Shown: positions 1-64,000 of the stretch, piece by piece | Layout of the letters: each line of letters begins with the position of its first letter | How positions within the stretch are numbered: the first letter of the stretch is position 1 | Source: Diadema setosum | Lineage: Eukaryota > Echinodermata > Echinoidea > Diadematoida > Diadematidae | Assembly (NCBI GenBank): GCA_033980235.1 | Contig: CM067070.1 | Span: 24,020,699-24,084,698 of the forward strand | Reading direction: 5' to 3' | Length of the DNA stretch: 64,000 nucleotides | Program-made: the position numbers and the translations under genes | Notes under the pieces: generated by a model | Told to the model about the DNA's origin: nothing | What the model saw: only the letters and a program-made list of their open reading frames with translations | Databases searched by the model: none

Positions 1-426
1 TTTCCAAATTTTAAACTGTTTTTTGAAGAGTTTCTTAGTAACTGCACTTCTTGTTGACTTTTAATTTAAACAAGACGATCAAGAATTTTACATTAAAATA
101 CTCGATTTTTGAAAAAATGTGAAAATAAATTTACACCAAAGTAACACCAGCTGGTGTGGTCTCTTATTGAAGCTGGACGGGTGTTAAACCATTGATATTA
201 ACATCAACAAATATCAAATCAACACCATGTGGTGTCATTTTTGAATTAATACCAGTACAGTGTCAAAATAACACCAGGTACAGTGTCAAATTAACACCAC
301 GAAGTGTCAGGTGAACACTTTTCAACACCATCAGAGTGCCTGTGGGTGTGGTCCTTTATTGAAGTTTGATCGGTGTTAGATTTATATCCGTGGTGTTAAA
401 TCTAACACCGATGTTTTGACAGTGTA
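1..426. repeat. MITE, GTGTTA/ACACC family, left end cut by window
   Basis: This is a non-autonomous element whose interior is full of short GGTGTTAAA / ACACCAG / GTGTCA motifs in both orientations. It matches a fuller copy at 50789-51326 almost base for base, starting with the tract TTGAAGAGTTTCTTAG. The right end is the inverted terminus ending ACAGTGTA near 426. No coding sequence is visible. Confidence 0.75.
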
Positions 427-689
427 GAGTTTAATCTACTTCTAGTCCTTCAAATTTATGAAATGTTTTCATGTCAACTTCTAGTCCTTTTAAAACATTT
501 TTAGACTGACAGAGGATAAGTATAGATCTCCATTAATGTGTACCAACTGCATTGACTACAGCTGAACAACATCAAATAATAATGTGTAACATAGCCTGTC
601 CTCAGCTTATACTATGTACAACTGTATGTTGTAACAGTATCTTAGCAGAATTTTTTAAACACTATATGTACTGGGACCAAGCACGCCGG

Positions 690-1500
690 AACACTTCTGG
701 TTTGGGGGGGGGGGGGGGCAAAATCTCGACGGGGGCACATTTTATGTGACGATGTTAGATCCTCGGCGAGGGAGCCTCTGCGATAATAAGTTTTGAAATA
801 GTGAATCAATCCAAATGCAATTTCAGGGTCTGAAACTATGAATAAGATTATTACCCCCATCTTGCAGGATACCCCATCCGATTTGCCTCACGGTAGGGAC
901 TTCCTCCCACGGTGGGGACTTTTTGTAAAACAGAGTACAGAAGTCGCGTTTGTAGAGCATTTAAAAGAAAATTTGTAAGGAATTAAACAAAGTGTGAAAA
1001 AAAATCAGTGCGAAGGACTATGATTATTACATACGGGGGGACATTTATGTGACGGTGTGAGATCCTCGGCGAGGGAGCGAAGCGACCGAGCGGGGTGAGG
1101 GTGTGGGAGGGGGGATACCCCCTCCTACGGTAGGGACTTTTTGTAAAAACAGAGTACAAAAGTCGCGTTTATAGAGCATTTAAAAGCAAATTTCTAGGGA
1201 ATTAACACCCCCTCCCACGGTAGGGACTTTTTGTTTAAAAAAGTATAAAAGTCGCGTTTATAGAGTATTTATATAGCATTCAAAAGCAAATTTCTAGGGA
1301 ATTAAACATAGGGGGAAAATTCAGTGCGAAGGACTATGATTATAACATACGGGGGTACTTTTATGTGACGGTGTGAGATTCTCGGCGAGGTTGTGGGAGG
1401 GGGTTTCGTTGGGACTTTTTGTAAAAACAGTATAAAAGTCGCGTTTATAGAGCATTTTGAATTAATTTTCTAGGGAATTAAACATAGTAAAAGAAATCAC
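690..1500. repeat. Tandem GC-rich repeat, about four degenerate copies
   Basis: About four degenerate copies of a unit contain GGTAGGGACTTTTTGTAAAA, AAAAGTCGCGTTTATAGAGC and TTTCTAGGGAATTAA, with GATCCTCGGCGAGGGAGCG between some copies. A homopolymer G run near 700-718 marks the left edge. The GGGAGGGGG and CTCGCTCGCTCCG-type segments recur in inverse orientation at 53.6-54.0 kb and 63.6-63.7 kb, so this is the same repeat family as the ends of the large composite element on the right. Confidence 0.7.
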
Positions 1501-2117
1501 TGCGAAGGACTATGATCATAACTTATGAAAACTATTCATTTTACTATAAGTACAGGCAGCGAGCGAGCAACTTTCACTCTGCCATTCGTTTGAAATGTAT
1601 TCATTAAAAGCTTAAACGTGATCGCGTTGTTCGAGCAATAAAAAATATTCTCATACTGCTAGAAAGCAGAGAAGAAAAGGAAAAATGTAAGGTTTCCTAA
1701 ATTTATGTTTCAGCGGGCACACTCGTGGACGTGAGGCTGCCATGTATACAGTAAATTTACTCATAAGTAAATATTAGTGTATAGATATAATATTGTAAAT
1801 TGTTAGTGAATTTTAGTTTTTTAATTTTTGATTAATGAAAATTTCGCATTTTCAGTTATGAAATTGACAACTTTTACACAAGAAAATGCCTTTATTGTTC
1901 ATTCTGGTCTTTGAATAATTGATAAATTATTTGTTATAGGGGGCATTTTTTTTTGGTAAAAACTCGTTTTGCCCCCCCCCCCCCAACAATTTATGGCGGG
2001 GGGGGGGGGGGGGGGGTAAGTGCCCCCTCTGCCTCCCGCTTCCGGCGCCCTTGACTGGGACTCCAAGTTTAACACCCCCCCCCCCCCTTCCCCATTGGGT
2101 TTCAAAAACTGTGCTTA
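1501..2117. other. No gene seen; poly-C/poly-G runs
   Basis: I see no gene here. The stretch 1971-2095 has long C and G homopolymers with ATGGCGGGG and CCGGCGCCC between them, which resembles the homopolymer-flanked termini of the repeat family at 52.46 and 63.76 kb. Confidence 0.5.
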
Positions 2118-2186
2118 AAACCTAGTATGTGGGCATTACGTGTTTACACTAGTAGTGTACACGTAATACCCTATAGACTAGGTTTC
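2118..2186. repeat. Short hairpin, about 30-bp arms
   Basis: AAACCTAGTATGTGGGCATT...CACTA on the left pairs with TAGTGTACACGTAATACC...ACTAGGTTT on the right around a centre near 2152. There are a few mismatches. It may be a small MITE or a solitary foldback end. Confidence 0.6.
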
Positions 2187-2833
2187 ATGTTGTGTGGTTT
2201 AACAGATGCCTATACCAGCCACCGCTTAATAAGTGGGATTAGAATTTGTCTCCTGACCCTTCCCGAAGCAGTGACCACTGTGTTTTTATGCCCTATCACA
2301 GTCACTAATTCTGTAACCCAGTACCCAGTATGACCAAATGTTCCATCGCAAAGTTTGAAAATTATCTGGAGTTCTTGATGTGTGTGTGCGACATGTGGGT
2401 GTTTGTATACATTGTATATGTGTGTACAGGACACAGCATACCTATTAAAATCTATAGTCTTCATTCTCCAGACATATTGATTTTAATAGTTTGTTCAGCA
2501 GCCGTACATTTGAGTTGTGTACAATGTAGCTTCCCAGTACCGGAATACAGTACCGGAATCTAGAATAAACTGGCACACAGACCATCACTGCTTGATTTTG
2601 CAGATTCAATAAAAACATGTTGTATCACAAACAAGCCATCAAATATGGCTGTAGGCCTACAGTACATACAGTATGTACTGCTTTACGTGTAGATGCAGCA
2701 TAGCACTGGCACATTATTGCAACAAAGTCTGACATTTTTGTTTATGGGTCTGTTCAAAAAGTTGGGACCCAGGGTTTTTGGGCACAAACTCAACATGCCC
2801 AACATTTTGTGTCTCAGTGCTTTGTTCTTACAA

Positions 2834-2875
<42 letters not shown>

Positions 2876-2984
2876 GGGTACCAATGCTACAGGAGGGCTT
2901 ATACCATGAAATACTAGAGGGCACGTCCAAGTCAATCCATGCACACGCCGGATTCACATTATTTTACATCTACAGCAAATTGAT
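2187..2984. other. No gene seen; (TG)n microsatellite
   Basis: Nothing here resembles a gene. A (TG)n microsatellite of about 38 bases lies at 2836-2873. The short open frames crossing it are microsatellite artefacts. Confidence 0.5.
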
Positions 2985-3064
2985 TACTCGGTGCACGCCA
3001 CGATTTCGCCATCCACGAGTCATACAGCCCATGAGCCATGCGGCCCATGAGCTCGACACTAGTA

Positions 3065-3096
<32 letters not shown>

Positions 3097-3180
3097 AACA
3101 AAAAAACAAAATCTCATCAGTTCGACACAATGTCGCAGTCGTGGGCCGTATGACTCGTAGGTCTCGGGCCTGTGGGATGA
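2985..3180. repeat. Foldback element, CGAGTTCGACAC motif family
   Basis: The left part carries CACGAGTCATACAGCCC, CATGAGCTCGACACTAG and similar motifs. The right part carries the inverses CAGTTCGACACAATG, GGGCCGTATGACTCGT. The centre is an A/C-rich low-complexity stretch at 3063-3108. A related copy is at 59960-60400. Confidence 0.6.
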
Positions 3181-3356
3181 CTTCCATAACATTTTGAAAG
3201 TTTAATACAAGAGAGATAAAATTGATCGTTTCATTATTTTGATGCATTATTTTTCAAGAAACGCGCACAGCGAAATTCTCCTGATTTTAGGTTACTTTCG
3301 ATGATAATAAGCCTTCAACGCTGTTTACCTGGTAATTAAACAGCCAAAACACTTAC

Positions 3357-3698
3357 TTTCTATAAGACATCTGTTTTAATACTGGTACTAGAATTTCCAC
3401 TGGCATCACTGGAAACTGTGCAGAAGTATCGTCCCTCGTCCTTCAAGCTAACATCATCTAGTTTATAGTCAGCGCGTAATCATCTGTGATGTTGAAACGG
3501 TCCAGGAAATAAGTTCTCTTGCCAGGAGCATATCGTTCACCCAAGAGCACCAGGTACCTGTCTGCTTCCCAAGTTCCTCGTTCCCCCTTCTGCCAGTCAA
3601 CGAAAGATACGGTACCATTATATCCACACGGAATAGACATTGATGTTCCTCAGCAGGAAGAGTGGTTTCAGGCATGTTTGTGATCTGCTCAGCTACAG
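3357..3698 (-). pseudogene. Immunoglobulin V-like exon, frameshifted copy A
   Basis: The exon reads on the minus strand with a CACAG acceptor (exon from 3698) and an AAA|GTAAGT donor (to 3357). In pieces it shows V-set Ig hallmarks: the B-strand cysteine in SIPCGYNG, the core tryptophan in VDWQKG, DRFNITDDYALTI, and the F-strand signature LKDEGRYFCTV. The frame shifts at least twice. An extra 2 bases lie before SIPCGYNG compared with copy B, a base is lost between the ALTI and DDVSLK pieces, and a third shift near the donor brings in a TAG. The entry phase is 1, as for typical Ig exons. The most likely reading is a decayed ectodomain exon of a receptor on the minus strand; local sequence error is the alternative. 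Confidence 0.7.
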
Positions 3699-6245
3699 CT
3701 GTGCGTAAAAAAAAAAGAAGAAAAAAAAAGTGAATCACCAAAACACTTTCAGTAATACCAGCGTAGAGCTCGGAAGTGTGCAAAAACCGGAAAAAGTGCG
3801 AACGTCTTTCCAGGAAATGTGCAAAACAACAAAAAATGCATAAACGGTAAATGTATTAGATTGTGTAAGCGTTCGGTTTCGATGGGAAATATGCTAACAC
3901 ATCTTCAAGTCGTTCACTTCATAACTGTTGAAGCAAACAAGAAAGCTTATAACCACATTTTTTTTTCTCGATGCCACTTCCGGGAAAAAAAAAGGGGGGG
4001 GGGTGGTGCCCAAGTTGTTAGACCCTATATATTCCTATGTATTATGCAACAAAAAAAAAAAGGAAGAAAATGCTGGTGGGGCAACAATATTACGTATAGA
4101 TGATAAATAAAGTTTGTGTCAAAATCATTTACCATTGTCGGTTTTTTTTTAATGAAAACTCCTCGACAGATTGTCATTATATTTGGCAGGTGCATTAAAA
4201 TCTTCTGAGTAGCGTTTCTTTCAAGCCAACTCAAAAATTCTACAATGCACTCCAATGCTATATAATGTCTTGTTTATTTTCCTCGAATCAAACTGTAAAC
4301 CTTTGTTTACAATAATTCTACATTGTTGAGACATTCTATAGGTATTATGGGGTCTCTCGTGCAGACATTAAATTACTGTAGTACTGTACACATGTACTAG
4401 TGATAATAGTTGAGCTGCTTAGAACATCGCCTGATTTGTTCTGACCATTGTCTTCAGCAAATCATTTTTTTTTTCCATAGGGCCCCATTTATATCTTTTC
4501 ATAAACAACAAAACATCAACATCACCAGAGTGACAGCATAGGTCCTATCATATTTATTTTTTAATTAAAAACCACCTAGAGTTGGGGAAGGACTTAAGCA
4601 TCACAGTCTCTAAACTATGTTTTTTTTTAATAATATAATCTTCCAATTCAAACCAATTCAATTCATTGCAAGTCACTTCAACAACTTTTTTTTTTTCATC
4701 GAACAAAAGCTGGTACATAATGCAAAGTAAATCTAGCAAAGAAATACAGACGTATACAAGGTATTAAGTACAGTACAAAATTTATGTGCGAATGGATATA
4801 TGAAAGTATATGAAAAACAATGCATGCTTTGCGGAATTTACATTGAAAAGTAAATACAGTGATGGAAAAGCGTAACACACACACACACACACACACACGC
4901 AAACAGACCTTGTAAACGTTGTTGTTTTGCAAGAGACGCACTTTCCCCAAATATTCATTGTTAAATAAAGATGTTCTTTGTTATGAAAAAAAGCATAGCA
5001 ATTGTTAACAGTAGGCCTACTTCAGCAAATGTACGAATGTAAAATAAGATATGTCATATCGCTGCGCAGACAATATCCATTGAACTATGTTGAAAGAAAC
5101 AATAACACGCACAGTTGGTCACGCCGCAAAAAAGAAATAGAAAAAAAAAACGGCAAACGAAAAATGTACATAATTATTCGTAAAGAAAAGGCACAATATT
5201 ATGGCAACTATAGAACACAATGGCATGACATCACGACGAGGAACAAGGAGAAGGGAGAAGAGGCGGAGGAGAAGAAGAAGTAGAAAAAAGAAAAAGAAAA
5301 AGAGAGAACCGGAAGAGATAGGGCGAAGTTTGTGCTACGAAGAAGTATTCTTGTTCATCTGCACATAGCCGGAGAAAAGGGGGGGGGGGGGGGAGGGGAG
5401 AGGGTGGGATTTGGCGGATTTTTTACATTGAACAAACTTGGCAGATCGCATCTCTATCGTGACAAGATCTCAATAATGGCGTCATGCCCATGTGATGGGG
5501 GCGGGGGGGGGGGGGGTCGTAGGGTGCCGGAACCCATTATCTAACTTAATAACGTTTTACAAAATCCCTTTTTCTGTAGAACCAGAAGTGATAAAGTTGA
5601 TTTTAACAGTGCTATATTGCTAAGTATCATATATATCATATGAGACTAATAAATGTAATTTCAGGGTTGCTTATGGCGGATCTGCAGTACAGCTTGGATG
5701 GGGGTGGGGGTGACAGAATTCTCACATTTTCAGTTTCCTCTTGAAAATCTGTTAACGCTTTTTTTTTTCTTTTCTTTTTTACCGAACTTTTTTACAAAGC
5801 ACCAGTCTTAGAAATTGTTCGAAAAATATTATTATATTATTAATATATATTATAAGCAAATAGTTTATACACAATTTCATTGACGAATATGGTTTCACGT
5901 TTGCTTATAGCAGATCCGACGACCTCGGGGCCCCGTATACGCTTTTTTCTTTAAGTAAGAGGACTTCAAGTCGTACAAATTGAGCAGTTTAGGAGCCCAG
6001 AAGGCACCCAAATTATTATTATCAATAATAGTAATGGTAAATTGTCATATAGCGCACGTCAGACTTTAAAAGAATTTCAATGCCCTTCACAAACAGGGAT
6101 AGCATAGCTTTTGTTGAGATCATTCAAGCTTGAGGTTTCCACTTTTCTGTATTAAAGTTAATGAGAAACCTCTTATGAATTAGTGAGTTTTACTACTGAT
6201 AATCAGCATTTTTATTTTGACTATGTAGGTAAAGCACACACTCAC
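3699..6245. other. No gene seen; low-complexity and homopolymer-rich
   Basis: The stretch separates the two Ig-like exons and would be intron if both belong to one gene. It contains poly-A tracts, a (CA)n run at 4874-4899, purine-rich sequence around 5105-5310, and G runs at 5380-5400 and 5500-5515. None of the short open frames shows a recognisable domain. Confidence 0.5.
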
Positions 6246-6575
6246 TATCTACCAGAACGTCTGTGCTGCTGGTAGTAAACGTCCCAGTGGACTCGTCGGA
6301 TACTGTACAAAAGTATCTTCCCTTGGCCTGTAAGCTACCCCTTCCATAGTCAGTGCGTAATTATCTGTGACGTTAAAACGATCCATGAAATAGGTTCTAC
6401 CGGGTTATATCGTGCTTCCAACATCACCACGTACACTCTTCTGCTTTCAGTGTTCCTAGTTCTCCCTTCTGCCACTCCACGGAAGACACTCTGCCATCGT
6501 ATCCGCACGGGAAAGACATGGATGTTCCAACAAGAAGAGTGATGCCCGGCATGTTGATAACCTGCTGTGCTTCAC
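6246..6575 (-). pseudogene. Immunoglobulin V-like exon, frameshifted copy B
   Basis: This is a paralogue of the exon at 3357-3698. The minus-strand acceptor is CACACAG|GTGAAG and the donor is GATA|GTGAGT, giving phase 1 at both ends if the frame were intact. Visible pieces are NMPGITLLVGTSMSFPCGYD, VEWQKGEL, RTYFMDRFNVTDNYALTM and AKGRYFCTV, that is, the Ig B-strand Cys, C-strand Trp and F-strand Y-x-C. Single-base shifts occur after the WQKGEL segment, before RTYF and after ALTM, so the copy as read cannot be translated. It lies about 2.5 kb upstream of copy A in transcription order. Both look like ectodomain exons of a second receptor whose remaining exons would lie left of the window. An ancient duplicate of the right-hand gene's ectodomain is also possible. 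Confidence 0.7.
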
Positions 6576-6726
6576 CTGTGTGTTGAAAAAAAAAATCACA
6601 GAGGTACTAGAAAACAGTCTTACATAGCACTCACTTGATTTAAAGAGTAAAGCTCCGAGGCGTTCTGGTTTTACTAGGGATGAAATCTAGGGGGATGCAG
6701 TATAGAGTACTGCATGTTTATGCATC

Positions 6727-7037
6727 ATTGGGCCGAATGCATAAAACTAGCAATTGCTTGCACGCAATAGATTCAAGAAAAAGCACAACCTCGTCTAGCA
6801 AAAGGTCTAGCTCAACCAATTAATAAATCCATATGCATAATATTTTGCTTGTGCTAATACCTTTTGCTTGTCCCGTACAAGCAATTGCTTGCGTTTTCAA
6901 CAAAAGGGACTTCTTGCCTGTGCAAACACAAGAACAAAGGCCAGTGTGAACATATATTTGAAAGGGCATGTGTGTGCGGAAACATTTCCTGACATAGCAG
7001 AAGAGCTATGAAATAACACTCATAAATGCACACACAG

Positions 7038-7071
<34 letters not shown>

Positions 7072-7596
7072 ACTTGCCGATTCTCATCACTGCTTAATAT
7101 CTAATAACCTGGATCTGCCAGATCGCACGTGGTGAGAGGTCTCCTTGCTCTCCACCGAAGTCGGACATCCTACCTTTTTCACATCACATTTTTGCGTGCT
7201 AACCACTGGACATTTCCGTTGTTGAAACAAGAAAGTTTCTTACACCACTTAGGAGTAATTTCTTGTAGATTTATACCGCTCCTGCACAGTTCTTTATTGA
7301 TATGAAAATAATACTTAAAAGGGAACGTCCAAGTTAAGCAAACGCTCAAACTCACATTACAGAGCTTGGAAAATTGTAAGCAATTGTCGGGAAGAGCAAG
7401 CAAAAGGTATGTTTACTATGCATACGTTTTTAAGCAAATGTTTGGTCTCTAAGCAATTGCTTGCGGGCAGCAAGCAATTGCTTGTGCTTCCTAGCAAAAA
7501 CTTTTGCTCATAAGCAATTTGTTGCTTGTTCTATGCATACGGATTTAAGTAAAAGGCTAGCACAAGCAATTGATAGCGTTTATGCATCCGGCCCGT
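6727..7596. mobile_element. Foldback element, AAGCAATTGCTTG motif family
   Basis: The terminal inverted repeats are GGGCCGAATGCATAAA on the left and TTTATGCATCCGGCCC on the right. Subterminal regions iterate AGCAATTGCTTG, itself a palindrome, and related AGCAAAAGG motifs. The middle carries a (CA)n run (7027-7068). No transposase is visible, so it is non-autonomous. Confidence 0.75.
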
Positions 7597-7860
7597 TGTG
7601 TCGGCATAATAAATTGTTTGGTGTCTCTTGTCCATCTGACCTAACTATAATGTATGATGAGATAATCAGAGGAACAATGACAATGCAACGTACGGTATGA
7701 TGTTAAATTTAATCGGACCTATCAAACAAACTAATGATATTCTTTAGTTCACCGTACGGTAAAATTCGTAAAATTTGTATGTACTTACATTATAAAGGTG
7801 CGACTAATGAAACAGCGAGTGTCATGAAGATGAAATGCAGGTCAGCCATCTTGGATCAAG

Positions 7861-8567
7861 TTAAAGGACAAGTCCACCTGCATATACATATAGGATTGAG
7901 AGAATGCAGCAATATTAGTAGAACTCATCAGTGAAAATTTGAGGAAAATTGGACAATCCGTTCAAAAGTTACGAATATTTAAGCATCTGTGCGGTCACTG
8001 CTGGAAGAGAAGACTACTACAGTGTATAATGTCATATGCGTACAACTATATAAGGAAAATAAAAAGAGAATTTCACAAAACATTACTTTTTGAATAAAGT
8101 GCAAATTTCTTCGACGTGCTACTAACGTATGTAAAGGGTAATAATTATTCCCCCTGCCTTCTGAAAGAGAGAAGTCGAGTGTTCTTTTGTTATGCGAAAA
8201 ATAATGGAAATATGTTGAATTTTCTTTATTCTTTCTTTATATCGTTGTACTCATGTGACATCACAAGCTATAGTAGTCTTTTCATCCAGTCGAGTCTTCT
8301 GAAAGAGAGAAGTCGAGTGTTCTTTTGTTATGCGAGAAAAATGGAAATATGTTGAATTTTCTTTATTCTTTCTTTATATCGTTGTACTCATGTGACATCA
8401 CAAGCTATAGTAGTCTTTTCATCCAGCCGTGACTGAGCAGAAACTTCAAAAATTCATAACTTTTAAACGGATTGTCCGATTTTGCTCAAACTCTCACTGA
8501 TGTGTTCTACTAATATTGCTGCATTCACTCAACCCACATGTCTATGAAGGTGAACTTGTACTTTAAC
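7861..8567. mobile_element. TTAA-flanked MITE with internal tandem duplication
   Basis: The left end TTAAAGGACAAGTCCACCT is matched by the inverse AGGTGAACTTGTACTTTAAC at the right end, and the arms stay complementary for over 100 bases (for example GACAATCCGTTCAAAAGTTA). Inside, about 130 bp starting CTGAAAGAGAGAAGTCGAGT are directly duplicated (about 8160-8290 and 8296-8426). A shorter related element is at 56408-56788. Confidence 0.75.
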
Positions 8568-11029
8568 AAGGAGTGGTGGTGTGAGAGTCAACGTATCATT
8601 GAACGCATGCAAGCAAGGTAAGAAGGATGTCATGTAGTTTGTGCCTTACTATATGCATGTTTCCTTTTTCAAAGGTAACGCTGTCGGTACAGTTATTCAT
8701 TAATGATATGTAAGCATACTTTGAACTTTGGTCATAATTGTCGCTTTTACGTTTTCTCGGAATACTTGTGTTATCATAGTGTTTTCCTAAAAGGCCAAAT
8801 GAAGCATGGATTTGCAAGGATATTAAATGCAAAAGGAAGCAAAATTATTTTAGGCATTCTGCAGGTACTATTGACAGCAGATCGCAATATCATGAAGGAT
8901 ATGACATGTTTTACAGCAGCTGGACAATAAAGTAAATGTTAGCCTTGTGGCTTCAAATCAATACAACACGAGCCAACAATTAACTGTACACGGCATATCA
9001 AGCACGTTTGCACTTCCGACTGGAATGATAATCGCGAACTCAAAGTGTACTCAATGCTGATTATTTTGTTATTACACTGTATTTTCGAAGGACTTGTAAT
9101 TGTTTGGATGGACCTTATGCAATATTATTTGAAATTATTTTTATCAAAGCACTTGTAGCGAGATAGTCATTTTTTTTTCTATCTACTTTCACGGTCTCGA
9201 CCTTGTGATGCATATGAGTGACTATGTTTGTGTATCTGACACATCGTATCGAATATGAATGTCCGTAGTGTATATCATACTCTTAAGAGTGGGTAAAATG
9301 CTTTCAGAAATAGGGCGAAACGTTTTTGCAATGATGAATATGTAACGGTGAAAAGTAATAAAGAGGGTATGGGACACACACAAAAAAATTGAAACGCGAT
9401 CGTGTAATCAATGCCAAATATACTTTTATTTCACGTTTAAGTCGAAACTGTGTAGATCATGTCAAACTAAGTTACTTGCAGTTATATAATGATGCGATAG
9501 CCTACGTCGAATTGACTGTAGAGAAATCGTGTTGAATTCAGGAATGAGAGAGACCAACAATGAATAAAATTGAGTTGGGAATTCTTGATCATATCCAATG
9601 CAAATGGATAATTAGCAGAAGTTCAGATTCATTTCGATTCTATCGATTTTCTAAACATCTTCTAAATGCCCCTGTTGTAATGAATTATACAATTATTATA
9701 ATTTGCTTTTATGTAATGTTTTATATAGGATGCAAGCTAAAGTTACATTCGTTTAAAAAAATAACATTGATTTGCCTTCATCTACATATCCGAACCGGAT
9801 CAGCCCTCTACGTCATGAATCCTCATGAATCCTCACGTTAAGATCTTGGCATAGTATTCTTTTTGGGTTTCGACCGAAGTCCAGTCGTATATGAAGCACA
9901 AAACATGATTAATGTTCCTTTACATTTCCTTTTTTGAGAATTTGAGGAAACTATCCATTATTACCCTTATATTTTGGGGGCATCACGTAATTTCAGTACA
10001 TTATATTGATACTTTGTGTGCTGGTGTATATCGTCGATTTTACTCATTAATACATTAAAATTTGTACGATTACTATTTGGTGTCTATATTATACAAGCTT
10101 CTGCTTATTCATTATTGCTTCTGTATTTGCTTTTGTTTTGAGCTGCTCTTCTCTTTTGAAATCAAATGAAATTAAAGCACACACAGACACAGACACACAC
10201 ACAGCACACACAAACACCTGTCCAGCATCTGGTGTTGATGGCAGTCGCATAATTAGATAAATGTTTATGCAGAATTTGATGAGGTCTGGAGGTCATATTA
10301 TGTTTTCACATCTTTTCGTTGCCGATGAGTCACATGCAGTTGAATGCCTGCTCTCCTGTATGTCTCAAGGTGCAAATGGATATTTTCCGCGAAACCCAAT
10401 CATTCTTTTCCACTGTTGTCCTACGTAAGACTGCTCTATATCATTATACACCTCGACAGAACTGTAAGCGTATTCGTATTCCTATGGCACTCCAACCATG
10501 TAAAATGCAAAAATTCGCCGAACCGATGGTCAAATACCAGTAGAAAAGGTCCTTTATTCAGAATTTGGCACTTACACGTGAACATTTCTTTCCCATTAGC
10601 AAATTGAAGACGGCCATAACATTTAATTATTTTGTACTGCGTCATACTGATCTTCGTCCAGTATAGACTTCTTAATATGTATTATTCATCACAATGAGCA
10701 TTTTAACATTATACGTCGCATCAAATCAGATGCAACACAAAGATACACACACACAAACAAAAACACACACAAACACACATACACACACACACACTCACGC
10801 ACATACACAAACTAACACGCCTAAAAAGGTACCCCATCAACACCCCCATTGACACCGCTTAATTTCTGACAGAGACACGCCTACAGGAGTGGATACAACT
10901 TGAAGCGTACAGTGTAAGTGTCGTGGAGGAGAAAAAATCGAGTAGACACGAGAAAGGCAAATGTAAGTAAGAAATCTAGTAAGCGTTTTGGGAATATTGT
11001 TTTTTTTTAAACTCTTCTATTACATTTAC

Positions 11030-11091
<62 letters not shown>

Positions 11092-13012
11092 CGTACTAGC
11101 ACTTCCTTTTATGTATCTTCCATGCCCACTTGCGAACAAAAACTTTATTTTTTAGAAAGAAGTTTGATCAATGATTCAGGAAAATGAAATATAATCTAAG
11201 TTTTTCTTTCTTGTTGCTGGTCTCTTTTCTATTTGAAACTGCAATCATCGCAATTGACCAGTAATGACAAAAGCAACATCCATGCAATTTTCCCTGGGGA
11301 AAAACGCAGCTCCTGACGTTTTATTCATTTTGAACAAAGGAGTCAACGAACAGTCCTTGTTAATGTGACGGATAATTTTTCTTTAAAGGTGTAGTTTCTT
11401 TTTTGACTACTTATAAAGCAGTATATACGGTTAACTTTGAGTTTCCACAAGGAAAAGAGCACTTTCTGTGATCCCAAAAGAAAGAAATCGAAAAACACAA
11501 ACAAACAAACCCGTAACTATTAAGTTAGTAAGTGAAGTCTTTAATAAAATATTTTCAACTTGTCTAAAGGCACCAAAGTCGGCACACACGGAATCTAATA
11601 CATCCTTGAAACAGGTAACGATATTGAGCTTTTCAGAAATCTGATATTATCTTCATTTATTCTCTTAAAGCAAACGTATATCTAATATCATACCAAACTA
11701 AAATGGAAGAAACATTACATTTTTTCTTATCCAATTGCTATGGTAACGAAATATTTCCGAAAAATACATGTAATTTCATTTATTGAGCTCTTCGGAATTC
11801 TGAAATTTATTCCATTGCGGTGGTAACGAATTACTTAAAAAATTAATTAAATTCACATAATATCAAACTGATAATACCATCTACTCTATAATAATGTTTA
11901 GAGGTTGAATTATTCATTCCAATACAATTTCAGTCCATGTCCTTCTTGACCTCTTCTTCCGTTGTCAGGGTAACAAGATAATTTGAGAATTATACATATT
12001 CTCATCAAACTATATAAACTGTAACAAAAGTGACTTAAAAGTGACTTACAATTACCCGTTCTCATGCAATCGAGATCATAGTTCCTCAAGGTTATGGGAA
12101 TGACCGCCTCCTGAGTAACGTGAAGTTATAATACTTACAGATGTAGCTTATTTTATCATGGGGCAGTTAATGCTTATCTCCTACTATGAACATTACATCT
12201 ATTTTATCTTAATACGAAGGGATTTTTAATCATGTTCCCCTCCTGTTGATTACGCCAAAAAACCTCAACTGCTAGTTTAGAAGGTCATTGTGACTGTTTA
12301 TATCTGACATTTGTCTCCGTCCGCCATTTAAAAAAAAATACAAAGTGATATCTCTAAATGGGCAATACACAATCGCCTCTCTTATGTCTCTTTATCTATG
12401 CTCTTTATCCATGCGAAGATGACTAAATTGTCTTTAAACATGCTGTGTAGTAGTTCAATTGGTAATTGTGGTATTTAAAATTTGAATGACACTATTGTTC
12501 TTCCTCATATCTGTGCATCACAAGGTGAAATGACTTACACGTAAATGTATTACAAAACATATACATAATGCAGGCACATGGAAGTATAAAAAACACATAA
12601 TACAACATAGAATTAAATGGAATATAATGCAAAATCTAAAACAAAATTGTATTAACAGAAAAACAGACAATTTTAGAATCAAATTCATTTGAAAAGGGAG
12701 AGGGTGGAAAATCACTGTGGTGTAAAGTAAAAATTTGAATAACCTTTATAAAGCTTATAAAAAAGGGCAACACGACCTTTGTATGTGCAACAATTGCTCC
12801 GGTCTTATTTTGTTCGCGTGCTATGTACTCTTTGTATTTCATAATGTCGGACCTTGGTTTTTAAAACGCCTTGCTGAAAACTCTTAGATAACAAAAGAAT
12901 CGGGAATTACTTGAATTGAGAATCAGTGATAGTCATGAATAGAATGTGATATTAGAGTGCACAATCTCAGCTTCCTTTGATAGTCCTTTCATTGTGGTTG
13001 CTATAGAGCTTA
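8568..13012. other. No gene seen; (TA)n tract
   Basis: No recognisable coding exon, RNA gene or RT fragment is seen in this 4.4-kb stretch. It holds CA-rich low-complexity sequence (10180-10215, 10740-10800) and a (TA)n microsatellite of about 65 bases at 11027-11091. Short open frames (for example 9560-9841 and 10344-10607) have no domain signature and no convincing splice context. Confidence 0.45.
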
Positions 13013-13324
13013 TTAAAGGTTATAAATCATATGGTATGATGATTTACACACATTTGTGATGTGTGCTTCCATGTTCAGATGCGTGTCAAAACACACTCCA
13101 AGATTCCTAACAATGGAAGGTGACTTTATGACAGAACTTCCAACCGATATCCCATCAAAAGAAAGTTTGGATATTTGCTGGGATGTGCCAATCAATAACA
13201 GTTCAGTCTTACTGTAATTTAGCATGAGTTTGTTTAGCTGCATCCATTCCCGTACACAATTGACACTATTTCCATGTGAGTGACGCTTTGCTGCTGAGGA
13301 AGTGAAGACATAAATGTGTGTCAT
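13013..13324 (-). pseudogene. Non-LTR reverse transcriptase fragment
   Basis: This 103-residue minus-strand open piece is from the thumb/connection part of a non-LTR reverse transcriptase. It has the pattern WMQLNKLMLNYSKTELLLIG followed by VRNLGVCFDTHLNMEAHI, matching the usual 'W...N.LKLN..KTE' and 'LG...D..L....HI' blocks of LINE polymerases. The palm (YADD) and endonuclease are absent, so it is an isolated dead fragment. Confidence 0.75.
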
Positions 13325-13856
13325 GGTAGCTAACGCTTAACTAAATTGGATGGATTTCACTGTCCAAAAGTTGGAATATTCGTCAGGTAGGCCCCTATAG
13401 ATTTCAAGAGGCCCTCAGCGCAAAGCGCCCCGGTTTATATGTACGGATCCCAACAGGGCCATCAGCTTTGATTCCCAGAGATACACCTACACAGATTGTT
13501 GTCTCGATGGGATGTAAAAAGTATTGCCCAGTACATCTGACCGCCTCCCTGCACAGCCTTTCCAGAAAAAATCCTAACAGACATATGACAGAGAAGTTTC
13601 TTTCTTCCAATGCACACAGACCAATTCGAGAAATAGTCTACATACATTAGTAGTGCTGTATCGTACTCTACGCCAAAGTTGTTGAACATCGAAAAAGGGT
13701 GGTGATGTCAGGAACGAGATAAACACATTGTTTAAAAGCGCGTGATGTTGATTGCAGTGTTATGAATTATATTGTATACAAATGAACACTTCGCACTATT
13801 GCCGCTTTGCTTCACATTAATCCGTTAGTCCGATAATAAAAAAGGGTTAATGATCA
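13325..13856. other. No gene seen
   Basis: Overlapping short open frames on both strands between 13404 and 13690 do not resemble a known family. From 13815 the sequence grades into the TTCCGAAGG repeat described next. Confidence 0.4.
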
Positions 13857-14270
13857 GAACATCTGTGGCGTTATTCCGAAGGTTCGCTATTCCGAAGGTT
13901 CGTTAATCCGAAAATGAAATAGGGTTCGCTATTCCGAAGACTCGTTGATACGAAAATTAAATAGAGTTCGCTATTCCGAAAGTTCGTTAATCCGAAAATG
14001 AAATAAGGTTCGTTATTCCGAAGGTTCGTTGATCCGAAGTGATATAGAATCCATAACAGACCTTCGGAACAACGAGCATTGATTCATTTTCGGATTAACG
14101 AACCTTCGGAATAACGAATCTTATTTCATTTTCGGATTAATGAACCTTCGGAATAACGAACCTTATTTCATTTTCGGATTAATGAACCTTCGGAATAACG
14201 AATCTTCGGAATAACGAACCTTCGAAATAACGAACCTTAGGAATATTGAACCTTCGGAATTACGAGCTGT
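13857..14270. repeat. Foldback array, TTCGTTAATCCGAA motif family
   Basis: The left half iterates GGTTCGCTATTCCGAAGG and GTTCGTTAATCCGAAAATGA. From about 14050 the same motifs appear reverse-complemented (TTTTCGGATTAATGAACC, CCTTCGGAATAACGAA). The whole can fold on itself. No coding sequence is present. Confidence 0.75.
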
Positions 14271-15595
14271 AACCATAGGATTTATTAGCTGTTTTTTTTT
14301 TTATGTAAACGGGTAGCACACTGCCATCTAACGCTGTACTAATCTATTATTTTCCTTGTTTTTCCCTAGATTGAAATGGGAACACTATAAAGAGCACCGA
14401 ATTGCATCCTTTCGAAAAAGATTTGGATATTTTCGAATAATGTAGCCTACATATTCTCGTCATAAAATATGCGACGGCAATTGCATGACTTTAAAGAATT
14501 TTCACTTCGCGACAATGTTTGGCCAAAAGAATATTACATTATTAAGTACAATTACAACGATACTTTGCATGTATGCTGACCAGTGATGTTGGTTGAGAGA
14601 AGAGTGAGTGAATGACGAATAATTACATTTGCTACATAATATAATCTGCTCTACGTAATACTTCCTGTAAACTGCAGTGATGATCTTTGAGTTTAGAAAC
14701 CATTTAGAAACATGTCGTTGCCTCTCAGTTTGAAGCCCCCATATCTTACTAAAGTACTGTTATTGACATTCCAGACACGCGGTACTTTTTCTCCCGTTAT
14801 TCATCATTTCATGATTTGTATAGTTTCACTTGTTTGATCAAATTTTCTGCAAGCCATAGTCGTGATATTATAGATTCTATATATTGTATTTTTTCATGTC
14901 ATTTTTATCATTATTTATTTTATTAAAAACCTCTTTATTATATGGTCAGCAAATGTACTGATTTTCATCAAGGTCCCGAGATACAAATATTATACAAAAT
15001 CATTTACAATATATACAGATACATACTGAGAAAGTTCCAAATCAGGTACAGTTTCATCAAAATAAGGAAACTGCGAATTAAATACATGATAAAAATTTTC
15101 ATTTTTCAATTTACAATTAAAAACAAATCAAAAATTTGTGCACTTGACAGGGGAAACTCTTTTTCAGTTAAGATAAAAAAACTACCACACATACATACGC
15201 ACAACACACGTACGAGCACACATGTACACGCACACACACACACACACACACGCACGCACAAATTGATACACAAAAGTTAGCACACACATACACATCAGTC
15301 ACATTACATACAAAAAGTTGAAATGGAAAAACATATACTACGGCACAGCATAACCATTACAATGCAGGCACACACTCGCAACATACAATTATAAGCACAG
15401 GTTACTCACCAAACAATGATTAATGATATAAATAAATAATCATAATCTAGTATAGAAGAATAGAAGAATAATTTCCTGTAGCTGAGATGTTTACAAAGAG
15501 AATAATAACGAAGCAAAACAATACTATGCAAAAAAAAAATATAATCAGTCAAAACAATGGTCAAATTATATATAATTCTGACCAAACAGAGATAG
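14271..15595. other. No gene seen; CA-rich stretch
   Basis: I see no gene. A (CA)n-rich tract lies at 15180-15300 and produces a spurious His/Thr-rich open frame. The right part (15480-15595) probably holds the 3' untranslated tail of the retroelement that follows. Confidence 0.45.
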
Positions 15596-18500
15596 TTAAA
15601 TGTAACAGTCAGTTAACTGACAATTCACCGAATAGTCAGTTACAAACACTAATTTGTTTGGGCAACAGATTAAAAATCTCTTTTTTTTATATAACATTTT
15701 AAAACTGGTTAACGACTGAGCATTTTGTAAGTCTTCAGATAAATTGATCCAGACTTGTGCACCTGCATATCTAAAAGATCTTTTAAAACACTCCAGATTT
15801 GGTTTTGGAACCGTCACTTTTAAAGAATGTGCATAGCGAGTGTTCAGTCCGTGTCGATCAAACACCATTTCAATGTCTTGACAAAGTCGATTAGGGGCAA
15901 GACCATGAATACACTTGTACATCAAAGTAGCCAAGAAATAATCCCGTCTTTGTTCAAAAGATTGCCAGAAAATCTCTTTCACTAAATCTAAACCATGAGT
16001 AGTAAGAAAGTCAAGATTCCCTGTAACAAAACGGGTTGCTCTCTTTTGCAATCGAATAAGTCCGGATTTATAGCCAACGCAACAATTTCCCCATACAGAG
16101 CAACGATAATCAGTACAAGAATGAATAATCGTTTTGTAAAGGATATTCAGCAATTGAGAATTCAGAAATTAACGTAATATACCAAATGAATGAATTTTAA
16201 ATGAAAGGGATTTACAAAGTTTGTTGACATGCTGTTTCCACGACAGGTTCTCGTCGACTTCAATACCCAAATATCTTATACATTTTACTTGTTCAATATG
16301 ATGATTTTCAATAAATATATTACGCTTTTCAGACGAAGATTTCCAAAGCATAACTTTAGTCATATCAACATTGATTTTTAATCTATCATTTTCATACCAC
16401 TTGCATAATTCTTTTAGACTAGTTTGCAATGTAACAGTAACCTGATCAAGATTTCTTTTTGTGGGAAACGTACAATACAACATCATCAGCAAAAATACAA
16501 CAGCGAGCTGATTTCAAACTTGTTATGATATCATTAATGAGTACAAGAAACATAGTGGGGCCAAGTGTACTCCCTTGGGGGATACCTATTTTAATTTCCC
16601 TCAGACTTGATAAAACACCATTACAAAAAAAAACCGACTTGTTTTCGACCCGATAGGTAATTTGAGAACCATTTCAATTCAGTATCCGAAATTCCACATT
16701 TAGTCAGTTTGAATAATTAAAGATCAGTCAATTCAGTCGAAACATTGTGATATGTATAGAAAGCATGCTGCTACCACTTCATGTTCATTGCATGCTTCAT
16801 ACCAATCATCTGCTACTTGATGAATGCAAGTATTTGTGGAATGATTAAGTGAAAATGCATGCTGATCAATCGTAATAAAGTTATGTTTTCAAAGCTAAGA
16901 TAAAAATTGGGAATTTACTACCTTCTCAGTTATTTTGGCAATGTGACACACTACAGCAATAGTTCTATAATTAGATTTGTCAGATTTATCACCTTTGCCC
17001 TTATAAACTGATGTAATTTTTGAAAGTAACCAGTCAGTTGAAACATCACCTGTTTTTAAACTAATATTAATTATCTGCATTAATTATTCAAATATAAGCG
17101 CAGCTGACATACGCAACAGGTTGGTATTAAATGAAAGTACATCAAGTTTACTATATCCATTCAGACTTGTAAGCTGTCTGCATACATAATCTATTTCAAC
17201 ACCACTGAAAGAAAATTCATACAGGCTAGGTGGATTATGCCTTACCAGGAATTTTCTTTGAAATGAATTAGCAATGTTTCTGCTTTTATTTATGAAATAA
17301 TCATTCATTTCATCTGCAATTATTTCACTAGGCAAAGTATTAACAGATTTTGTAATACCAGTAACTTTACGAAGTTCTACCCAAAGTACTTTGGGGTTGT
17401 TTACGTGATTCTTTGAAATATCATTAAAATAACTTGGTTTTTTCTTCCTATACACTTTGTTATCCGCATTTCTTAATTCACGATATTTTACGAATTCAGA
17501 TTTACACGTGGATCTCATAGCAACTCTTTAAAAATAATCTCCTTTATGGATCATTTCAATGATATCTGTAGGCATCTATGGTGATAACCTGTCTTTCACT
17601 CTAGATTGTTTCAATGGGGCACGCCTGTTACATATATCCAAAAAAGCTTCTTTCCACATACGCCATTGTTCTTTTGCTGAACGATTGGTCTTTTCCGGTG
17701 GATCACTCCCAGATAATATATCAGATTTTCTTACATTATAGAGAAAAGAATCATTATCAAATTTCTTATAACTACGATAAATTACCATTTTATGCTTACT
17801 CGGTGAATTCTGCACACCTATCACGGTATAGATAAGATAGTGATCACTGAGGGATATTTGACCAACTTCACTCAATAAGTGTTTTCAGGAATAGAGCTTA
17901 AAATAAGATCAAGACACTTTAGAAGAGAAGGTGGTGACTCTAGTTGGCTTAGTGATTAATTGAGTTAACATGAATAAATTTTCAAGTGTTTCCTCGAAAT
18001 TATTTCCAGACAATATGTGGGATATTATAATCAACATTAAAATCGCCCAAGATTACAATGGCTTTCATTTCAATTACAGCTTTCTCTAAACAATCAATAA
18101 AATTCATTAAGAAAAATACTCTTTGAGTTTGGAGGACGATAAAAGCATCCCAATAACATCTTTTCCTTTTCTTTTTTTTTTTTTTACTTAGACTCACTTC
18201 AATCCAAATCGACTCAAGTGTAGGGTGTTCTAGATCACATCTTGAGTTACATGAAATTGATTTTTTTTTTTTTTTTTTTACAAATATGCAAACACCACCA
18301 CCTCTTTTCTCTTCCTTCCTATCCTTTATACGGAAAACTGAATACTCTTCTGTGCATAATTGTTCATTACTTACAGAATACTAAGCCAAGTTTCCGAAAG
18401 ACAGAGTACATCAAAATCCAATTTATATGATAAAAATCTTGAAAATCAAATTTCATCGATTTTATCAACCAAACTTATAACATTTAAATTTTATGATCAT
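15596..18500 (-). mobile_element. Decayed non-LTR retrotransposon (endonuclease + RT)
   Basis: Read from 18.5 kb downward on the minus strand, broken pieces appear in the correct order. They are endonuclease motifs FDVLCLSETWLS, GGGVCIFV, IVILGDFNVDY and ISLSDHYLIYTVI, then an inter-domain region (17084-17518), RT block 1 with SVYKGKGDKSDKSNYRTIAV, the RT core GIPQGSTLGP with catalytic FADD in place of YADD (about 16480-16585), the thumb, and the C-terminal part at 15596-16153. Frameshifts and a poly-A expansion near 18175 separate them. The order and motifs fit a CR1/Jockey-group LINE. It cannot encode an active enzyme. Confidence 0.85.
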
Positions 18501-18651
18501 TCTCTGTTTGTATCTTCCTATATAATCTATATTTTACATGTATATGTACTTTATTCAGTTATCATTGGTCTCAGTTAGTCTTGAGTGTATCTAGTTATCG
18601 TTCGTCGCTCTACTGGCCGTTCCTTTACCATTGGAGACAAAAAGAAGCATC

Positions 18652-18945
18652 GTGAAAGGGATGGTACAGTTTCAATTGAGTTTGTTTTAGAATTCAAACA
18701 TGTTTTGATTGTGTGGTTGTTTTTTTTTTTGTAGATAATGAGAAACATCTTATGTCATTTGAAAGAATATAAAATTTTTAGAGGAATTCAAAGTTTATTT
18801 AGTGAACATTTCTTTTTGAACTGACTTAGATATCCTCAGCCATTTCAAAAACAATTTTCATCAAATAAACTTTGAATTTATCTTAGAATAGTATGCATTC
18901 AAGTGGTTGCTAAGTATTATGCAAAAAAAAAATAAAGTTGAATCC
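18652..18945. repeat. MITE fragment, GGGATGGTACAG family
   Basis: It begins AAAGGGATGGTACAGTTT and contains GAGGAATTCAAAGTTTATTT and CCTCAGCCATTTCAAAAACA. All of these are shared with the more complete copy at 45586-45976. The right end is degraded. Confidence 0.6.
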
Positions 18946-19913
18946 TTACCTCAACCGATACTAAACGACCCTTTTTGTCCGAAGAAATAAGAGTGAAAGA
19001 TATACAGACAATGATTTTAGAACCTGAATGTTTACTTAGTTGTAACGAGTTCCGTTAAAGCTGTGTTCGTAATAACGGGAGTACACTGTATTTGTAATAA
19101 CAATTTCAGCCGGCTAATACATGTAATACTTCTTTTGTATGATACCACGCTACCTAGGGGCATTACCTACATGCATTATAAACGGAACGTTAATAATGTC
19201 TATTGTCACCTGAAAATATACGCACAGATTTACTGCACTAGAGTTTGAAAAGCATAGGTAATAATATGCAGTCTCATTCGGCGTCTTTAAATAACATGTC
19301 ATACTCTCACTCCAGAGTTCGTCTTGAGTAAGTGTAGCAACTTGTGGATCAGGTGCATATAAATGTGATATGCATTGATATGAACAGTTTATTGTTAAAT
19401 TGCCACAATATTACATCCTTTGAAGGCCTTTCCTGGAAGACCGTCAAAAGAAAATGTAGACCATCAGATACCTTCAAAAGGAAAGCATTTTTATTTTTGC
19501 TTGCTTTCAAGTGAAGCGCAGCATCATTCATCTGGATTATATAATAATAACAGCTGATCTAGGCTTATGTGATGTGTGCAATTTATCTTTCTCAAAAAAA
19601 AAAAAAAAACACCCCAAAACAAAAACTTGCTAATTGGCACGCCAATCAAAGTCAGGTTGCTATTATTACAAAAAAAGAAACGGTTGTTAAACCGCACATC
19701 AGTGAGTTTAATACAAGCTGTCATCTTCCTATCCTTATTGACACAAATCACAATATCATGATCACTAACATGTCAAGTGCTGTCTTTTCGCTTGTTTGTT
19801 TGTTTTATTTCCGTCATAAACATACATACAGATATAAAAGACAACATATAAGGTACAGGGAAAATGATACATCGTGCATAAAAATGAAGCATACATACAT
19901 AGCAATTGAATAA
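18946..19913. other. No gene seen
   Basis: No coding, RNA or structured repeat is recognised apart from a poly-A tract at about 19595-19609. Confidence 0.4.
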
Positions 19914-22745
19914 TGTAATAGTGGAGCGGCATAGCTTGAAAAAATAGAGGAATTGTGCATTTTATGATAAAAGCACCAAATTTCGCACACATGTTGACAA
20001 AGACACTTAAATAATAAGTAAATAAGTAATAGTAAGTAAATAAATTCAGATATTGGGCCATCGTAAATAGCGCCCTCAGCGGCAATGGCAGCCATTTTTC
20101 AAAATGGCTGCCATAAAATGCCATTTTTACTAAAAAATTACAAATTTCAGAAGGAAAAATCAATAAGATTTGGCAGACGAGTGGGAAATAACATTTAAAA
20201 TAAATTCAGATATTGGGCCACCGCAAATTGCGCCCTCAACGGCCATGGCAGCCATTTTTCAAAATGCCATTTTTCGCAACAAATTAAAAATTTCAGAAGG
20301 GAAGATCAGGAAGATTTTGCAAACGAGTGAGAAATAACATTCAAAATAAATTCAGATATTGGGCCATCGTAAAAAGCGCCCTCAACGGCCATAGCAGCCA
20401 TTTTTTTTCAAAATGTCCGCAATTAATGCCGTTTTTCGTAAAAATTTACAAATTTCAGAAGGGAAAATCAATAAGATCTTGCGAACGACTGGAATATAAC
20501 ATTTTAAATAGAATTTAGATGTTGGGCCATTGCAAATTGCGCCCTCAACGCCAATGGCAGCCATGTTTAAAATTGGCTGCCATAAATACCACCTTTTTCT
20601 CTGTTACTTACTAATTCAAGAAGGAAAAGTCAAAAGATCTTGCACTCAATTCAAAAATTTCGGTTGAAATATATCTTGCGCCTATATGTATTACATTATT
20701 TTAAATAGCGCCCTCAATGGCCATTGCAGCCATTTTTCAAAATGGCCACCATGGATTCCATTGTTCCATTTATTTCCTGATTTCACCATGGATGAGTCAA
20801 TAAGATTTTGCACACAATTTGAAATTTATGTTTGAAATAGATATTTGTATTACATTACTATAATACTGCCCTCAACATCAATGGCTGCCATATTCCGAAA
20901 TGGCTGCCATTGTCATAATCATTTTTTTTTCAAAAAATGGTAATTTCTGAAAGAAAGTCAGCAAATGTGTACATAAATTGAAAAATCATGTTTAAAATCA
21001 AACAATATATCTAGATTGCATTAACTCTAGAAATTGTTCCTTCACAAATTTTCAACAAGAAAAAATTGCTAATAACGGCAATTGCAGCCATTTTCCAAAA
21101 TGGCTGTCATAGATGCGATTTTTTTTTTTTTAATGAAGATGTCCTATTGCCGGAAGAAGACAATAAACATTTCTTTTTCTCGCAAGTTGACAATTACAAA
21201 CAAAAAAGTTTAGACATTAAGCCATCATAAGCTGTGTTCTCAATGGCTATTTCAGCTATTTGTCAAAATGGCTACAAAACACTCTTCTTTTTTTCTATCA
21301 AAAAGAAAAAGAAAAAAGAACCAGACATCCATGGCGGTCAGCATGGCCCTTTAGGGCGCCTTCTAAGAAGACCTTATACTTAAATTTATTTTTGAGCATA
21401 ATTTTCAACTTGCTTGCAAAGTCTTATTGACTTTTCCTTCTGACTTCAGCAAATTTTTGCAAAAAAAAAAGGGGGGGGGGGCATCCATGCAGCTGTTTTG
21501 AAACTTGGCTGCTATGGCTGTTGAGGGTGCACTTTTGGATGGCCTATCATAAAATTCAGTTTGAATGTAATTTTTCACCTTTGTGGAAATTCTGATTGAC
21601 GTCTGCAACACTTTACGAAAAAAAAAAAACATTCATGGTGGCCATTCTGAAAAATGGCTGGAATGGCCCTTGAGGGGGCAATTTGCAATGGCCCAATAAG
21701 TTTACTTTTCAATGTAATTTCCCATCTGTTTGCAAAATCTCGTTGGCTTTCCCTTCTGATTTCAGTAAATCTTTTCGAAAAAAATAGCATTTATGGCGGC
21801 CATTTTGAAAAATGGCTGTCCTGACCGTTGAGGGCGCAATTTCCGATGGCCCAATATCGAGATTTGTTTTAAATGTCATTTCCCATTTAAAACCAAAATT
21901 TCATTGACTTTTCCATTTGAATTAGCATTTTTTTAAATGAAAAAGTGACACTTATGGTGCCCATTAAGAAAAAAATTATTGCCATAGCCATTCAGAGCGC
22001 AATTTTCAATTGCCCAATATCTGAATTTATTTTGGATGTACTTTCCCGCTTGTTTGCAAAAAAAGAAAAAAAATTGGCTTTCCCTTCAAATATCTGCATT
22101 AAAAAAAAATGGCATTTATGGCGGCCATTTTGAAAAAATGGCTACCATGGCCGTTGAGGCGCAATTTCCAATGGTCAAATACCTAGATTTATTTTGAATG
22201 TAATCAACATTTATAAGCAAGATCTTATTAACTTTTCCCATCTGAAATTTTCAAAATCATCGAAGAAGTGGCACATTATTAGACAGATGGACGTTGAGGG
22301 CGCAATTAACAATGGACAAATATTTAAATTCGTTTTTAATGAAATTTTCCACTTGTTTGCAAAACCTTACTGGCTTTCTCTTCTGAAGTTAGCAAATATT
22401 TTGAAAAAATGACATTTATGGCGGCCATTTTGAAAAATGGCTGCCATGGCCGTTGAGGGCGCTATTTTCGATGGCCAGATATCTAGATTTATTTCGAATG
22501 TAATTTCCCATTTGTAACCCAAATAGTATTGACTTTTCTCTGCGAAAATTAGCAAATTTTACGAAAACATGGCATTTATGGCAGCCATTTTGAAAAATGG
22601 CTGCCATGGACGTTGAGGGCGCTATTTACGATGGCCCAATATCTAAATTTAATCTAAACGTGATTGTTAACCTGTGTACGAAATTTGGTGCTTTTATCAC
22701 AAAATGCACAATTGTTCGGCTATGCCGCTCCGCTATAACACATCA
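19914..22745. mobile_element. Large foldback element of hairpin-bearing units
   Basis: The terminal inverted repeats are about 70 bp. The left terminus has GGAGCGGCATAGC, then GTGCATTTTATGATAAAAGC; the right has GCTTTTATCACAAAATGCAC, then GCTATGCCGCTCC. Between them is a series of degenerate units of about 150-260 bp. Each contains TTGGGCCATCG, GCGCCCTCAACGG and a small palindrome (GGCAGCCATTTTTCAAAATG followed by GCTGCC). Units left of about 21340 read in one orientation and units right of it in the other, so the element is a nested palindrome. There is no transposase, so it would move in trans if at all. The many short open frames inside are artefacts of the repeated units. Confidence 0.85.
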
Positions 22746-23049
22746 TCGATATACAAAAAAAAAAAAAAAATGAAGAAATAGAATGTACAGTAGGATTATA
22801 TAGAGAGATAACGGCTGGATAGCCCATAATCAGCTGCACTTTTCTGGTGCCGCTGGTCTTCCATGGGGACCAGTTATAAAGGGTTATGGAAAAAGAAAAA
22901 AAAGAATAGAAGATTACATAACTATATAAATACAACATTATGATACATTTGTAGTCTCATGAAAACTTATAATGCAATAATCGTACAAAATCTCAGGGCA
23001 AAGTACGCGTTATTGAAAGTGTAGATAAATTTCTCGTGTATCAGACAAA

Positions 23050-24209
23050 AGTATATATATATATATATATATCTAGATATGTTTACACAGATGAAATTAA
23101 ACCAATTCAAAAAGGGACCGTTTAAAATCCTTCAGTGACTTGCAGTCACGGACAGCATGAGGAAGGCTGTTATATAGTTTGGCTCCCCTGTAGAAAAATG
23201 CACGTTTGCAAAAGTTTGTCCGAGGTTTTGGAAGGCTGAGGCTATAGTACCGAAATTGGTAGGGTTTGGGGGAATAAAATATATTTTCGTGTAAATAGGT
23301 AGGTGTTAAATCATTCAAAATCTTGAACATCATTACTCCGACATGAAATTTTTGACGGGATTTTAACGTTTCCCACTGTAATATATCATGTATTAACCTG
23401 ACAGAAAAATGTAATTTAGGATTAACCTTCAGAATAATTCTTCCTGCTCTATTTTGCAGTTTTTGCAATTGATTTATATGTTTTTCACAAGAAGACTCCC
23501 AAATAACATTTGCATAATCCAAATGAGGAAGAATAACATTGCGATATATCAAATTCAAAGAATTTCTGTTTATAAAATATGTCAAACGACGAAGGAAGGA
23601 AATCATACGGCCTACTTTTTCACACAGATAATTTACACGAACGTCCCATCTGAGTTCATCATCAATGTACAATCCTAAATACTTCAAACTTTTAACCTGA
23701 TTAATTTCATGTCCTTTTATACTTAAATCCAAACTATTATATCTTTTCAACATATTTCGATTACCAATCAACATACTCACAGTTTTATCATAATTAATTT
23801 TCAATTTGTTCTTACACATCCAATTATCTAATACAAATAGTTCCTTATTCAATATTGTTTGTACTTTTTGTGGGTCATTATGAGAAAAATAAATAACGGT
23901 GTCATCCGCATATAAATGCACATTACATGAATCAAATATGGAAGGTAAGTCGTTAATAAATATGCTAAACAACAATGGACCCAATATCGATCCCTGTGGC
24001 ACACCGAGCCTAATATCCAGTTCTTCAGAGGTACAATTTCCTATACTAGTTACTATTTTTCTGTCAGATAAATAATTTTCAAACCATTTAAGGGTGGGGC
24101 CATTAATACCTATTGTGAAAAGTTTATGCAGCAGACATTTAGGGTTGATCATATCAAAAGCTTTTTGCAAATCTACAAAAACTGCACCAGTGTATAATCC
24201 GTTATCCAA
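23050..24209 (-). mobile_element. 5'-truncated LINE copy
   Basis: This is the extent of the element carrying the RT frame at 23097-24209. The 3' side is short and ends in an (AT)n tract at 23051-23072. The 5' end is truncated within the RT domain near 24210, the usual outcome of incomplete target-primed reverse transcription. Confidence 0.75.
23097..24209 (-). CDS. Non-LTR retrotransposon reverse transcriptase, partial
   Basis: A clean 370-residue frame encodes the C-terminal half of a LINE-type RNA-dependent DNA polymerase, which copies element RNA at a nicked chromosomal target. It starts in the fingers/palm (AVFVDLQKAFDMI), has the B/C motif RLGVPQGSILGPLLFSIFIN, catalytic YADD in HLYADDTVIYF (near residues 100-104), the thumb motif KLKINYDKTVSML with KYLGLYIDDELRW, and a C-terminal region typical of CR1/Jockey-group elements (SLPKPRTNFCKRAFFYRGAK). 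The endonuclease and RT start are missing. Since this is a 5' truncation, the first Met is not a real start. The intact frame implies a young insertion. It lies on the same strand as the receptor gene, about 1 kb beyond its last exon. Confidence 0.9.
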   Translation of the reverse strand: MDNGLYTGAVFVDLQKAFDMINPKCLLHKLFTIGINGPTLKWFENYLSDRKIVTSIGNCTSEELDIRLGVPQGSILGPLLFSIFINDLPSIFDSCNVHLYADDTVIYFSHNDPQKVQTILNKELFVLDNWMCKNKLKINYDKTVSMLIGNRNMLKRYNSLDLSIKGHEINQVKSLKYLGLYIDDELRWDVRVNYLCEKVGRMISFLRRLTYFINRNSLNLIYRNVILPHLDYANVIWESSCEKHINQLQKLQNRAGRIILKVNPKLHFSVRLIHDILQWETLKSRQKFHVGVMMFKILNDLTPTYLHENIFYSPKPYQFRYYSLSLPKPRTNFCKRAFFYRGAKLYNSLPHAVRDCKSLKDFKRSLFELV

Positions 24210-25185
24210 AGACTTTCGCGTTCATTATACTTGTCTACCACGAAAGAAACTTACTTTGCAAACCATTTATGTTACGGAATCCTTTGCACTTTCGTCCAAT
24301 TTCAAAAGATGGCGGATTCTGTGCTTTGCTCTCTGTTGGGAAACTGACACCACTCCTATCAAAAGATACGAATTCAGTAATATTACACACTCCTAATATT
24401 TTCTTTGATGCCTTCAGCAGGAAAGTATTTTAGGGGGCTTTTCCTAATTATTGTTGCCGACTTACAGTCACCAAATAAGCGAAAATGACAGCAAACATCA
24501 CTGCAAGCAGAGGGCGTGGTTTTCTTTATATGGGCATGATGATTGGATGATCTGTTGAATAGAACATCATTTCCTCCACGAGCAGGGGATAGATCTGTTA
24601 ACGGGATATTTACATTTTGTACGAGTTTATTCCATTTTACTATACAGACATTCCTTTTCTTTTCAAAGGGGAGGAATTTCTTTCGCAAAATAAAGAAAAA
24701 ATGTAAAGCTATTATTCCGTCCATTTTCTCTGAAAGATCTGAACTGTGTAAAGTAGTAGGCAAGGTATTGTCTTAATTCAAATTAATATCAGAGCACTTA
24801 TTCTTTTCTCTCTGAAGAAAGTTCCAGGGGAAAACCAAAACTTGATATCAGTGATATCTATAACGTTAAAAACAAACACATAGTGGCGAAACAGCAAATG
24901 CTTCAACAATCCATATGAAAAGAACCCACACATGTCATTACAATAGTAAGCACTGGAGTTTTTTTTTTCCCATTTCCATTAGGTAAAATATATAATGAAA
25001 AAAAAAGCAAAAGCAACAAATTGGTCGTCACTCCCTAAGATGAAAAGGACACACCTATGATTATACATGTATGCAATTAAAGAGAGAGAGAGAAAAACAA
25101 AATAATGTGAATTTGTCATTAGTCTATCACGGAAACTATACTTGTAAAATCATTTACTAAATGGAGGAATAGACACCTCAGTGAT
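24210..25185. other. 3' flank of receptor gene; unidentified ORF
   Basis: This stretch lies between the receptor stop codon and the LINE. On the minus strand an AATAAA (plus-strand TTTATT at 24626-24631) is the nearest candidate poly-A signal. A 126-codon minus-strand frame (24383-24763) has no recognised domain. It falls where a 3' UTR would be, so coding function is doubtful. A (GA)n run is at 25081-25093. Confidence 0.35.
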
Positions 25186-25472
25186 TCACGATGTCAGTAA
25201 GATGAGTTCATGTGCCAGTTCTGGGAACCCTTTGTTGAACAACTTGTCCATCGTCTCCTGTCGTTTCAATCTGTACTGTTCTGCCTTTTCTTTTTTGTCT
25301 TTCTTGTCTTGGTTCGCAACGAACGCTTTCATCGTGTTCATTATCATTGTAAGGTTTGGAGCTTTTGAACCTTTTCCCATGATGCTGCATACTTTCTTTC
25401 TTTCATCATCTGTCAGGCGACTGAAAATATCTGCCATTACTGCTTGGTGTGGCTCTCCCTTGGAATGCATAC
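25186..25472 (-). CDS. Receptor gene: last exon, charged helical domain
   Basis: The exon has acceptor GAAACAG|GTATGC, phase-1 entry (the preceding G gives Gly) and stop TGA at 25186-25188. It encodes about 95 residues: an N-terminal helical part ([20 protein letters not shown]), a strongly charged Lys/Glu stretch ([20 protein letters not shown]) and an ending [18 protein letters not shown]. The last segment resembles the C-terminal helix of the upstream death-fold exons (compare [14 protein letters not shown] in the exon at 35400-35669), but the middle is not a standard death domain. The charged stretch suggests an extended or coiled helix. It is the C-terminus of the protein; the exact fold is unknown. 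Confidence 0.8.
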
Positions 25473-25900
25473 CTGTTTCAAGCGAAATTATCGGATAAAA
25501 TATATCAATGCAAATATGTGTCTTTAAAATCTCTTTTTACTTTTGTGTTCAGGAAAACTTTACGTACATTCGAATTTGCCCATTAAATTTTGATTACGTC
25601 AGTTGGAAGGACAACGGGGTTTTCAAGGGCGACTCAATATCAGTTCCATAAATATAAGACTTTCAATATTTCCTTAAACAAACATGTGTGGGAAACATAC
25701 GTAAAGTACATTATTCATATACTTTTTACATTCGACTAAATTGGTTGCTGAAAGGATTTGGAAACTTGCACTAATCCTCTGGTATTTTTTTTTCTTGATC
25801 TGAAATCACAACATGAAAGAGCAAGCGTTTATCGATTTCCCCCCAATTGCATAACTTAGAAGTTATGAAATTGTGAATTTTACTCTTATCTGCAGAACAG

Positions 25901-25948
<48 letters not shown>

Positions 25949-27825
25949 ATTATAGGTTTTCCAGTCCAATTTCGCACTTTTTTCAGTCCAATTCCTAATT
26001 TGTGCATTCAATTTAGCAGAATTTAACCTAGATGGCATGTTCGGTATTTCAATTTTATAATCTTTTCATTCAAATTCATTTTGGAGCATTCAAATTACAT
26101 TTAACATCATTCGAATCAGTACTTTTTCAGTTCAAATTCGTAAGACAAGCACCAATTCGCAAATCGTTCATTCAATTTAGCATGATATAGTCACGTGATC
26201 ACATATACGCTGCGCTCGTTCATTCGAATTCATTCTTGGGCATCCAATTTCGCATTTACTGCAGTCAATTTAGCAGACACGTTAAGCATTTATTCCTTTT
26301 TTTTTCCATTTTCATTCATCATAGGTACTGTTTGCAAGCATCTGAACATTTCATTTTTCGTATTCATTCTTTATTCTGATGTCACCTTTGCAACAGTACT
26401 TTCAAAATATGTGTATGCGTTTAAAATGTTGGATAGCATTATTTCATTCACAGATAATTTTTTTTGTTTTGACATTAATATTGGGAGAAGGAGGTTTCTT
26501 ACATCTTGAATATATATATATATATATATGTTATTATAGGTTTTCCAGTCCAATTTCGCACTTTTTTCAGTCCAATTCCTAATTTGTGCATTCAATTTAG
26601 CAGAATTTAGCCTAGATGGCATGTTCGGTATTTCAATTTTATAATCTTTTCATTCAAATTCATTTTGGAGCATTCAAATTACATTTAACATCATTCGAAT
26701 CAGTACTTTTTCAGTTCAAATTCGTAAGACAAGCACCAATTCGCAAATCGTTCATTCAATTTAGCATGATATAGTCACGTGATCACGTATACGCTGCGCT
26801 CGTTCATTCGAATTCATTCTTGGGCATCCAATTTCGCATTTACTGCAGTCAATTTAGCAGACACGTTAAGCATTTATTCCTTTTTTTTCCATTTTCATTC
26901 ATCATAGGTAGTGTTTGCAAGCATCTGAACATTTCATTTTTCGTATTCATTCTTTATTCTGATGTCACCTTTGCAACAGTACTTTCAAAATATGTGTATG
27001 CGTTTAAAATGTTGGATAGCATTATTTCATTCACAGATAAATAATTTTTTTTTTGTTTTGACATTAATATTGGGAGAAGGAGGTTTCTTACATCTTGATT
27101 ATTTCTTTCATCCGCATGTTTCATTATTTTCATCTGGTGGGTGCTATATTGCGTTAATCATCATTAAGAATAAAGTTCTTGGATCGGATCTAGCCATCAA
27201 TTTGTCAAGGTTGTTACCCTCAAATGATTCTATGATTGTTTCCCTGTCTTCTTGAGAGATACGCCTGTATCTTACTCGTACTGCCATGACTGGACATAAG
27301 AAAGTGAAGTGATCTATGGTACTGGTGCATGTATAGTTCTGATAACATGTATAAAAGAAGAGGGGCGTTACAGAACAACAAACTTGAATTATTTATTGTC
27401 AAAGATACCTTTGCTATATACTTAACAGTGTGTGGATGAAACAAAAATTCACCTTTAAATACGTATAAACCACGGTTCTCACCTTTTCAAAATAGAATTA
27501 ACATTACGCCAATTTGAATGAACATGTTTGCAATTTGACTGCCCATACGCGAAATTGAATGACTGAAATACCATTTTCCGCCAGTGCTGGCGAATTTGAA
27601 TGACTGAAGAGCACGTGCCAATTTGAATGCCCGTTTTACGGATTCGAAAGGCACATGTGCGAATTTCATTGATCGAAATGCTAAATTGAATGAACAAGTT
27701 GCAATTTTGAATGACAGAATGTGCAGTGACGAGGATTTTCGCTAAATTGAATGAACCTTTTATCAAATAGACTGATAAAAGTGCGAAATTGGCCGGGAAA
27801 ACCTATATCATTATTATTCGTATAA

Positions 27826-27874
<49 letters not shown>

Positions 27875-28724
27875 CAAATAATTTATGAGTTGTGAGTGCA
27901 TTAGGGCACGAAGCGCCACGTTGAATCTCGCACCGAGCGCGATATTACGTGCCCCAACGCACGAACAAATCATAAATTATTCGTTTTATACAACACCTTG
28001 TCCATAATCACAGTACTAAATTAGTGACCGGCAACTCGGGAAGGCCCAAAAATAAATCTAACAATTAGGCCGAGAATTCTAAACCACCCATTTTACTGTT
28101 TTCAAACACTGGTCATGATTCGACCACACAGTTACAGGAATCGCAAACTCTGCAGGGTCTATACCCATTTTACACTAACGTTACATCGGGTTAGGCCTAA
28201 CTGTAAAGCCGGTCTGAGATGTTGGTAGATCTAGTAAGTCTAGACTTTGTCTATTTCCGACAATGACTTTGTATAAAAACATAGAAAAATAATCAAATTA
28301 CGGTTTCTCAACTTGAAATGAAGTCTTGATTTTGAAATCACTGTGGTCCACGTAGCAGATCAGATTCAAAAGTAAAAACAAAGCCGTAATAGCGTAAGGC
28401 CGCAATACATGCAACTAGCTAGGTAAAGTAGCTGCGCGTACACGAAAAACGTTGCAGTACTCCCCCGCGCCTGGCCTGTGAATGAACTTACCGTACCGGC
28501 AGCGCAGCCGGCCAGCACGTAGTTTGCTGGCGCTTTGCTAGTGAAGTCGAGCGCCCGTGCATTAGTAACCACCCGCGAAGCCGTGCATTAGTACCTGTGA
28601 GCCGTGCAATAGGCCCATGCCAGGAGACTATTGCATGGCTCTCAATGAGTTTGATAGGTATTTTCTATTGAATGTTATGTGACTTGTTCTTGGCCAATCA
28701 CAATTCGACATCATTCTAAGGTGT

Positions 28725-28758
<34 letters not shown>

Positions 28759-28820
28759 TATATTTAGCTGCTCTGCAGATATTAGTAATATATATATATA
28801 TACAAATATATATTATATAG

Positions 28821-28859
<39 letters not shown>

Positions 28860-31434
28860 AATATGCATATATATATATATATATATATAAGCATATGAAT
28901 GAGATGCTGTCATCGCCGTTCATTTTTGCATTGACAGCGTGAAAAAATGACGAAAGTTCAAAGTTACTGTGAGTTCATTGGTAAAACTAAACTGATATTC
29001 GTGGTTGATTACCTTTAGAATAAAGTTTGGGCAGATTTTTTATAAGGATTTTAGACTGTGACGCAAAAGTGTTTGAATGAAAAACTAACGATTTCCTAAT
29101 TCTACGTACACACTACACTCTAAAAAAGATCCGGGTCAGAACTAACCCGGAACTGGGTCCGTTTGGATCATTCACCGTTCCGGGTCAAAAATGATTTTGA
29201 ATTTGCTTATGAAGACCCCGAATGGGGTCACCCTGACCCAATTCATGACTCTGAATGTGACATATCTGACCCATTCCTTTTCATTTCTGACCCGGAACGG
29301 TGTGTGACCCCAACGGACCAAGTTTCGGGTCAGTTATGAACCGGATTTTTTTAAAGTGTATGATGGCAAGCTCTGAGGGGGCAGTCATCAGCTGTTTTCA
29401 ATGTTTGCATATCATTCGTATGAACTTCTCCAGCATTATTTCCTGACATATTAGCGAAACTTTAAAATATCACAACATCCTTATTTATGTCCGACTTTGA
29501 TCAATGTTCACTGTTGCGCTAAGAAGCTGTAGGGTCTAACAATATAATTTTCAGGCTGGCTTTCAACTGCACTGGAATTCCCTTTCCATGCAATGACTGT
29601 TATAATGCGGAACCTGATTTTGGGATAAAATGCCTATACATGCGATACCTGACGGAATTTCATGCCCATGTTCTTCCATGTTGTTCATACACTCCAATGC
29701 CTCGGCTAGCTCCTGGCGGTAATGATAGAGTGGAGGATGGATCTTTTTCTTCCAAAGCTTTAGTAACTCGAGTTTTTCATCATATCCAACGCGACATGAA
29801 TTTATGTCATCTTTCTTTAAACCTAATCGCGAGGCAAAAGCAGTAACTTCTCCATCATCAAGGTCTGGTAACTCAGCCAGTAAATCTTCTATGTTCTCCT
29901 CAGCATCTGAAAAAAAAGTTAGAGGAAATATCAGAAAGGAGATATTCTTTTCAAGACAGTGTGGAAGCGAGACCATAGTCATACAGTAAAATCGGTTTTC
30001 CCTACGGTCAATTTCATACTTATGTCACTAAAGTTTCTATTCCGAGCATTGCCTAATGGGCATTTATATTCCTTCTCATGAAGCCAAAGTTCAAATTTTA
30101 GAATGGACAGGTGGACCAATACTGCAAAATAAATAATTTCCGTCATAAATCCTAACATATTTCCAGCTGAATGAAAAAGACACACATACACGGCCCCAAA
30201 ACTAACTAAATTCAGGACATCTTTTAAATTAAATGCAGTTATTTGGAATTTGGGTGCCTATTCACGAATTTGAATGACCGACGAGATTCCGAGAGATATG
30301 AATTTGAATGTTATTTGCTAAAATTCATGCTCCTCTCTTAAATTTGAAGGCTCCGACAGTGAGTTTTGAATGCTCCGATAATGAATTTGAATGACCGGAT
30401 TTTGAATTCGATTGCCGATTCACTGCTGCGAGTGTGGAATGTGTGAAATCGAATGCTCAGAATAGGAGCTTGAATGACAAAAGTATGAAATTGACCGGGA
30501 AAACCCACACGTATACTAACCAGTAGCCCATGGCAGTCCTGATGTTATCTCTTAGATCACCACTATTCTATATTACATTGCATATTATAACTGACGAGCC
30601 GTCAAGCCTGATTTCAAAACGACAAAAAATAACTCGTAGCAGAGCAGCGTACTACACGTTTGACCTCAGGGCGTAAGTGCAAGTCGCTTTTTTCACTAAG
30701 TACACTAAGGCATTTGTATCTGTCATCCAGCAAAATCATACACAGTATAGGTTTTATCAGCGTAAGTAGAAGACGTGATTAATGACAAGATAGTTGTACT
30801 TCCCTGTTGAGACTGGATTGCAACCTTATCGAAACAATATAGAGTTCCACAAAGCAACTTACGGCAAACTGTATAGGTCATGTGTAATATAAATCTGTAT
30901 TTTCTGCCGATTTAGGTTGTTTCTGTGTTTCCCTAAAAGAAATCATTTATGTTAGGGGTTAAGCGTCGTTTAGTATAAGGAAGATTAATGCTGTCTCTGT
31001 CAGTATAATAAAAAATGAAACGACAGAGAACACGTACAAGTGGTGGGCACTCAATACCATGTACTGTTAAGTTGTTAGGAATTTCCTCTAGCACGTCCAA
31101 CAGACTAGTGAAGCATATCTCTCCTCTCCTTTCTACGGCACTTATTCTCTCAATTGCTTCCCCCCCCCCATCACCGATTAACACCGATGTGTTGGCTCAT
31201 TGAGTAGAGCGGCTGCCCTCACAATCGGGAGGTCGTGGGTTCAAACCCCGGCCGCGTCATACCAAAAGACGTTAAAAGATGGGAGTTGCTGCTACCTTGT
31301 TTGCCGTTCCAACAGTTGAAAAGGTTAGAGCAACGTCGATCTGGCGCTGCTCAGTGGCTGCCGGGCCCACGATCAATTGGGCAAAATGAATGTCCATTCT
31401 TGGACAATACAATTTGGAGTTTATATCCAAAACA

Positions 31435-31481
<47 letters not shown>

Positions 31482-34400
31482 CACGTTTGAAATCTTTCAT
31501 TCTCATCTTGGAAAATATTTGTAGTCTACATATGTGAAGCTCCTTAAAAAGAAAAAGAAAAAGAAATCTAGATTTTTTTGTGTTTCGTCTATTTTTTTTA
31601 TTCATTTAGCTTTCATACTATTTTCTGGAATTAACAGAGATGCATGCTTTCCTCAGGGATGTGTTTATCAACTGACAATATACCCGATTACATATTTATA
31701 CACTGTAAAGATTTATCTCATATTCAAGTAATGTGCAGATTAATGCCCTATCATTGACCAGGCACGCTAACCTGGAAACATTAAACTGCACATTACTTGA
31801 ATATGAGACCATTCTGAAGCAAATAATTTTCACACAACAATTCATGATGTACTCTTAAATGAATCCCACAAGGATTAGAACAATCAGCATCCAGCATTCC
31901 CACTGATTCTCACTGATTAGCTACTAGCCATCCCCTTTAACACCAGCTCGGTGTTTCATATTCAACACCTGACTTTTTGCAGTATACGCTTATGTTTAAG
32001 AAAAAAAAAAGATTTTTTAAAAATAATTATGGCCTTTAATTCCTTTAAAATGCACATGAGGCAGGCGAAGCCAAGCATTGTACCAAAGATAATATACAAT
32101 CTACGCACAACGGATAGACTCATCCTTCGAACGCTTCTTACGGTATAAAGTTGAATAGTTTTCATCTTACATGATGTTTCATGTTTAATAGTAGCTCCTT
32201 GTTTGGTCGTCACACAGCGCAGAGTTTCTTCAAACACTTCTGCATAGTTATACGAAGAAGGATGGAGCTTGTTACGCCACAGCCTGATGAGAGCAAGTTT
32301 GTCAGTTACTTTGGATGGTGGAAAAAGTTTGAAATCTGTCCTCACTGAGCTATACTCTGCATCGCTCAGACCAAGTCGAGATGCAACTTCCTTTGTTTGT
32401 CCTTCAGTGAGATGCTCCACTTTTCCGTACATTGCGTAGACGTCATTTCCAATATCTAGGCGAGGAAAAAGCAGATCGTATTTGCACCACCGTCATTTCC
32501 ACCAAATAGCATGACTTCTAAACTTGCTACACTAAATCAGAATAACCACAGGCAAAACAAAAACGCAAGATGATATCACGCTGAATACAAGGAAGCTAGG
32601 TATGTACCCTTCAATTATGACACCCTGCATGCTTTCATTTTGAGAGATTAAAAAAAGAATTCTCACTGTCATCTACTGGGGCCCTAGAGTGGCTCTAATA
32701 TGAGATGATTAAAACATGAAAATGAAGAATCTCTCTGTAAATCCTAATTTAAATGGCATTAGAGAAGAATCAATATCAACAAAAATCGTAGAAATCTGTA
32801 TTGTTAATTTCAAATAAGGAAATGAAGATAGCATATGGTTCTTGAATTTGTCTTATGAATTCTTATGTTCCCAAATGAAAAAGAAAACAATAATAACGAA
32901 TATCATTAAAAAAGAATGAAGTAGAGAAATTCCGTCAGTTCTATCACTTTGGTGGATTTATTTATCTAAAAACAATGTTGTTATCTGAATATCAGTAATT
33001 CTATTGTCATTGTTAATGTATTATACACGAAATTCTTTCGTAGAAATATCGACGCAATTAATTTATTATGTAAAAATGATTATGTAACCGACCATGACCT
33101 GTATCACCTGTCCACCTGTACCTCGTTGAGGAAATATTTTGTCATGTCTTGCTAATCAGTAATACAGGTGACTTTACTTTGTGTGAACCTTTAGTGAAAG
33201 CAGACAAACCCCTCCTTTCCCTTTCTCCTTTCAACTATCCTATCTCTATCCAAGTCATTCCTCCCTCCTATTCTCCTTTCGATGTATTATGTCATGCTAC
33301 GGGGGCTGCACGCAAATCAAGCTACGCTTATGCTGTAGCCCCTCTGTATTATTCATTGTAGTATGTTTTGTTGTACTTTTGCTGTACATTGTACACAGGC
33401 ACAATGAACAAGAAAATACTTATATATTATAGTATCTATGTCTGTACATGAATGTGTATATGTACAATGATGATACAGAAATCAATAAATCAAATCAAAT
33501 CAAAATCAAATCAAAAATTTCCGATGTTATTTGAAGTAGGAGATGACAGAAAATTTTAAGTTTCACCTTTTATGTTCAATCATGGTGAATGTTTTAGTCA
33601 AAACAGAGATAAAAGAGAATAAAAACCTACTTTTGTAATCTAATTTTATGTCTCTCAATGTGTTAAATATGTCTTTTGTAATCATTGATATCTTTGAGGA
33701 CATTTGCGATGGATTGACATGTCAATTTTCACAGTTTTTACTTCTCTGCCTCGGAGAGCAAAACGATGAATGTGCCCATTCAAGCGTAAAGTTTCCCTTT
33801 GTATCGATCTGCCAGGCTGATAGCCAACAATACATAATATCGTTGTTGGTTTTTTTAGCAATATCTTCTATGACAAATGAACTGTAAAAAAAGTTCACTT
33901 TCATTTTTTTTTTGTGTATAACAAATGGTTGATACCTAATTAAAACTTTATTATCTTAAATAAGATGATTCAGTGTCGGCTCCCCCTCGCCCACCAAAAA
34001 AAAAAACAAACAAAAAAACAAACAAACAAACAAGAAACAAAAAACAAGGGAAAAAAAAGTAGCGCTTGGATTCTGTTGTGTCATGATGATTATGATAATT
34101 ACAAGTGTATAATTTCCCACCTTCCAGCAGTTTGTTGGCAAACTCTTTGTAGTATTTGAGACCATTTATGGCATTTGCTATCTCTTCCCTGTAGTAGAAA
34201 GGGGGTGAATGCTTCTTTTTCGTCCATCGTGTGATCACTTTTAAAAGTCTTCTTTTTTCAAGGGTCTTCCTGGATGAATCAATGTCTCCTTGACTAAGTC
34301 CTAGCTTCTGCCCAAGCGACAGCACTTGCTCATCGCTGAGATTGGATGTGATGGCGTACATTTCGCTGAGGCTTTGGTCGTGATCTGAAATATGATTACA

Positions 34401-37400
34401 AAAGTGGGTTATTTCTTTTTTTATTATTATTATGTAACCACCTCTATTTAAGTGTTTCCCTTAGGACGGTAAGTATCTGCACGACGATTTTCATTTGAAT
34501 ATAAAACAGTCAGTCATGTTTTTTTTTTTTACGTTTAGTTTCTGGAAAAAGTCCACCATTTCTCGGTGCATCTCACGATTAACTAAATCGGTTGGTTCGA
34601 GTGACACAAATCAACACTCGACCTATTACAAAATTTCACTTGTCTTAACATTTGTGATATCAGCAAAGACGCTTTGTTACATAAGAATGTACCATTGCAT
34701 CAATATTGCACAGATAATTGAATACCTGAATATAAGAACGACCCAAGTCCAATTTTGGGGCAAATTCAGTTTGACATAAGAAATTGTAGCTTATGCATGG
34801 ACTCATCTTGTGTATAAAATGATAAATCCTAATTACCCCCGGAAGTGCCTAAAATGAATGAGTTAAATCGTATATGAATGTAAGTACGAAGGACTTGGGT
34901 CATTTTTACATTCATATTATAGGGCCCTCTCTCATCCTTCTCTCATCTCTATAGCAGAATATCATGTATATGATTCAAAGAACGACCCAAGTTCATCACA
35001 CAAAATGGCTTCTCCACAATTAATGCAGATGTTAATTGTCATAATAATATATGTTCCAATTTGTATATTCAATGTAGCCTTCCCATCATAGTTAAATAGA
35101 GTATTATTGGACAAATAAAAAAGATATAATTTTTTTTTTTAAGTTTACTCGAAATGGCCATCAATGGACTTAGGTCGTTCTAATATTTAGATAGTCAATT
35201 GGAAGATGGCTTGACGTTCCTGCCGTTCTAACATGAGGGACAAATACAAACGATATAATTACACATTAGTAGAAACTAGGGTCTGCCTATCCACGTTTGC
35301 ACGAAAATCATGATTGTGTCATTCCCTTTTAAGTGCAAACACCCCCCCCCCCAACACACACACACAAGCAAACGAGTTGATATTTGTTTTATGATTTACT
35401 CAGGGAAACCATCCTCGCGATGTCCGCGAATCCAGCCTTCACTAGACATTTGCATAACTTGAATCGAGCGTTCATCATCTCTTTCCTAGCTTCTTCAGCA
35501 AGTTGACGGATCTCTGGTATCACACATCGTGCTGTTGGCGGTTTCCTGTACTTGTGGAGTTCAGTTGTATCCAGACCAAGAGCCTCTGAAAAAGGTAGGA
35601 TGTCTTCCATCAGCAATGCAAACCCGATATCGGGGAGCTCGGCGTCGAAGATGTGGTTTCCCTTATTCTCTGCAAGACACATTGTTAGGACAAATGCAAA
35701 TTAGGCTACGGTCACAACTCATAGCGGCGACCGACCGATTTAAAGCCTGCTCGGTCTCTGCTGAAATGTTGGCACCGCCCAGCAGTTTTACGAGATGTCG
35801 AGCAGGCTATAAAATCCCAGCGATGCCCAAGCGATGTCCTGTCGATTTCCCGTCGGTCACCTGTCGATTTTAGGTTAAAAATTTGCGAAACATGGGATCT
35901 TCTCCGCGCAGAGACTGAGCAGTCACCGAGCGGTGCCCCATTGGCAGCTGGACGATCTCCCACCAGCCACCGGTCAATTTTTACGAACACGTGACGAAAT
36001 CGCTCAGCGACCGACGGGTGATCGATAGGTCGTCTACCGGTGTCCCGTAGGCGTAACAACGGCGGCCGCCCGCCGGTCTCTGCCGGAAATTACTCACAAG
36101 CTACCCGAGTTTATTCATGTACGTATGCGATTTTTTGATGTGATAACTAATTAATTTATTTAGATTAAACCTTTTAATTGTTGAATTACCAACTACCAAA
36201 CCTCAGCTATGTGAAACCACAGATAACTAGAAATAAGGAAATCAAATAAAAGGGAGGAAAACCCAAGATGGAACAAAGGTTGGAATTGATTAAGATTTTT
36301 ATAAATATCTTCTACATTTTGCGGTTTTTCCCCATTTAATTTCATATTTTCATTTCCCCTCTCTTGTCATAGGATAACCAAACCGTATTTTACTAAGTAT
36401 AAATTTCGACACTAACTTTCAGATTTCATCTCTTTTTCCCTAAAGTAGTTGTCACTGCCTTCCATGTCCCTCATGTTGGTTGCCGAGATGTTGAGATGCT
36501 GAGATGCTGAGCTCTTGGAGGGGTTTCCTTGCCTCGATTCCCCCCCCCCCTGCTTTTTCCACATTGCCCTGTCTTCTCTTCCCCATCTAGTCCCTGGTTT
36601 CCTCCAGTGCTTTTGTCATTTCATCTTTATTATTTTTGTACCTAAATCGCTCGACGGCAACCGCTAGATCTATTCCCTCGGTTTTCTTCTGTGCTTTTGT
36701 CATTTTTGTCTCTATTATTTTTGTTTCCTAAATCGTTCGGCGGCGACTGGTCGATAAGGTCACCGGCGACCGACCGATGCCCTAAAAATCAGTGGTGCCT
36801 GATCGGTCACCGGTCGCGTCCGACCGAATTGGCTAAAATTTCACCGACCGGTCGCCGAGCAGGCTGATTTTGGGGGTTGTGACCGTAGCCTCAGCCGAGT
36901 GAAAATCTTTACCAGTTACTAGTTGACTGGTTCTAGTACAGCAAGTCCGCGGGTAGCTCACGTAAGCTGAGACCCGTATTAGAGTGGACAGTGAATACTA
37001 CCCCCTTCGAAAGCCAAGCATATGGTTGTGTAATTTCATATCACGATGAACATTATGTTATCATCTGGTTGAGATAATCTTAGATCCACTGCATTAGGAA
37101 AAAAAATAAACTTTCAATAGAGCGTCATTGTCATTGAAGGTATAATGTAGGTCTATTGGAAATCTGCATGCTAATGGTAGGAAAGGCTCTATTAGCATGA
37201 CTGCGAAACCACCGTAATGTGCCGTTATTTTCCACGGCAGTACCCTCCCCCACAAACAAAATCCCCTCAAAAAAGAAAAAGAAAAAAAAAAAAGAAACCA
37301 ACCAACAAAAAAACAGCAATACACAAATACACCAACAATAACAGCAACTACAACAAGCAAACAAACAAAACACTTGCACACAGACAAGACACACATACCA

Positions 37401-37434
37401 TCACCGCCCCAAACAGCAAACAGTCATACACACA

Positions 37435-37473
<39 letters not shown>

Positions 37474-38371
37474 GATTCCTAATGCCCCAGTCACACAGTG
37501 CTTTACGATGGATTACGTCCGCCGCGGATAGATACGAATGAGTGGACGCAGGGGGACGCAGCGTGGACGCAGGCATCCGCAGGGACGTATGTAGACGTAA
37601 CTGTCCGTAACTCATCCGTAAAGAAACGCAAAATGACGTCGCCGAACCTGCGAAATTTTGAAATGTTCAAAATTTCGCAGAGGGACGCCACGGACGCAAA
37701 CTTACGCAAGTAACCGTAACCAAACGTAACTATCCGTAACTGAACGTAACTACCCGTGGCTTGGACGCAGACCATCCGCAAAAAAATTTACCTTCCGCCC
37801 GTTTGCGTTCGCTTACGTCCACCGTAAGTATCCGAAATTAACCGCAAGTTAACGTATCACAACAGTTTCCTCCGCTTACGGATATTTACGGACAGCTACG
37901 GATGTTGCGGACAATTACGTCCTTTGACGTTTTCCGTTTTCCACTCGCATGGGAACACAGAGACTCGTGGGAAGGCACACTACTCCTGTTGCCAAGCTGC
38001 AGCGCCTTTACCTGAAGGAATACTACAACACAGTCGGAGCGGTGGAGAGGCAGAACTGTATGGTCAAATTATGAAATTTCTCCCACATACTGGTCATTTT
38101 AAGTGGCACCCATATACCATGTATACTCATGACATTGGTTGACTCTTGGTGCTGAACTTTTTTTTCTTGTACTCTTCGAATGTATATTTTTCGAAAAAAG
38201 CAATATTTTGGGTAGGGGATGAGGTGATAGCATTTTATTCACTTTTCTGGCCGGGGAAGGTGTGGGACAGGGGCAACTATATAAAATGAGAACGAATTTA
38301 GTATTTCTCTAATAGTCTTACCCATGCACTTTACGCTCCATCGAATGTGTGTTACATTTTTATTTTGGGTG

Positions 38372-38409
<38 letters not shown>

Positions 38410-41400
38410 GGACATTTATATTGCGCAGCTACTATAATAATATACTTTACTGCGCATTACAAAATGACATGCATACAAGAAATTCAAACAGAAAATACAT
38501 TACTTCAAGAGATGACTTGATATTGTATTTGGGTGTGGGAGAGGTGTTTGAAAGTTTTGATGTTTTTTTTCTGTAAATTTGATAAGCATTGCTTTATCAT
38601 AAATATCTCCTTAACATAACCCAGTAAGTCATGAATATCGCTGAACAATGACAGCGTAACCACAGTTTGTCTATTCCATGACTGCAAGTAATATTTTCTT
38701 ACTCTAATGTTTAACTTTTCGATCTATATTGTATTTCATTTGTGGTATAGTGATGTTATATGTGACCCTCCACCACAAAACACACAAAAAGTCGCCACAC
38801 ATGAAATTTTAGTTGAGAGCATATTTTGAAAGAGCAGACTTTAAGCTTTAAATTGATGTATTACTCAAAAGAAATAGACTCTCCTAACCTATCTAAATAA
38901 TGGAAAGAATGCACACACTCAGAAAAAGTGTAAACTGAGAAAAGAGGCTCTGAAGTACAGTGTCTATTCAAGCGCTTAATCTTTATCAAGCCGTGCTGGT
39001 TGCGGTGCAATGAATGGGACAAAAAACAGGATGGAAACCACCGGAGTAACAACAATGAGGGGATTATCAGATTAAACTGAAATTAATAATAACAATAATA
39101 ATAACGATAATAATAATGATAATAATAATGATAATAATAATACTAATGATAATAATAATGATAATAATAATAGTAATAGTAGTAATAATAATAATAATAA
39201 TAATGATAAAGCCTTATTTACCCAGGGTCAAGATCGCCTCGGTTGACCCATTTCACCTATTTTCAATCCTCAAACAAAATCAGTGTGTGCGACTTTTTGT
39301 TCGTTTTGTGATGCACGGTCACAATACATTCTTTACATTTATGACGTTTATTCATATTTGAGTTGCACAAAAAATTAAAACTTCAAGTTCAAAATTTCAT
39401 ATATCTTTTATTATTGTAAAGCAAATTAAAGGATTACGATTTTTTTCACAACTTGTACGCAATACAATTTCAGTTTTCCCCAGTATACAATGTAAGACAG
39501 TCCAAAATGATTACTGTAGTCCGGTTTGGGCAAATGCCTCCAAATCTTACCTTTCGCAATTACAAATACTACAAAATAGATCACTTCGTATTGTTATGAA
39601 TGTTGATTATATGCATCCTTCTGATAATTTATATGATACATTGAAATTAGATCGGCTACGTATAAGATGGGCTAAACAACTAGCATGTACAATGTACCGT
39701 TCATTACATGAATTATACCCTCCCTATTTAAATCAAATGTTTTGTTTTCGACAGACTGCTTATAGCACAAGGTCCGGCCCATTCAAATTGAAACTCATTC
39801 AACCGAAGACCGACTATGGTCAATGGTCCCTATCTTATCGAGGGGCCAAACTTTGGAATGAGCTTAATTATCCCTCTTCAACAATTGTGTCAATTGAAGC
39901 ATTCAAACGTTACGTAAATCACAGCCCCGACATACCCATTTTTGCAGGATAATGAGTCAACGCAATTAGTAGATTATTTGAGATTGTACGAGAACGATTT
40001 TTCTCACCCATCCCCCACCCGCATTCCCCGATTTTTGATGTTGATTATATCATATTGTTTCTAATTTCTTAGTATGTAGGTTTTTTTTTTCCCCATTAGT
40101 TAAATTGTATAGCTCATGCCATTCTGGCTTTTTATGTAATTTTAGTTGTATATGATTGATTGATTTGTTGTTTGTACTGATGGCATGTTTTGTATTTTGG
40201 TTGGACCCCTGTGAAAACCAGCTTTTAGCTGACCAGGGCAATCCATCCCATGAGTGGAGAATGAATAAATAAAATAAATAAATAAATAAAATAAAATGTA
40301 ATAACCTTGCTGTCATAATACACTGACTTAGCAGGAATCGTAAAAGAAAACCAAATTGTCCATAATTATTAATAACAATCTGTAACTATCCGTAACTATC
40401 CGAAAATATCCGCAACTCTCCGCAAGTGTTCAGAACTATTATGTGCCAATTCGTAAGAATATCCGCAAGTGGACGCAAATATACGCATCTGGTCGTATCT
40501 GTCCGTATCGCCCGCATTTTATGTCCGCATGTTTTGTACAAATTTCTGGTGACGGCAAAGGATCCGCGGGGGTCCGCGGAAAAAATGACTTTTTAGGACG
40601 TAACGCCGGACGCAGAGCATTATGTGACTGGGGCTTTAAATTCACATGTCTTATTCGCATATTTATTCATTCAAATTCTTGTTACGTTTATGGTTTCTTT
40701 GTTAATATCGTGAATATGGAGCAAAACTAACAGGCACTCGAATCCTGACTTGCACACAAACACCTCTATCCTCCCTTCCCCTACACACACACACACACAC
40801 ACATACATACACACACACATACACAAGTCATTTTATAGACCTGCTAGTGGCTGCTTTCATGTTAGAGTTTCAGTTTTAGTGGGAAAAGGCAAGGCGGGTC
40901 CCGTTTTACTTGTACCTTGGCATGACTTTTCCAACTGTTTACGAAGTTCTTCGGGCTTCTCATGGCTTGTTTGAAATGCTGAATCTCTTGATTCCTCCTG
41001 TGTTTTATTTATAGCGTCATGGGATTGTGATTTAACTGATGAAGATTCCTTTTCTGATGCATCGAGAGATGTTACGCTTTGTTCAAGCTCCGCTAGGTTT
41101 TGATTAACATTCACCATAGGCGACTCGCCATCAGTCTGGTTGAAAACTGAAAAGTTGATAGGGAGGGGGTAAAATTTAATCATCATAGTTATAGGCTATG
41201 TAGTAATGACGACCACCTTACGAATAATATTTTCACAGACTTATAAACAAAACAAAGATAAATCTTATAATTTCATTTTCTTTGCAAACAAAGACAATAA
41301 ATATGAACATCGGTGACTCTTCTTGTTATTTGTATGCAAAATGTAGAGACTGGTACGAATGTTTTCTATTAATATGAATTTATTCACAATACAATCATAT

Positions 41401-42928
41401 ATGCACGATGCGTAAACCAAAGGAATTACGAAATGTCAGAAATATACTTTCGTTAAACGCTTGAAATACATGTACGTTTGTAAAAACAATGAAAGTTGAA
41501 ATTTCTCGTCAAAGTAGATGGCCAGACCAGACAATCTAATTAGATATTTCGATATTTTGAGCTTGTTTTTGTTTTCTTCATTTTCTTAAAGTGAATCGTC
41601 CAAACAGTGACTGCTATCAAAGTAATAAGACGCAAAATAATTAAAGCCATAATCAAGCGCTTTGAAATCATTCTCATGATGTCTGCTGAGGTAATCCCTT
41701 TTAAGAAATAACGTTTCCCCAAAACATTGCCTTGCCTTGGCTCTGCAGCTCATTGATGATGTCGTAGAAAAGCTTCCGCACTGGCTTGCCAGACGAAGAC
41801 AGTCTGACGTCTCGCCATTTACATAGCTCTGTCACAACATCCTCGTCCGTTATTTCCTTTGATGTCTGGATACCTAGTACTTCCAAGACCCGAAGTTTAT
41901 GTTCTTTATTTAGATATGTTATACTTTGCTGGACTTCCCTCTTGGAAATGTAGTTCATATCTGCATGGTTCAGATAGACAGCAAAAAGACATTATTGTGG
42001 AATAAAACGCACTGTGTTGGTATTTGAGTATGAAAAACGTAGTTACAATCATAACAATGAAGATGAAGTTGTGCTGTAAAAAAAAAAAAAGCTTAGATGC
42101 ACACACCCTTCCGACACAAGTAGTGTTTTGTTTCTTTGTTTGTTTGTTTGGTTTTTTTTTTTACAATATTAATTTGATTCGTTGGGATTCTCTTGGTGCG
42201 CCTCTTTTATCTCTGGGATGATCTTTGTTTGTAAGCGCATTGAAAGTTTGAAGTTATCATCGCATTTTCTCTGCAATACTTTAAAACTATAGAATCGAAT
42301 ACCATTATAATGATATGCAAATGAAAGCAGAAACGGAATGTATACTAACGCCATTGAAAATGCGAAGTATTGTTGAAAATTTCAGCGCTGATTTACACCA
42401 AGTGTTTTTTTTTTTTTTGTGTGTATGAGTGTTTGCGTGTGTATGTCTGCAGAAATCAACGCGTTTCTTCGTATTTCCCTTAATAAATTCCAAAAGTATA
42501 TAATAACATTTTCTCGATCTCCACAGACTTAGTGTAAATGGATAAAAAAATAGTGGGTACAAAGTTCGGTTGTTTACCACTTACGATATTGGCCTAGCAT
42601 GTTAAGCATGTTGCCATCATATCCCACGTTTTCGGGAAGAAAGGGCACACGGTCATCTGGAAATAAAACAAAATAAAGCAATATGAAAATCTGGAACGAA
42701 ATCAGTCACGATGATCATTGACATCTTTGATTGATGATGTACCACCCTGCCTGAAATTCTCCAACATTTCCTTTCTGAAAAATTCTATTTTACGCAAGCT
42801 GTACTATATCAGATTGTAATTGCACTAGATACTCACCAAGGCGATTCAGGAGTTGTAACGTCGACTGATCACTGAGACCAGTAGGTCCTAACTTATCATC
42901 AATGGCCATTATGGAACCTTGTATACAA

Positions 42929-42969
<41 letters not shown>

Positions 42970-45900
42970 AGAAGATGAAGAAGAAGAAGATAATGATGAA
43001 GAAGAAGATTGATACATAAGAATTTTTTCTTTTTTTTTTCTCAAATGAAGGGGATTTGCTGGCATTTGTAAATTCGTTAAAGATAATAAAAAGTTTTGGT
43101 ACCTCAAAAGTTTCCTTGAATTTCCTTGTCTTTGTTTGTGTTTCAGGTTAAAGTACCTTTCATATAACTAACACTGTGAGACTTACTCGCCCCAAAGTGC
43201 TCTCATGTCTTAGTAATCATGCAATTAACTGCGACCAGCAGCCCCATACACGCATAGCGACCAGCAGTCCCATACGCATAGCGTAATCGGGCTTCGCATT
43301 GTAGTATTCAGGATCAATACAGATTTAGTATCGAAGGATAAATGTCAACTTAAAATCCCAAAAATTCTTCAATTTGAAGACTTACCAATTAAGGTGAAGT
43401 ATTGAAAACAGGCTTCGGGCAACGTTTGGTTCTGCCTATAGTCCCTTTCTGTTCGAATTGATGACTGAATGTGACTCGGTCGAGAGGACCTTGGGAGAGC
43501 TACCATACACTGAATACTACAGTCAGTGCATGCGAACACATCTCATGCGTACAAATTTCAAATCCATCAACGGGTAAGATGTTTGTGTGCGCATGCGCTG
43601 GCCGTAGTAGTCAGTGTAGTAGCTCTCCCAAGGTCCTCTCGACCGAGTCACATTCAGTCATGAATTCGAAAAGAAAGGGACTATTGGTAGAACCAAACGT
43701 TGTTCGAAGCCTGTTTTCAATACTTCAACTTAATTGGTAAGTCTTCAAATCGAAGAAATTTTTGGATTTTAAGTTGCCATTTACCCGCGATACTAATTCT
43801 GTCATGATCCTGAATGCTACAATGCGAAGCCCCATTACGCTATGCGTATGGGGCTGCTGGTCGCAGTTAGCTATGCGTACAATGGGCTGCACGCTGCTGG
43901 TCGCAGTCAGTGGTTTCGTACAATATTTATCGACGCCGTACGGCGACGGCTCTGGTACGAAACCATTATTGCATGATTACTATTAGAGAGCACTTTGGGG
44001 CGAGTAATTCTCACAGACAACGTACTTTAACGTGAAACACAAACCAAGACAAGGAAATTCAGGGAAACTTTTGAGGTACCAAAACTTTTTATTATCTTTA
44101 ACGCCTAAGAAAATTGCAAACTTTTAAGGTGAAAGGGATTATTTTGTTACCTTGTTCAGAGTGTCATGACATTAGTCTGAGAAAAATTGTTCTTAATGAT
44201 TTCTAGTAATGTGTCATCTTCGTACTTCTGTATGAACATTTCCCATAAAGCCTGACTTACCATCAAATGTCTTCCTAACTACTCATTTACTTGGACTCTA
44301 TTTATCAAATGCAAATACATAGAATGTGTGAACTCTTTACTTGATCTGTATGATAATAATTGATGTCACAAAGCTTTATACATATACTACTTGGCAGATG
44401 TCGTCCCTACATTGAAAAAAACAAACAAACTTGAAAACTAAATCCAGTCAAACAGCACAACCCCTCGTGAAAAGGTACACAATCATTCAACATGTAATAG
44501 TATAGATCGGTCCTTTCAAGAAACAGGATAGGCTACTGCATGAGACGTGCTCTTGATAAATTTTTAATGTTTTGCATTCAACCGTAACCTAATTAATGTG
44601 ATGGTCGCACAGTGACTGCTATATTCATGTCCTTGCTAGAACACGATTGCTCTCTGCATCCCACACATTTATAAGGATGTCACTTATGTTGGTGAACATT
44701 ATCTAATAATTTTACAGTTCAAACAACCGGAATGGCATTATTCATAACAAGTAATTAAGTTCACCTATATTAAGCTACAAAGTGTGCTTCCTGACAGACT
44801 CGATGAGAGAGCACCACGATACTTCCTAAAAAGGGTCTAGGGCAATTATCCCCTGAGCAATTACCACGGATCCTTCCCCTGGCCCTAATCCTAATCCTAA
44901 TCCCAATCCTGAACCTAATCCTAACCCTAACCATAACTCCTAACCCTAAACCTAACCCGTACCCTAATCTTTACCCTAACCTTACCACTAACCAGTATCG
45001 AGCCGGGGGGTAATTGCCCTCTGGGGATAGGCCTAAAAAATGTCCTCAGGTCACATCACGTCACACGAATACCCTTACCAAACGCATCGTAACATCCTGC
45101 CTTCATGGCTGCCTCCCAAAGTTTGCATCTGATATAATATGGACTTTTCTTTTGAGGTGCAATCCAATCCTCGATCATCTTGCAAGTGGCGAATAAGTTT
45201 TCTTCTTCAGTCAATCTGTTTTCATGTCTGAGATCTTTTTCTCCCTTTGACAGCACATCGCCCAGCCTGGAACGGTATCGTTTTGTCAGCTCAGAAGCGA
45301 TCTTCCTCACTTGAAGTGAGCTGATAGGCTTCATCCACTTTTCTTTAACTGCAAAATGATAGGACACTCTTGTCACATACAAATTAACCCTGAATGTGCC
45401 CAGCAGCCACTTTAGAGATCAGGTTCAATAGATTTTACTTAACAAGCTTTGTCATCATGCAGCATTATAACATAGTAATGAATTACTTTCCATTACTTTC
45501 ACAGAGTTGTGCAACCAGAAAAACCCGCACTGGCCAAGCACGACGCCCAAGTATAACAGAAAGGTTAAAGTGACAAAATATGACTCTTAAAGGGATGGTA
45601 CAGTATTGGCGGAGATGAGAATTGGACTTTTATCTTTTTGCAAGATACGAAGAAAACACTTATGATATAGTACAGAACATACCATTTTAACAGGAATTCA
45701 AAGTTTGTTTGATGAAAATCGGGTTTTGAGTGGCTGAAACATCCAAAAACAAAGTAAAACAAAGCGATCATAATAAAGTGTGGGTCCCACACTTTATTAG
45801 AATCGCTCTTTTTTGGATATCTCAGCTATTTCAAAACCAATTTTCATCAAATAAATGTTGAATTCCTCATAAAATTACATGCTTTTCCATATTTCATGAG

Positions 45901-48900
45901 AGGTTTCTCATTATCTCACCAAAAAATGTTCGAAACCTGAAATTAGGTCTCAACCAAAACTGTACAATCCCTTTAAGTATCTGTGCCAATCGGTGAACAA
46001 AGCACATTAGATTTGGGGGCTTGACCTTATCGAGTGAAAGAGGTCAATGAAACAACATCATTGAGGTGAGAAAATAAAGAGGAAAAGTGCCTGAGCAGCA
46101 GTGGACATTGAGAGAGATAGCAATCTGATCATATTTAGCACCTGAAAGCAGAGAGACGGTAAGATAATGAAATTCTTGATTCTCCTCATACGTATATTTG
46201 TTTGTTTTTAATCCTCTCTCCATACCTGAGTATAACTTTCATTTTCTCACTGTGAAATCTAAGTTACAGAATGATTTTTTTTTTTTAAAATACATAATAA
46301 GCCTACGCATAGGCAATTTGTATGCAGGTACAGCTAAACGCTCTTGATGGCAACGCTTGAATAAATATGTAAGTGCGGGTAAAAAATTTCCATTTTAAAC
46401 TTTCTCCATCATGTGAGGTTTCCATCTTCAACTGTCCAAGCAGTAACTGTAGCTGTTACGATGTCGGTAGACGATTTTCTGGTTGGTGCAATTTTTGCAC
46501 ACGTACCGATGAGGGCTTCTTTTGGTACAACAATGTCAAAGGGTTCACAAGTGTCAAATTTATGCATATGAATATATTGATTGTAACAATAAAAAAAAAG
46601 AAAAAAGAAGAAGAAGAAATGCACATGTACCTAAAAAGAAAGTTTGATGAGTCGGTTTACAGTCTGATTTCTCCAGTGCCCGACACAGCTGCACAAGAAG
46701 GTTTCCTTTGGAATTTTTCTTCCACAACAAAATTGTTCCAAAAGGATCCTTCACTACGTCGGACTCATTTGTCTCCGTGGTATAGCCACGTGCTACTTCT
46801 AATTCATACAGGAGTTTTCCCATTTTGTTCCCGTCAATACTCCACAGTACATATTTCACAAGGTCATCCGATACAGTCGGTTGGGGTTCTTTATTGAAAT
46901 CTTGAATTGGAAAAGTGGACAGAGGGAGAGAACAAAAGCAAAATTTAGCCAATCTCAGTAAAAATGACTGTATGCAATGAAAACTGCGAAATAAGATACT
47001 TTTACGAACTGCTTCTATTAGCAATGATTAGTTTTCAACTTCATGAAATCAAGCTGGAAGAAAGACAAGCTGTCCTTGTTTTTCAATTGATTAAATGAAT
47101 TATAAGTTTATTTCAGTCTCTAAGATGCAAATCTATCGCGCAGCGTTTGTGAAGAAAATATAGCAGTATATAGAATGTTGTTTCGAGGAAGTGTGTATGC
47201 CAAGGACTGTCATAATTTTTTAAATAAGGACCACTGAAGTCAAATGATATTGATGTTATTCTTGATTCTTCAATCAACCTGGAAACACATCTAATAGGCC
47301 TACATGTATCACCAAATTGTGCAGGAATGAGCTTTGAGCTATATCGCAATAATCAAGATGATTATTACAACCTATCATACATTTTTTTTTTTTTTACAGA
47401 ACATTTGGTTTATCAGTCTATTACATCTCATATAGATTATTATTACAATCAGCATGATTTTTGGATACTGTTAACACTTAGTATTTCCTGAATAATCTAT
47501 GTCAACGAGAAGCGTTTCATTCGTTTGTTTGTTTTTAGTCTTTGTTTGTCATCACATGGAAAAGAATTCTGAATTAGATATTGATCTCAAACCGTACAGT
47601 TTGGCAAGGTTTATACAGTTACGTTAGCAAATTCAAATCACACATTGTGCAGATTAGAAAACTTGGAGGTAGACTTTCCACTACTGTAATATGAGTATTA
47701 CTGTAAAATGATAATAATTGTAGAATAAATGAAAGTGAAAACTCTGTTCTATGGTCATGAAGCTTTACATTGATGGTCGGTATGGCTTGTCGTACTTAAT
47801 TCTCCAACAATTTGAGATGTTCTAATGATTGAGCGCTCTTTTGAATCCGGACAATCTATGAAAACTTTCATCTGTAGTCAATGAAAAATACAACTTACCT
47901 CCACATTTTACTAGATATGGTGTGTCATTCCAGTTGCTCTGTTAATGTTTCTTGGGGACCAGTGACAACACTTTTATATAGTCATTCAGATTTCGCGGTC
48001 TGAGAGTTTTACAAATATCTGTCTTCCTAAATAAAGGGAAAAATTGCTTTCACTTCTTACAGAAATGTGGTAAGCTAAATTTAATATTCTCAATGGATCC
48101 TTGAACAGCAAGGCCAATTGCCTCGACTGATTGTGACATTATGTGATGAGTTAACCAAGTTCCTATATTCACTGCTGCCTTTCTAAATTTTGAAAATACA
48201 TAAACTAACTTTTCGGCATCAAAGCACCCCGTAGTGGAAGGAAGGATCGTTCAAGGACAATAGAAGCTTACATTTCTACAAATGAAATAACTAATGTGTG
48301 CATTTGTTCATAACATAAGGCTTCTTAGCATAGATTGAACATCTTAATAGTCAACATTATAACCAAACCTTCTTTTTTTTTCAATATTCAGTTCTTATTT
48401 CACGGATGTCCTCCAATGAAAACTGTTTGCAGTATTTCGGATAGAGTCTTTATTGTCCAGTGTAGGTACATACACACAGTCATTATTTAAGAGCTTATTA
48501 GTTTCAGTTTTGTGGTTTTTTTTTTTCAATCTTGCCTTTTGCACTCAAATGAAACACTTGTTCTGTTTTCAAATTCTAATGTGAAGTACTGTGATTAGTC
48601 GTCGGACTTTCATTAAATAAAATCGAAATTGATTTATTTGACTTTATTCGTGTTAAAGGAGACCTCCGGATGATTTTCAGATTTTTGCATTTGAACAACT
48701 ATGACTTAGTTATGCTGAGGACAGAGTTTCAGAATTTATGATAACTGGGATGAAGAATAAGAATATTTTCAAAATTTAAAACAAATTGCAATGGACAAGG
48801 ATGATGACATGGCAGAGTCACCATAAGTATGCACGAGTTGGGGCGCAAGGAAGCAGAACAAAAGAAGAAGGCATGCATAGATTATACACAGGTGAACTCG

Positions 48901-51900
48901 CATGCAAGTAGTATTGTAATGGAATTTCTGAAATATGTGAACCTCCTATGTCATCATCCTTGTTCAGTGTAATTTGTTGAAGGTTTTTCAAAGTATTGTT
49001 TCTCTCTGATCAAGAACCACAATAAATTCCACAAATCCATACATGGAGTTGTCGATTTATGTACTACATGATGTGAAATTATGAAAATCGTCTGGAATGT
49101 CCCTTTAATGAGAGAGGATATATAGAAAACCCAATATCTATAGTTCTTACTCGTGGTCTTTAACATTTTGACGGAGGCATGTGAAACATTTTGCCCATTA
49201 TGTATTATGTCTTCAAGGACACGCAAGCAGCAATGCAGAATTACAACTGAAGGGATTAAAATGCATGATATCATAATAAAATATCGAGTTATCTGAAGTA
49301 TTTATCATTATTGTGTCTTCAAAAATGAGTGCCTCAGGCATTACTCAAAATTGGTGCAAAATCCCTTATTTCACGAAGAAAGACGAGATTATATAATTTT
49401 TTGTTAAAAGGTGATCGTAGCTAAAATGGGAAAATAACCAAAATATAGGGGGAAAATGTGCATAGGGTCAAAATGTACATGCGGGGAGGAATACTGAGGA
49501 TTACTCAAAATGCCAATTTTTAGCTATTAAGTGGCATTACAGCTACAAGTTCATTTGTATATCTCACCGTCCAAATATTTTTTAAAATTTGCGTTGGTAT
49601 CACTGACGTGAAAGATGCCTAACAGGTCTTTCTTAGATGCTTTTTTACTGCTTTTGGGATTACAGAGAGCGACGAACAGCTGGCTGACAGACGCAGTCAA
49701 AGGTTCGTCTGAACTGATGGTCTCTGATGAGCGCAAAGTGTCGACCAGGTTGTCCAGAACATTACGGCTCTTAGCATATTGCAATAACTCCCAAACTTCG
49801 ATGGAAGACAAAGATTCTGTTTGGAAAAAAACAACACACAATTGGAATTTGAAATGTCTTGGCCTTAAGTTCAATAATTTAAGTTCTGTATCCAAGGGAC
49901 AGATTACACTGAATAATCATGTTCGTACCTGGTACAGCTTTTGCAGATACCATCCCTGCTTGAAACTGCATAAAGATTCCAACATAGATTAGCATATTGA
50001 AAAGGTGTAAATATATTATCTGGTAACGATGAACACAGAAGGAGTGTCAGGCTTATTTGTTTTTCTTTTGTTTGTTTGTTTTGTGTGGTTTTTTTGCAAC
50101 GAAAATTTTGCCTTCTATAAATACTATAGAAGAACCGAAACAGTATTTACTGCCATATTTTGCTTTTGTTTGCAAAACGATTCTGTCTTTTGCTATAACA
50201 TTCTACTTCCACATTTTGAATCTCCTGTTCGTTTTCATGGGTATGCAGAACTAAAATCGTTTCTTGCCTCACAGTTACAGATGTTGACAAGAGCAATTAT
50301 ACGATCATATGTTGAAAACTAGTGATTGAGATAAAGAAAAACTTTCATATCTTACTATGGAATAACGAAATTGTCCATCTTTCAGTAAGTCATTAGCCTA
50401 TCATATTCAATTACGCACTTCGATATCACACAAGGCGATATTGCACGTTGTGACTGAAGGACGATTTGTTGCAAATGATAAAGCGTTAGATGAAGTAATT
50501 CAGATCATACTGGTATCCTACCTTGCAACAGTTGAAATTCCTCATCTCTCTCTTCTGTGGATTATGAAAGAAGAAATAAAGCATATATCTCATTTCGTGA
50601 GAAAAAAAATGCAGTAAACGGTAAGGTCTTTATAATTGTTGCATTTATAAAGTTCATTCAAAACAAACATGTCTTTGCATGTCTCATATCTTTAAGATTC
50701 AAGTTTTTGTTCATAAAGAATTTAATGATTTCCATAGAAACATTATATTTCAATTTGTCGTAGTGCAATGCGGTTTTAAAGGATGGTATACACTGCAAAA
50801 AGTCCGGTGTTAAATAGTGAACACCGAGCTGGTGTTAAATTTTCGGTGCTCATTTATGGTGTTAAATTAACACCTCCGGGTGTCATTTCCAAATACAAAA
50901 CTGGTTTTTGAAGAGTTTCTTAGAAACTGCACTTCTTGTTGATTTTTAATTTAAACAAAACGATCAAGAAATTTACATTAAAATACTAGATTTTTGAGAA
51001 AAAAAATGACAATAAATTTACACCACAGTAACACCAGCTGGTGTGGTCTCTTACTGAAGCTGGACGGGTGTTAAACCATTGATATTAACACCAACAAATA
51101 TCAAATCAACACCATGTGGTGTCATTTTTTAATTAACACCAGTACAGTGTCAAAATAACACCAGGTACAGTGTCAAATTAACACCACGAAGTGTCAGGTG
51201 AACACTTTTCAACACCATCACAGTGCATTTTCTACACCTGTGGGTGTGGTCCTCTATTGAAGTTTGATCGGTGTTAGATTAAATACCCATGGTGTTAAAT
51301 CTAACACCGACGTTTTTACTGTGTGGTATTAAAATGGTGGAGATGGGGATTGGGGTTTTAACTTTTTGAAAGATACCAAGATAACACTCATGAAATAGTA
51401 CAGAGCATGACATTCCAAGAGGAATTCAAAGTTAATTGGATAAAAAAGAATGGCTGACACATCAAAAAAACAAAGTAAAACAAAACAATGATAATAATAG
51501 GTGGGTTCCACCTTTTATTAGGATCGCTCTGTTTTGGATATCTCAGCCATTTCAAAGCCCATTTTCATTAAATAATTTGTCTTGTGATTACATTCTCCCT
51601 CACATTTAATATGAGGGTGCTTTATTTTTTGTTATTTCACAAAAAAAGAACAAGTTAGAAACTTGGACGTTGGTCTCAACCAAAACTATGCGACCTCTAT
51701 AACATAATATGATATATTTCGGCACATCACAATCAGAAAACAAGTACGCTATTGGTGATAAGATAAAGTTGCTCAGAATTTTAGCAACAAACTGATAAAA
51801 AAAAAATGTTTTCACGCGGCATTGCGTTAAAAGTGAGAAAGCATTACTAGTAGTTAACTTGAAGATAGCGTGTGTTTACGAAGTTTTCATAATGGGTGCA

Positions 51901-52098
51901 ATAAATGAAAACTAAAGCAGTACAAGACGTGATGACACAACTTACGTTTTCTACTTCGGTCCTTCTGTTTTCGACGAATATAAACAGTTACTAAAGAGGC
52001 AATGGCAATAACGAAGATTCCTCCCACGAGCACAGTGACGACTGCTTTTTGGATCGGCGTGACAAATAACGTTTGGAATAAATAAAATATTATTAACA
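25186..52098 (-). CDS. Transmembrane receptor with tandem death-fold domains (spliced gene)
   Basis: This is the gene model assembled from the 15 exons listed separately. From 5' to 3' they are 51946-52098, 50522-50554, 49929-49955, 49568-49816, 46631-46900, 45079-45348, 42837-42917, 42585-42656, 41736-41960, 40916-41146, 35400-35669, 34121-34384, 32171-32455, 29649-29906 and 25186-25472. All internal exons are multiples of three with phase-1 introns on both sides, giving one open frame of about 991 codons to a TGA. It predicts a single-pass membrane protein: ectodomain (off-window), TM helix, basic stop-transfer, then a cytoplasmic string of helical exons. At least four, and probably seven or eight, of these resemble death-fold domains. 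Death folds work by homotypic assembly in apoptosis and innate immune signalling, so this protein probably nucleates a signalling complex at the membrane. The 5' end is missing and no expression evidence is available here. Confidence 0.8.
25945..27815. mobile_element. Foldback element, AATTTGAATG family, with 0.58-kb duplication
   Basis: Located in the last intron. The outer arms are inverted: GGTTTTCCAGTCCAATTTCG at 25954 and CGAAATTGGCCGGGAAAACC near 27784. Subterminal regions iterate CATTCAATTTAGCA / CATTCAAATT on the left and the inverse AATTTGAATGAC on the right. The left arm is directly duplicated: 25946-26510 and 26530-27099 are about 585 bp apart and nearly identical, each preceded by a (TA)n tract. 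The 94-codon frames within are repeat-derived. Confidence 0.75.
27831..27990. repeat. (TA)n tract and adjoining imperfect hairpin
   Basis: A (TA)n microsatellite at 27831-27870 abuts an inverted repeat. CAAATAATTTATGAGTTGTG...AGGGCACG on the left pairs with CGTGCCCCA...CATAAATTATTCG on the right, around a centre near 27930. It looks like a small MITE or a remnant terminus. Confidence 0.6.
27991..29115. other. Intronic sequence with long (TA)n tracts
   Basis: Here I see no exon. Between 28726 and 28890 there are several (TA)n blocks separated by short unique DNA, which create Tyr/Ile open frames on both strands. Around 28545-28640 GTGCATTAG/GTGCAATAG motifs recur, probably repeat-derived. Confidence 0.45.
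29116..29358. mobile_element. MITE with TA flanks, CCGGGTCAG arms
   Basis: The inverted ends are CACTCTAAAAAAGATCCGGG and the complement of CCGGATTTTTTTAAAGTG. TA dinucleotides flank both sides (29114-29115 and 29359-29360), as expected for Tc1/mariner-type TA target duplication. The arms of about 100 bp iterate GACCCGGAAC and GGGTCAGAAC motifs and pair with each other. Confidence 0.8.
29649..29906 (-). CDS. Receptor gene: death-domain exon
   Basis: Acceptor TTTTTTTCAG|ATGCTG and donor TCAG|GTATCG give 258 bp, phase 1-1. The sequence is a good death-domain match: acidic helix 1 ([19 protein letters not shown]), [15 protein letters not shown] as helices 2-3, [12 protein letters not shown] around helices 4-5 with the buried tryptophan, and [12 protein letters not shown] as helix 6. 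It shares RLGL, the W-x-x-K-x-H-P step and the Y-x-Y/R-Q-E pattern with the two preceding exons, so these three are closely related tandem duplicates. As a cytoplasmic module it would make homotypic death-domain contacts. Confidence 0.9.
30240..30510. repeat. Single arm of AATTTGAATG foldback family
   Basis: It repeats GAATTTGAATG(ACC) about every 25-35 bp and ends with ATGAAATTGACCGGGAAAACCC, the same terminus as the right arm of the element at 25945-27815. No opposite arm is seen, so it is a solo end. Confidence 0.65.
30511..31187. other. Intronic sequence, nothing recognised
   Basis: No exon or repeat family is recognised. The open frames at 30933-31184 on both strands have no domain or splice support. 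Confidence 0.4.
31188..31481 (+). repeat. tRNA-derived SINE with (ATT)n tail
   Basis: The head (31188-31260) has an RNA polymerase III A box (TTGGCTCATTGAGTAG) and B box (GGTTCAAACCC) at tRNA-like spacing. The anticodon arm is not clean, so it is not a working tRNA gene. A short body follows (AGACGTTAAAAGATGGGAG, then AGTGGCTGCCGGGCC), ending in an (ATT)n array at 31436-31481. The tail would pair with a LINE partner. It sits in the intron, antisense to the receptor gene. Confidence 0.8.
32171..32455 (-). CDS. Receptor gene: death-domain exon
   Basis: Acceptor CTCGCCTAG|ATATTG and donor ATCAT|GTAAGATG give 285 bp, phase 1-1. The domain reads [20 protein letters not shown] (helices 1-2), [10 protein letters not shown] (helix 3), [20 protein letters not shown] (helices 4-5 with conserved Trp) and [12 protein letters not shown] (helix 6). 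It aligns with the neighbouring exons at RLGL, S-x-x-R, L-x-x-I/L-R-x-W-x-x-K-x-H-P. The C-terminal tail up to the donor ([10 protein letters not shown]) is a short polar linker. The donor is inferred from phase and GTAAGA. Reading on past it gives a hydrophobic, unrelated tail, which is probably intronic. Confidence 0.88.
32456..33099. other. Intronic sequence, nothing recognised
   Basis: AT-rich intron between the death-domain exons; no exon, RNA or repeat family recognised. Confidence 0.4.
33100..33515 (+). repeat. Probable LINE 3' end with (AAATC)n tail
   Basis: A pyrimidine-rich segment, a stretch with TGTACACAGGCACAATGAAC and a terminal (ATCAA)n/(AAATC)n array at about 33481-33515 resemble the 3' UTR and tail of a CR1-group retroelement. 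No RT sequence remains, so the call rests on tail architecture only. Confidence 0.45.
33516..34120. other. Intronic sequence; A-rich tract
   Basis: No gene is visible. An A/C-rich low-complexity tract (33998-34058) lies just beyond the donor of the preceding death-domain exon. Confidence 0.4.
34121..34384 (-). CDS. Receptor gene: death-domain exon
   Basis: Acceptor TATTTCAG|ATCACG and donor GGAAG|GTGGGA give 264 bp, phase 1-1. The death-domain pattern is clear: [20 protein letters not shown] and [14 protein letters not shown] (helices 1-3), [17 protein letters not shown] with the conserved Trp (helices 4-5), and [20 protein letters not shown] (helices 5-6). Of all exons in the gene it and the next two look most like canonical death domains (NFkB/UNC5/MALT1-type sequence style). 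It is preceded and followed by other single-exon death-fold modules on the same frame. Confidence 0.9.
35400..35669 (-). CDS. Receptor gene: divergent death-fold exon
   Basis: Acceptor GTCTTGCAG|AGAATA and donor CCCTGA|GTAAAT give 270 bp, phase 1-1. Past the weak donor the frame meets a stop after three more codons, so an alternative truncated end is possible. Helical segments [44 protein letters not shown] and [20 protein letters not shown] fit a six-helix death-fold pattern: LGL-D early, and a C-terminal helix 'L-x-x-A-G-F-x-D-I-A'. The usual tryptophan is missing, so it is a diverged member. Confidence 0.82.
35702..36892. mobile_element. Foldback element, GACCGACCG motif family
   Basis: The terminal inverted repeats are GGCTACGGTCACAA (35704) and TTGTGACCGTAGCC (to 36890). 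Both arms iterate GACCGACCG / CGGTCGCCG / GATCGGTCACC motifs; the middle is T/C-rich unique sequence (36100-36720). It is non-autonomous, starts about 30 bp upstream of the death-fold exon's acceptor and could touch its branch-point region. Confidence 0.8.
36893..37481. other. Intronic low-complexity sequence
   Basis: Contains A-rich (37258-37312) and (CA)n (37425-37471) tracts; the open frames here are low-complexity artefacts. Confidence 0.45.
37482..40637. mobile_element. Foldback element, TCCGTAACG family, carrying a LINE fragment
   Basis: The ends are inverted: GCCCCAGTCACA on the left and TGTGACTGGGGC on the right. The arms (37490-37930, 40375-40630) iterate about 10-bp motifs such as CCGTAACTAT, TCCGCAA, GGACGCA. 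The centre contains an ATA/ATG trinucleotide tract (38369-38408, 39087-39207) and a LINE C-terminal fragment with an A-rich tail. Both lie in the 5.2-kb intron between the linker exon and the next death-fold exon. Confidence 0.75.
39491..40300 (+). pseudogene. LINE reverse transcriptase C-terminal fragment
   Basis: An open plus-strand frame from about 39491 to 39952 encodes the end of a CR1/Jockey-group polyprotein: [64 protein letters not shown] and [11 protein letters not shown] 3' UTR follows and an A-rich (AAATA)n tail ends near 40298. All upstream domains are missing (5' truncation). It is antisense to the receptor gene. Confidence 0.8.
40750..40830. repeat. (CA)n microsatellite
   Basis: CA/CATA tract at about 40784-40824, just downstream (in gene orientation) of the linker exon's donor. 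Confidence 0.8.
40916..41146 (-). CDS. Receptor gene: Ser/Glu-rich linker exon
   Basis: Acceptor AACTTTTCAG|TTTTC and donor TGCCAAG|GTACAAGT give 231 bp, phase 1-1. The 77 residues ([60 protein letters not shown]) are rich in Ser, Glu, Gln and Lys, have almost no hydrophobic core, and look disordered. It separates the membrane-proximal exons from the distal run of four death-fold exons. Several Ser/Thr in acidic context could be phosphorylated, which is inference only. Confidence 0.83.
41147..41735 (-). other. GC-AG intron
   Basis: The donor dinucleotide is GC within CCAAG|GCAAGG (minus strand; GC at 41735-41734). It is the strong AG|GCAAG context that GC-AG introns need, and the acceptor is a normal TTTTCAG. 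This is the only junction that keeps the phase-1 frame between the flanking exons. If the intron is retained, the upstream frame ends after [11 protein letters not shown] at 41701. Confidence 0.7.
41736..41960 (-). CDS. Receptor gene: death-fold exon
   Basis: Acceptor CCATGCAG|ATATGA and non-canonical GC donor give 225 bp, phase 1-1. Helical segments [70 protein letters not shown] follow a death-domain plan: a hydrophobic helix with VLGI, acidic helix 3-4, a Trp in CKW, and a C-terminal [10 protein letters not shown] helix. It is shorter than the other modules by about 12-15 residues, mostly before helix 1. Confidence 0.83.
41961..42584. other. Intron, nothing recognised
   Basis: Short intron with T/A homopolymers; no exon or repeat family. 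Confidence 0.4.
42585..42656 (-). CDS. Receptor gene: 72-bp exon
   Basis: Acceptor TTTATTTCCAG|ATGACC and donor AATATC|GTAAGT are both strong; length 72, phase 1-1. It encodes [20 protein letters not shown] plus GQY, a short acidic/hydrophobic segment that with the 81-bp exon before it may form one folded unit (helix LNMLGQY leading into the following death-fold exon). No family recognised. Confidence 0.8.
42837..42917 (-). CDS. Receptor gene: 81-bp exon
   Basis: Acceptor GTATACAAG|GTTCCA and donor CGCCTTG|GTGAGT give 81 bp, phase 1-1. It encodes [20 protein letters not shown] then LLNRLG. The pattern '[14 protein letters not shown]' resembles helix 1-2 of a death fold, so this and the next 72-bp exon may be the split front of a module. 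Its acceptor lies beside a (GA)n tract at 42929-42966. Confidence 0.78.
43075..44103. repeat. 1.03-kb near-perfect palindrome
   Basis: The left arm begins CGTTAAAGATAATAAAAAGT, and the right arm ends with its exact complement ACTTTTTATTATCTTTAACG. Pairing continues through GGTACCTCAAAAGTTTCC, TCGCCCCAAAGTGCTCTC and CTCTCCCAAGGTCCTCTCGA to a centre near 43590, with arms of about 500 bp and only a short spacer. There is no coding potential. It sits within the intron between the 270-bp death-fold exon (45079-45348) and the 81-bp exon, so the unspliced transcript would contain a long double-stranded hairpin. Most likely a long foldback MITE. Confidence 0.9.
44104..44879. other. Intron, nothing recognised
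   Basis: I see no exon or repeat family in this stretch. Confidence 0.4.
44880..44995. repeat. Degenerate telomere-like (CCCTAA)n array
   Basis: About 115 bases of CCTAATCCTAATCC, CCTAACCCTAACC and close variants, i.e. the metazoan telomere hexamer TTAGGG on the other strand, with many changes. An old interstitial telomeric repeat or a satellite of similar composition; it is bordered by GGGGCAATTATC-like and TGCCCTCTGGGGATAGGCC sequence that are mutually inverse. Confidence 0.75.
45079..45348 (-). CDS. Receptor gene: death-fold-like exon
   Basis: Acceptor TTTTGCAG|TTAAAG and donor GTTTG|GTAAGG give 270 bp, phase 1-1. Residues start [20 protein letters not shown] and continue with [38 protein letters not shown] and [18 protein letters not shown]. 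The latter half (helix with MIEDW, basic turn, helix [14 protein letters not shown]) matches the C-terminal part of death folds, 'L-x-x-A-L-x-x-A-G-x-x-D-x-A'. The first half is basic and diverged. It has the same length as two other exons of the gene. Confidence 0.82.
45586..45976. mobile_element. TTAA-flanked MITE, GGGATGGTACAG family
   Basis: Left end CTTAAAGGGATGGTACAGT, right end ACTGTACAATCCCTTTAAG. The arms match GGAATTCAAAGTTTGTTTGA and related sequence; other copies are at 18652-18945 and, interrupted, around 50778-51700. Located in the intron between two death-fold exons. Confidence 0.85.
46631..46900 (-). CDS. Receptor gene: death-domain-like exon
   Basis: Acceptor CAATTCAAG|ATTTCA and donor TTTTTAG|GTACAT give 270 bp, phase 1-1. 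The module runs [20 protein letters not shown] (helix 1), [18 protein letters not shown] (helix 2), [20 protein letters not shown] (helices 3-4) and [18 protein letters not shown] (helices 5-6). [21 protein letters not shown] is a typical death-domain/CARD-like second half with the buried Trp. It is the first clear death-fold module after the membrane. Confidence 0.88.
47025..48652. other. Intron, nothing recognised
   Basis: Part of the 2.7-kb intron; no exon, RNA gene or repeat family recognised up to the MITE at 48653. Confidence 0.4.
48653..49108. mobile_element. TTAA-flanked MITE, intronic
   Basis: Inverted ends TTAAAGGAGACCTCCGGATG and the complement of CGTCTGGAATGTCCCTTTAA; further pairing GATTTTCA near each end. 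No coding capacity. Confidence 0.7.
49568..49816 (-). CDS. Receptor gene: first cytoplasmic helical exon
   Basis: Acceptor CCAAACAG|AATCTT and donor TGGACG|GTGAGA give 249 bp, phase 1-1. Residues [54 protein letters not shown] and a basic Ser/Lys stretch (SSKKASKKD), then LLGIFHVSD and a C-terminal KKYLDG. Helix 1 has a death-effector/death-fold look ([21 protein letters not shown]), but the rest is not diagnostic. It could be a death-fold relative or an unrelated helical module. Confidence 0.8.
49929..49955 (-). CDS. Receptor gene: candidate 27-bp microexon
   Basis: Minus-strand CAAGCAG|GGATGG acceptor and CCAG|GTACGA donor bound 27 bp encoding GMVSAKAVP, phase 1-1. It is frame-neutral, so it could be included or skipped without changing the rest. 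A longer version starting at the upstream AG breaks the frame. Support is splice-site quality and phase only; polypyrimidine tract is weak. Confidence 0.45.
50522..50554 (-). CDS. Receptor gene: candidate 33-bp microexon
   Basis: Acceptor ATCCACAG|AAGAGA and donor GCAAG|GTAGGA bound 33 bp encoding (Q/E)[10 protein letters not shown], phase 1-1. It is acidic, fits just after the basic stop-transfer of the TM exon and joins without a frame change to either downstream exon. Both splice sites are good; transcript evidence would be decisive. Confidence 0.55.
50778..51700. mobile_element. GGGATGGTACAG MITE interrupted by another MITE
   Basis: AAAGGATGGTA at 50778-50788 and GTATTAAAATGGTGGAGATG from 51326 are the two halves of one copy of the family at 45586-45976, continuing to about 51700. 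The other MITE (50789-51326) is inserted within it, which fixes the order of insertion. Confidence 0.75.
50789..51326. mobile_element. MITE, GTGTTA/ACACC family, complete copy
   Basis: Ends ACACTGCAAAAAGTCCGGTG and the complement of CCGACGTTTTTACTGTGTGG, in a TA-rich target (possible TA duplication). The interior iterates GGTGTTAAAT and ACACCAG motifs with GTGTCA. Nearly identical to the copy at 1-426. Confidence 0.8.
51946..52098 (-). CDS. Receptor gene: transmembrane exon
   Basis: The donor AAAAC|GTAAGT is strong. The acceptor is placed at TTAAG|TGTTAA because an in-frame TAA lies immediately upstream; a shorter exon beginning near 52041 is also possible and keeps phase 1. It encodes a short juxtamembrane part ([10 protein letters not shown]), a 23-residue hydrophobic helix ([20 protein letters not shown] then VYI) and a basic stop-transfer ([11 protein letters not shown]), which orients the C-terminus to the cytosol. 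This fixes the downstream death-fold array as intracellular. The exon ends with one base (C) that the next exon completes. The 5' neighbouring exon is not in the window. Confidence 0.82.
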
Positions 52099-52885
52099 CT
52101 TAACTAACAAAATATAACAATAATTATAACAAAAAATAATAGAAGAACGGCTGTTGCTCCAAGTATCGTTTTTGATAACACCATTTGGTATACTTCCGCC
52201 GTTGCCTAATTCTTATGTATGAATAAACATATCTGAAAATGTCATTCGTCGAAGTATCAACAGTGAATGTCACTTTCATGTGGGAACCTACTGAACCACT
52301 AAATAACGAAATCAGAGAGCTCAGAGATTGGAAGCTTCATAGAACACGAGAAAACAATATCATCCCCAATGATATTCTTCCAGCAGCGTTTTTTTTTTTT
52401 ATAATTTGTTTTCATGTCATGCATGGAATATCAAAGGAGAGTCTACAGCTGTAGGCCTCACTGGCGTAGCAGGGGGGGGGGGGGGCGATGGGGGCGGTCG
52501 CCCCCCCCCCCCCCCCTAAGATTTGGACCGGGGATTTGGGAGGTGGAAAAAAAATGCGTGTATACTGTATGCATGCACATGAATCGGGTCTCCTTTGCAA
52601 CCTTTCATCAAATAAGATATTTTTTTGAATATTTCACTCAAAGTGTGCACCAGATCGTTGAATTTCAATTCAAAATATGCAAAATCTCTCATGCTTGGGA
52701 ACCCTCCCCCTCTGTGCCTCTTTCCCTAGCTTAGTACACTTTTTAGATTTACCCCCCCAAAAAATAATAATAATTCTGAGTGCACAAGACTTATCACTTA
52801 TATTCCGAAAACTCAAGGTTCCTCATGTATAAGGGGAATAATTTCCCTTTTAATCGACCCTTTCCTCCCTCATCCCCCCCATCAG

Positions 52886-52919
<34 letters not shown>

Positions 52920-53395
52920 TTTCCCAAATGTTGATTCCATCAAATATGCGTACACGAGATATCTCAATTTCAGGCAAAAGCTCCATCGGAATGGAAGGGT
53001 GGAGATAACACTCGCCCACGCCTTCTCCCTGCTCGCCCGCCCCTCCCCCCCCCCCCCTTCCGCCATGCACAGAAGTAGATTGTGGCTATACCCAGATCGC
53101 TTTATTTCAATTCTAAAAACGCAAAAGCTCCGCGAGCGGGAGGGGGAATCCCCCTTCCCCTAAGCTCTACCTCACTAGACTTTATACATACACACAGATG
53201 GTGCACATTCGGAATAAGAGCTAAATTCCGTGATTTTAACACTTCGATGAAAAAGTATCGCACCAAAAATTTGCACCAGATCGCTGAATTTCAGGTCTGA
53301 AAACGCAAAATCACCTTCGTGCGGGAGGGGATATGCCCCTATCTACACCCTCTTGTGCATACTTTTTCTGTTTGATTGCTGAACTGCAGACAGCG

Positions 53396-54060
53396 TTCAT
53401 GATATTCAGTGTAAGAATTAATACAAGACGATTATTTAAATGATATACCATTTTATAGGCAAATTGTTAAATAATTATCTACACTAAAATATACTGCAAC
53501 CTTAAACAAGTGGGACTATTTCAACTCGTTAAAACACGCAAAAACATGCATCAAATTGCACCATTTTCAACTTTACATCAAAATGGAAAAAGTTCTCACC
53601 GTGGGAGGGGACACCCCCCTCCCACACCCTCCCCTCCCCCTTCGCTCGCTCCGCTCGCTCGGGTTCAGTCGCGTTCATGATATTCAGTGAAAAGAATTAA
53701 CACAAGAAGTGTATTCAAATTGTACCATTTTATAGGCAAATTGTTCAATAATAATCTACATCAAAATATACTGCTACCTTAAATAAGTGGGACTGTTTCT
53801 CGTCGATAAAACGCGCAAAAGCATGTATCAAAATTGCACCATTTACAACTCAAAATGCAAAAAGTTCTTACGGTGGGAGGGGGGACACCCCCCTCCCACA
53901 CCGTCCCCTCCCCCCTCGCTCGCTCCGCTCGCTCGGGTTCAGTCGCGTTCATGATATTCAGTGAAAAGAATTAACACAAGAAGTGTATTTAAATTGTACC
54001 ATTTTATAGGCAAATTGTTCAATATTAATCTACATCAAAATATACTGCTACCTTAAACAA
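53396..54060. repeat. Three tandem units of about 275-280 bp
   Basis: Copies start with TTCATGATATTCAGTG at about 53396, 53673 and 53948, each followed by CATTTTATAGGCAAATTGTT and ATATACTGC(T/A)ACCTTAAA. GGGAGGGGACACCCCC and CTCGCTCGCTCCGCTCGCTC join the units; the same GC-rich segment recurs at 63600-63690. Confidence 0.8.
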
Positions 54061-54065
54061 GTGGG

Positions 54066-54245
54066 ACTGTTTGAGAATGTGTTTTCATATAATGACGTCA
54101 TAGTGACGTCACGGTCAACTGATCACAATGATACATTAGATTTGTAGTCTTTAGGACATGATGCATACATGGTATAATTTTGAAATTGATAGGCAGAGGA
54201 CTTTCTGAGCTAACCTCTGCACAACTTTTGGGGAGAAATAAAGAA
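54066..54245. repeat. Direct repeat with 63288-63450
   Basis: AATGTGTTTTCATATAATGA, CGTCATAGTGACGTCACGGT and GAGCTAACCTCTGCACAACT occur in the same order at 63288-63450, about 9.2 kb away, in the same orientation. Mismatches are scattered, so the copies are not recent. Confidence 0.8.
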
Positions 54246-55221
54246 ATAAACTAGAGATTGTAATTTGTCATCACTGACAAATTAAGGTGATCCGATTTTT
54301 TTTTTTAATTAATGATTCGAGTTCTGATAGTGCAACGTCTCAGCTACAACATATTAAAAATTTGAGAGAAATTCACCGAAGCATAGTCCTCGATAAAGAG
54401 AGTCATGTCAATTTTCTAAAAAATTCCCTCCCATAGAGATAACACGTCATAGCGAAGATAGAAAAAGAAGTACATTATGACCTTTGACCCTACTTTGCAC
54501 AGACAAGATGGCATCTGAGCAAAAAGTGGTTATTTTATGAAATGATCCCTGTAACATGGTCTTTACGTGTGCAAAATATGGAAGAGAAAAGACATATATT
54601 CACCAAGATACAGGATGAAACATCTATGACCTTTGACCCTAATTTACATACCCAAGATGGCGTCTGATCAAGTAGTTGTTACTTTATGAAATAATGTTCG
54701 TGACATGAATTAAATATGTACAAAATATGGTGGTGATAGGGTATGTTTTTCTTGAGTTATTGCACATAAAGTTGCAAAAAGAAAGAAATATTTCAATACA
54801 TCGAAGATAAACTCTAATTTCAAGTAAGTTTTTTTGACGTGATTCCGACATCGTATGAAAAAACGAAGGACACACTCACGATAGCCCAAAGTCTCAGCTA
54901 CCACATATCAAAATCTTGGAGAAAAAGTATAAGTGAGCTAGTGCTCGATAAAGATGGGAATGTCAGTTTTCATTTCCATAAAAACTGCACTCCCATAGAG
55001 ATTACACGTAAACTGGTCAAATTTGACAAGGTTACTTTCAATCCATTTTTACGAGGTGATGCCGTCATCCAATCAAAATTATGTTTTTACACATATGAAA
55101 GAACATTTTATAAGCTACAACATATTGAAATTTGGGTGAAAATTGGCAAAGGATAGGTGAGATACGCTCGCGTAAACTTGAAATTTGATGACGTCATTTT
55201 GAAAATTTACTTTTTTTACTT
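54246..55221. other. Degenerate repeat blocks, no gene
   Basis: GTCTCAGCTACCACATATCA at 54889 and GTCTCAGCTACAACATATTA at 54329 mark repeated blocks, with CCCATAGAGAT(T/A)ACACGT in each and TATGACCTTTGACCCTA in the first. The 105-codon plus-strand frame at 54839-55156 lies in the second block and is not supported as a gene. Confidence 0.5.
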
Positions 55222-56029
55222 TAGGCCATGGGCTAGTAGGGGTCAACGTGCACCCCCTCTGCACCTAACATTCATTGTTCTTTCCATGTAGCCCTTGGTC
55301 TGGAGAGTCAGAAAAGTGATGTTAACAAAAAAAAAGTTGGGTCCCAAGACCCGCCCCGTGACGTTTTGTGACGTCACTTCCGGAACGGCCTTTTCGCGAA
55401 TACGGGGGAATAGCATTTGGGTATTATCCTCATAAAGTGGTCCCCATGCCTTTATTTTTCAATGATAACCAAAGATTGTGGTATTTCTAGATTTCTCAGA
55501 AGATGGGGAATATTATGCAAAGCAAAGTTTGGCAATATAAGCCCTCAGTTTGTCGTCATCGACAACGAAATGGGCAACGATGTCGACAAAATTCAACAAA
55601 ATTGTACAAAATTTGGGCAATTTTTCAAGTTTCACCCTTTAAGTTTGTATATCTTTGTAAAAAAAAATTGTTAAATGACTTGAAATTTGGTCTGGATATT
55701 AAAAAAATATCCCTTATTACGAAAACAAAAGATTTTGGCCTAATTGTAATCCGATCTTCTTCTGTAGACATTCAAGTGCGCATGCGCGGTGTCTGGAAAT
55801 CAGCCTCCGAAATGCCTTTTTTTTTGTCCAGTATCAAAAATGAGTTACAACGAATCTTTTATCATGTAAATTCACAACTTTAATCAATTTTGGCAATCAG
55901 CAATCACCTGATTGAATAAAAGTTGCCTTAAAATGAGAAATCAAAGGTGACCATGGTTCTTTTTCATCATGACGTTGGTCACGACATCGAAGATGAAGAC
56001 GACGTCAAAGACTAGAATTACGACATAGC
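55222..56029. repeat. Left arm of 0.8-kb inverted repeat
   Basis: It pairs with 61876-62692: GGCCATGGGCTAGTAGGGG versus CCCCACTAGCCCATGGCC at the outer ends and CGTCAAAGACTAG versus CTATAGTCTTTGACG at the inner ends, with long near-identical tracts between. The inner spacer is about 5.8 kb. Confidence 0.85.
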
Positions 56030-56407
56030 AGAGATTATTTTAGATATCTTTTAGTCTCTTTTAAAATTTCGTAAAATATTATAAGTCATGTTTGTAATTG
56101 GGTCAGTCAAATATGTACATTTCCTTGCTGGTAATGACTTTATTAACGTCAATATCTGATTGTTTGTTTATTCCGTTGATTTCACTGAACTGATATTCAT
56201 TTGATTAATACGCAGTATGACGTAAACTATTTTGATTTTTTTTACTATTTTCTTTCGAGAATTTGGCAATAATGACTTGCAGGTCATCAACAACGAAATG
56301 GGCATTAGTGAGGTCGACAAACTAAGTCAGCACAAGTTCTTATGCTAATTTAGATATTCATTACTTTGTGGTTAATTCACTATATTAATTGGAATTTAGT
56401 CTGGATG

Positions 56408-56788
56408 TTAAAGGATGAGTCCAGCTTCGTGTACATGTAGGTGAAGTAAACGCGGCAATTAGTAGAATTCCACATCAGTAAAAGTTTGGAGAAAGCGGAC
56501 AATCCATTCAAAAGTTTTGAATTTTTAAAGTATCTGTACTGTCACCGCTGGATGAGAGAACTACTATAGTGTGTGATGTCACATGCATGTCGTTCTACAC
56601 ATGACTGTGACATCACAAGCTGTATTAGTCTTCTCATCCAGCAGTGAGCTAGCAGAAACTTCAAAAATGCATAACTTTTGAACGAATTGTCTGATTTTCC
56701 TCAAACTCTCACTGATGTGTTCTACTTGTATTGCTGTATTCACTCAATCCACATGTCCCATATCTGTGAAGTTGAACTTGTCCTTGAA
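56408..56788. mobile_element. MITE related to 7861-8567
   Basis: TTAAAGGATGAGTCCAGCTT at the left and GTGAAGTTGAACTTGTCCTT at the right, with GACAATCCATTCAAAAGTTT and its inverse inside. A shorter copy of the element at 7861-8567 without its tandem duplication. Confidence 0.75.
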
Positions 56789-58075
56789 ATAAATAGCCAT
56801 CTTTGACTAAAAAGGAACCGATGAGCCATTATTTTAATCCTCGCATCTTCTGTGGACGTTCAAGAGGGCAGGAGGAGTGCAAAATAAGAACCAACAAAAT
56901 GTCCCTTTTGGTGACTAGTAAATTGATATATTAACTCGTATATTTCAAGTAAAATCGGAACTTTAATCATTTTGTTTTTAATCATCAAATACCTGCTGAA
57001 ATACATTGACTTCAGTGATGACGGCAAAGACAGCGGCGTCGATGACAAAATTCACATTGGAGTTTCGTCTAAATACCAAATTCAACTGAATTTAGCAATT
57101 AGTTTAAGACGACCCTTAAAGATTAACACCATTAGCTACGAGGAAAAGAAGATTTTGATTACATCTGCATTTTGCCTTCTCAACAAACTCGAATCCTTTA
57201 AAGAGAATTTAGTATGTGTTTTTTTAATAATCCTGAAGTCTTTTAAGATGCTTAGTGTGCATGCAAGGTGTGTGAAACAAGCCGCCGTGAGTTCTTTTCT
57301 GCTGTCTAACATTCAGTTTTTCATCAAAGATCAGAAACAAGTATTTTTATTTGTATTAAAGAAAATATAAAAGAAAATAACTAACAGAAATTTGGCTTAA
57401 AATGCGAAATTTAGAGGCAACTATACAGTACTCTTGTCACCATTTCTGATGATCATAATGACAACATAATTCTATCATAATTTACCGCGACAAATCATTT
57501 AATGTGACTATAGAGGCATGTTTATTATAAGCAATTCCCCAATTCATGGGACATTATCTGACATGGTTATTAGACAATAATAGTTCAGTCATAGATCATA
57601 TGAGGCATAATTATAATACATTCATTCTTTGATAAAAGTTGGTTGCTGTTAGATACTCAAATTCCCACAGCCTTTTTTTTCAAGAGTATTCTTTTGTTTA
57701 GTCAGGTTTCGTAACTTATGCTTTGAAAATATTATTAGCATTCATACTTAGTCAACACTAACCGATTAAATTTGTGATACCTCTTTTTAAAATTTTCATT
57801 CCATCTGAAAGAATAAAGAAAATTTTTAAATGTAACATTGTTCACAGTAGAATTATTGGTTATATGATATTTCATAAAAGTTATTTGCTAATTATTGTGT
57901 TTTTCCAGCATTACTTACTTCCGATGAAATTATTGAGAGTCCAACATCGAAATGCTTCAAATGATTACCACTGGCTTAATACCGATATGTTTGAAATTGA
58001 TGGAGTCATCTACCAGCTCTAAGTTATCCTTTCAAAGTCTGACGCTCGTTTGCCCATGAACACTGTTACAATTAA
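56789..58075. other. Degenerate internal repeats, no gene
   Basis: Contains diverged copies of the segment at 55750-55870 (GACGTTCAAGAGGGCAGG, CTTAGTGTGCATGCAAGGTG). A plus-strand frame ending at 58022 after a TTTTTCCAG (about 57901-57909) could be mistaken for a terminal exon but shows no recognised domain. Confidence 0.45.
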
Positions 58076-59960
58076 ATTCTAATGTCACTATCATTGTAAC
58101 TCTGTGATTCTATTGGTTGAATGAATTCATTTTCACTACTTTCACTGTCACTATCAGTATCGGGCTCCGATTCATAAGTCATGGTGCCTATAAAGAGATG
58201 TCCCCAAGCTGATGCGGAATCATCTCCCCATCCTGTCAGTGTCTGATATTCATTTGCGCATGAGTTCTGAGCCAAATCAAATTCCAATGTCCATAATGGT
58301 CATTTTTTGAGTGCGGTATATGTTGAATTAAACCATTGTTACTCATGTTACTGTTGCCATACCAGTATCGGCTCCGATTCATCAGCCACAGTGACTTCCA
58401 GGATGCATGTCCACAAGCTGACGCGGCAGCACCTCCCTTGAGGTCCACAGAGGTCGCATTAGATCTTCATCCTTTGTCCATCCATGTTCTTCGTTTGGGT
58501 TTGTTGCTAGCTTTCATATTCTTGTTTGATAATTGCATAGGACATGCTGCTCTAACACCTTTCAGCATGGCGGTATCATAGCCAGATCAAAGTTTTTTGC
58601 CTTTGTGACATTGGCCATTTCACCGCACTTGGACTGTAAAGAGTTTGGAGGGCATTCACCTTCCTAATTCTCCTGTTACCATACAAGGCATGCACAGGTA
58701 AATCGTTCCAGTTCATCATTATCTCAGCTATAACATTTCAAGATTCACCAAACTTTGGAAATGCAGCATGAAATGACTCATCAGCCTCGACATTGTTTTA
58801 CCTTCCCCTTTATACCTAAAAGGCACTAGTGGTATTGCAGCCAGTAAATGCGTGGAGTCCTAGAAATGATGTACATACAAGGGCTGAATCATGAAATAGG
58901 ACAGCTGAGGTGATGGATGAACTGAAAATATTTTGCTGTGCTTTGCACGGTAATGACACTCTGCTAGAACGTGTATCTCATATAAAATTCCTTGGTATCA
59001 CAGTGGACGATAAACTTTCATGGAGACCGCACATTATTAACACTAGTACCATAATTTCTCGTAATATTGGTATCATAAATAGACTCAAGTCTCATATTCC
59101 AATGTCCTCTTTGTTGACCTTGTATTTTTCTCTAATTTTACCGTATCTTAATTACGGACTCCTAGCATGGGGTAGTGCCCATCAAACTTTGCTAGATAAA
59201 TTACTGTTACTGCAAAAAAGGCACTTCGCATTATTTGTGGCGTCCCACCACGTTCCCATTCAGAGCCACTGTTTAATAAATATAAGATTTTGAAAATTAA
59301 AGATTTGTATTTTTTACAGCTTGGTCAGTTTATGTTTAATTACAATGCAAATGCACTTCCCAGTATTTTCAATTCAATGTTTCCACGGAACCAGTTTTTT
59401 CATAATTATCCCACTAGGCAATCTGATGTAATTCCAAATCTATTATGCGTTATGTTTTGTTGGAAAAAGAAGAATGAAAAATAAATGAATTGAATTGAAT
59501 TGAATTGAACAGAAGAATTTAGAGGTGAATGATCTGCGATTCTTGACAATACAGTCTAAGTGCGGTAAAATTATTTATGTCACAAAGGCAAAAACTTTTG
59601 ATCTGGCTTCTCAGAGACGTCTCTGAACAGCACGTCCTCCGTAGCAATTATCAAACTAAGAATATGGAAGCTACCAACGGACCAAAATGAAGATCATGGA
59701 TAAACGAAGGATGAAGATCTTATGCGACCTCTGTTGACTTCACCTCAGGGGAGATGATGCCACATCAGCTTGTGGACGTCCTGAAAGGCACCATGGCTGA
59801 TGTATCAAAGCCCGATACTGGCATAGAAGCAGTGACAGGAGCAAAAAATGAATTCATTAAACCTATGCACTCAGAAAATGACAATGATGGTGACATTGGA
59901 ATTCGATTCAGAGCTCAAAAGAATTTCAGACTTTGAAAGGATGACAAAGTGATTAGTTGT
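58076..59960. repeat. Inverted repeat enclosing a LINE fragment
   Basis: CAGATCAAAGTTTTTTGCCT (58583) and its inverse AGGCAAAAACTTTTGATCTG (59586) lie on either side of the LINE piece. The outer parts (58080-58460 and 59750-59940) also match in inverse orientation, for example CAGTATCGGG / CCCGATACTG and TGAATTCAT. The left side has two tandem copies of this outer part. Confidence 0.7.
58910..59500 (+). pseudogene. LINE reverse transcriptase C-terminal fragment
   Basis: Plus-strand pieces HIKFLGITVDDKLSWRPHI, LLTLYFSLILPYLNYGLLAW and, after a frameshift near 59220, KALRIICGVPPRS and KDLYFLQLGQFMFNYN match the thumb and C-terminus of CR1-group LINE polymerases. The element ends in a (GAATT)n tail at about 59484-59508. 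Inserted within the inverted repeat of the composite element. Confidence 0.8.
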
Positions 59961-60400
59961 CATCCCACGAGTTCGACACCCATGAATTATACAGCAAACG
60001 AGTCGTACAGCCCATTACTTCGACAGCAGGCAAATAAGGACCATGAGTCCGACAGTATGCAAACAAGGCCCGCAAGTTTGACACTAGGCAAGCAAGATCC
60101 ACGAGTTTGACACTTTTCTAAGCAACAACCCCCCACCGCCCCCCCCCCCCCAAAAAAAAAGAAAAAAAAGGAAAAAAAGTTAAAAACGATCCCCAAGTTC
60201 GATATTACATCGCAAGGTCGGAAATATGTTTTTCTCGTGGGTCTTGATTATTACGTGTCAAATTCGTGAACCCGGCTTGCCTAGTGTCGGACTCAGGGGT
60301 GTCGAACTCACGGGCTTTAGGACTCACCGGCTGTATAACTCGCGGGCTCTATGACTCATGGGTTGTATGATTCGTGGGTGTCGAACTCGTGAAGTGCACT
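59960..60400. repeat. Foldback element, GAGTTCGACAC family
   Basis: CCCACGAGTTCGACACCCAT (59965) pairs with ATTCGTGGGTGTCGAACTCG at the right (60371). ACGAGTCGTACAGCCC, CGAGTTTGACAC and their inverses repeat about every 30 bp; the centre is a C/A homopolymer stretch (60130-60180). Related to 2985-3180. Confidence 0.7.
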
Positions 60401-60805
60401 CGGTGAATCAGCGTCAGCTTCTGGACATCCATAAGACACCATGGCTGATCTAACAAAAGTGTTGACTTTAAGTTAAATGTCTACAGAAGATGCCTGAATT
60501 AAGATAATGCCTTATTTCTTTTTTTTTATCAAACATGGTTATTTATCTAATATCCAGATTAGGTTTAATTTCATTTAATGATTTAACCACAAATAATGGA
60601 TATTTAGATGTTTTAGCGTGAGAACTTGTAAAAAATTGCGTGGACTTTTAAATTTGTCAATTTCATGTATGCCCACTTCATTGTCGATGACCTGCAAGTC
60701 CATATTCCCAAATTTTCGAAATAAAATGAAAAATAAGAATTAAAAAAAAAAAAAATCAGATAATGATGTTAATATGATTATTACCATCGAGAAATGTACA
60801 TCGTG

Positions 60806-60880
60806 ATTGAATCGTGACTCGAACTCGGGTCCTCCAATCGGGATTCGAAAGTTTTACCCACTGTGCCACAGAACCGCCAA
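60806..60880 (-). repeat. tRNA-like head of a SINE
   Basis: On the minus strand GTGGCACAGTGGGTAAA resembles an A box and GAGTTCGAGTC a B box at tRNA-like spacing; a GGCGGTTCTG start precedes. The acceptor stem is not complementary, so it is a SINE head rather than a tRNA gene. The T-rich/A-rich run at 60738-60756 may be its tail. Confidence 0.65.
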
Positions 60881-61144
60881 GAACCCACAAGTTAGCATTC
60901 CCAAGTAAAAAAAAACCCAAACATTAAAACAATTTAGGTCCCTAAAAGTCCATTGTCTCTATTATGCATCATGTATAGTGTCATTTCGGTGACAAGTTCA
61001 ATGTAGATGCAATTTCTGAAGAAAATAGAAGGAAAATCATGTCAAAATATTATCCATGCCTGGTACAGTATTTAGAATTGTGCCAGTGAGTGCAACGTAG
61101 TTGAGATAAGTGTTTTAATTGTGAAATTAGTTATAAGCCTTTAT

Positions 61145-61750
61145 CTAAAGGGCAAATCCAGTCCAAATAAAAGTTAGTCAGATAAGAAAAAAGTAATATA
61201 TTACGAGTTCAATGGTAAAATTGTGATCGAAATCGCATGAAAAATAAGGAAGGTATGACATTTTGAAGTTTCACTATTTTTTTAGGAAATAGTTCTTGAA
61301 CGGTCAATATGAATATGCAAATAACAAAGTGAGCATGTGATCCCCTCACATCTTGCCATATAGCTTGTACATAAAATTTTGACATTTCCAGTTTTTCATT
61401 CAAACGTAATTATGCTCGAGGCTCAAATCCCGATATATCTAATATCACTATAACCAAGTTATGCAACCAGGAATATCAACATTTGTCAGACTTCAATGAA
61501 TGAAACATTGAATTTTCTTAATGTTTTGTACACGATCAATGGAAAATTGTCAGGTTATGACATGGTCAGGTCACTCATTTACATATTCTTATCCACTGTA
61601 CAAGAAATGTTTTGAAGAAATTAGCCAAAAAAAAAAATAGTAACTTCCTTATTTTTCATCAGATTACAGTCAAATTCTTACCGTTGAACTCGTAAAATTT
61701 TACTCTTTTTTATCAGACTAACTTATTTCTAGACTGGATTTCCCCTTTAA
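61145..61750. mobile_element. TTAA-type MITE
   Basis: CTAAAGGGCAAATCCAGTCC at the left; GGATTTCCCCTTTAAG at the right; inner arms TTAGTCAGATAAG versus TTATCAGACTAA. Encodes nothing recognisable. Confidence 0.7.
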
Positions 61751-61875
61751 GCAGGATTTGAGTTTATTGCAAAGAAATAAAATGCCAGTAGAATTGAAAA
61801 TTCATTATCTTGATTTCCTTTACTGTAAATTTATCGCTAAAATCAATCAATTGAAATGGAGATTTGTAAACGAAT

Positions 61876-62692
61876 CCCTGCTATGTCGTATTTCTATAGT
61901 CTTTGACGTCGTCTTCATCTTCGATGTCGTGACCAACGTCATCATCAAAAAGAACCATGGTCACCTTTGATTTCTCATTTTAAGGCAACTTTTATTCAAT
62001 CAGGTGATTGCTGATTGCAAAATATGATTAGATTTGTAAATGTACATGATAAAGAGACGCGTTGTAACTCATTTTTGATACCTGACATCAAAAAAGGCGT
62101 TGTGGAGGCTTATTTCCAGATACCGCGCATGCTCACTTGAATGTCTACAGAAGAAGATCGGATTACAATTAGGCCAAAATCTTTTGTTTTCGTAAAAAGG
62201 GATATTCGTTTAATATCCAGACCAAGTTTCAAGTTATTTAACAAATTCTTCAAAAAAATATACAAACTTAAAGGGTGAAACTTGAAAAATTGCCCAAATT
62301 TTGTAAAATTTTGTTGAATTTTGTCGACATCGTTGCCGATTTCGTTGTCGATGACGACAATCTGAGGGCCTATATTGCCAAACTTTGCTTTGCATCATAT
62401 TTCCCATCTTCTCAGAAATCTATAAATACCAAAATCTGTGGTTATTAATGAAAAATAAAGGCATGGGGACCACTTTATGAGGATAATACCCAAATGCTAT
62501 TCCCCCGTATTCACGAAAAGGTCGTTCCGGAAGTGACGTCACAAAACGTCACGGGGCGGGTCTTGGGACCCAACCTTTTTTTTGTTAACATCACTTTTCT
62601 GACTCTTCAGACCAAGGGCTACATGGAAACAACAATGAATGTTAGGTGCAGAGGGGGTGCACGTTGACCCCCACTAGCCCATGGCCTACTTT
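61876..62692. repeat. Right arm of 0.8-kb inverted repeat
   Basis: Inverse partner of 55222-56029 (see there). The two arms differ by a few percent and small indels. Confidence 0.85.
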
Positions 62693-63469
62693 ATTAAGAA
62701 ATTTGATATCTTTTAATAAAATTTTGTCAGCATAGCCAACCCATGAAATGACATGTACAACACATCAGCTTTCAGAATATGTCAAGAAAATGGGGGGGGG
62801 GGGGGGGGTCACCGTCCATCCTGACGAGTAAAATCCGATTTAAAATTGGCGGTTTTTTGGCATAGTTGCACTGTGTATCCCATTGACGCACGCGCGGAAT
62901 TTTGAATTTGACGGGCCCGTATGACGTCATATTGAGTCGGATCGACTTGAAACTTGGTAGAAATAATCCTTGACATTTTGGACATTCGACCCGTGTGAAA
63001 AAATTGAAAATTTCTATTTCATATTAGCTGCGCGTGCGAATATGTGCGCGCGCGTACGCGTCCGTCCAATTTTTTCAATTTTTCAAAAAATGCTCCAAAT
63101 GGTCTGAAACGTGTGCAAAAAAAATTTGAGCTCGATTTGAGCATACAAATATTTCAATACGCGCGTACGCGCGCGTTTTGAGATAAAAATGAATTTTGAG
63201 AATATGAGTAGAATTCGCTTGACTTGAAATATATGTGACGTAAATTTCATTGAAATATTCCATTCCATTAATGAGGTATGCATGAAAATGTGTTTTCATA
63301 TAATGACGTCATAGTGACGTCACGGTCGACTGATCACTATGATTTTACTTGCGCTGTTGTCTTTGCGACATGATACATATATTGTGTAAGTTTGACATTG
63401 AGAGGCAATGCACTTTCTGAGCTAACCTCTGCACAACTTTTGAGGAGAAATAAAGAAAGAAACAAAGAA
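62693..63469. other. Repeat-rich sequence, no gene
   Basis: A G homopolymer at about 62792-62809, alternating purine-pyrimidine CGCGCGTACGCG tracts (63045-63060, 63160-63178) and the direct repeat shared with 54066-54245 (63288-63450). No gene. Confidence 0.5.
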
Positions 63470-63595
63470 AGAAGAATAAAGAATCAGTACAGATACAGAA
63501 GGTGATCCGAGAGGATACTCGGATCACCTAATAAAGAAGAATAAAGAATCAGTACAGATACAGAAGGTGATCAGAGAGGATACTCGGATCACCTA
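63470..63595. repeat. Two tandem copies of a 64-bp hairpin unit
   Basis: AAAGAATCAGTACAGATACA then AGGTGATCCGAGAGGATACT occurs twice, 64 bp apart. Each unit ends in a small hairpin AGGTGATC-CGAG / CTCG-GATCACCT. Confidence 0.85.
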
Positions 63596-63768
63596 AAAAG
63601 TTCTTACCAGTGGGAGGGGGGACACCTCCCCCCCCCCTCCCACACCCTCCACCCCCCCCCCCCTCGCTCGCTCCGCTCGCTCGGGCTCGGTCGCTTCGCT
63701 CCCTCGCAGACTAACCGCCCCCCCCCCCCCCCCCAAGATCAAATCCTGGCTACGCCGTTGGTAGGCCT

Positions 63769-64000
63769 ACAACATAAATGTTGACGATAGTACAAACACA
63801 TCCCAGCCTGCCAGTATATAATATATATGGCATGTGTACATTTCGTTTGTAACAGCTCTCGATAGTCTACTAATGGGAAAATCGCTATATTATAACATAG
63901 GTAGCAGACATGCTTTTCGTTTATCTAATAATGCATTCTGACATTACTGCATCCCACCATATGATTGAGCACATAAGTAGCAACCCTAAAATTCATCGCA
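63769..64000. other. Unique flank, no gene seen
   Basis: Sequence beyond the composite element. The next upstream exon of the receptor gene should lie further right, outside the window. Confidence 0.4.

Follow-up and report, generated by a model that had tools for sequence, protein, structure and literature searches.

Death receptors of the TNFR superfamily and p75NTR usually carry one death domain each. Death domains signal through several surfaces, and many copies contributed by separate chains assemble into oligomers. At the genome scale, 87 death-domain matches (82 confirmed) were reported in S. purpuratus and 139 (136 confirmed) in amphioxus (PMC2246300, Table 1), and excerpts of the same paper mention ‘double death domain repeats’ in CED-4/Apaf-1 homologs (PMC2246300). 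Here, a window of 64,000 nucleotides from Diadema setosum (contig CM067070.1), which is the whole stretch of DNA that was analysed, was examined for an array of exons, several of which appear to encode death folds. The reading that we favour, with a probability of about 0.6, is an exon-shuffled death-fold cluster in which a 3′ multi-death-domain cassette lies next to exons for a 5′, probably membrane-anchored product, the whole being two genes or a single gene with alternative ends.

The exon array between 52 and 25 kb

From about 52 to 25 kb, the minus strand contains a putative transmembrane (TM) exon, the short E4 (81 nt) and ten further exons (E1-E3 and E5-E11) whose lengths range from 225 to 287 nt. 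Every exon of the array except the terminal E11 is in phase 1-1 and has a length divisible by 3, with the proviso that E5 and E7 count as internal exons only with a GC donor (E5) or a weak GT donor (E7). The first-pass annotation had named four exons (E2, E8, E9 and E10), which are indeed open, flanked by AG and GT and in phase 1-1, with lengths that are multiples of 3. Beyond these four, E1 and E3 to E7 were found in the same phase, and E11 as the last exon with a stop.

The sequence was scanned blind for open, symmetric exons 220-330 nt long whose splice sites score -0.5 or higher. On the minus strand between 25.0 and 52.1 kb this retrieved seven (E1, E2, E3, E6, E8, E9 and E10), all of them in phase 1. 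The chance level, estimated from 60 first-order Markov simulations, was a mean of 0.27 symmetric exons (maximum 2), or 0.03 in phase 1 (maximum 1), and the plus strand of the same interval yielded a single symmetric exon, in phase 2. Because seven symmetric phase-1 exons were found where 0.03 are expected, the exons of the array are considered to be real. Over the whole window, the scan returned 10 symmetric exons on the minus strand and 3 on the plus strand. Among the three minus-strand exons located outside the array, one is inside an ORF that matches a reverse transcriptase in Pfam, another is within an ORF that is reverse transcriptase-like by eye and has no Pfam match, and the remaining one (24466-24738) has no explanation.

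Reverse transcriptase-like sequences and repeats occur at several places in the window. A reverse transcriptase ORF is found at 23097-24221 on the minus strand (RVT_1, 93.3 bits), and similar sequences were noted by eye at 15596-17527 (minus), 39362-39952 (plus) and 58895-59293 (plus); a part of the first of these (15599-16168) gave no Pfam match. An inverted repeat of ~830 bp links 55222-56049 and 61860-62688 (93% identity), and a direct repeat of ~590 bp (25926-26513 and 26510-27102, 98% identity) is located between E10 and E11.

Codon usage was scored with a model trained on E3 and E8-E11 and compared with 136 null ORFs, the null ORFs being scored by the full model and each training exon with itself left out. 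E3, E4 and E6-E11 exceed all 136 null ORFs (null maximum 0.07 bits per codon; 0.22 for E4 and 0.12 for E6), E2 (-0.03) and E5 (-0.07) are over the null 95th percentile (-0.11), while E1 (-0.16) and the TM exon (-0.15) fall within the null. The splice matrices, the hydropathy values and the tryptophan motif used in this work are generally known ones or our own. In most of the comparisons, the module translations take the opening base of their first codon from the intron, and residue 1 may differ from that of the true join.

At the 5′ end of the array, the putative TM exon (51946-52044, minus) encodes a hydrophobic helix followed by a basic stop-transfer segment, as the first-pass annotation had described, with a best 19-mer Kyte-Doolittle value of 2.62. 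Its donor, AAC/GTAAGT, is a good one (97.9th percentile among minus-strand GT sites); its acceptor is poor (-4.4), and an alternative at 52041 scores -5.2. The product of the array may thereby be anchored in the membrane. In a search for an ectodomain and signal peptide joined to the TM, the minus strand from 52.1 to 64 kb showed no exon 150-420 nt long whose splice sites score 1.5 or higher, and no ectodomain was recognised within the window. Just upstream of the TM exon, the segment 52124-52336 (minus) has a good-looking acceptor and donor by eye, in a phase incompatible with the TM exon. Elsewhere on the minus strand, two immunoglobulin V-set-like exon remnants were noted by eye (3411-3716 and 6298-6595), which are 74.5% identical to each other and are interrupted by frame breaks and stops. 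One piece of each was compared with Pfam and gave no match at E 0.1. They may once have been ectodomain exons of a receptor nearby and have since decayed.

Death-domain modules and their diverged relatives

Judging from their sequences, E8 (34121-34384), E9 (32171-32455) and E10 (29649-29906), all on the minus strand, form one death-domain family. They have 12 invariant columns in common, and their pairwise z values are 14.8 (E8-E10), 12.5 (E9-E10) and 5.9 (E8-E9). In a tblastn search within the window, E8 matches E10 with an E-value of 6.7e-7. By eye, the three modules contain a stretch H-[PS]-x-x-[YF]-x-Y downstream of a tryptophan. The donor of E8 is at the 99.5th percentile. The first-pass annotation had counted four good death domains, of which these three stand; the fourth, E2, does not join them, as described below.

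A search with E8-E9-E10 covered 1767 candidates and retrieved a single protein, which is uncharacterized, comes from Diadema setosum and is 276 aa long (hereafter P0001; E 9.1e-53). P0001 consists of E9-, E10- and E11-like modules in the same order, at residues 1-74, 90-172 and 175-253, with identities of 47, 73 and 33% over 74, 83 and 95 columns, respectively. The E9-E10 junction reads HAEE in P0001 and YAEE after splicing in the window (phase 1, x/AT), and at the E10-E11 junction the third module opens with G in both. This conservation of module order and junctions supports the splice sites and the presence of E11 in the same protein and, as P0001 has three modules in the same order, it also supports the view that a single protein holds three or more modules in tandem. 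P0001 contains neither the TM module nor E8, and its C-terminus is longer. Its first residue is a methionine inside a module, which E8 and E9 have at residue 9, and hence the database model of P0001 may be truncated at its start.

Comparison with known families gave a more restricted picture. Among the ten modules scanned, E10 passed the gathering threshold of Pfam Death (PF00531; 25.6 versus 22.6 bits), so that the Pfam check proposed in the first-pass annotation came out in favour of this module and not of the other nine, E8 and E9 included, for which no row exceeded any cut-off. The best Pfam row for E8 is Homeodomain, below its cut-off. P0001 reaches 21.2 bits against Pfam Death, just short of the threshold, and in the NCBIfam scan no row exceeded its cut-off. 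When a profile of E8-E10 and two P0001 modules was compared with the PDB, the 17 rows listed included the death domains of TNFR1 (E 0.094), CRADD (0.18) and TNFRSF25 (1.3); because a designed homeodomain (0.023) and a coronin coiled coil (0.056) outrank TNFR1, this result is support and not proof. With a profile of nine modules (E6 omitted), none of the 16 PDB rows listed was named death domain. The motif W-x14-h-x3-h occurs in 6 of the 10 modules, but it also follows 22 of 121 control tryptophans and was therefore given little weight.

The terminal exon E11 (25186-25472, minus), which carries the stop, is a diverged death-fold candidate. Together with its P0001 relative, E11 was aligned by hhalign to the E8-E10 family with an E-value of 3.7e-4 (probability 36, 24 columns), and the score of E11 alone in the local profile comparison was reached by none of 40 shuffles. 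Its z to the death-domain core is 3.58, whereas that of its P0001 relative alone is only 1.34. Against the PDB, the pair retrieved BIRC2 in rows 3 and 4 of 6 (E 0.28 and 0.45), under two unrelated rows at 0.25; the part of BIRC2 matched is presumably its CARD. E11 thus appears to belong, weakly, with the E8-E10 family, and its fold would be the same.

The comparisons also suggest, weakly, that E3 (45079-45348), E5 (41736-41960) and E7 (35400-35669), all on the minus strand, may be diverged members of the family, E5 only via the other diverged modules. E3, with splice scores of 3.6/3.7, has a z of 5.7 to E8, a value reached by none of 300 shuffles, and of 3.24 to the core set. The z values of E5 are 3.9 to E3, 2.9 to E7 and 2.57 to E11 with its relative; against the E8-E10 core, the z of E5 is -0.01. 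E7 has a z of 2.69 to the core, matched by none of 138 control ORFs. In the local profile comparison the three modules are non-significant, as 6, 20 and 3 of 40 shuffles reach E3, E5 and E7, respectively. The tandem array of single-exon death folds put forward in the first-pass annotation thus stands with three clear members, a fourth by profile and P0001 with three in order, while its extension to three more modules is weak.

For E1 (49568-49816, minus, 83 aa) and E2 (46631-46900, minus, 90 aa), no convincing relation to the death-domain family was seen. The best pairwise z is 2.2 for E1 (to E5) and 1.4 for E2; E2 has a z of 1.27 to the death-domain core, no Pfam row and weak splice scores (0.0/-0.3), while E1 is flanked by strong splice sites and is open in the phase of the array. 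Against the core, E1, E2 and E5 are reached by 3, 2 and 3 of the 138 control ORFs without exceeding their own shuffles. Since they beat nearly all controls but not their shuffles, control ORFs alone are a lax test. E6 (40916-41146, minus, phase 1-1, splice scores 3.1/-0.4), a spacer exon with many Ser, Glu and Gln residues, was not recognised as a death fold. Against the core it beats all 138 control ORFs, yet its z against its own shuffles is 1.71, and the signal was read as composition. The structure predictions that the first-pass annotation had called for were made for E1 and E2 and decide neither way. The single-sequence model of E1 has five helices at low confidence (pLDDT 53.3) and that of E2 is all strand and too poor for use (pLDDT 44.6). 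A fold search with E1 gave no match that could be used; the top row by query TM-score was PEA-15 (E 8.1, probability 0.08), which contains a death effector domain, and it was not counted as evidence.

One gene or two

Several exons upstream of E8 could begin or end a transcript. E4 (42837-42917, minus, splice scores 2.3/4.6) is either an exon of 27 aa or a first exon read from an internal ATG (42837-42909, minus). This ATG is in good context (A at -3, G at +4) and may be the start of a second transcript. E5 has the donor AAG/GCAAGG or, alternatively, is terminal with a stop 11 codons further on. The donor of E7, TGA/GTAAAT, ranks at the 61.8th percentile among minus-strand GT sites, with a stop three codons beyond (35389-35391). 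Because this donor does not stand out from an average GT and the stop is close, E7 reads as a last exon and is probably terminal. By eye, a helix-6-like segment immediately precedes the stop in E7, as it does in E11.

In the favoured reading, splicing would join E8-E9-E10-E11, as a cassette, into a single polypeptide that holds three to four death folds in tandem, P0001 providing the parallel for E9-E11 and the joining of E8 being presumed. The 5′ half (TM, E1, E2, E3, E5, E6 and E7) would encode a probably membrane-anchored product able to end at E7. The two halves may be one gene with alternative ends, since E6 can splice past E7 to E8 as phase 1 is kept throughout, or two neighbouring genes. 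Two units, or one gene ending early at E7, seem likelier than a single tail that contains every module.

The strictest form of the separation, a TM-anchored gene ending at E7 followed by a gene for a cytosolic multi-death-domain adaptor (E8 or E9 to E11), is a tentative but serious candidate. It agrees with the terminal appearance of E7 and with P0001, a stand-alone protein of 276 aa without TM that starts at a methionine common to E9. However, E8 has a methionine at the equivalent place, which suggests a helix residue rather than a start, and the ~1 kb from E7 to E8 leaves scant space for a promoter. In addition, no first exon with a phase-1 donor score of at least 3 was found between E7 and E8 or between E8 and E9, which disfavours a second gene starting there.

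The same short distance and missing first exon could be taken in favour of one membrane receptor, as could the common strand and the phase-1 junctions, by which all exons are joinable in frame. Such a receptor would carry every module from E1 to E11 behind the TM, in one tail with about eight or nine death folds. This is unlikely, as the E7 donor is ordinary and followed by a stop, the TM acceptor is poor, P0001 spans E9-E11 only and E1 and E2 are not recognisable as death folds. No longer relative of the spliced models was found at E <= 10 among 7995 and 562 candidates scored, a weak negative since at most 100 sparse words were used and candidate length was limited. The first-pass annotation had proposed seven or eight modules in one receptor tail or transcript; the E7 donor and stop, the GC donor needed by E5 and the TM acceptor speak against this. 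A variant in which an echinoid membrane receptor with 8-9 tandem phase 1-1 death-fold modules would produce tails of varied valency, by skipping or by an early end at E7, is quite unlikely.

It is improbable, and the least probable of these readings, that the TM exon, E1 and E2 are unexpressed or decaying and that functional exons begin only at E3. The codon scores of the TM exon and E1 within the null, those of E2 and E5 barely over its 95th percentile, the weak splice sites on both sides of E2 and the decayed immunoglobulin-like exons in the same window would fit such decay, but the strong splice sites and open, in-phase frame of E1 argue otherwise.

Under the favoured exon-shuffled cluster, a chain with several death domains in a row would present its binding surfaces at a higher local concentration and with greater avidity, and a single such molecule could nucleate or bridge assembly with adaptors and downstream enzymes.

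Comparison with known death-domain systems

The array resembles the PF00531 death domains of TNFR1, TNFRSF25 and CRADD in that E10 is over the Pfam cut-off and the family profile reaches all three. It differs from them by having several modules in tandem, one per exon in phase 1-1, and by the stretch H-[PS]-x-x-[YF]-x-Y that E8, E9 and E10 have in common. The combination of a TM segment with intracellular death domains, if the TM exon belongs to the array, is also that of the TNFR superfamily death receptors and p75NTR, whereas the array is without a recognised ectodomain in the window. The uniform phase 1-1 exons would be a clear example of duplicated death-domain exons in an echinoid lineage.

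Among the literature matches listed, in which subscription journals are thinly covered, no natural tandem array of at least three death domains was found, which is no proof of absence. Likewise, the excerpted parts of the survey of sea urchin and amphioxus repertoires describe no tandem array of at least three (PMC2246300). Large death-domain repertoires of sea urchin and amphioxus and double repeats are known, and what appears to be new here is the presence of at least three modules in tandem. At least three covalently linked death domains would mean that part of the assembly is carried in one chain, and would allow one to ask whether valency is encoded by the gene and tuned by splicing.
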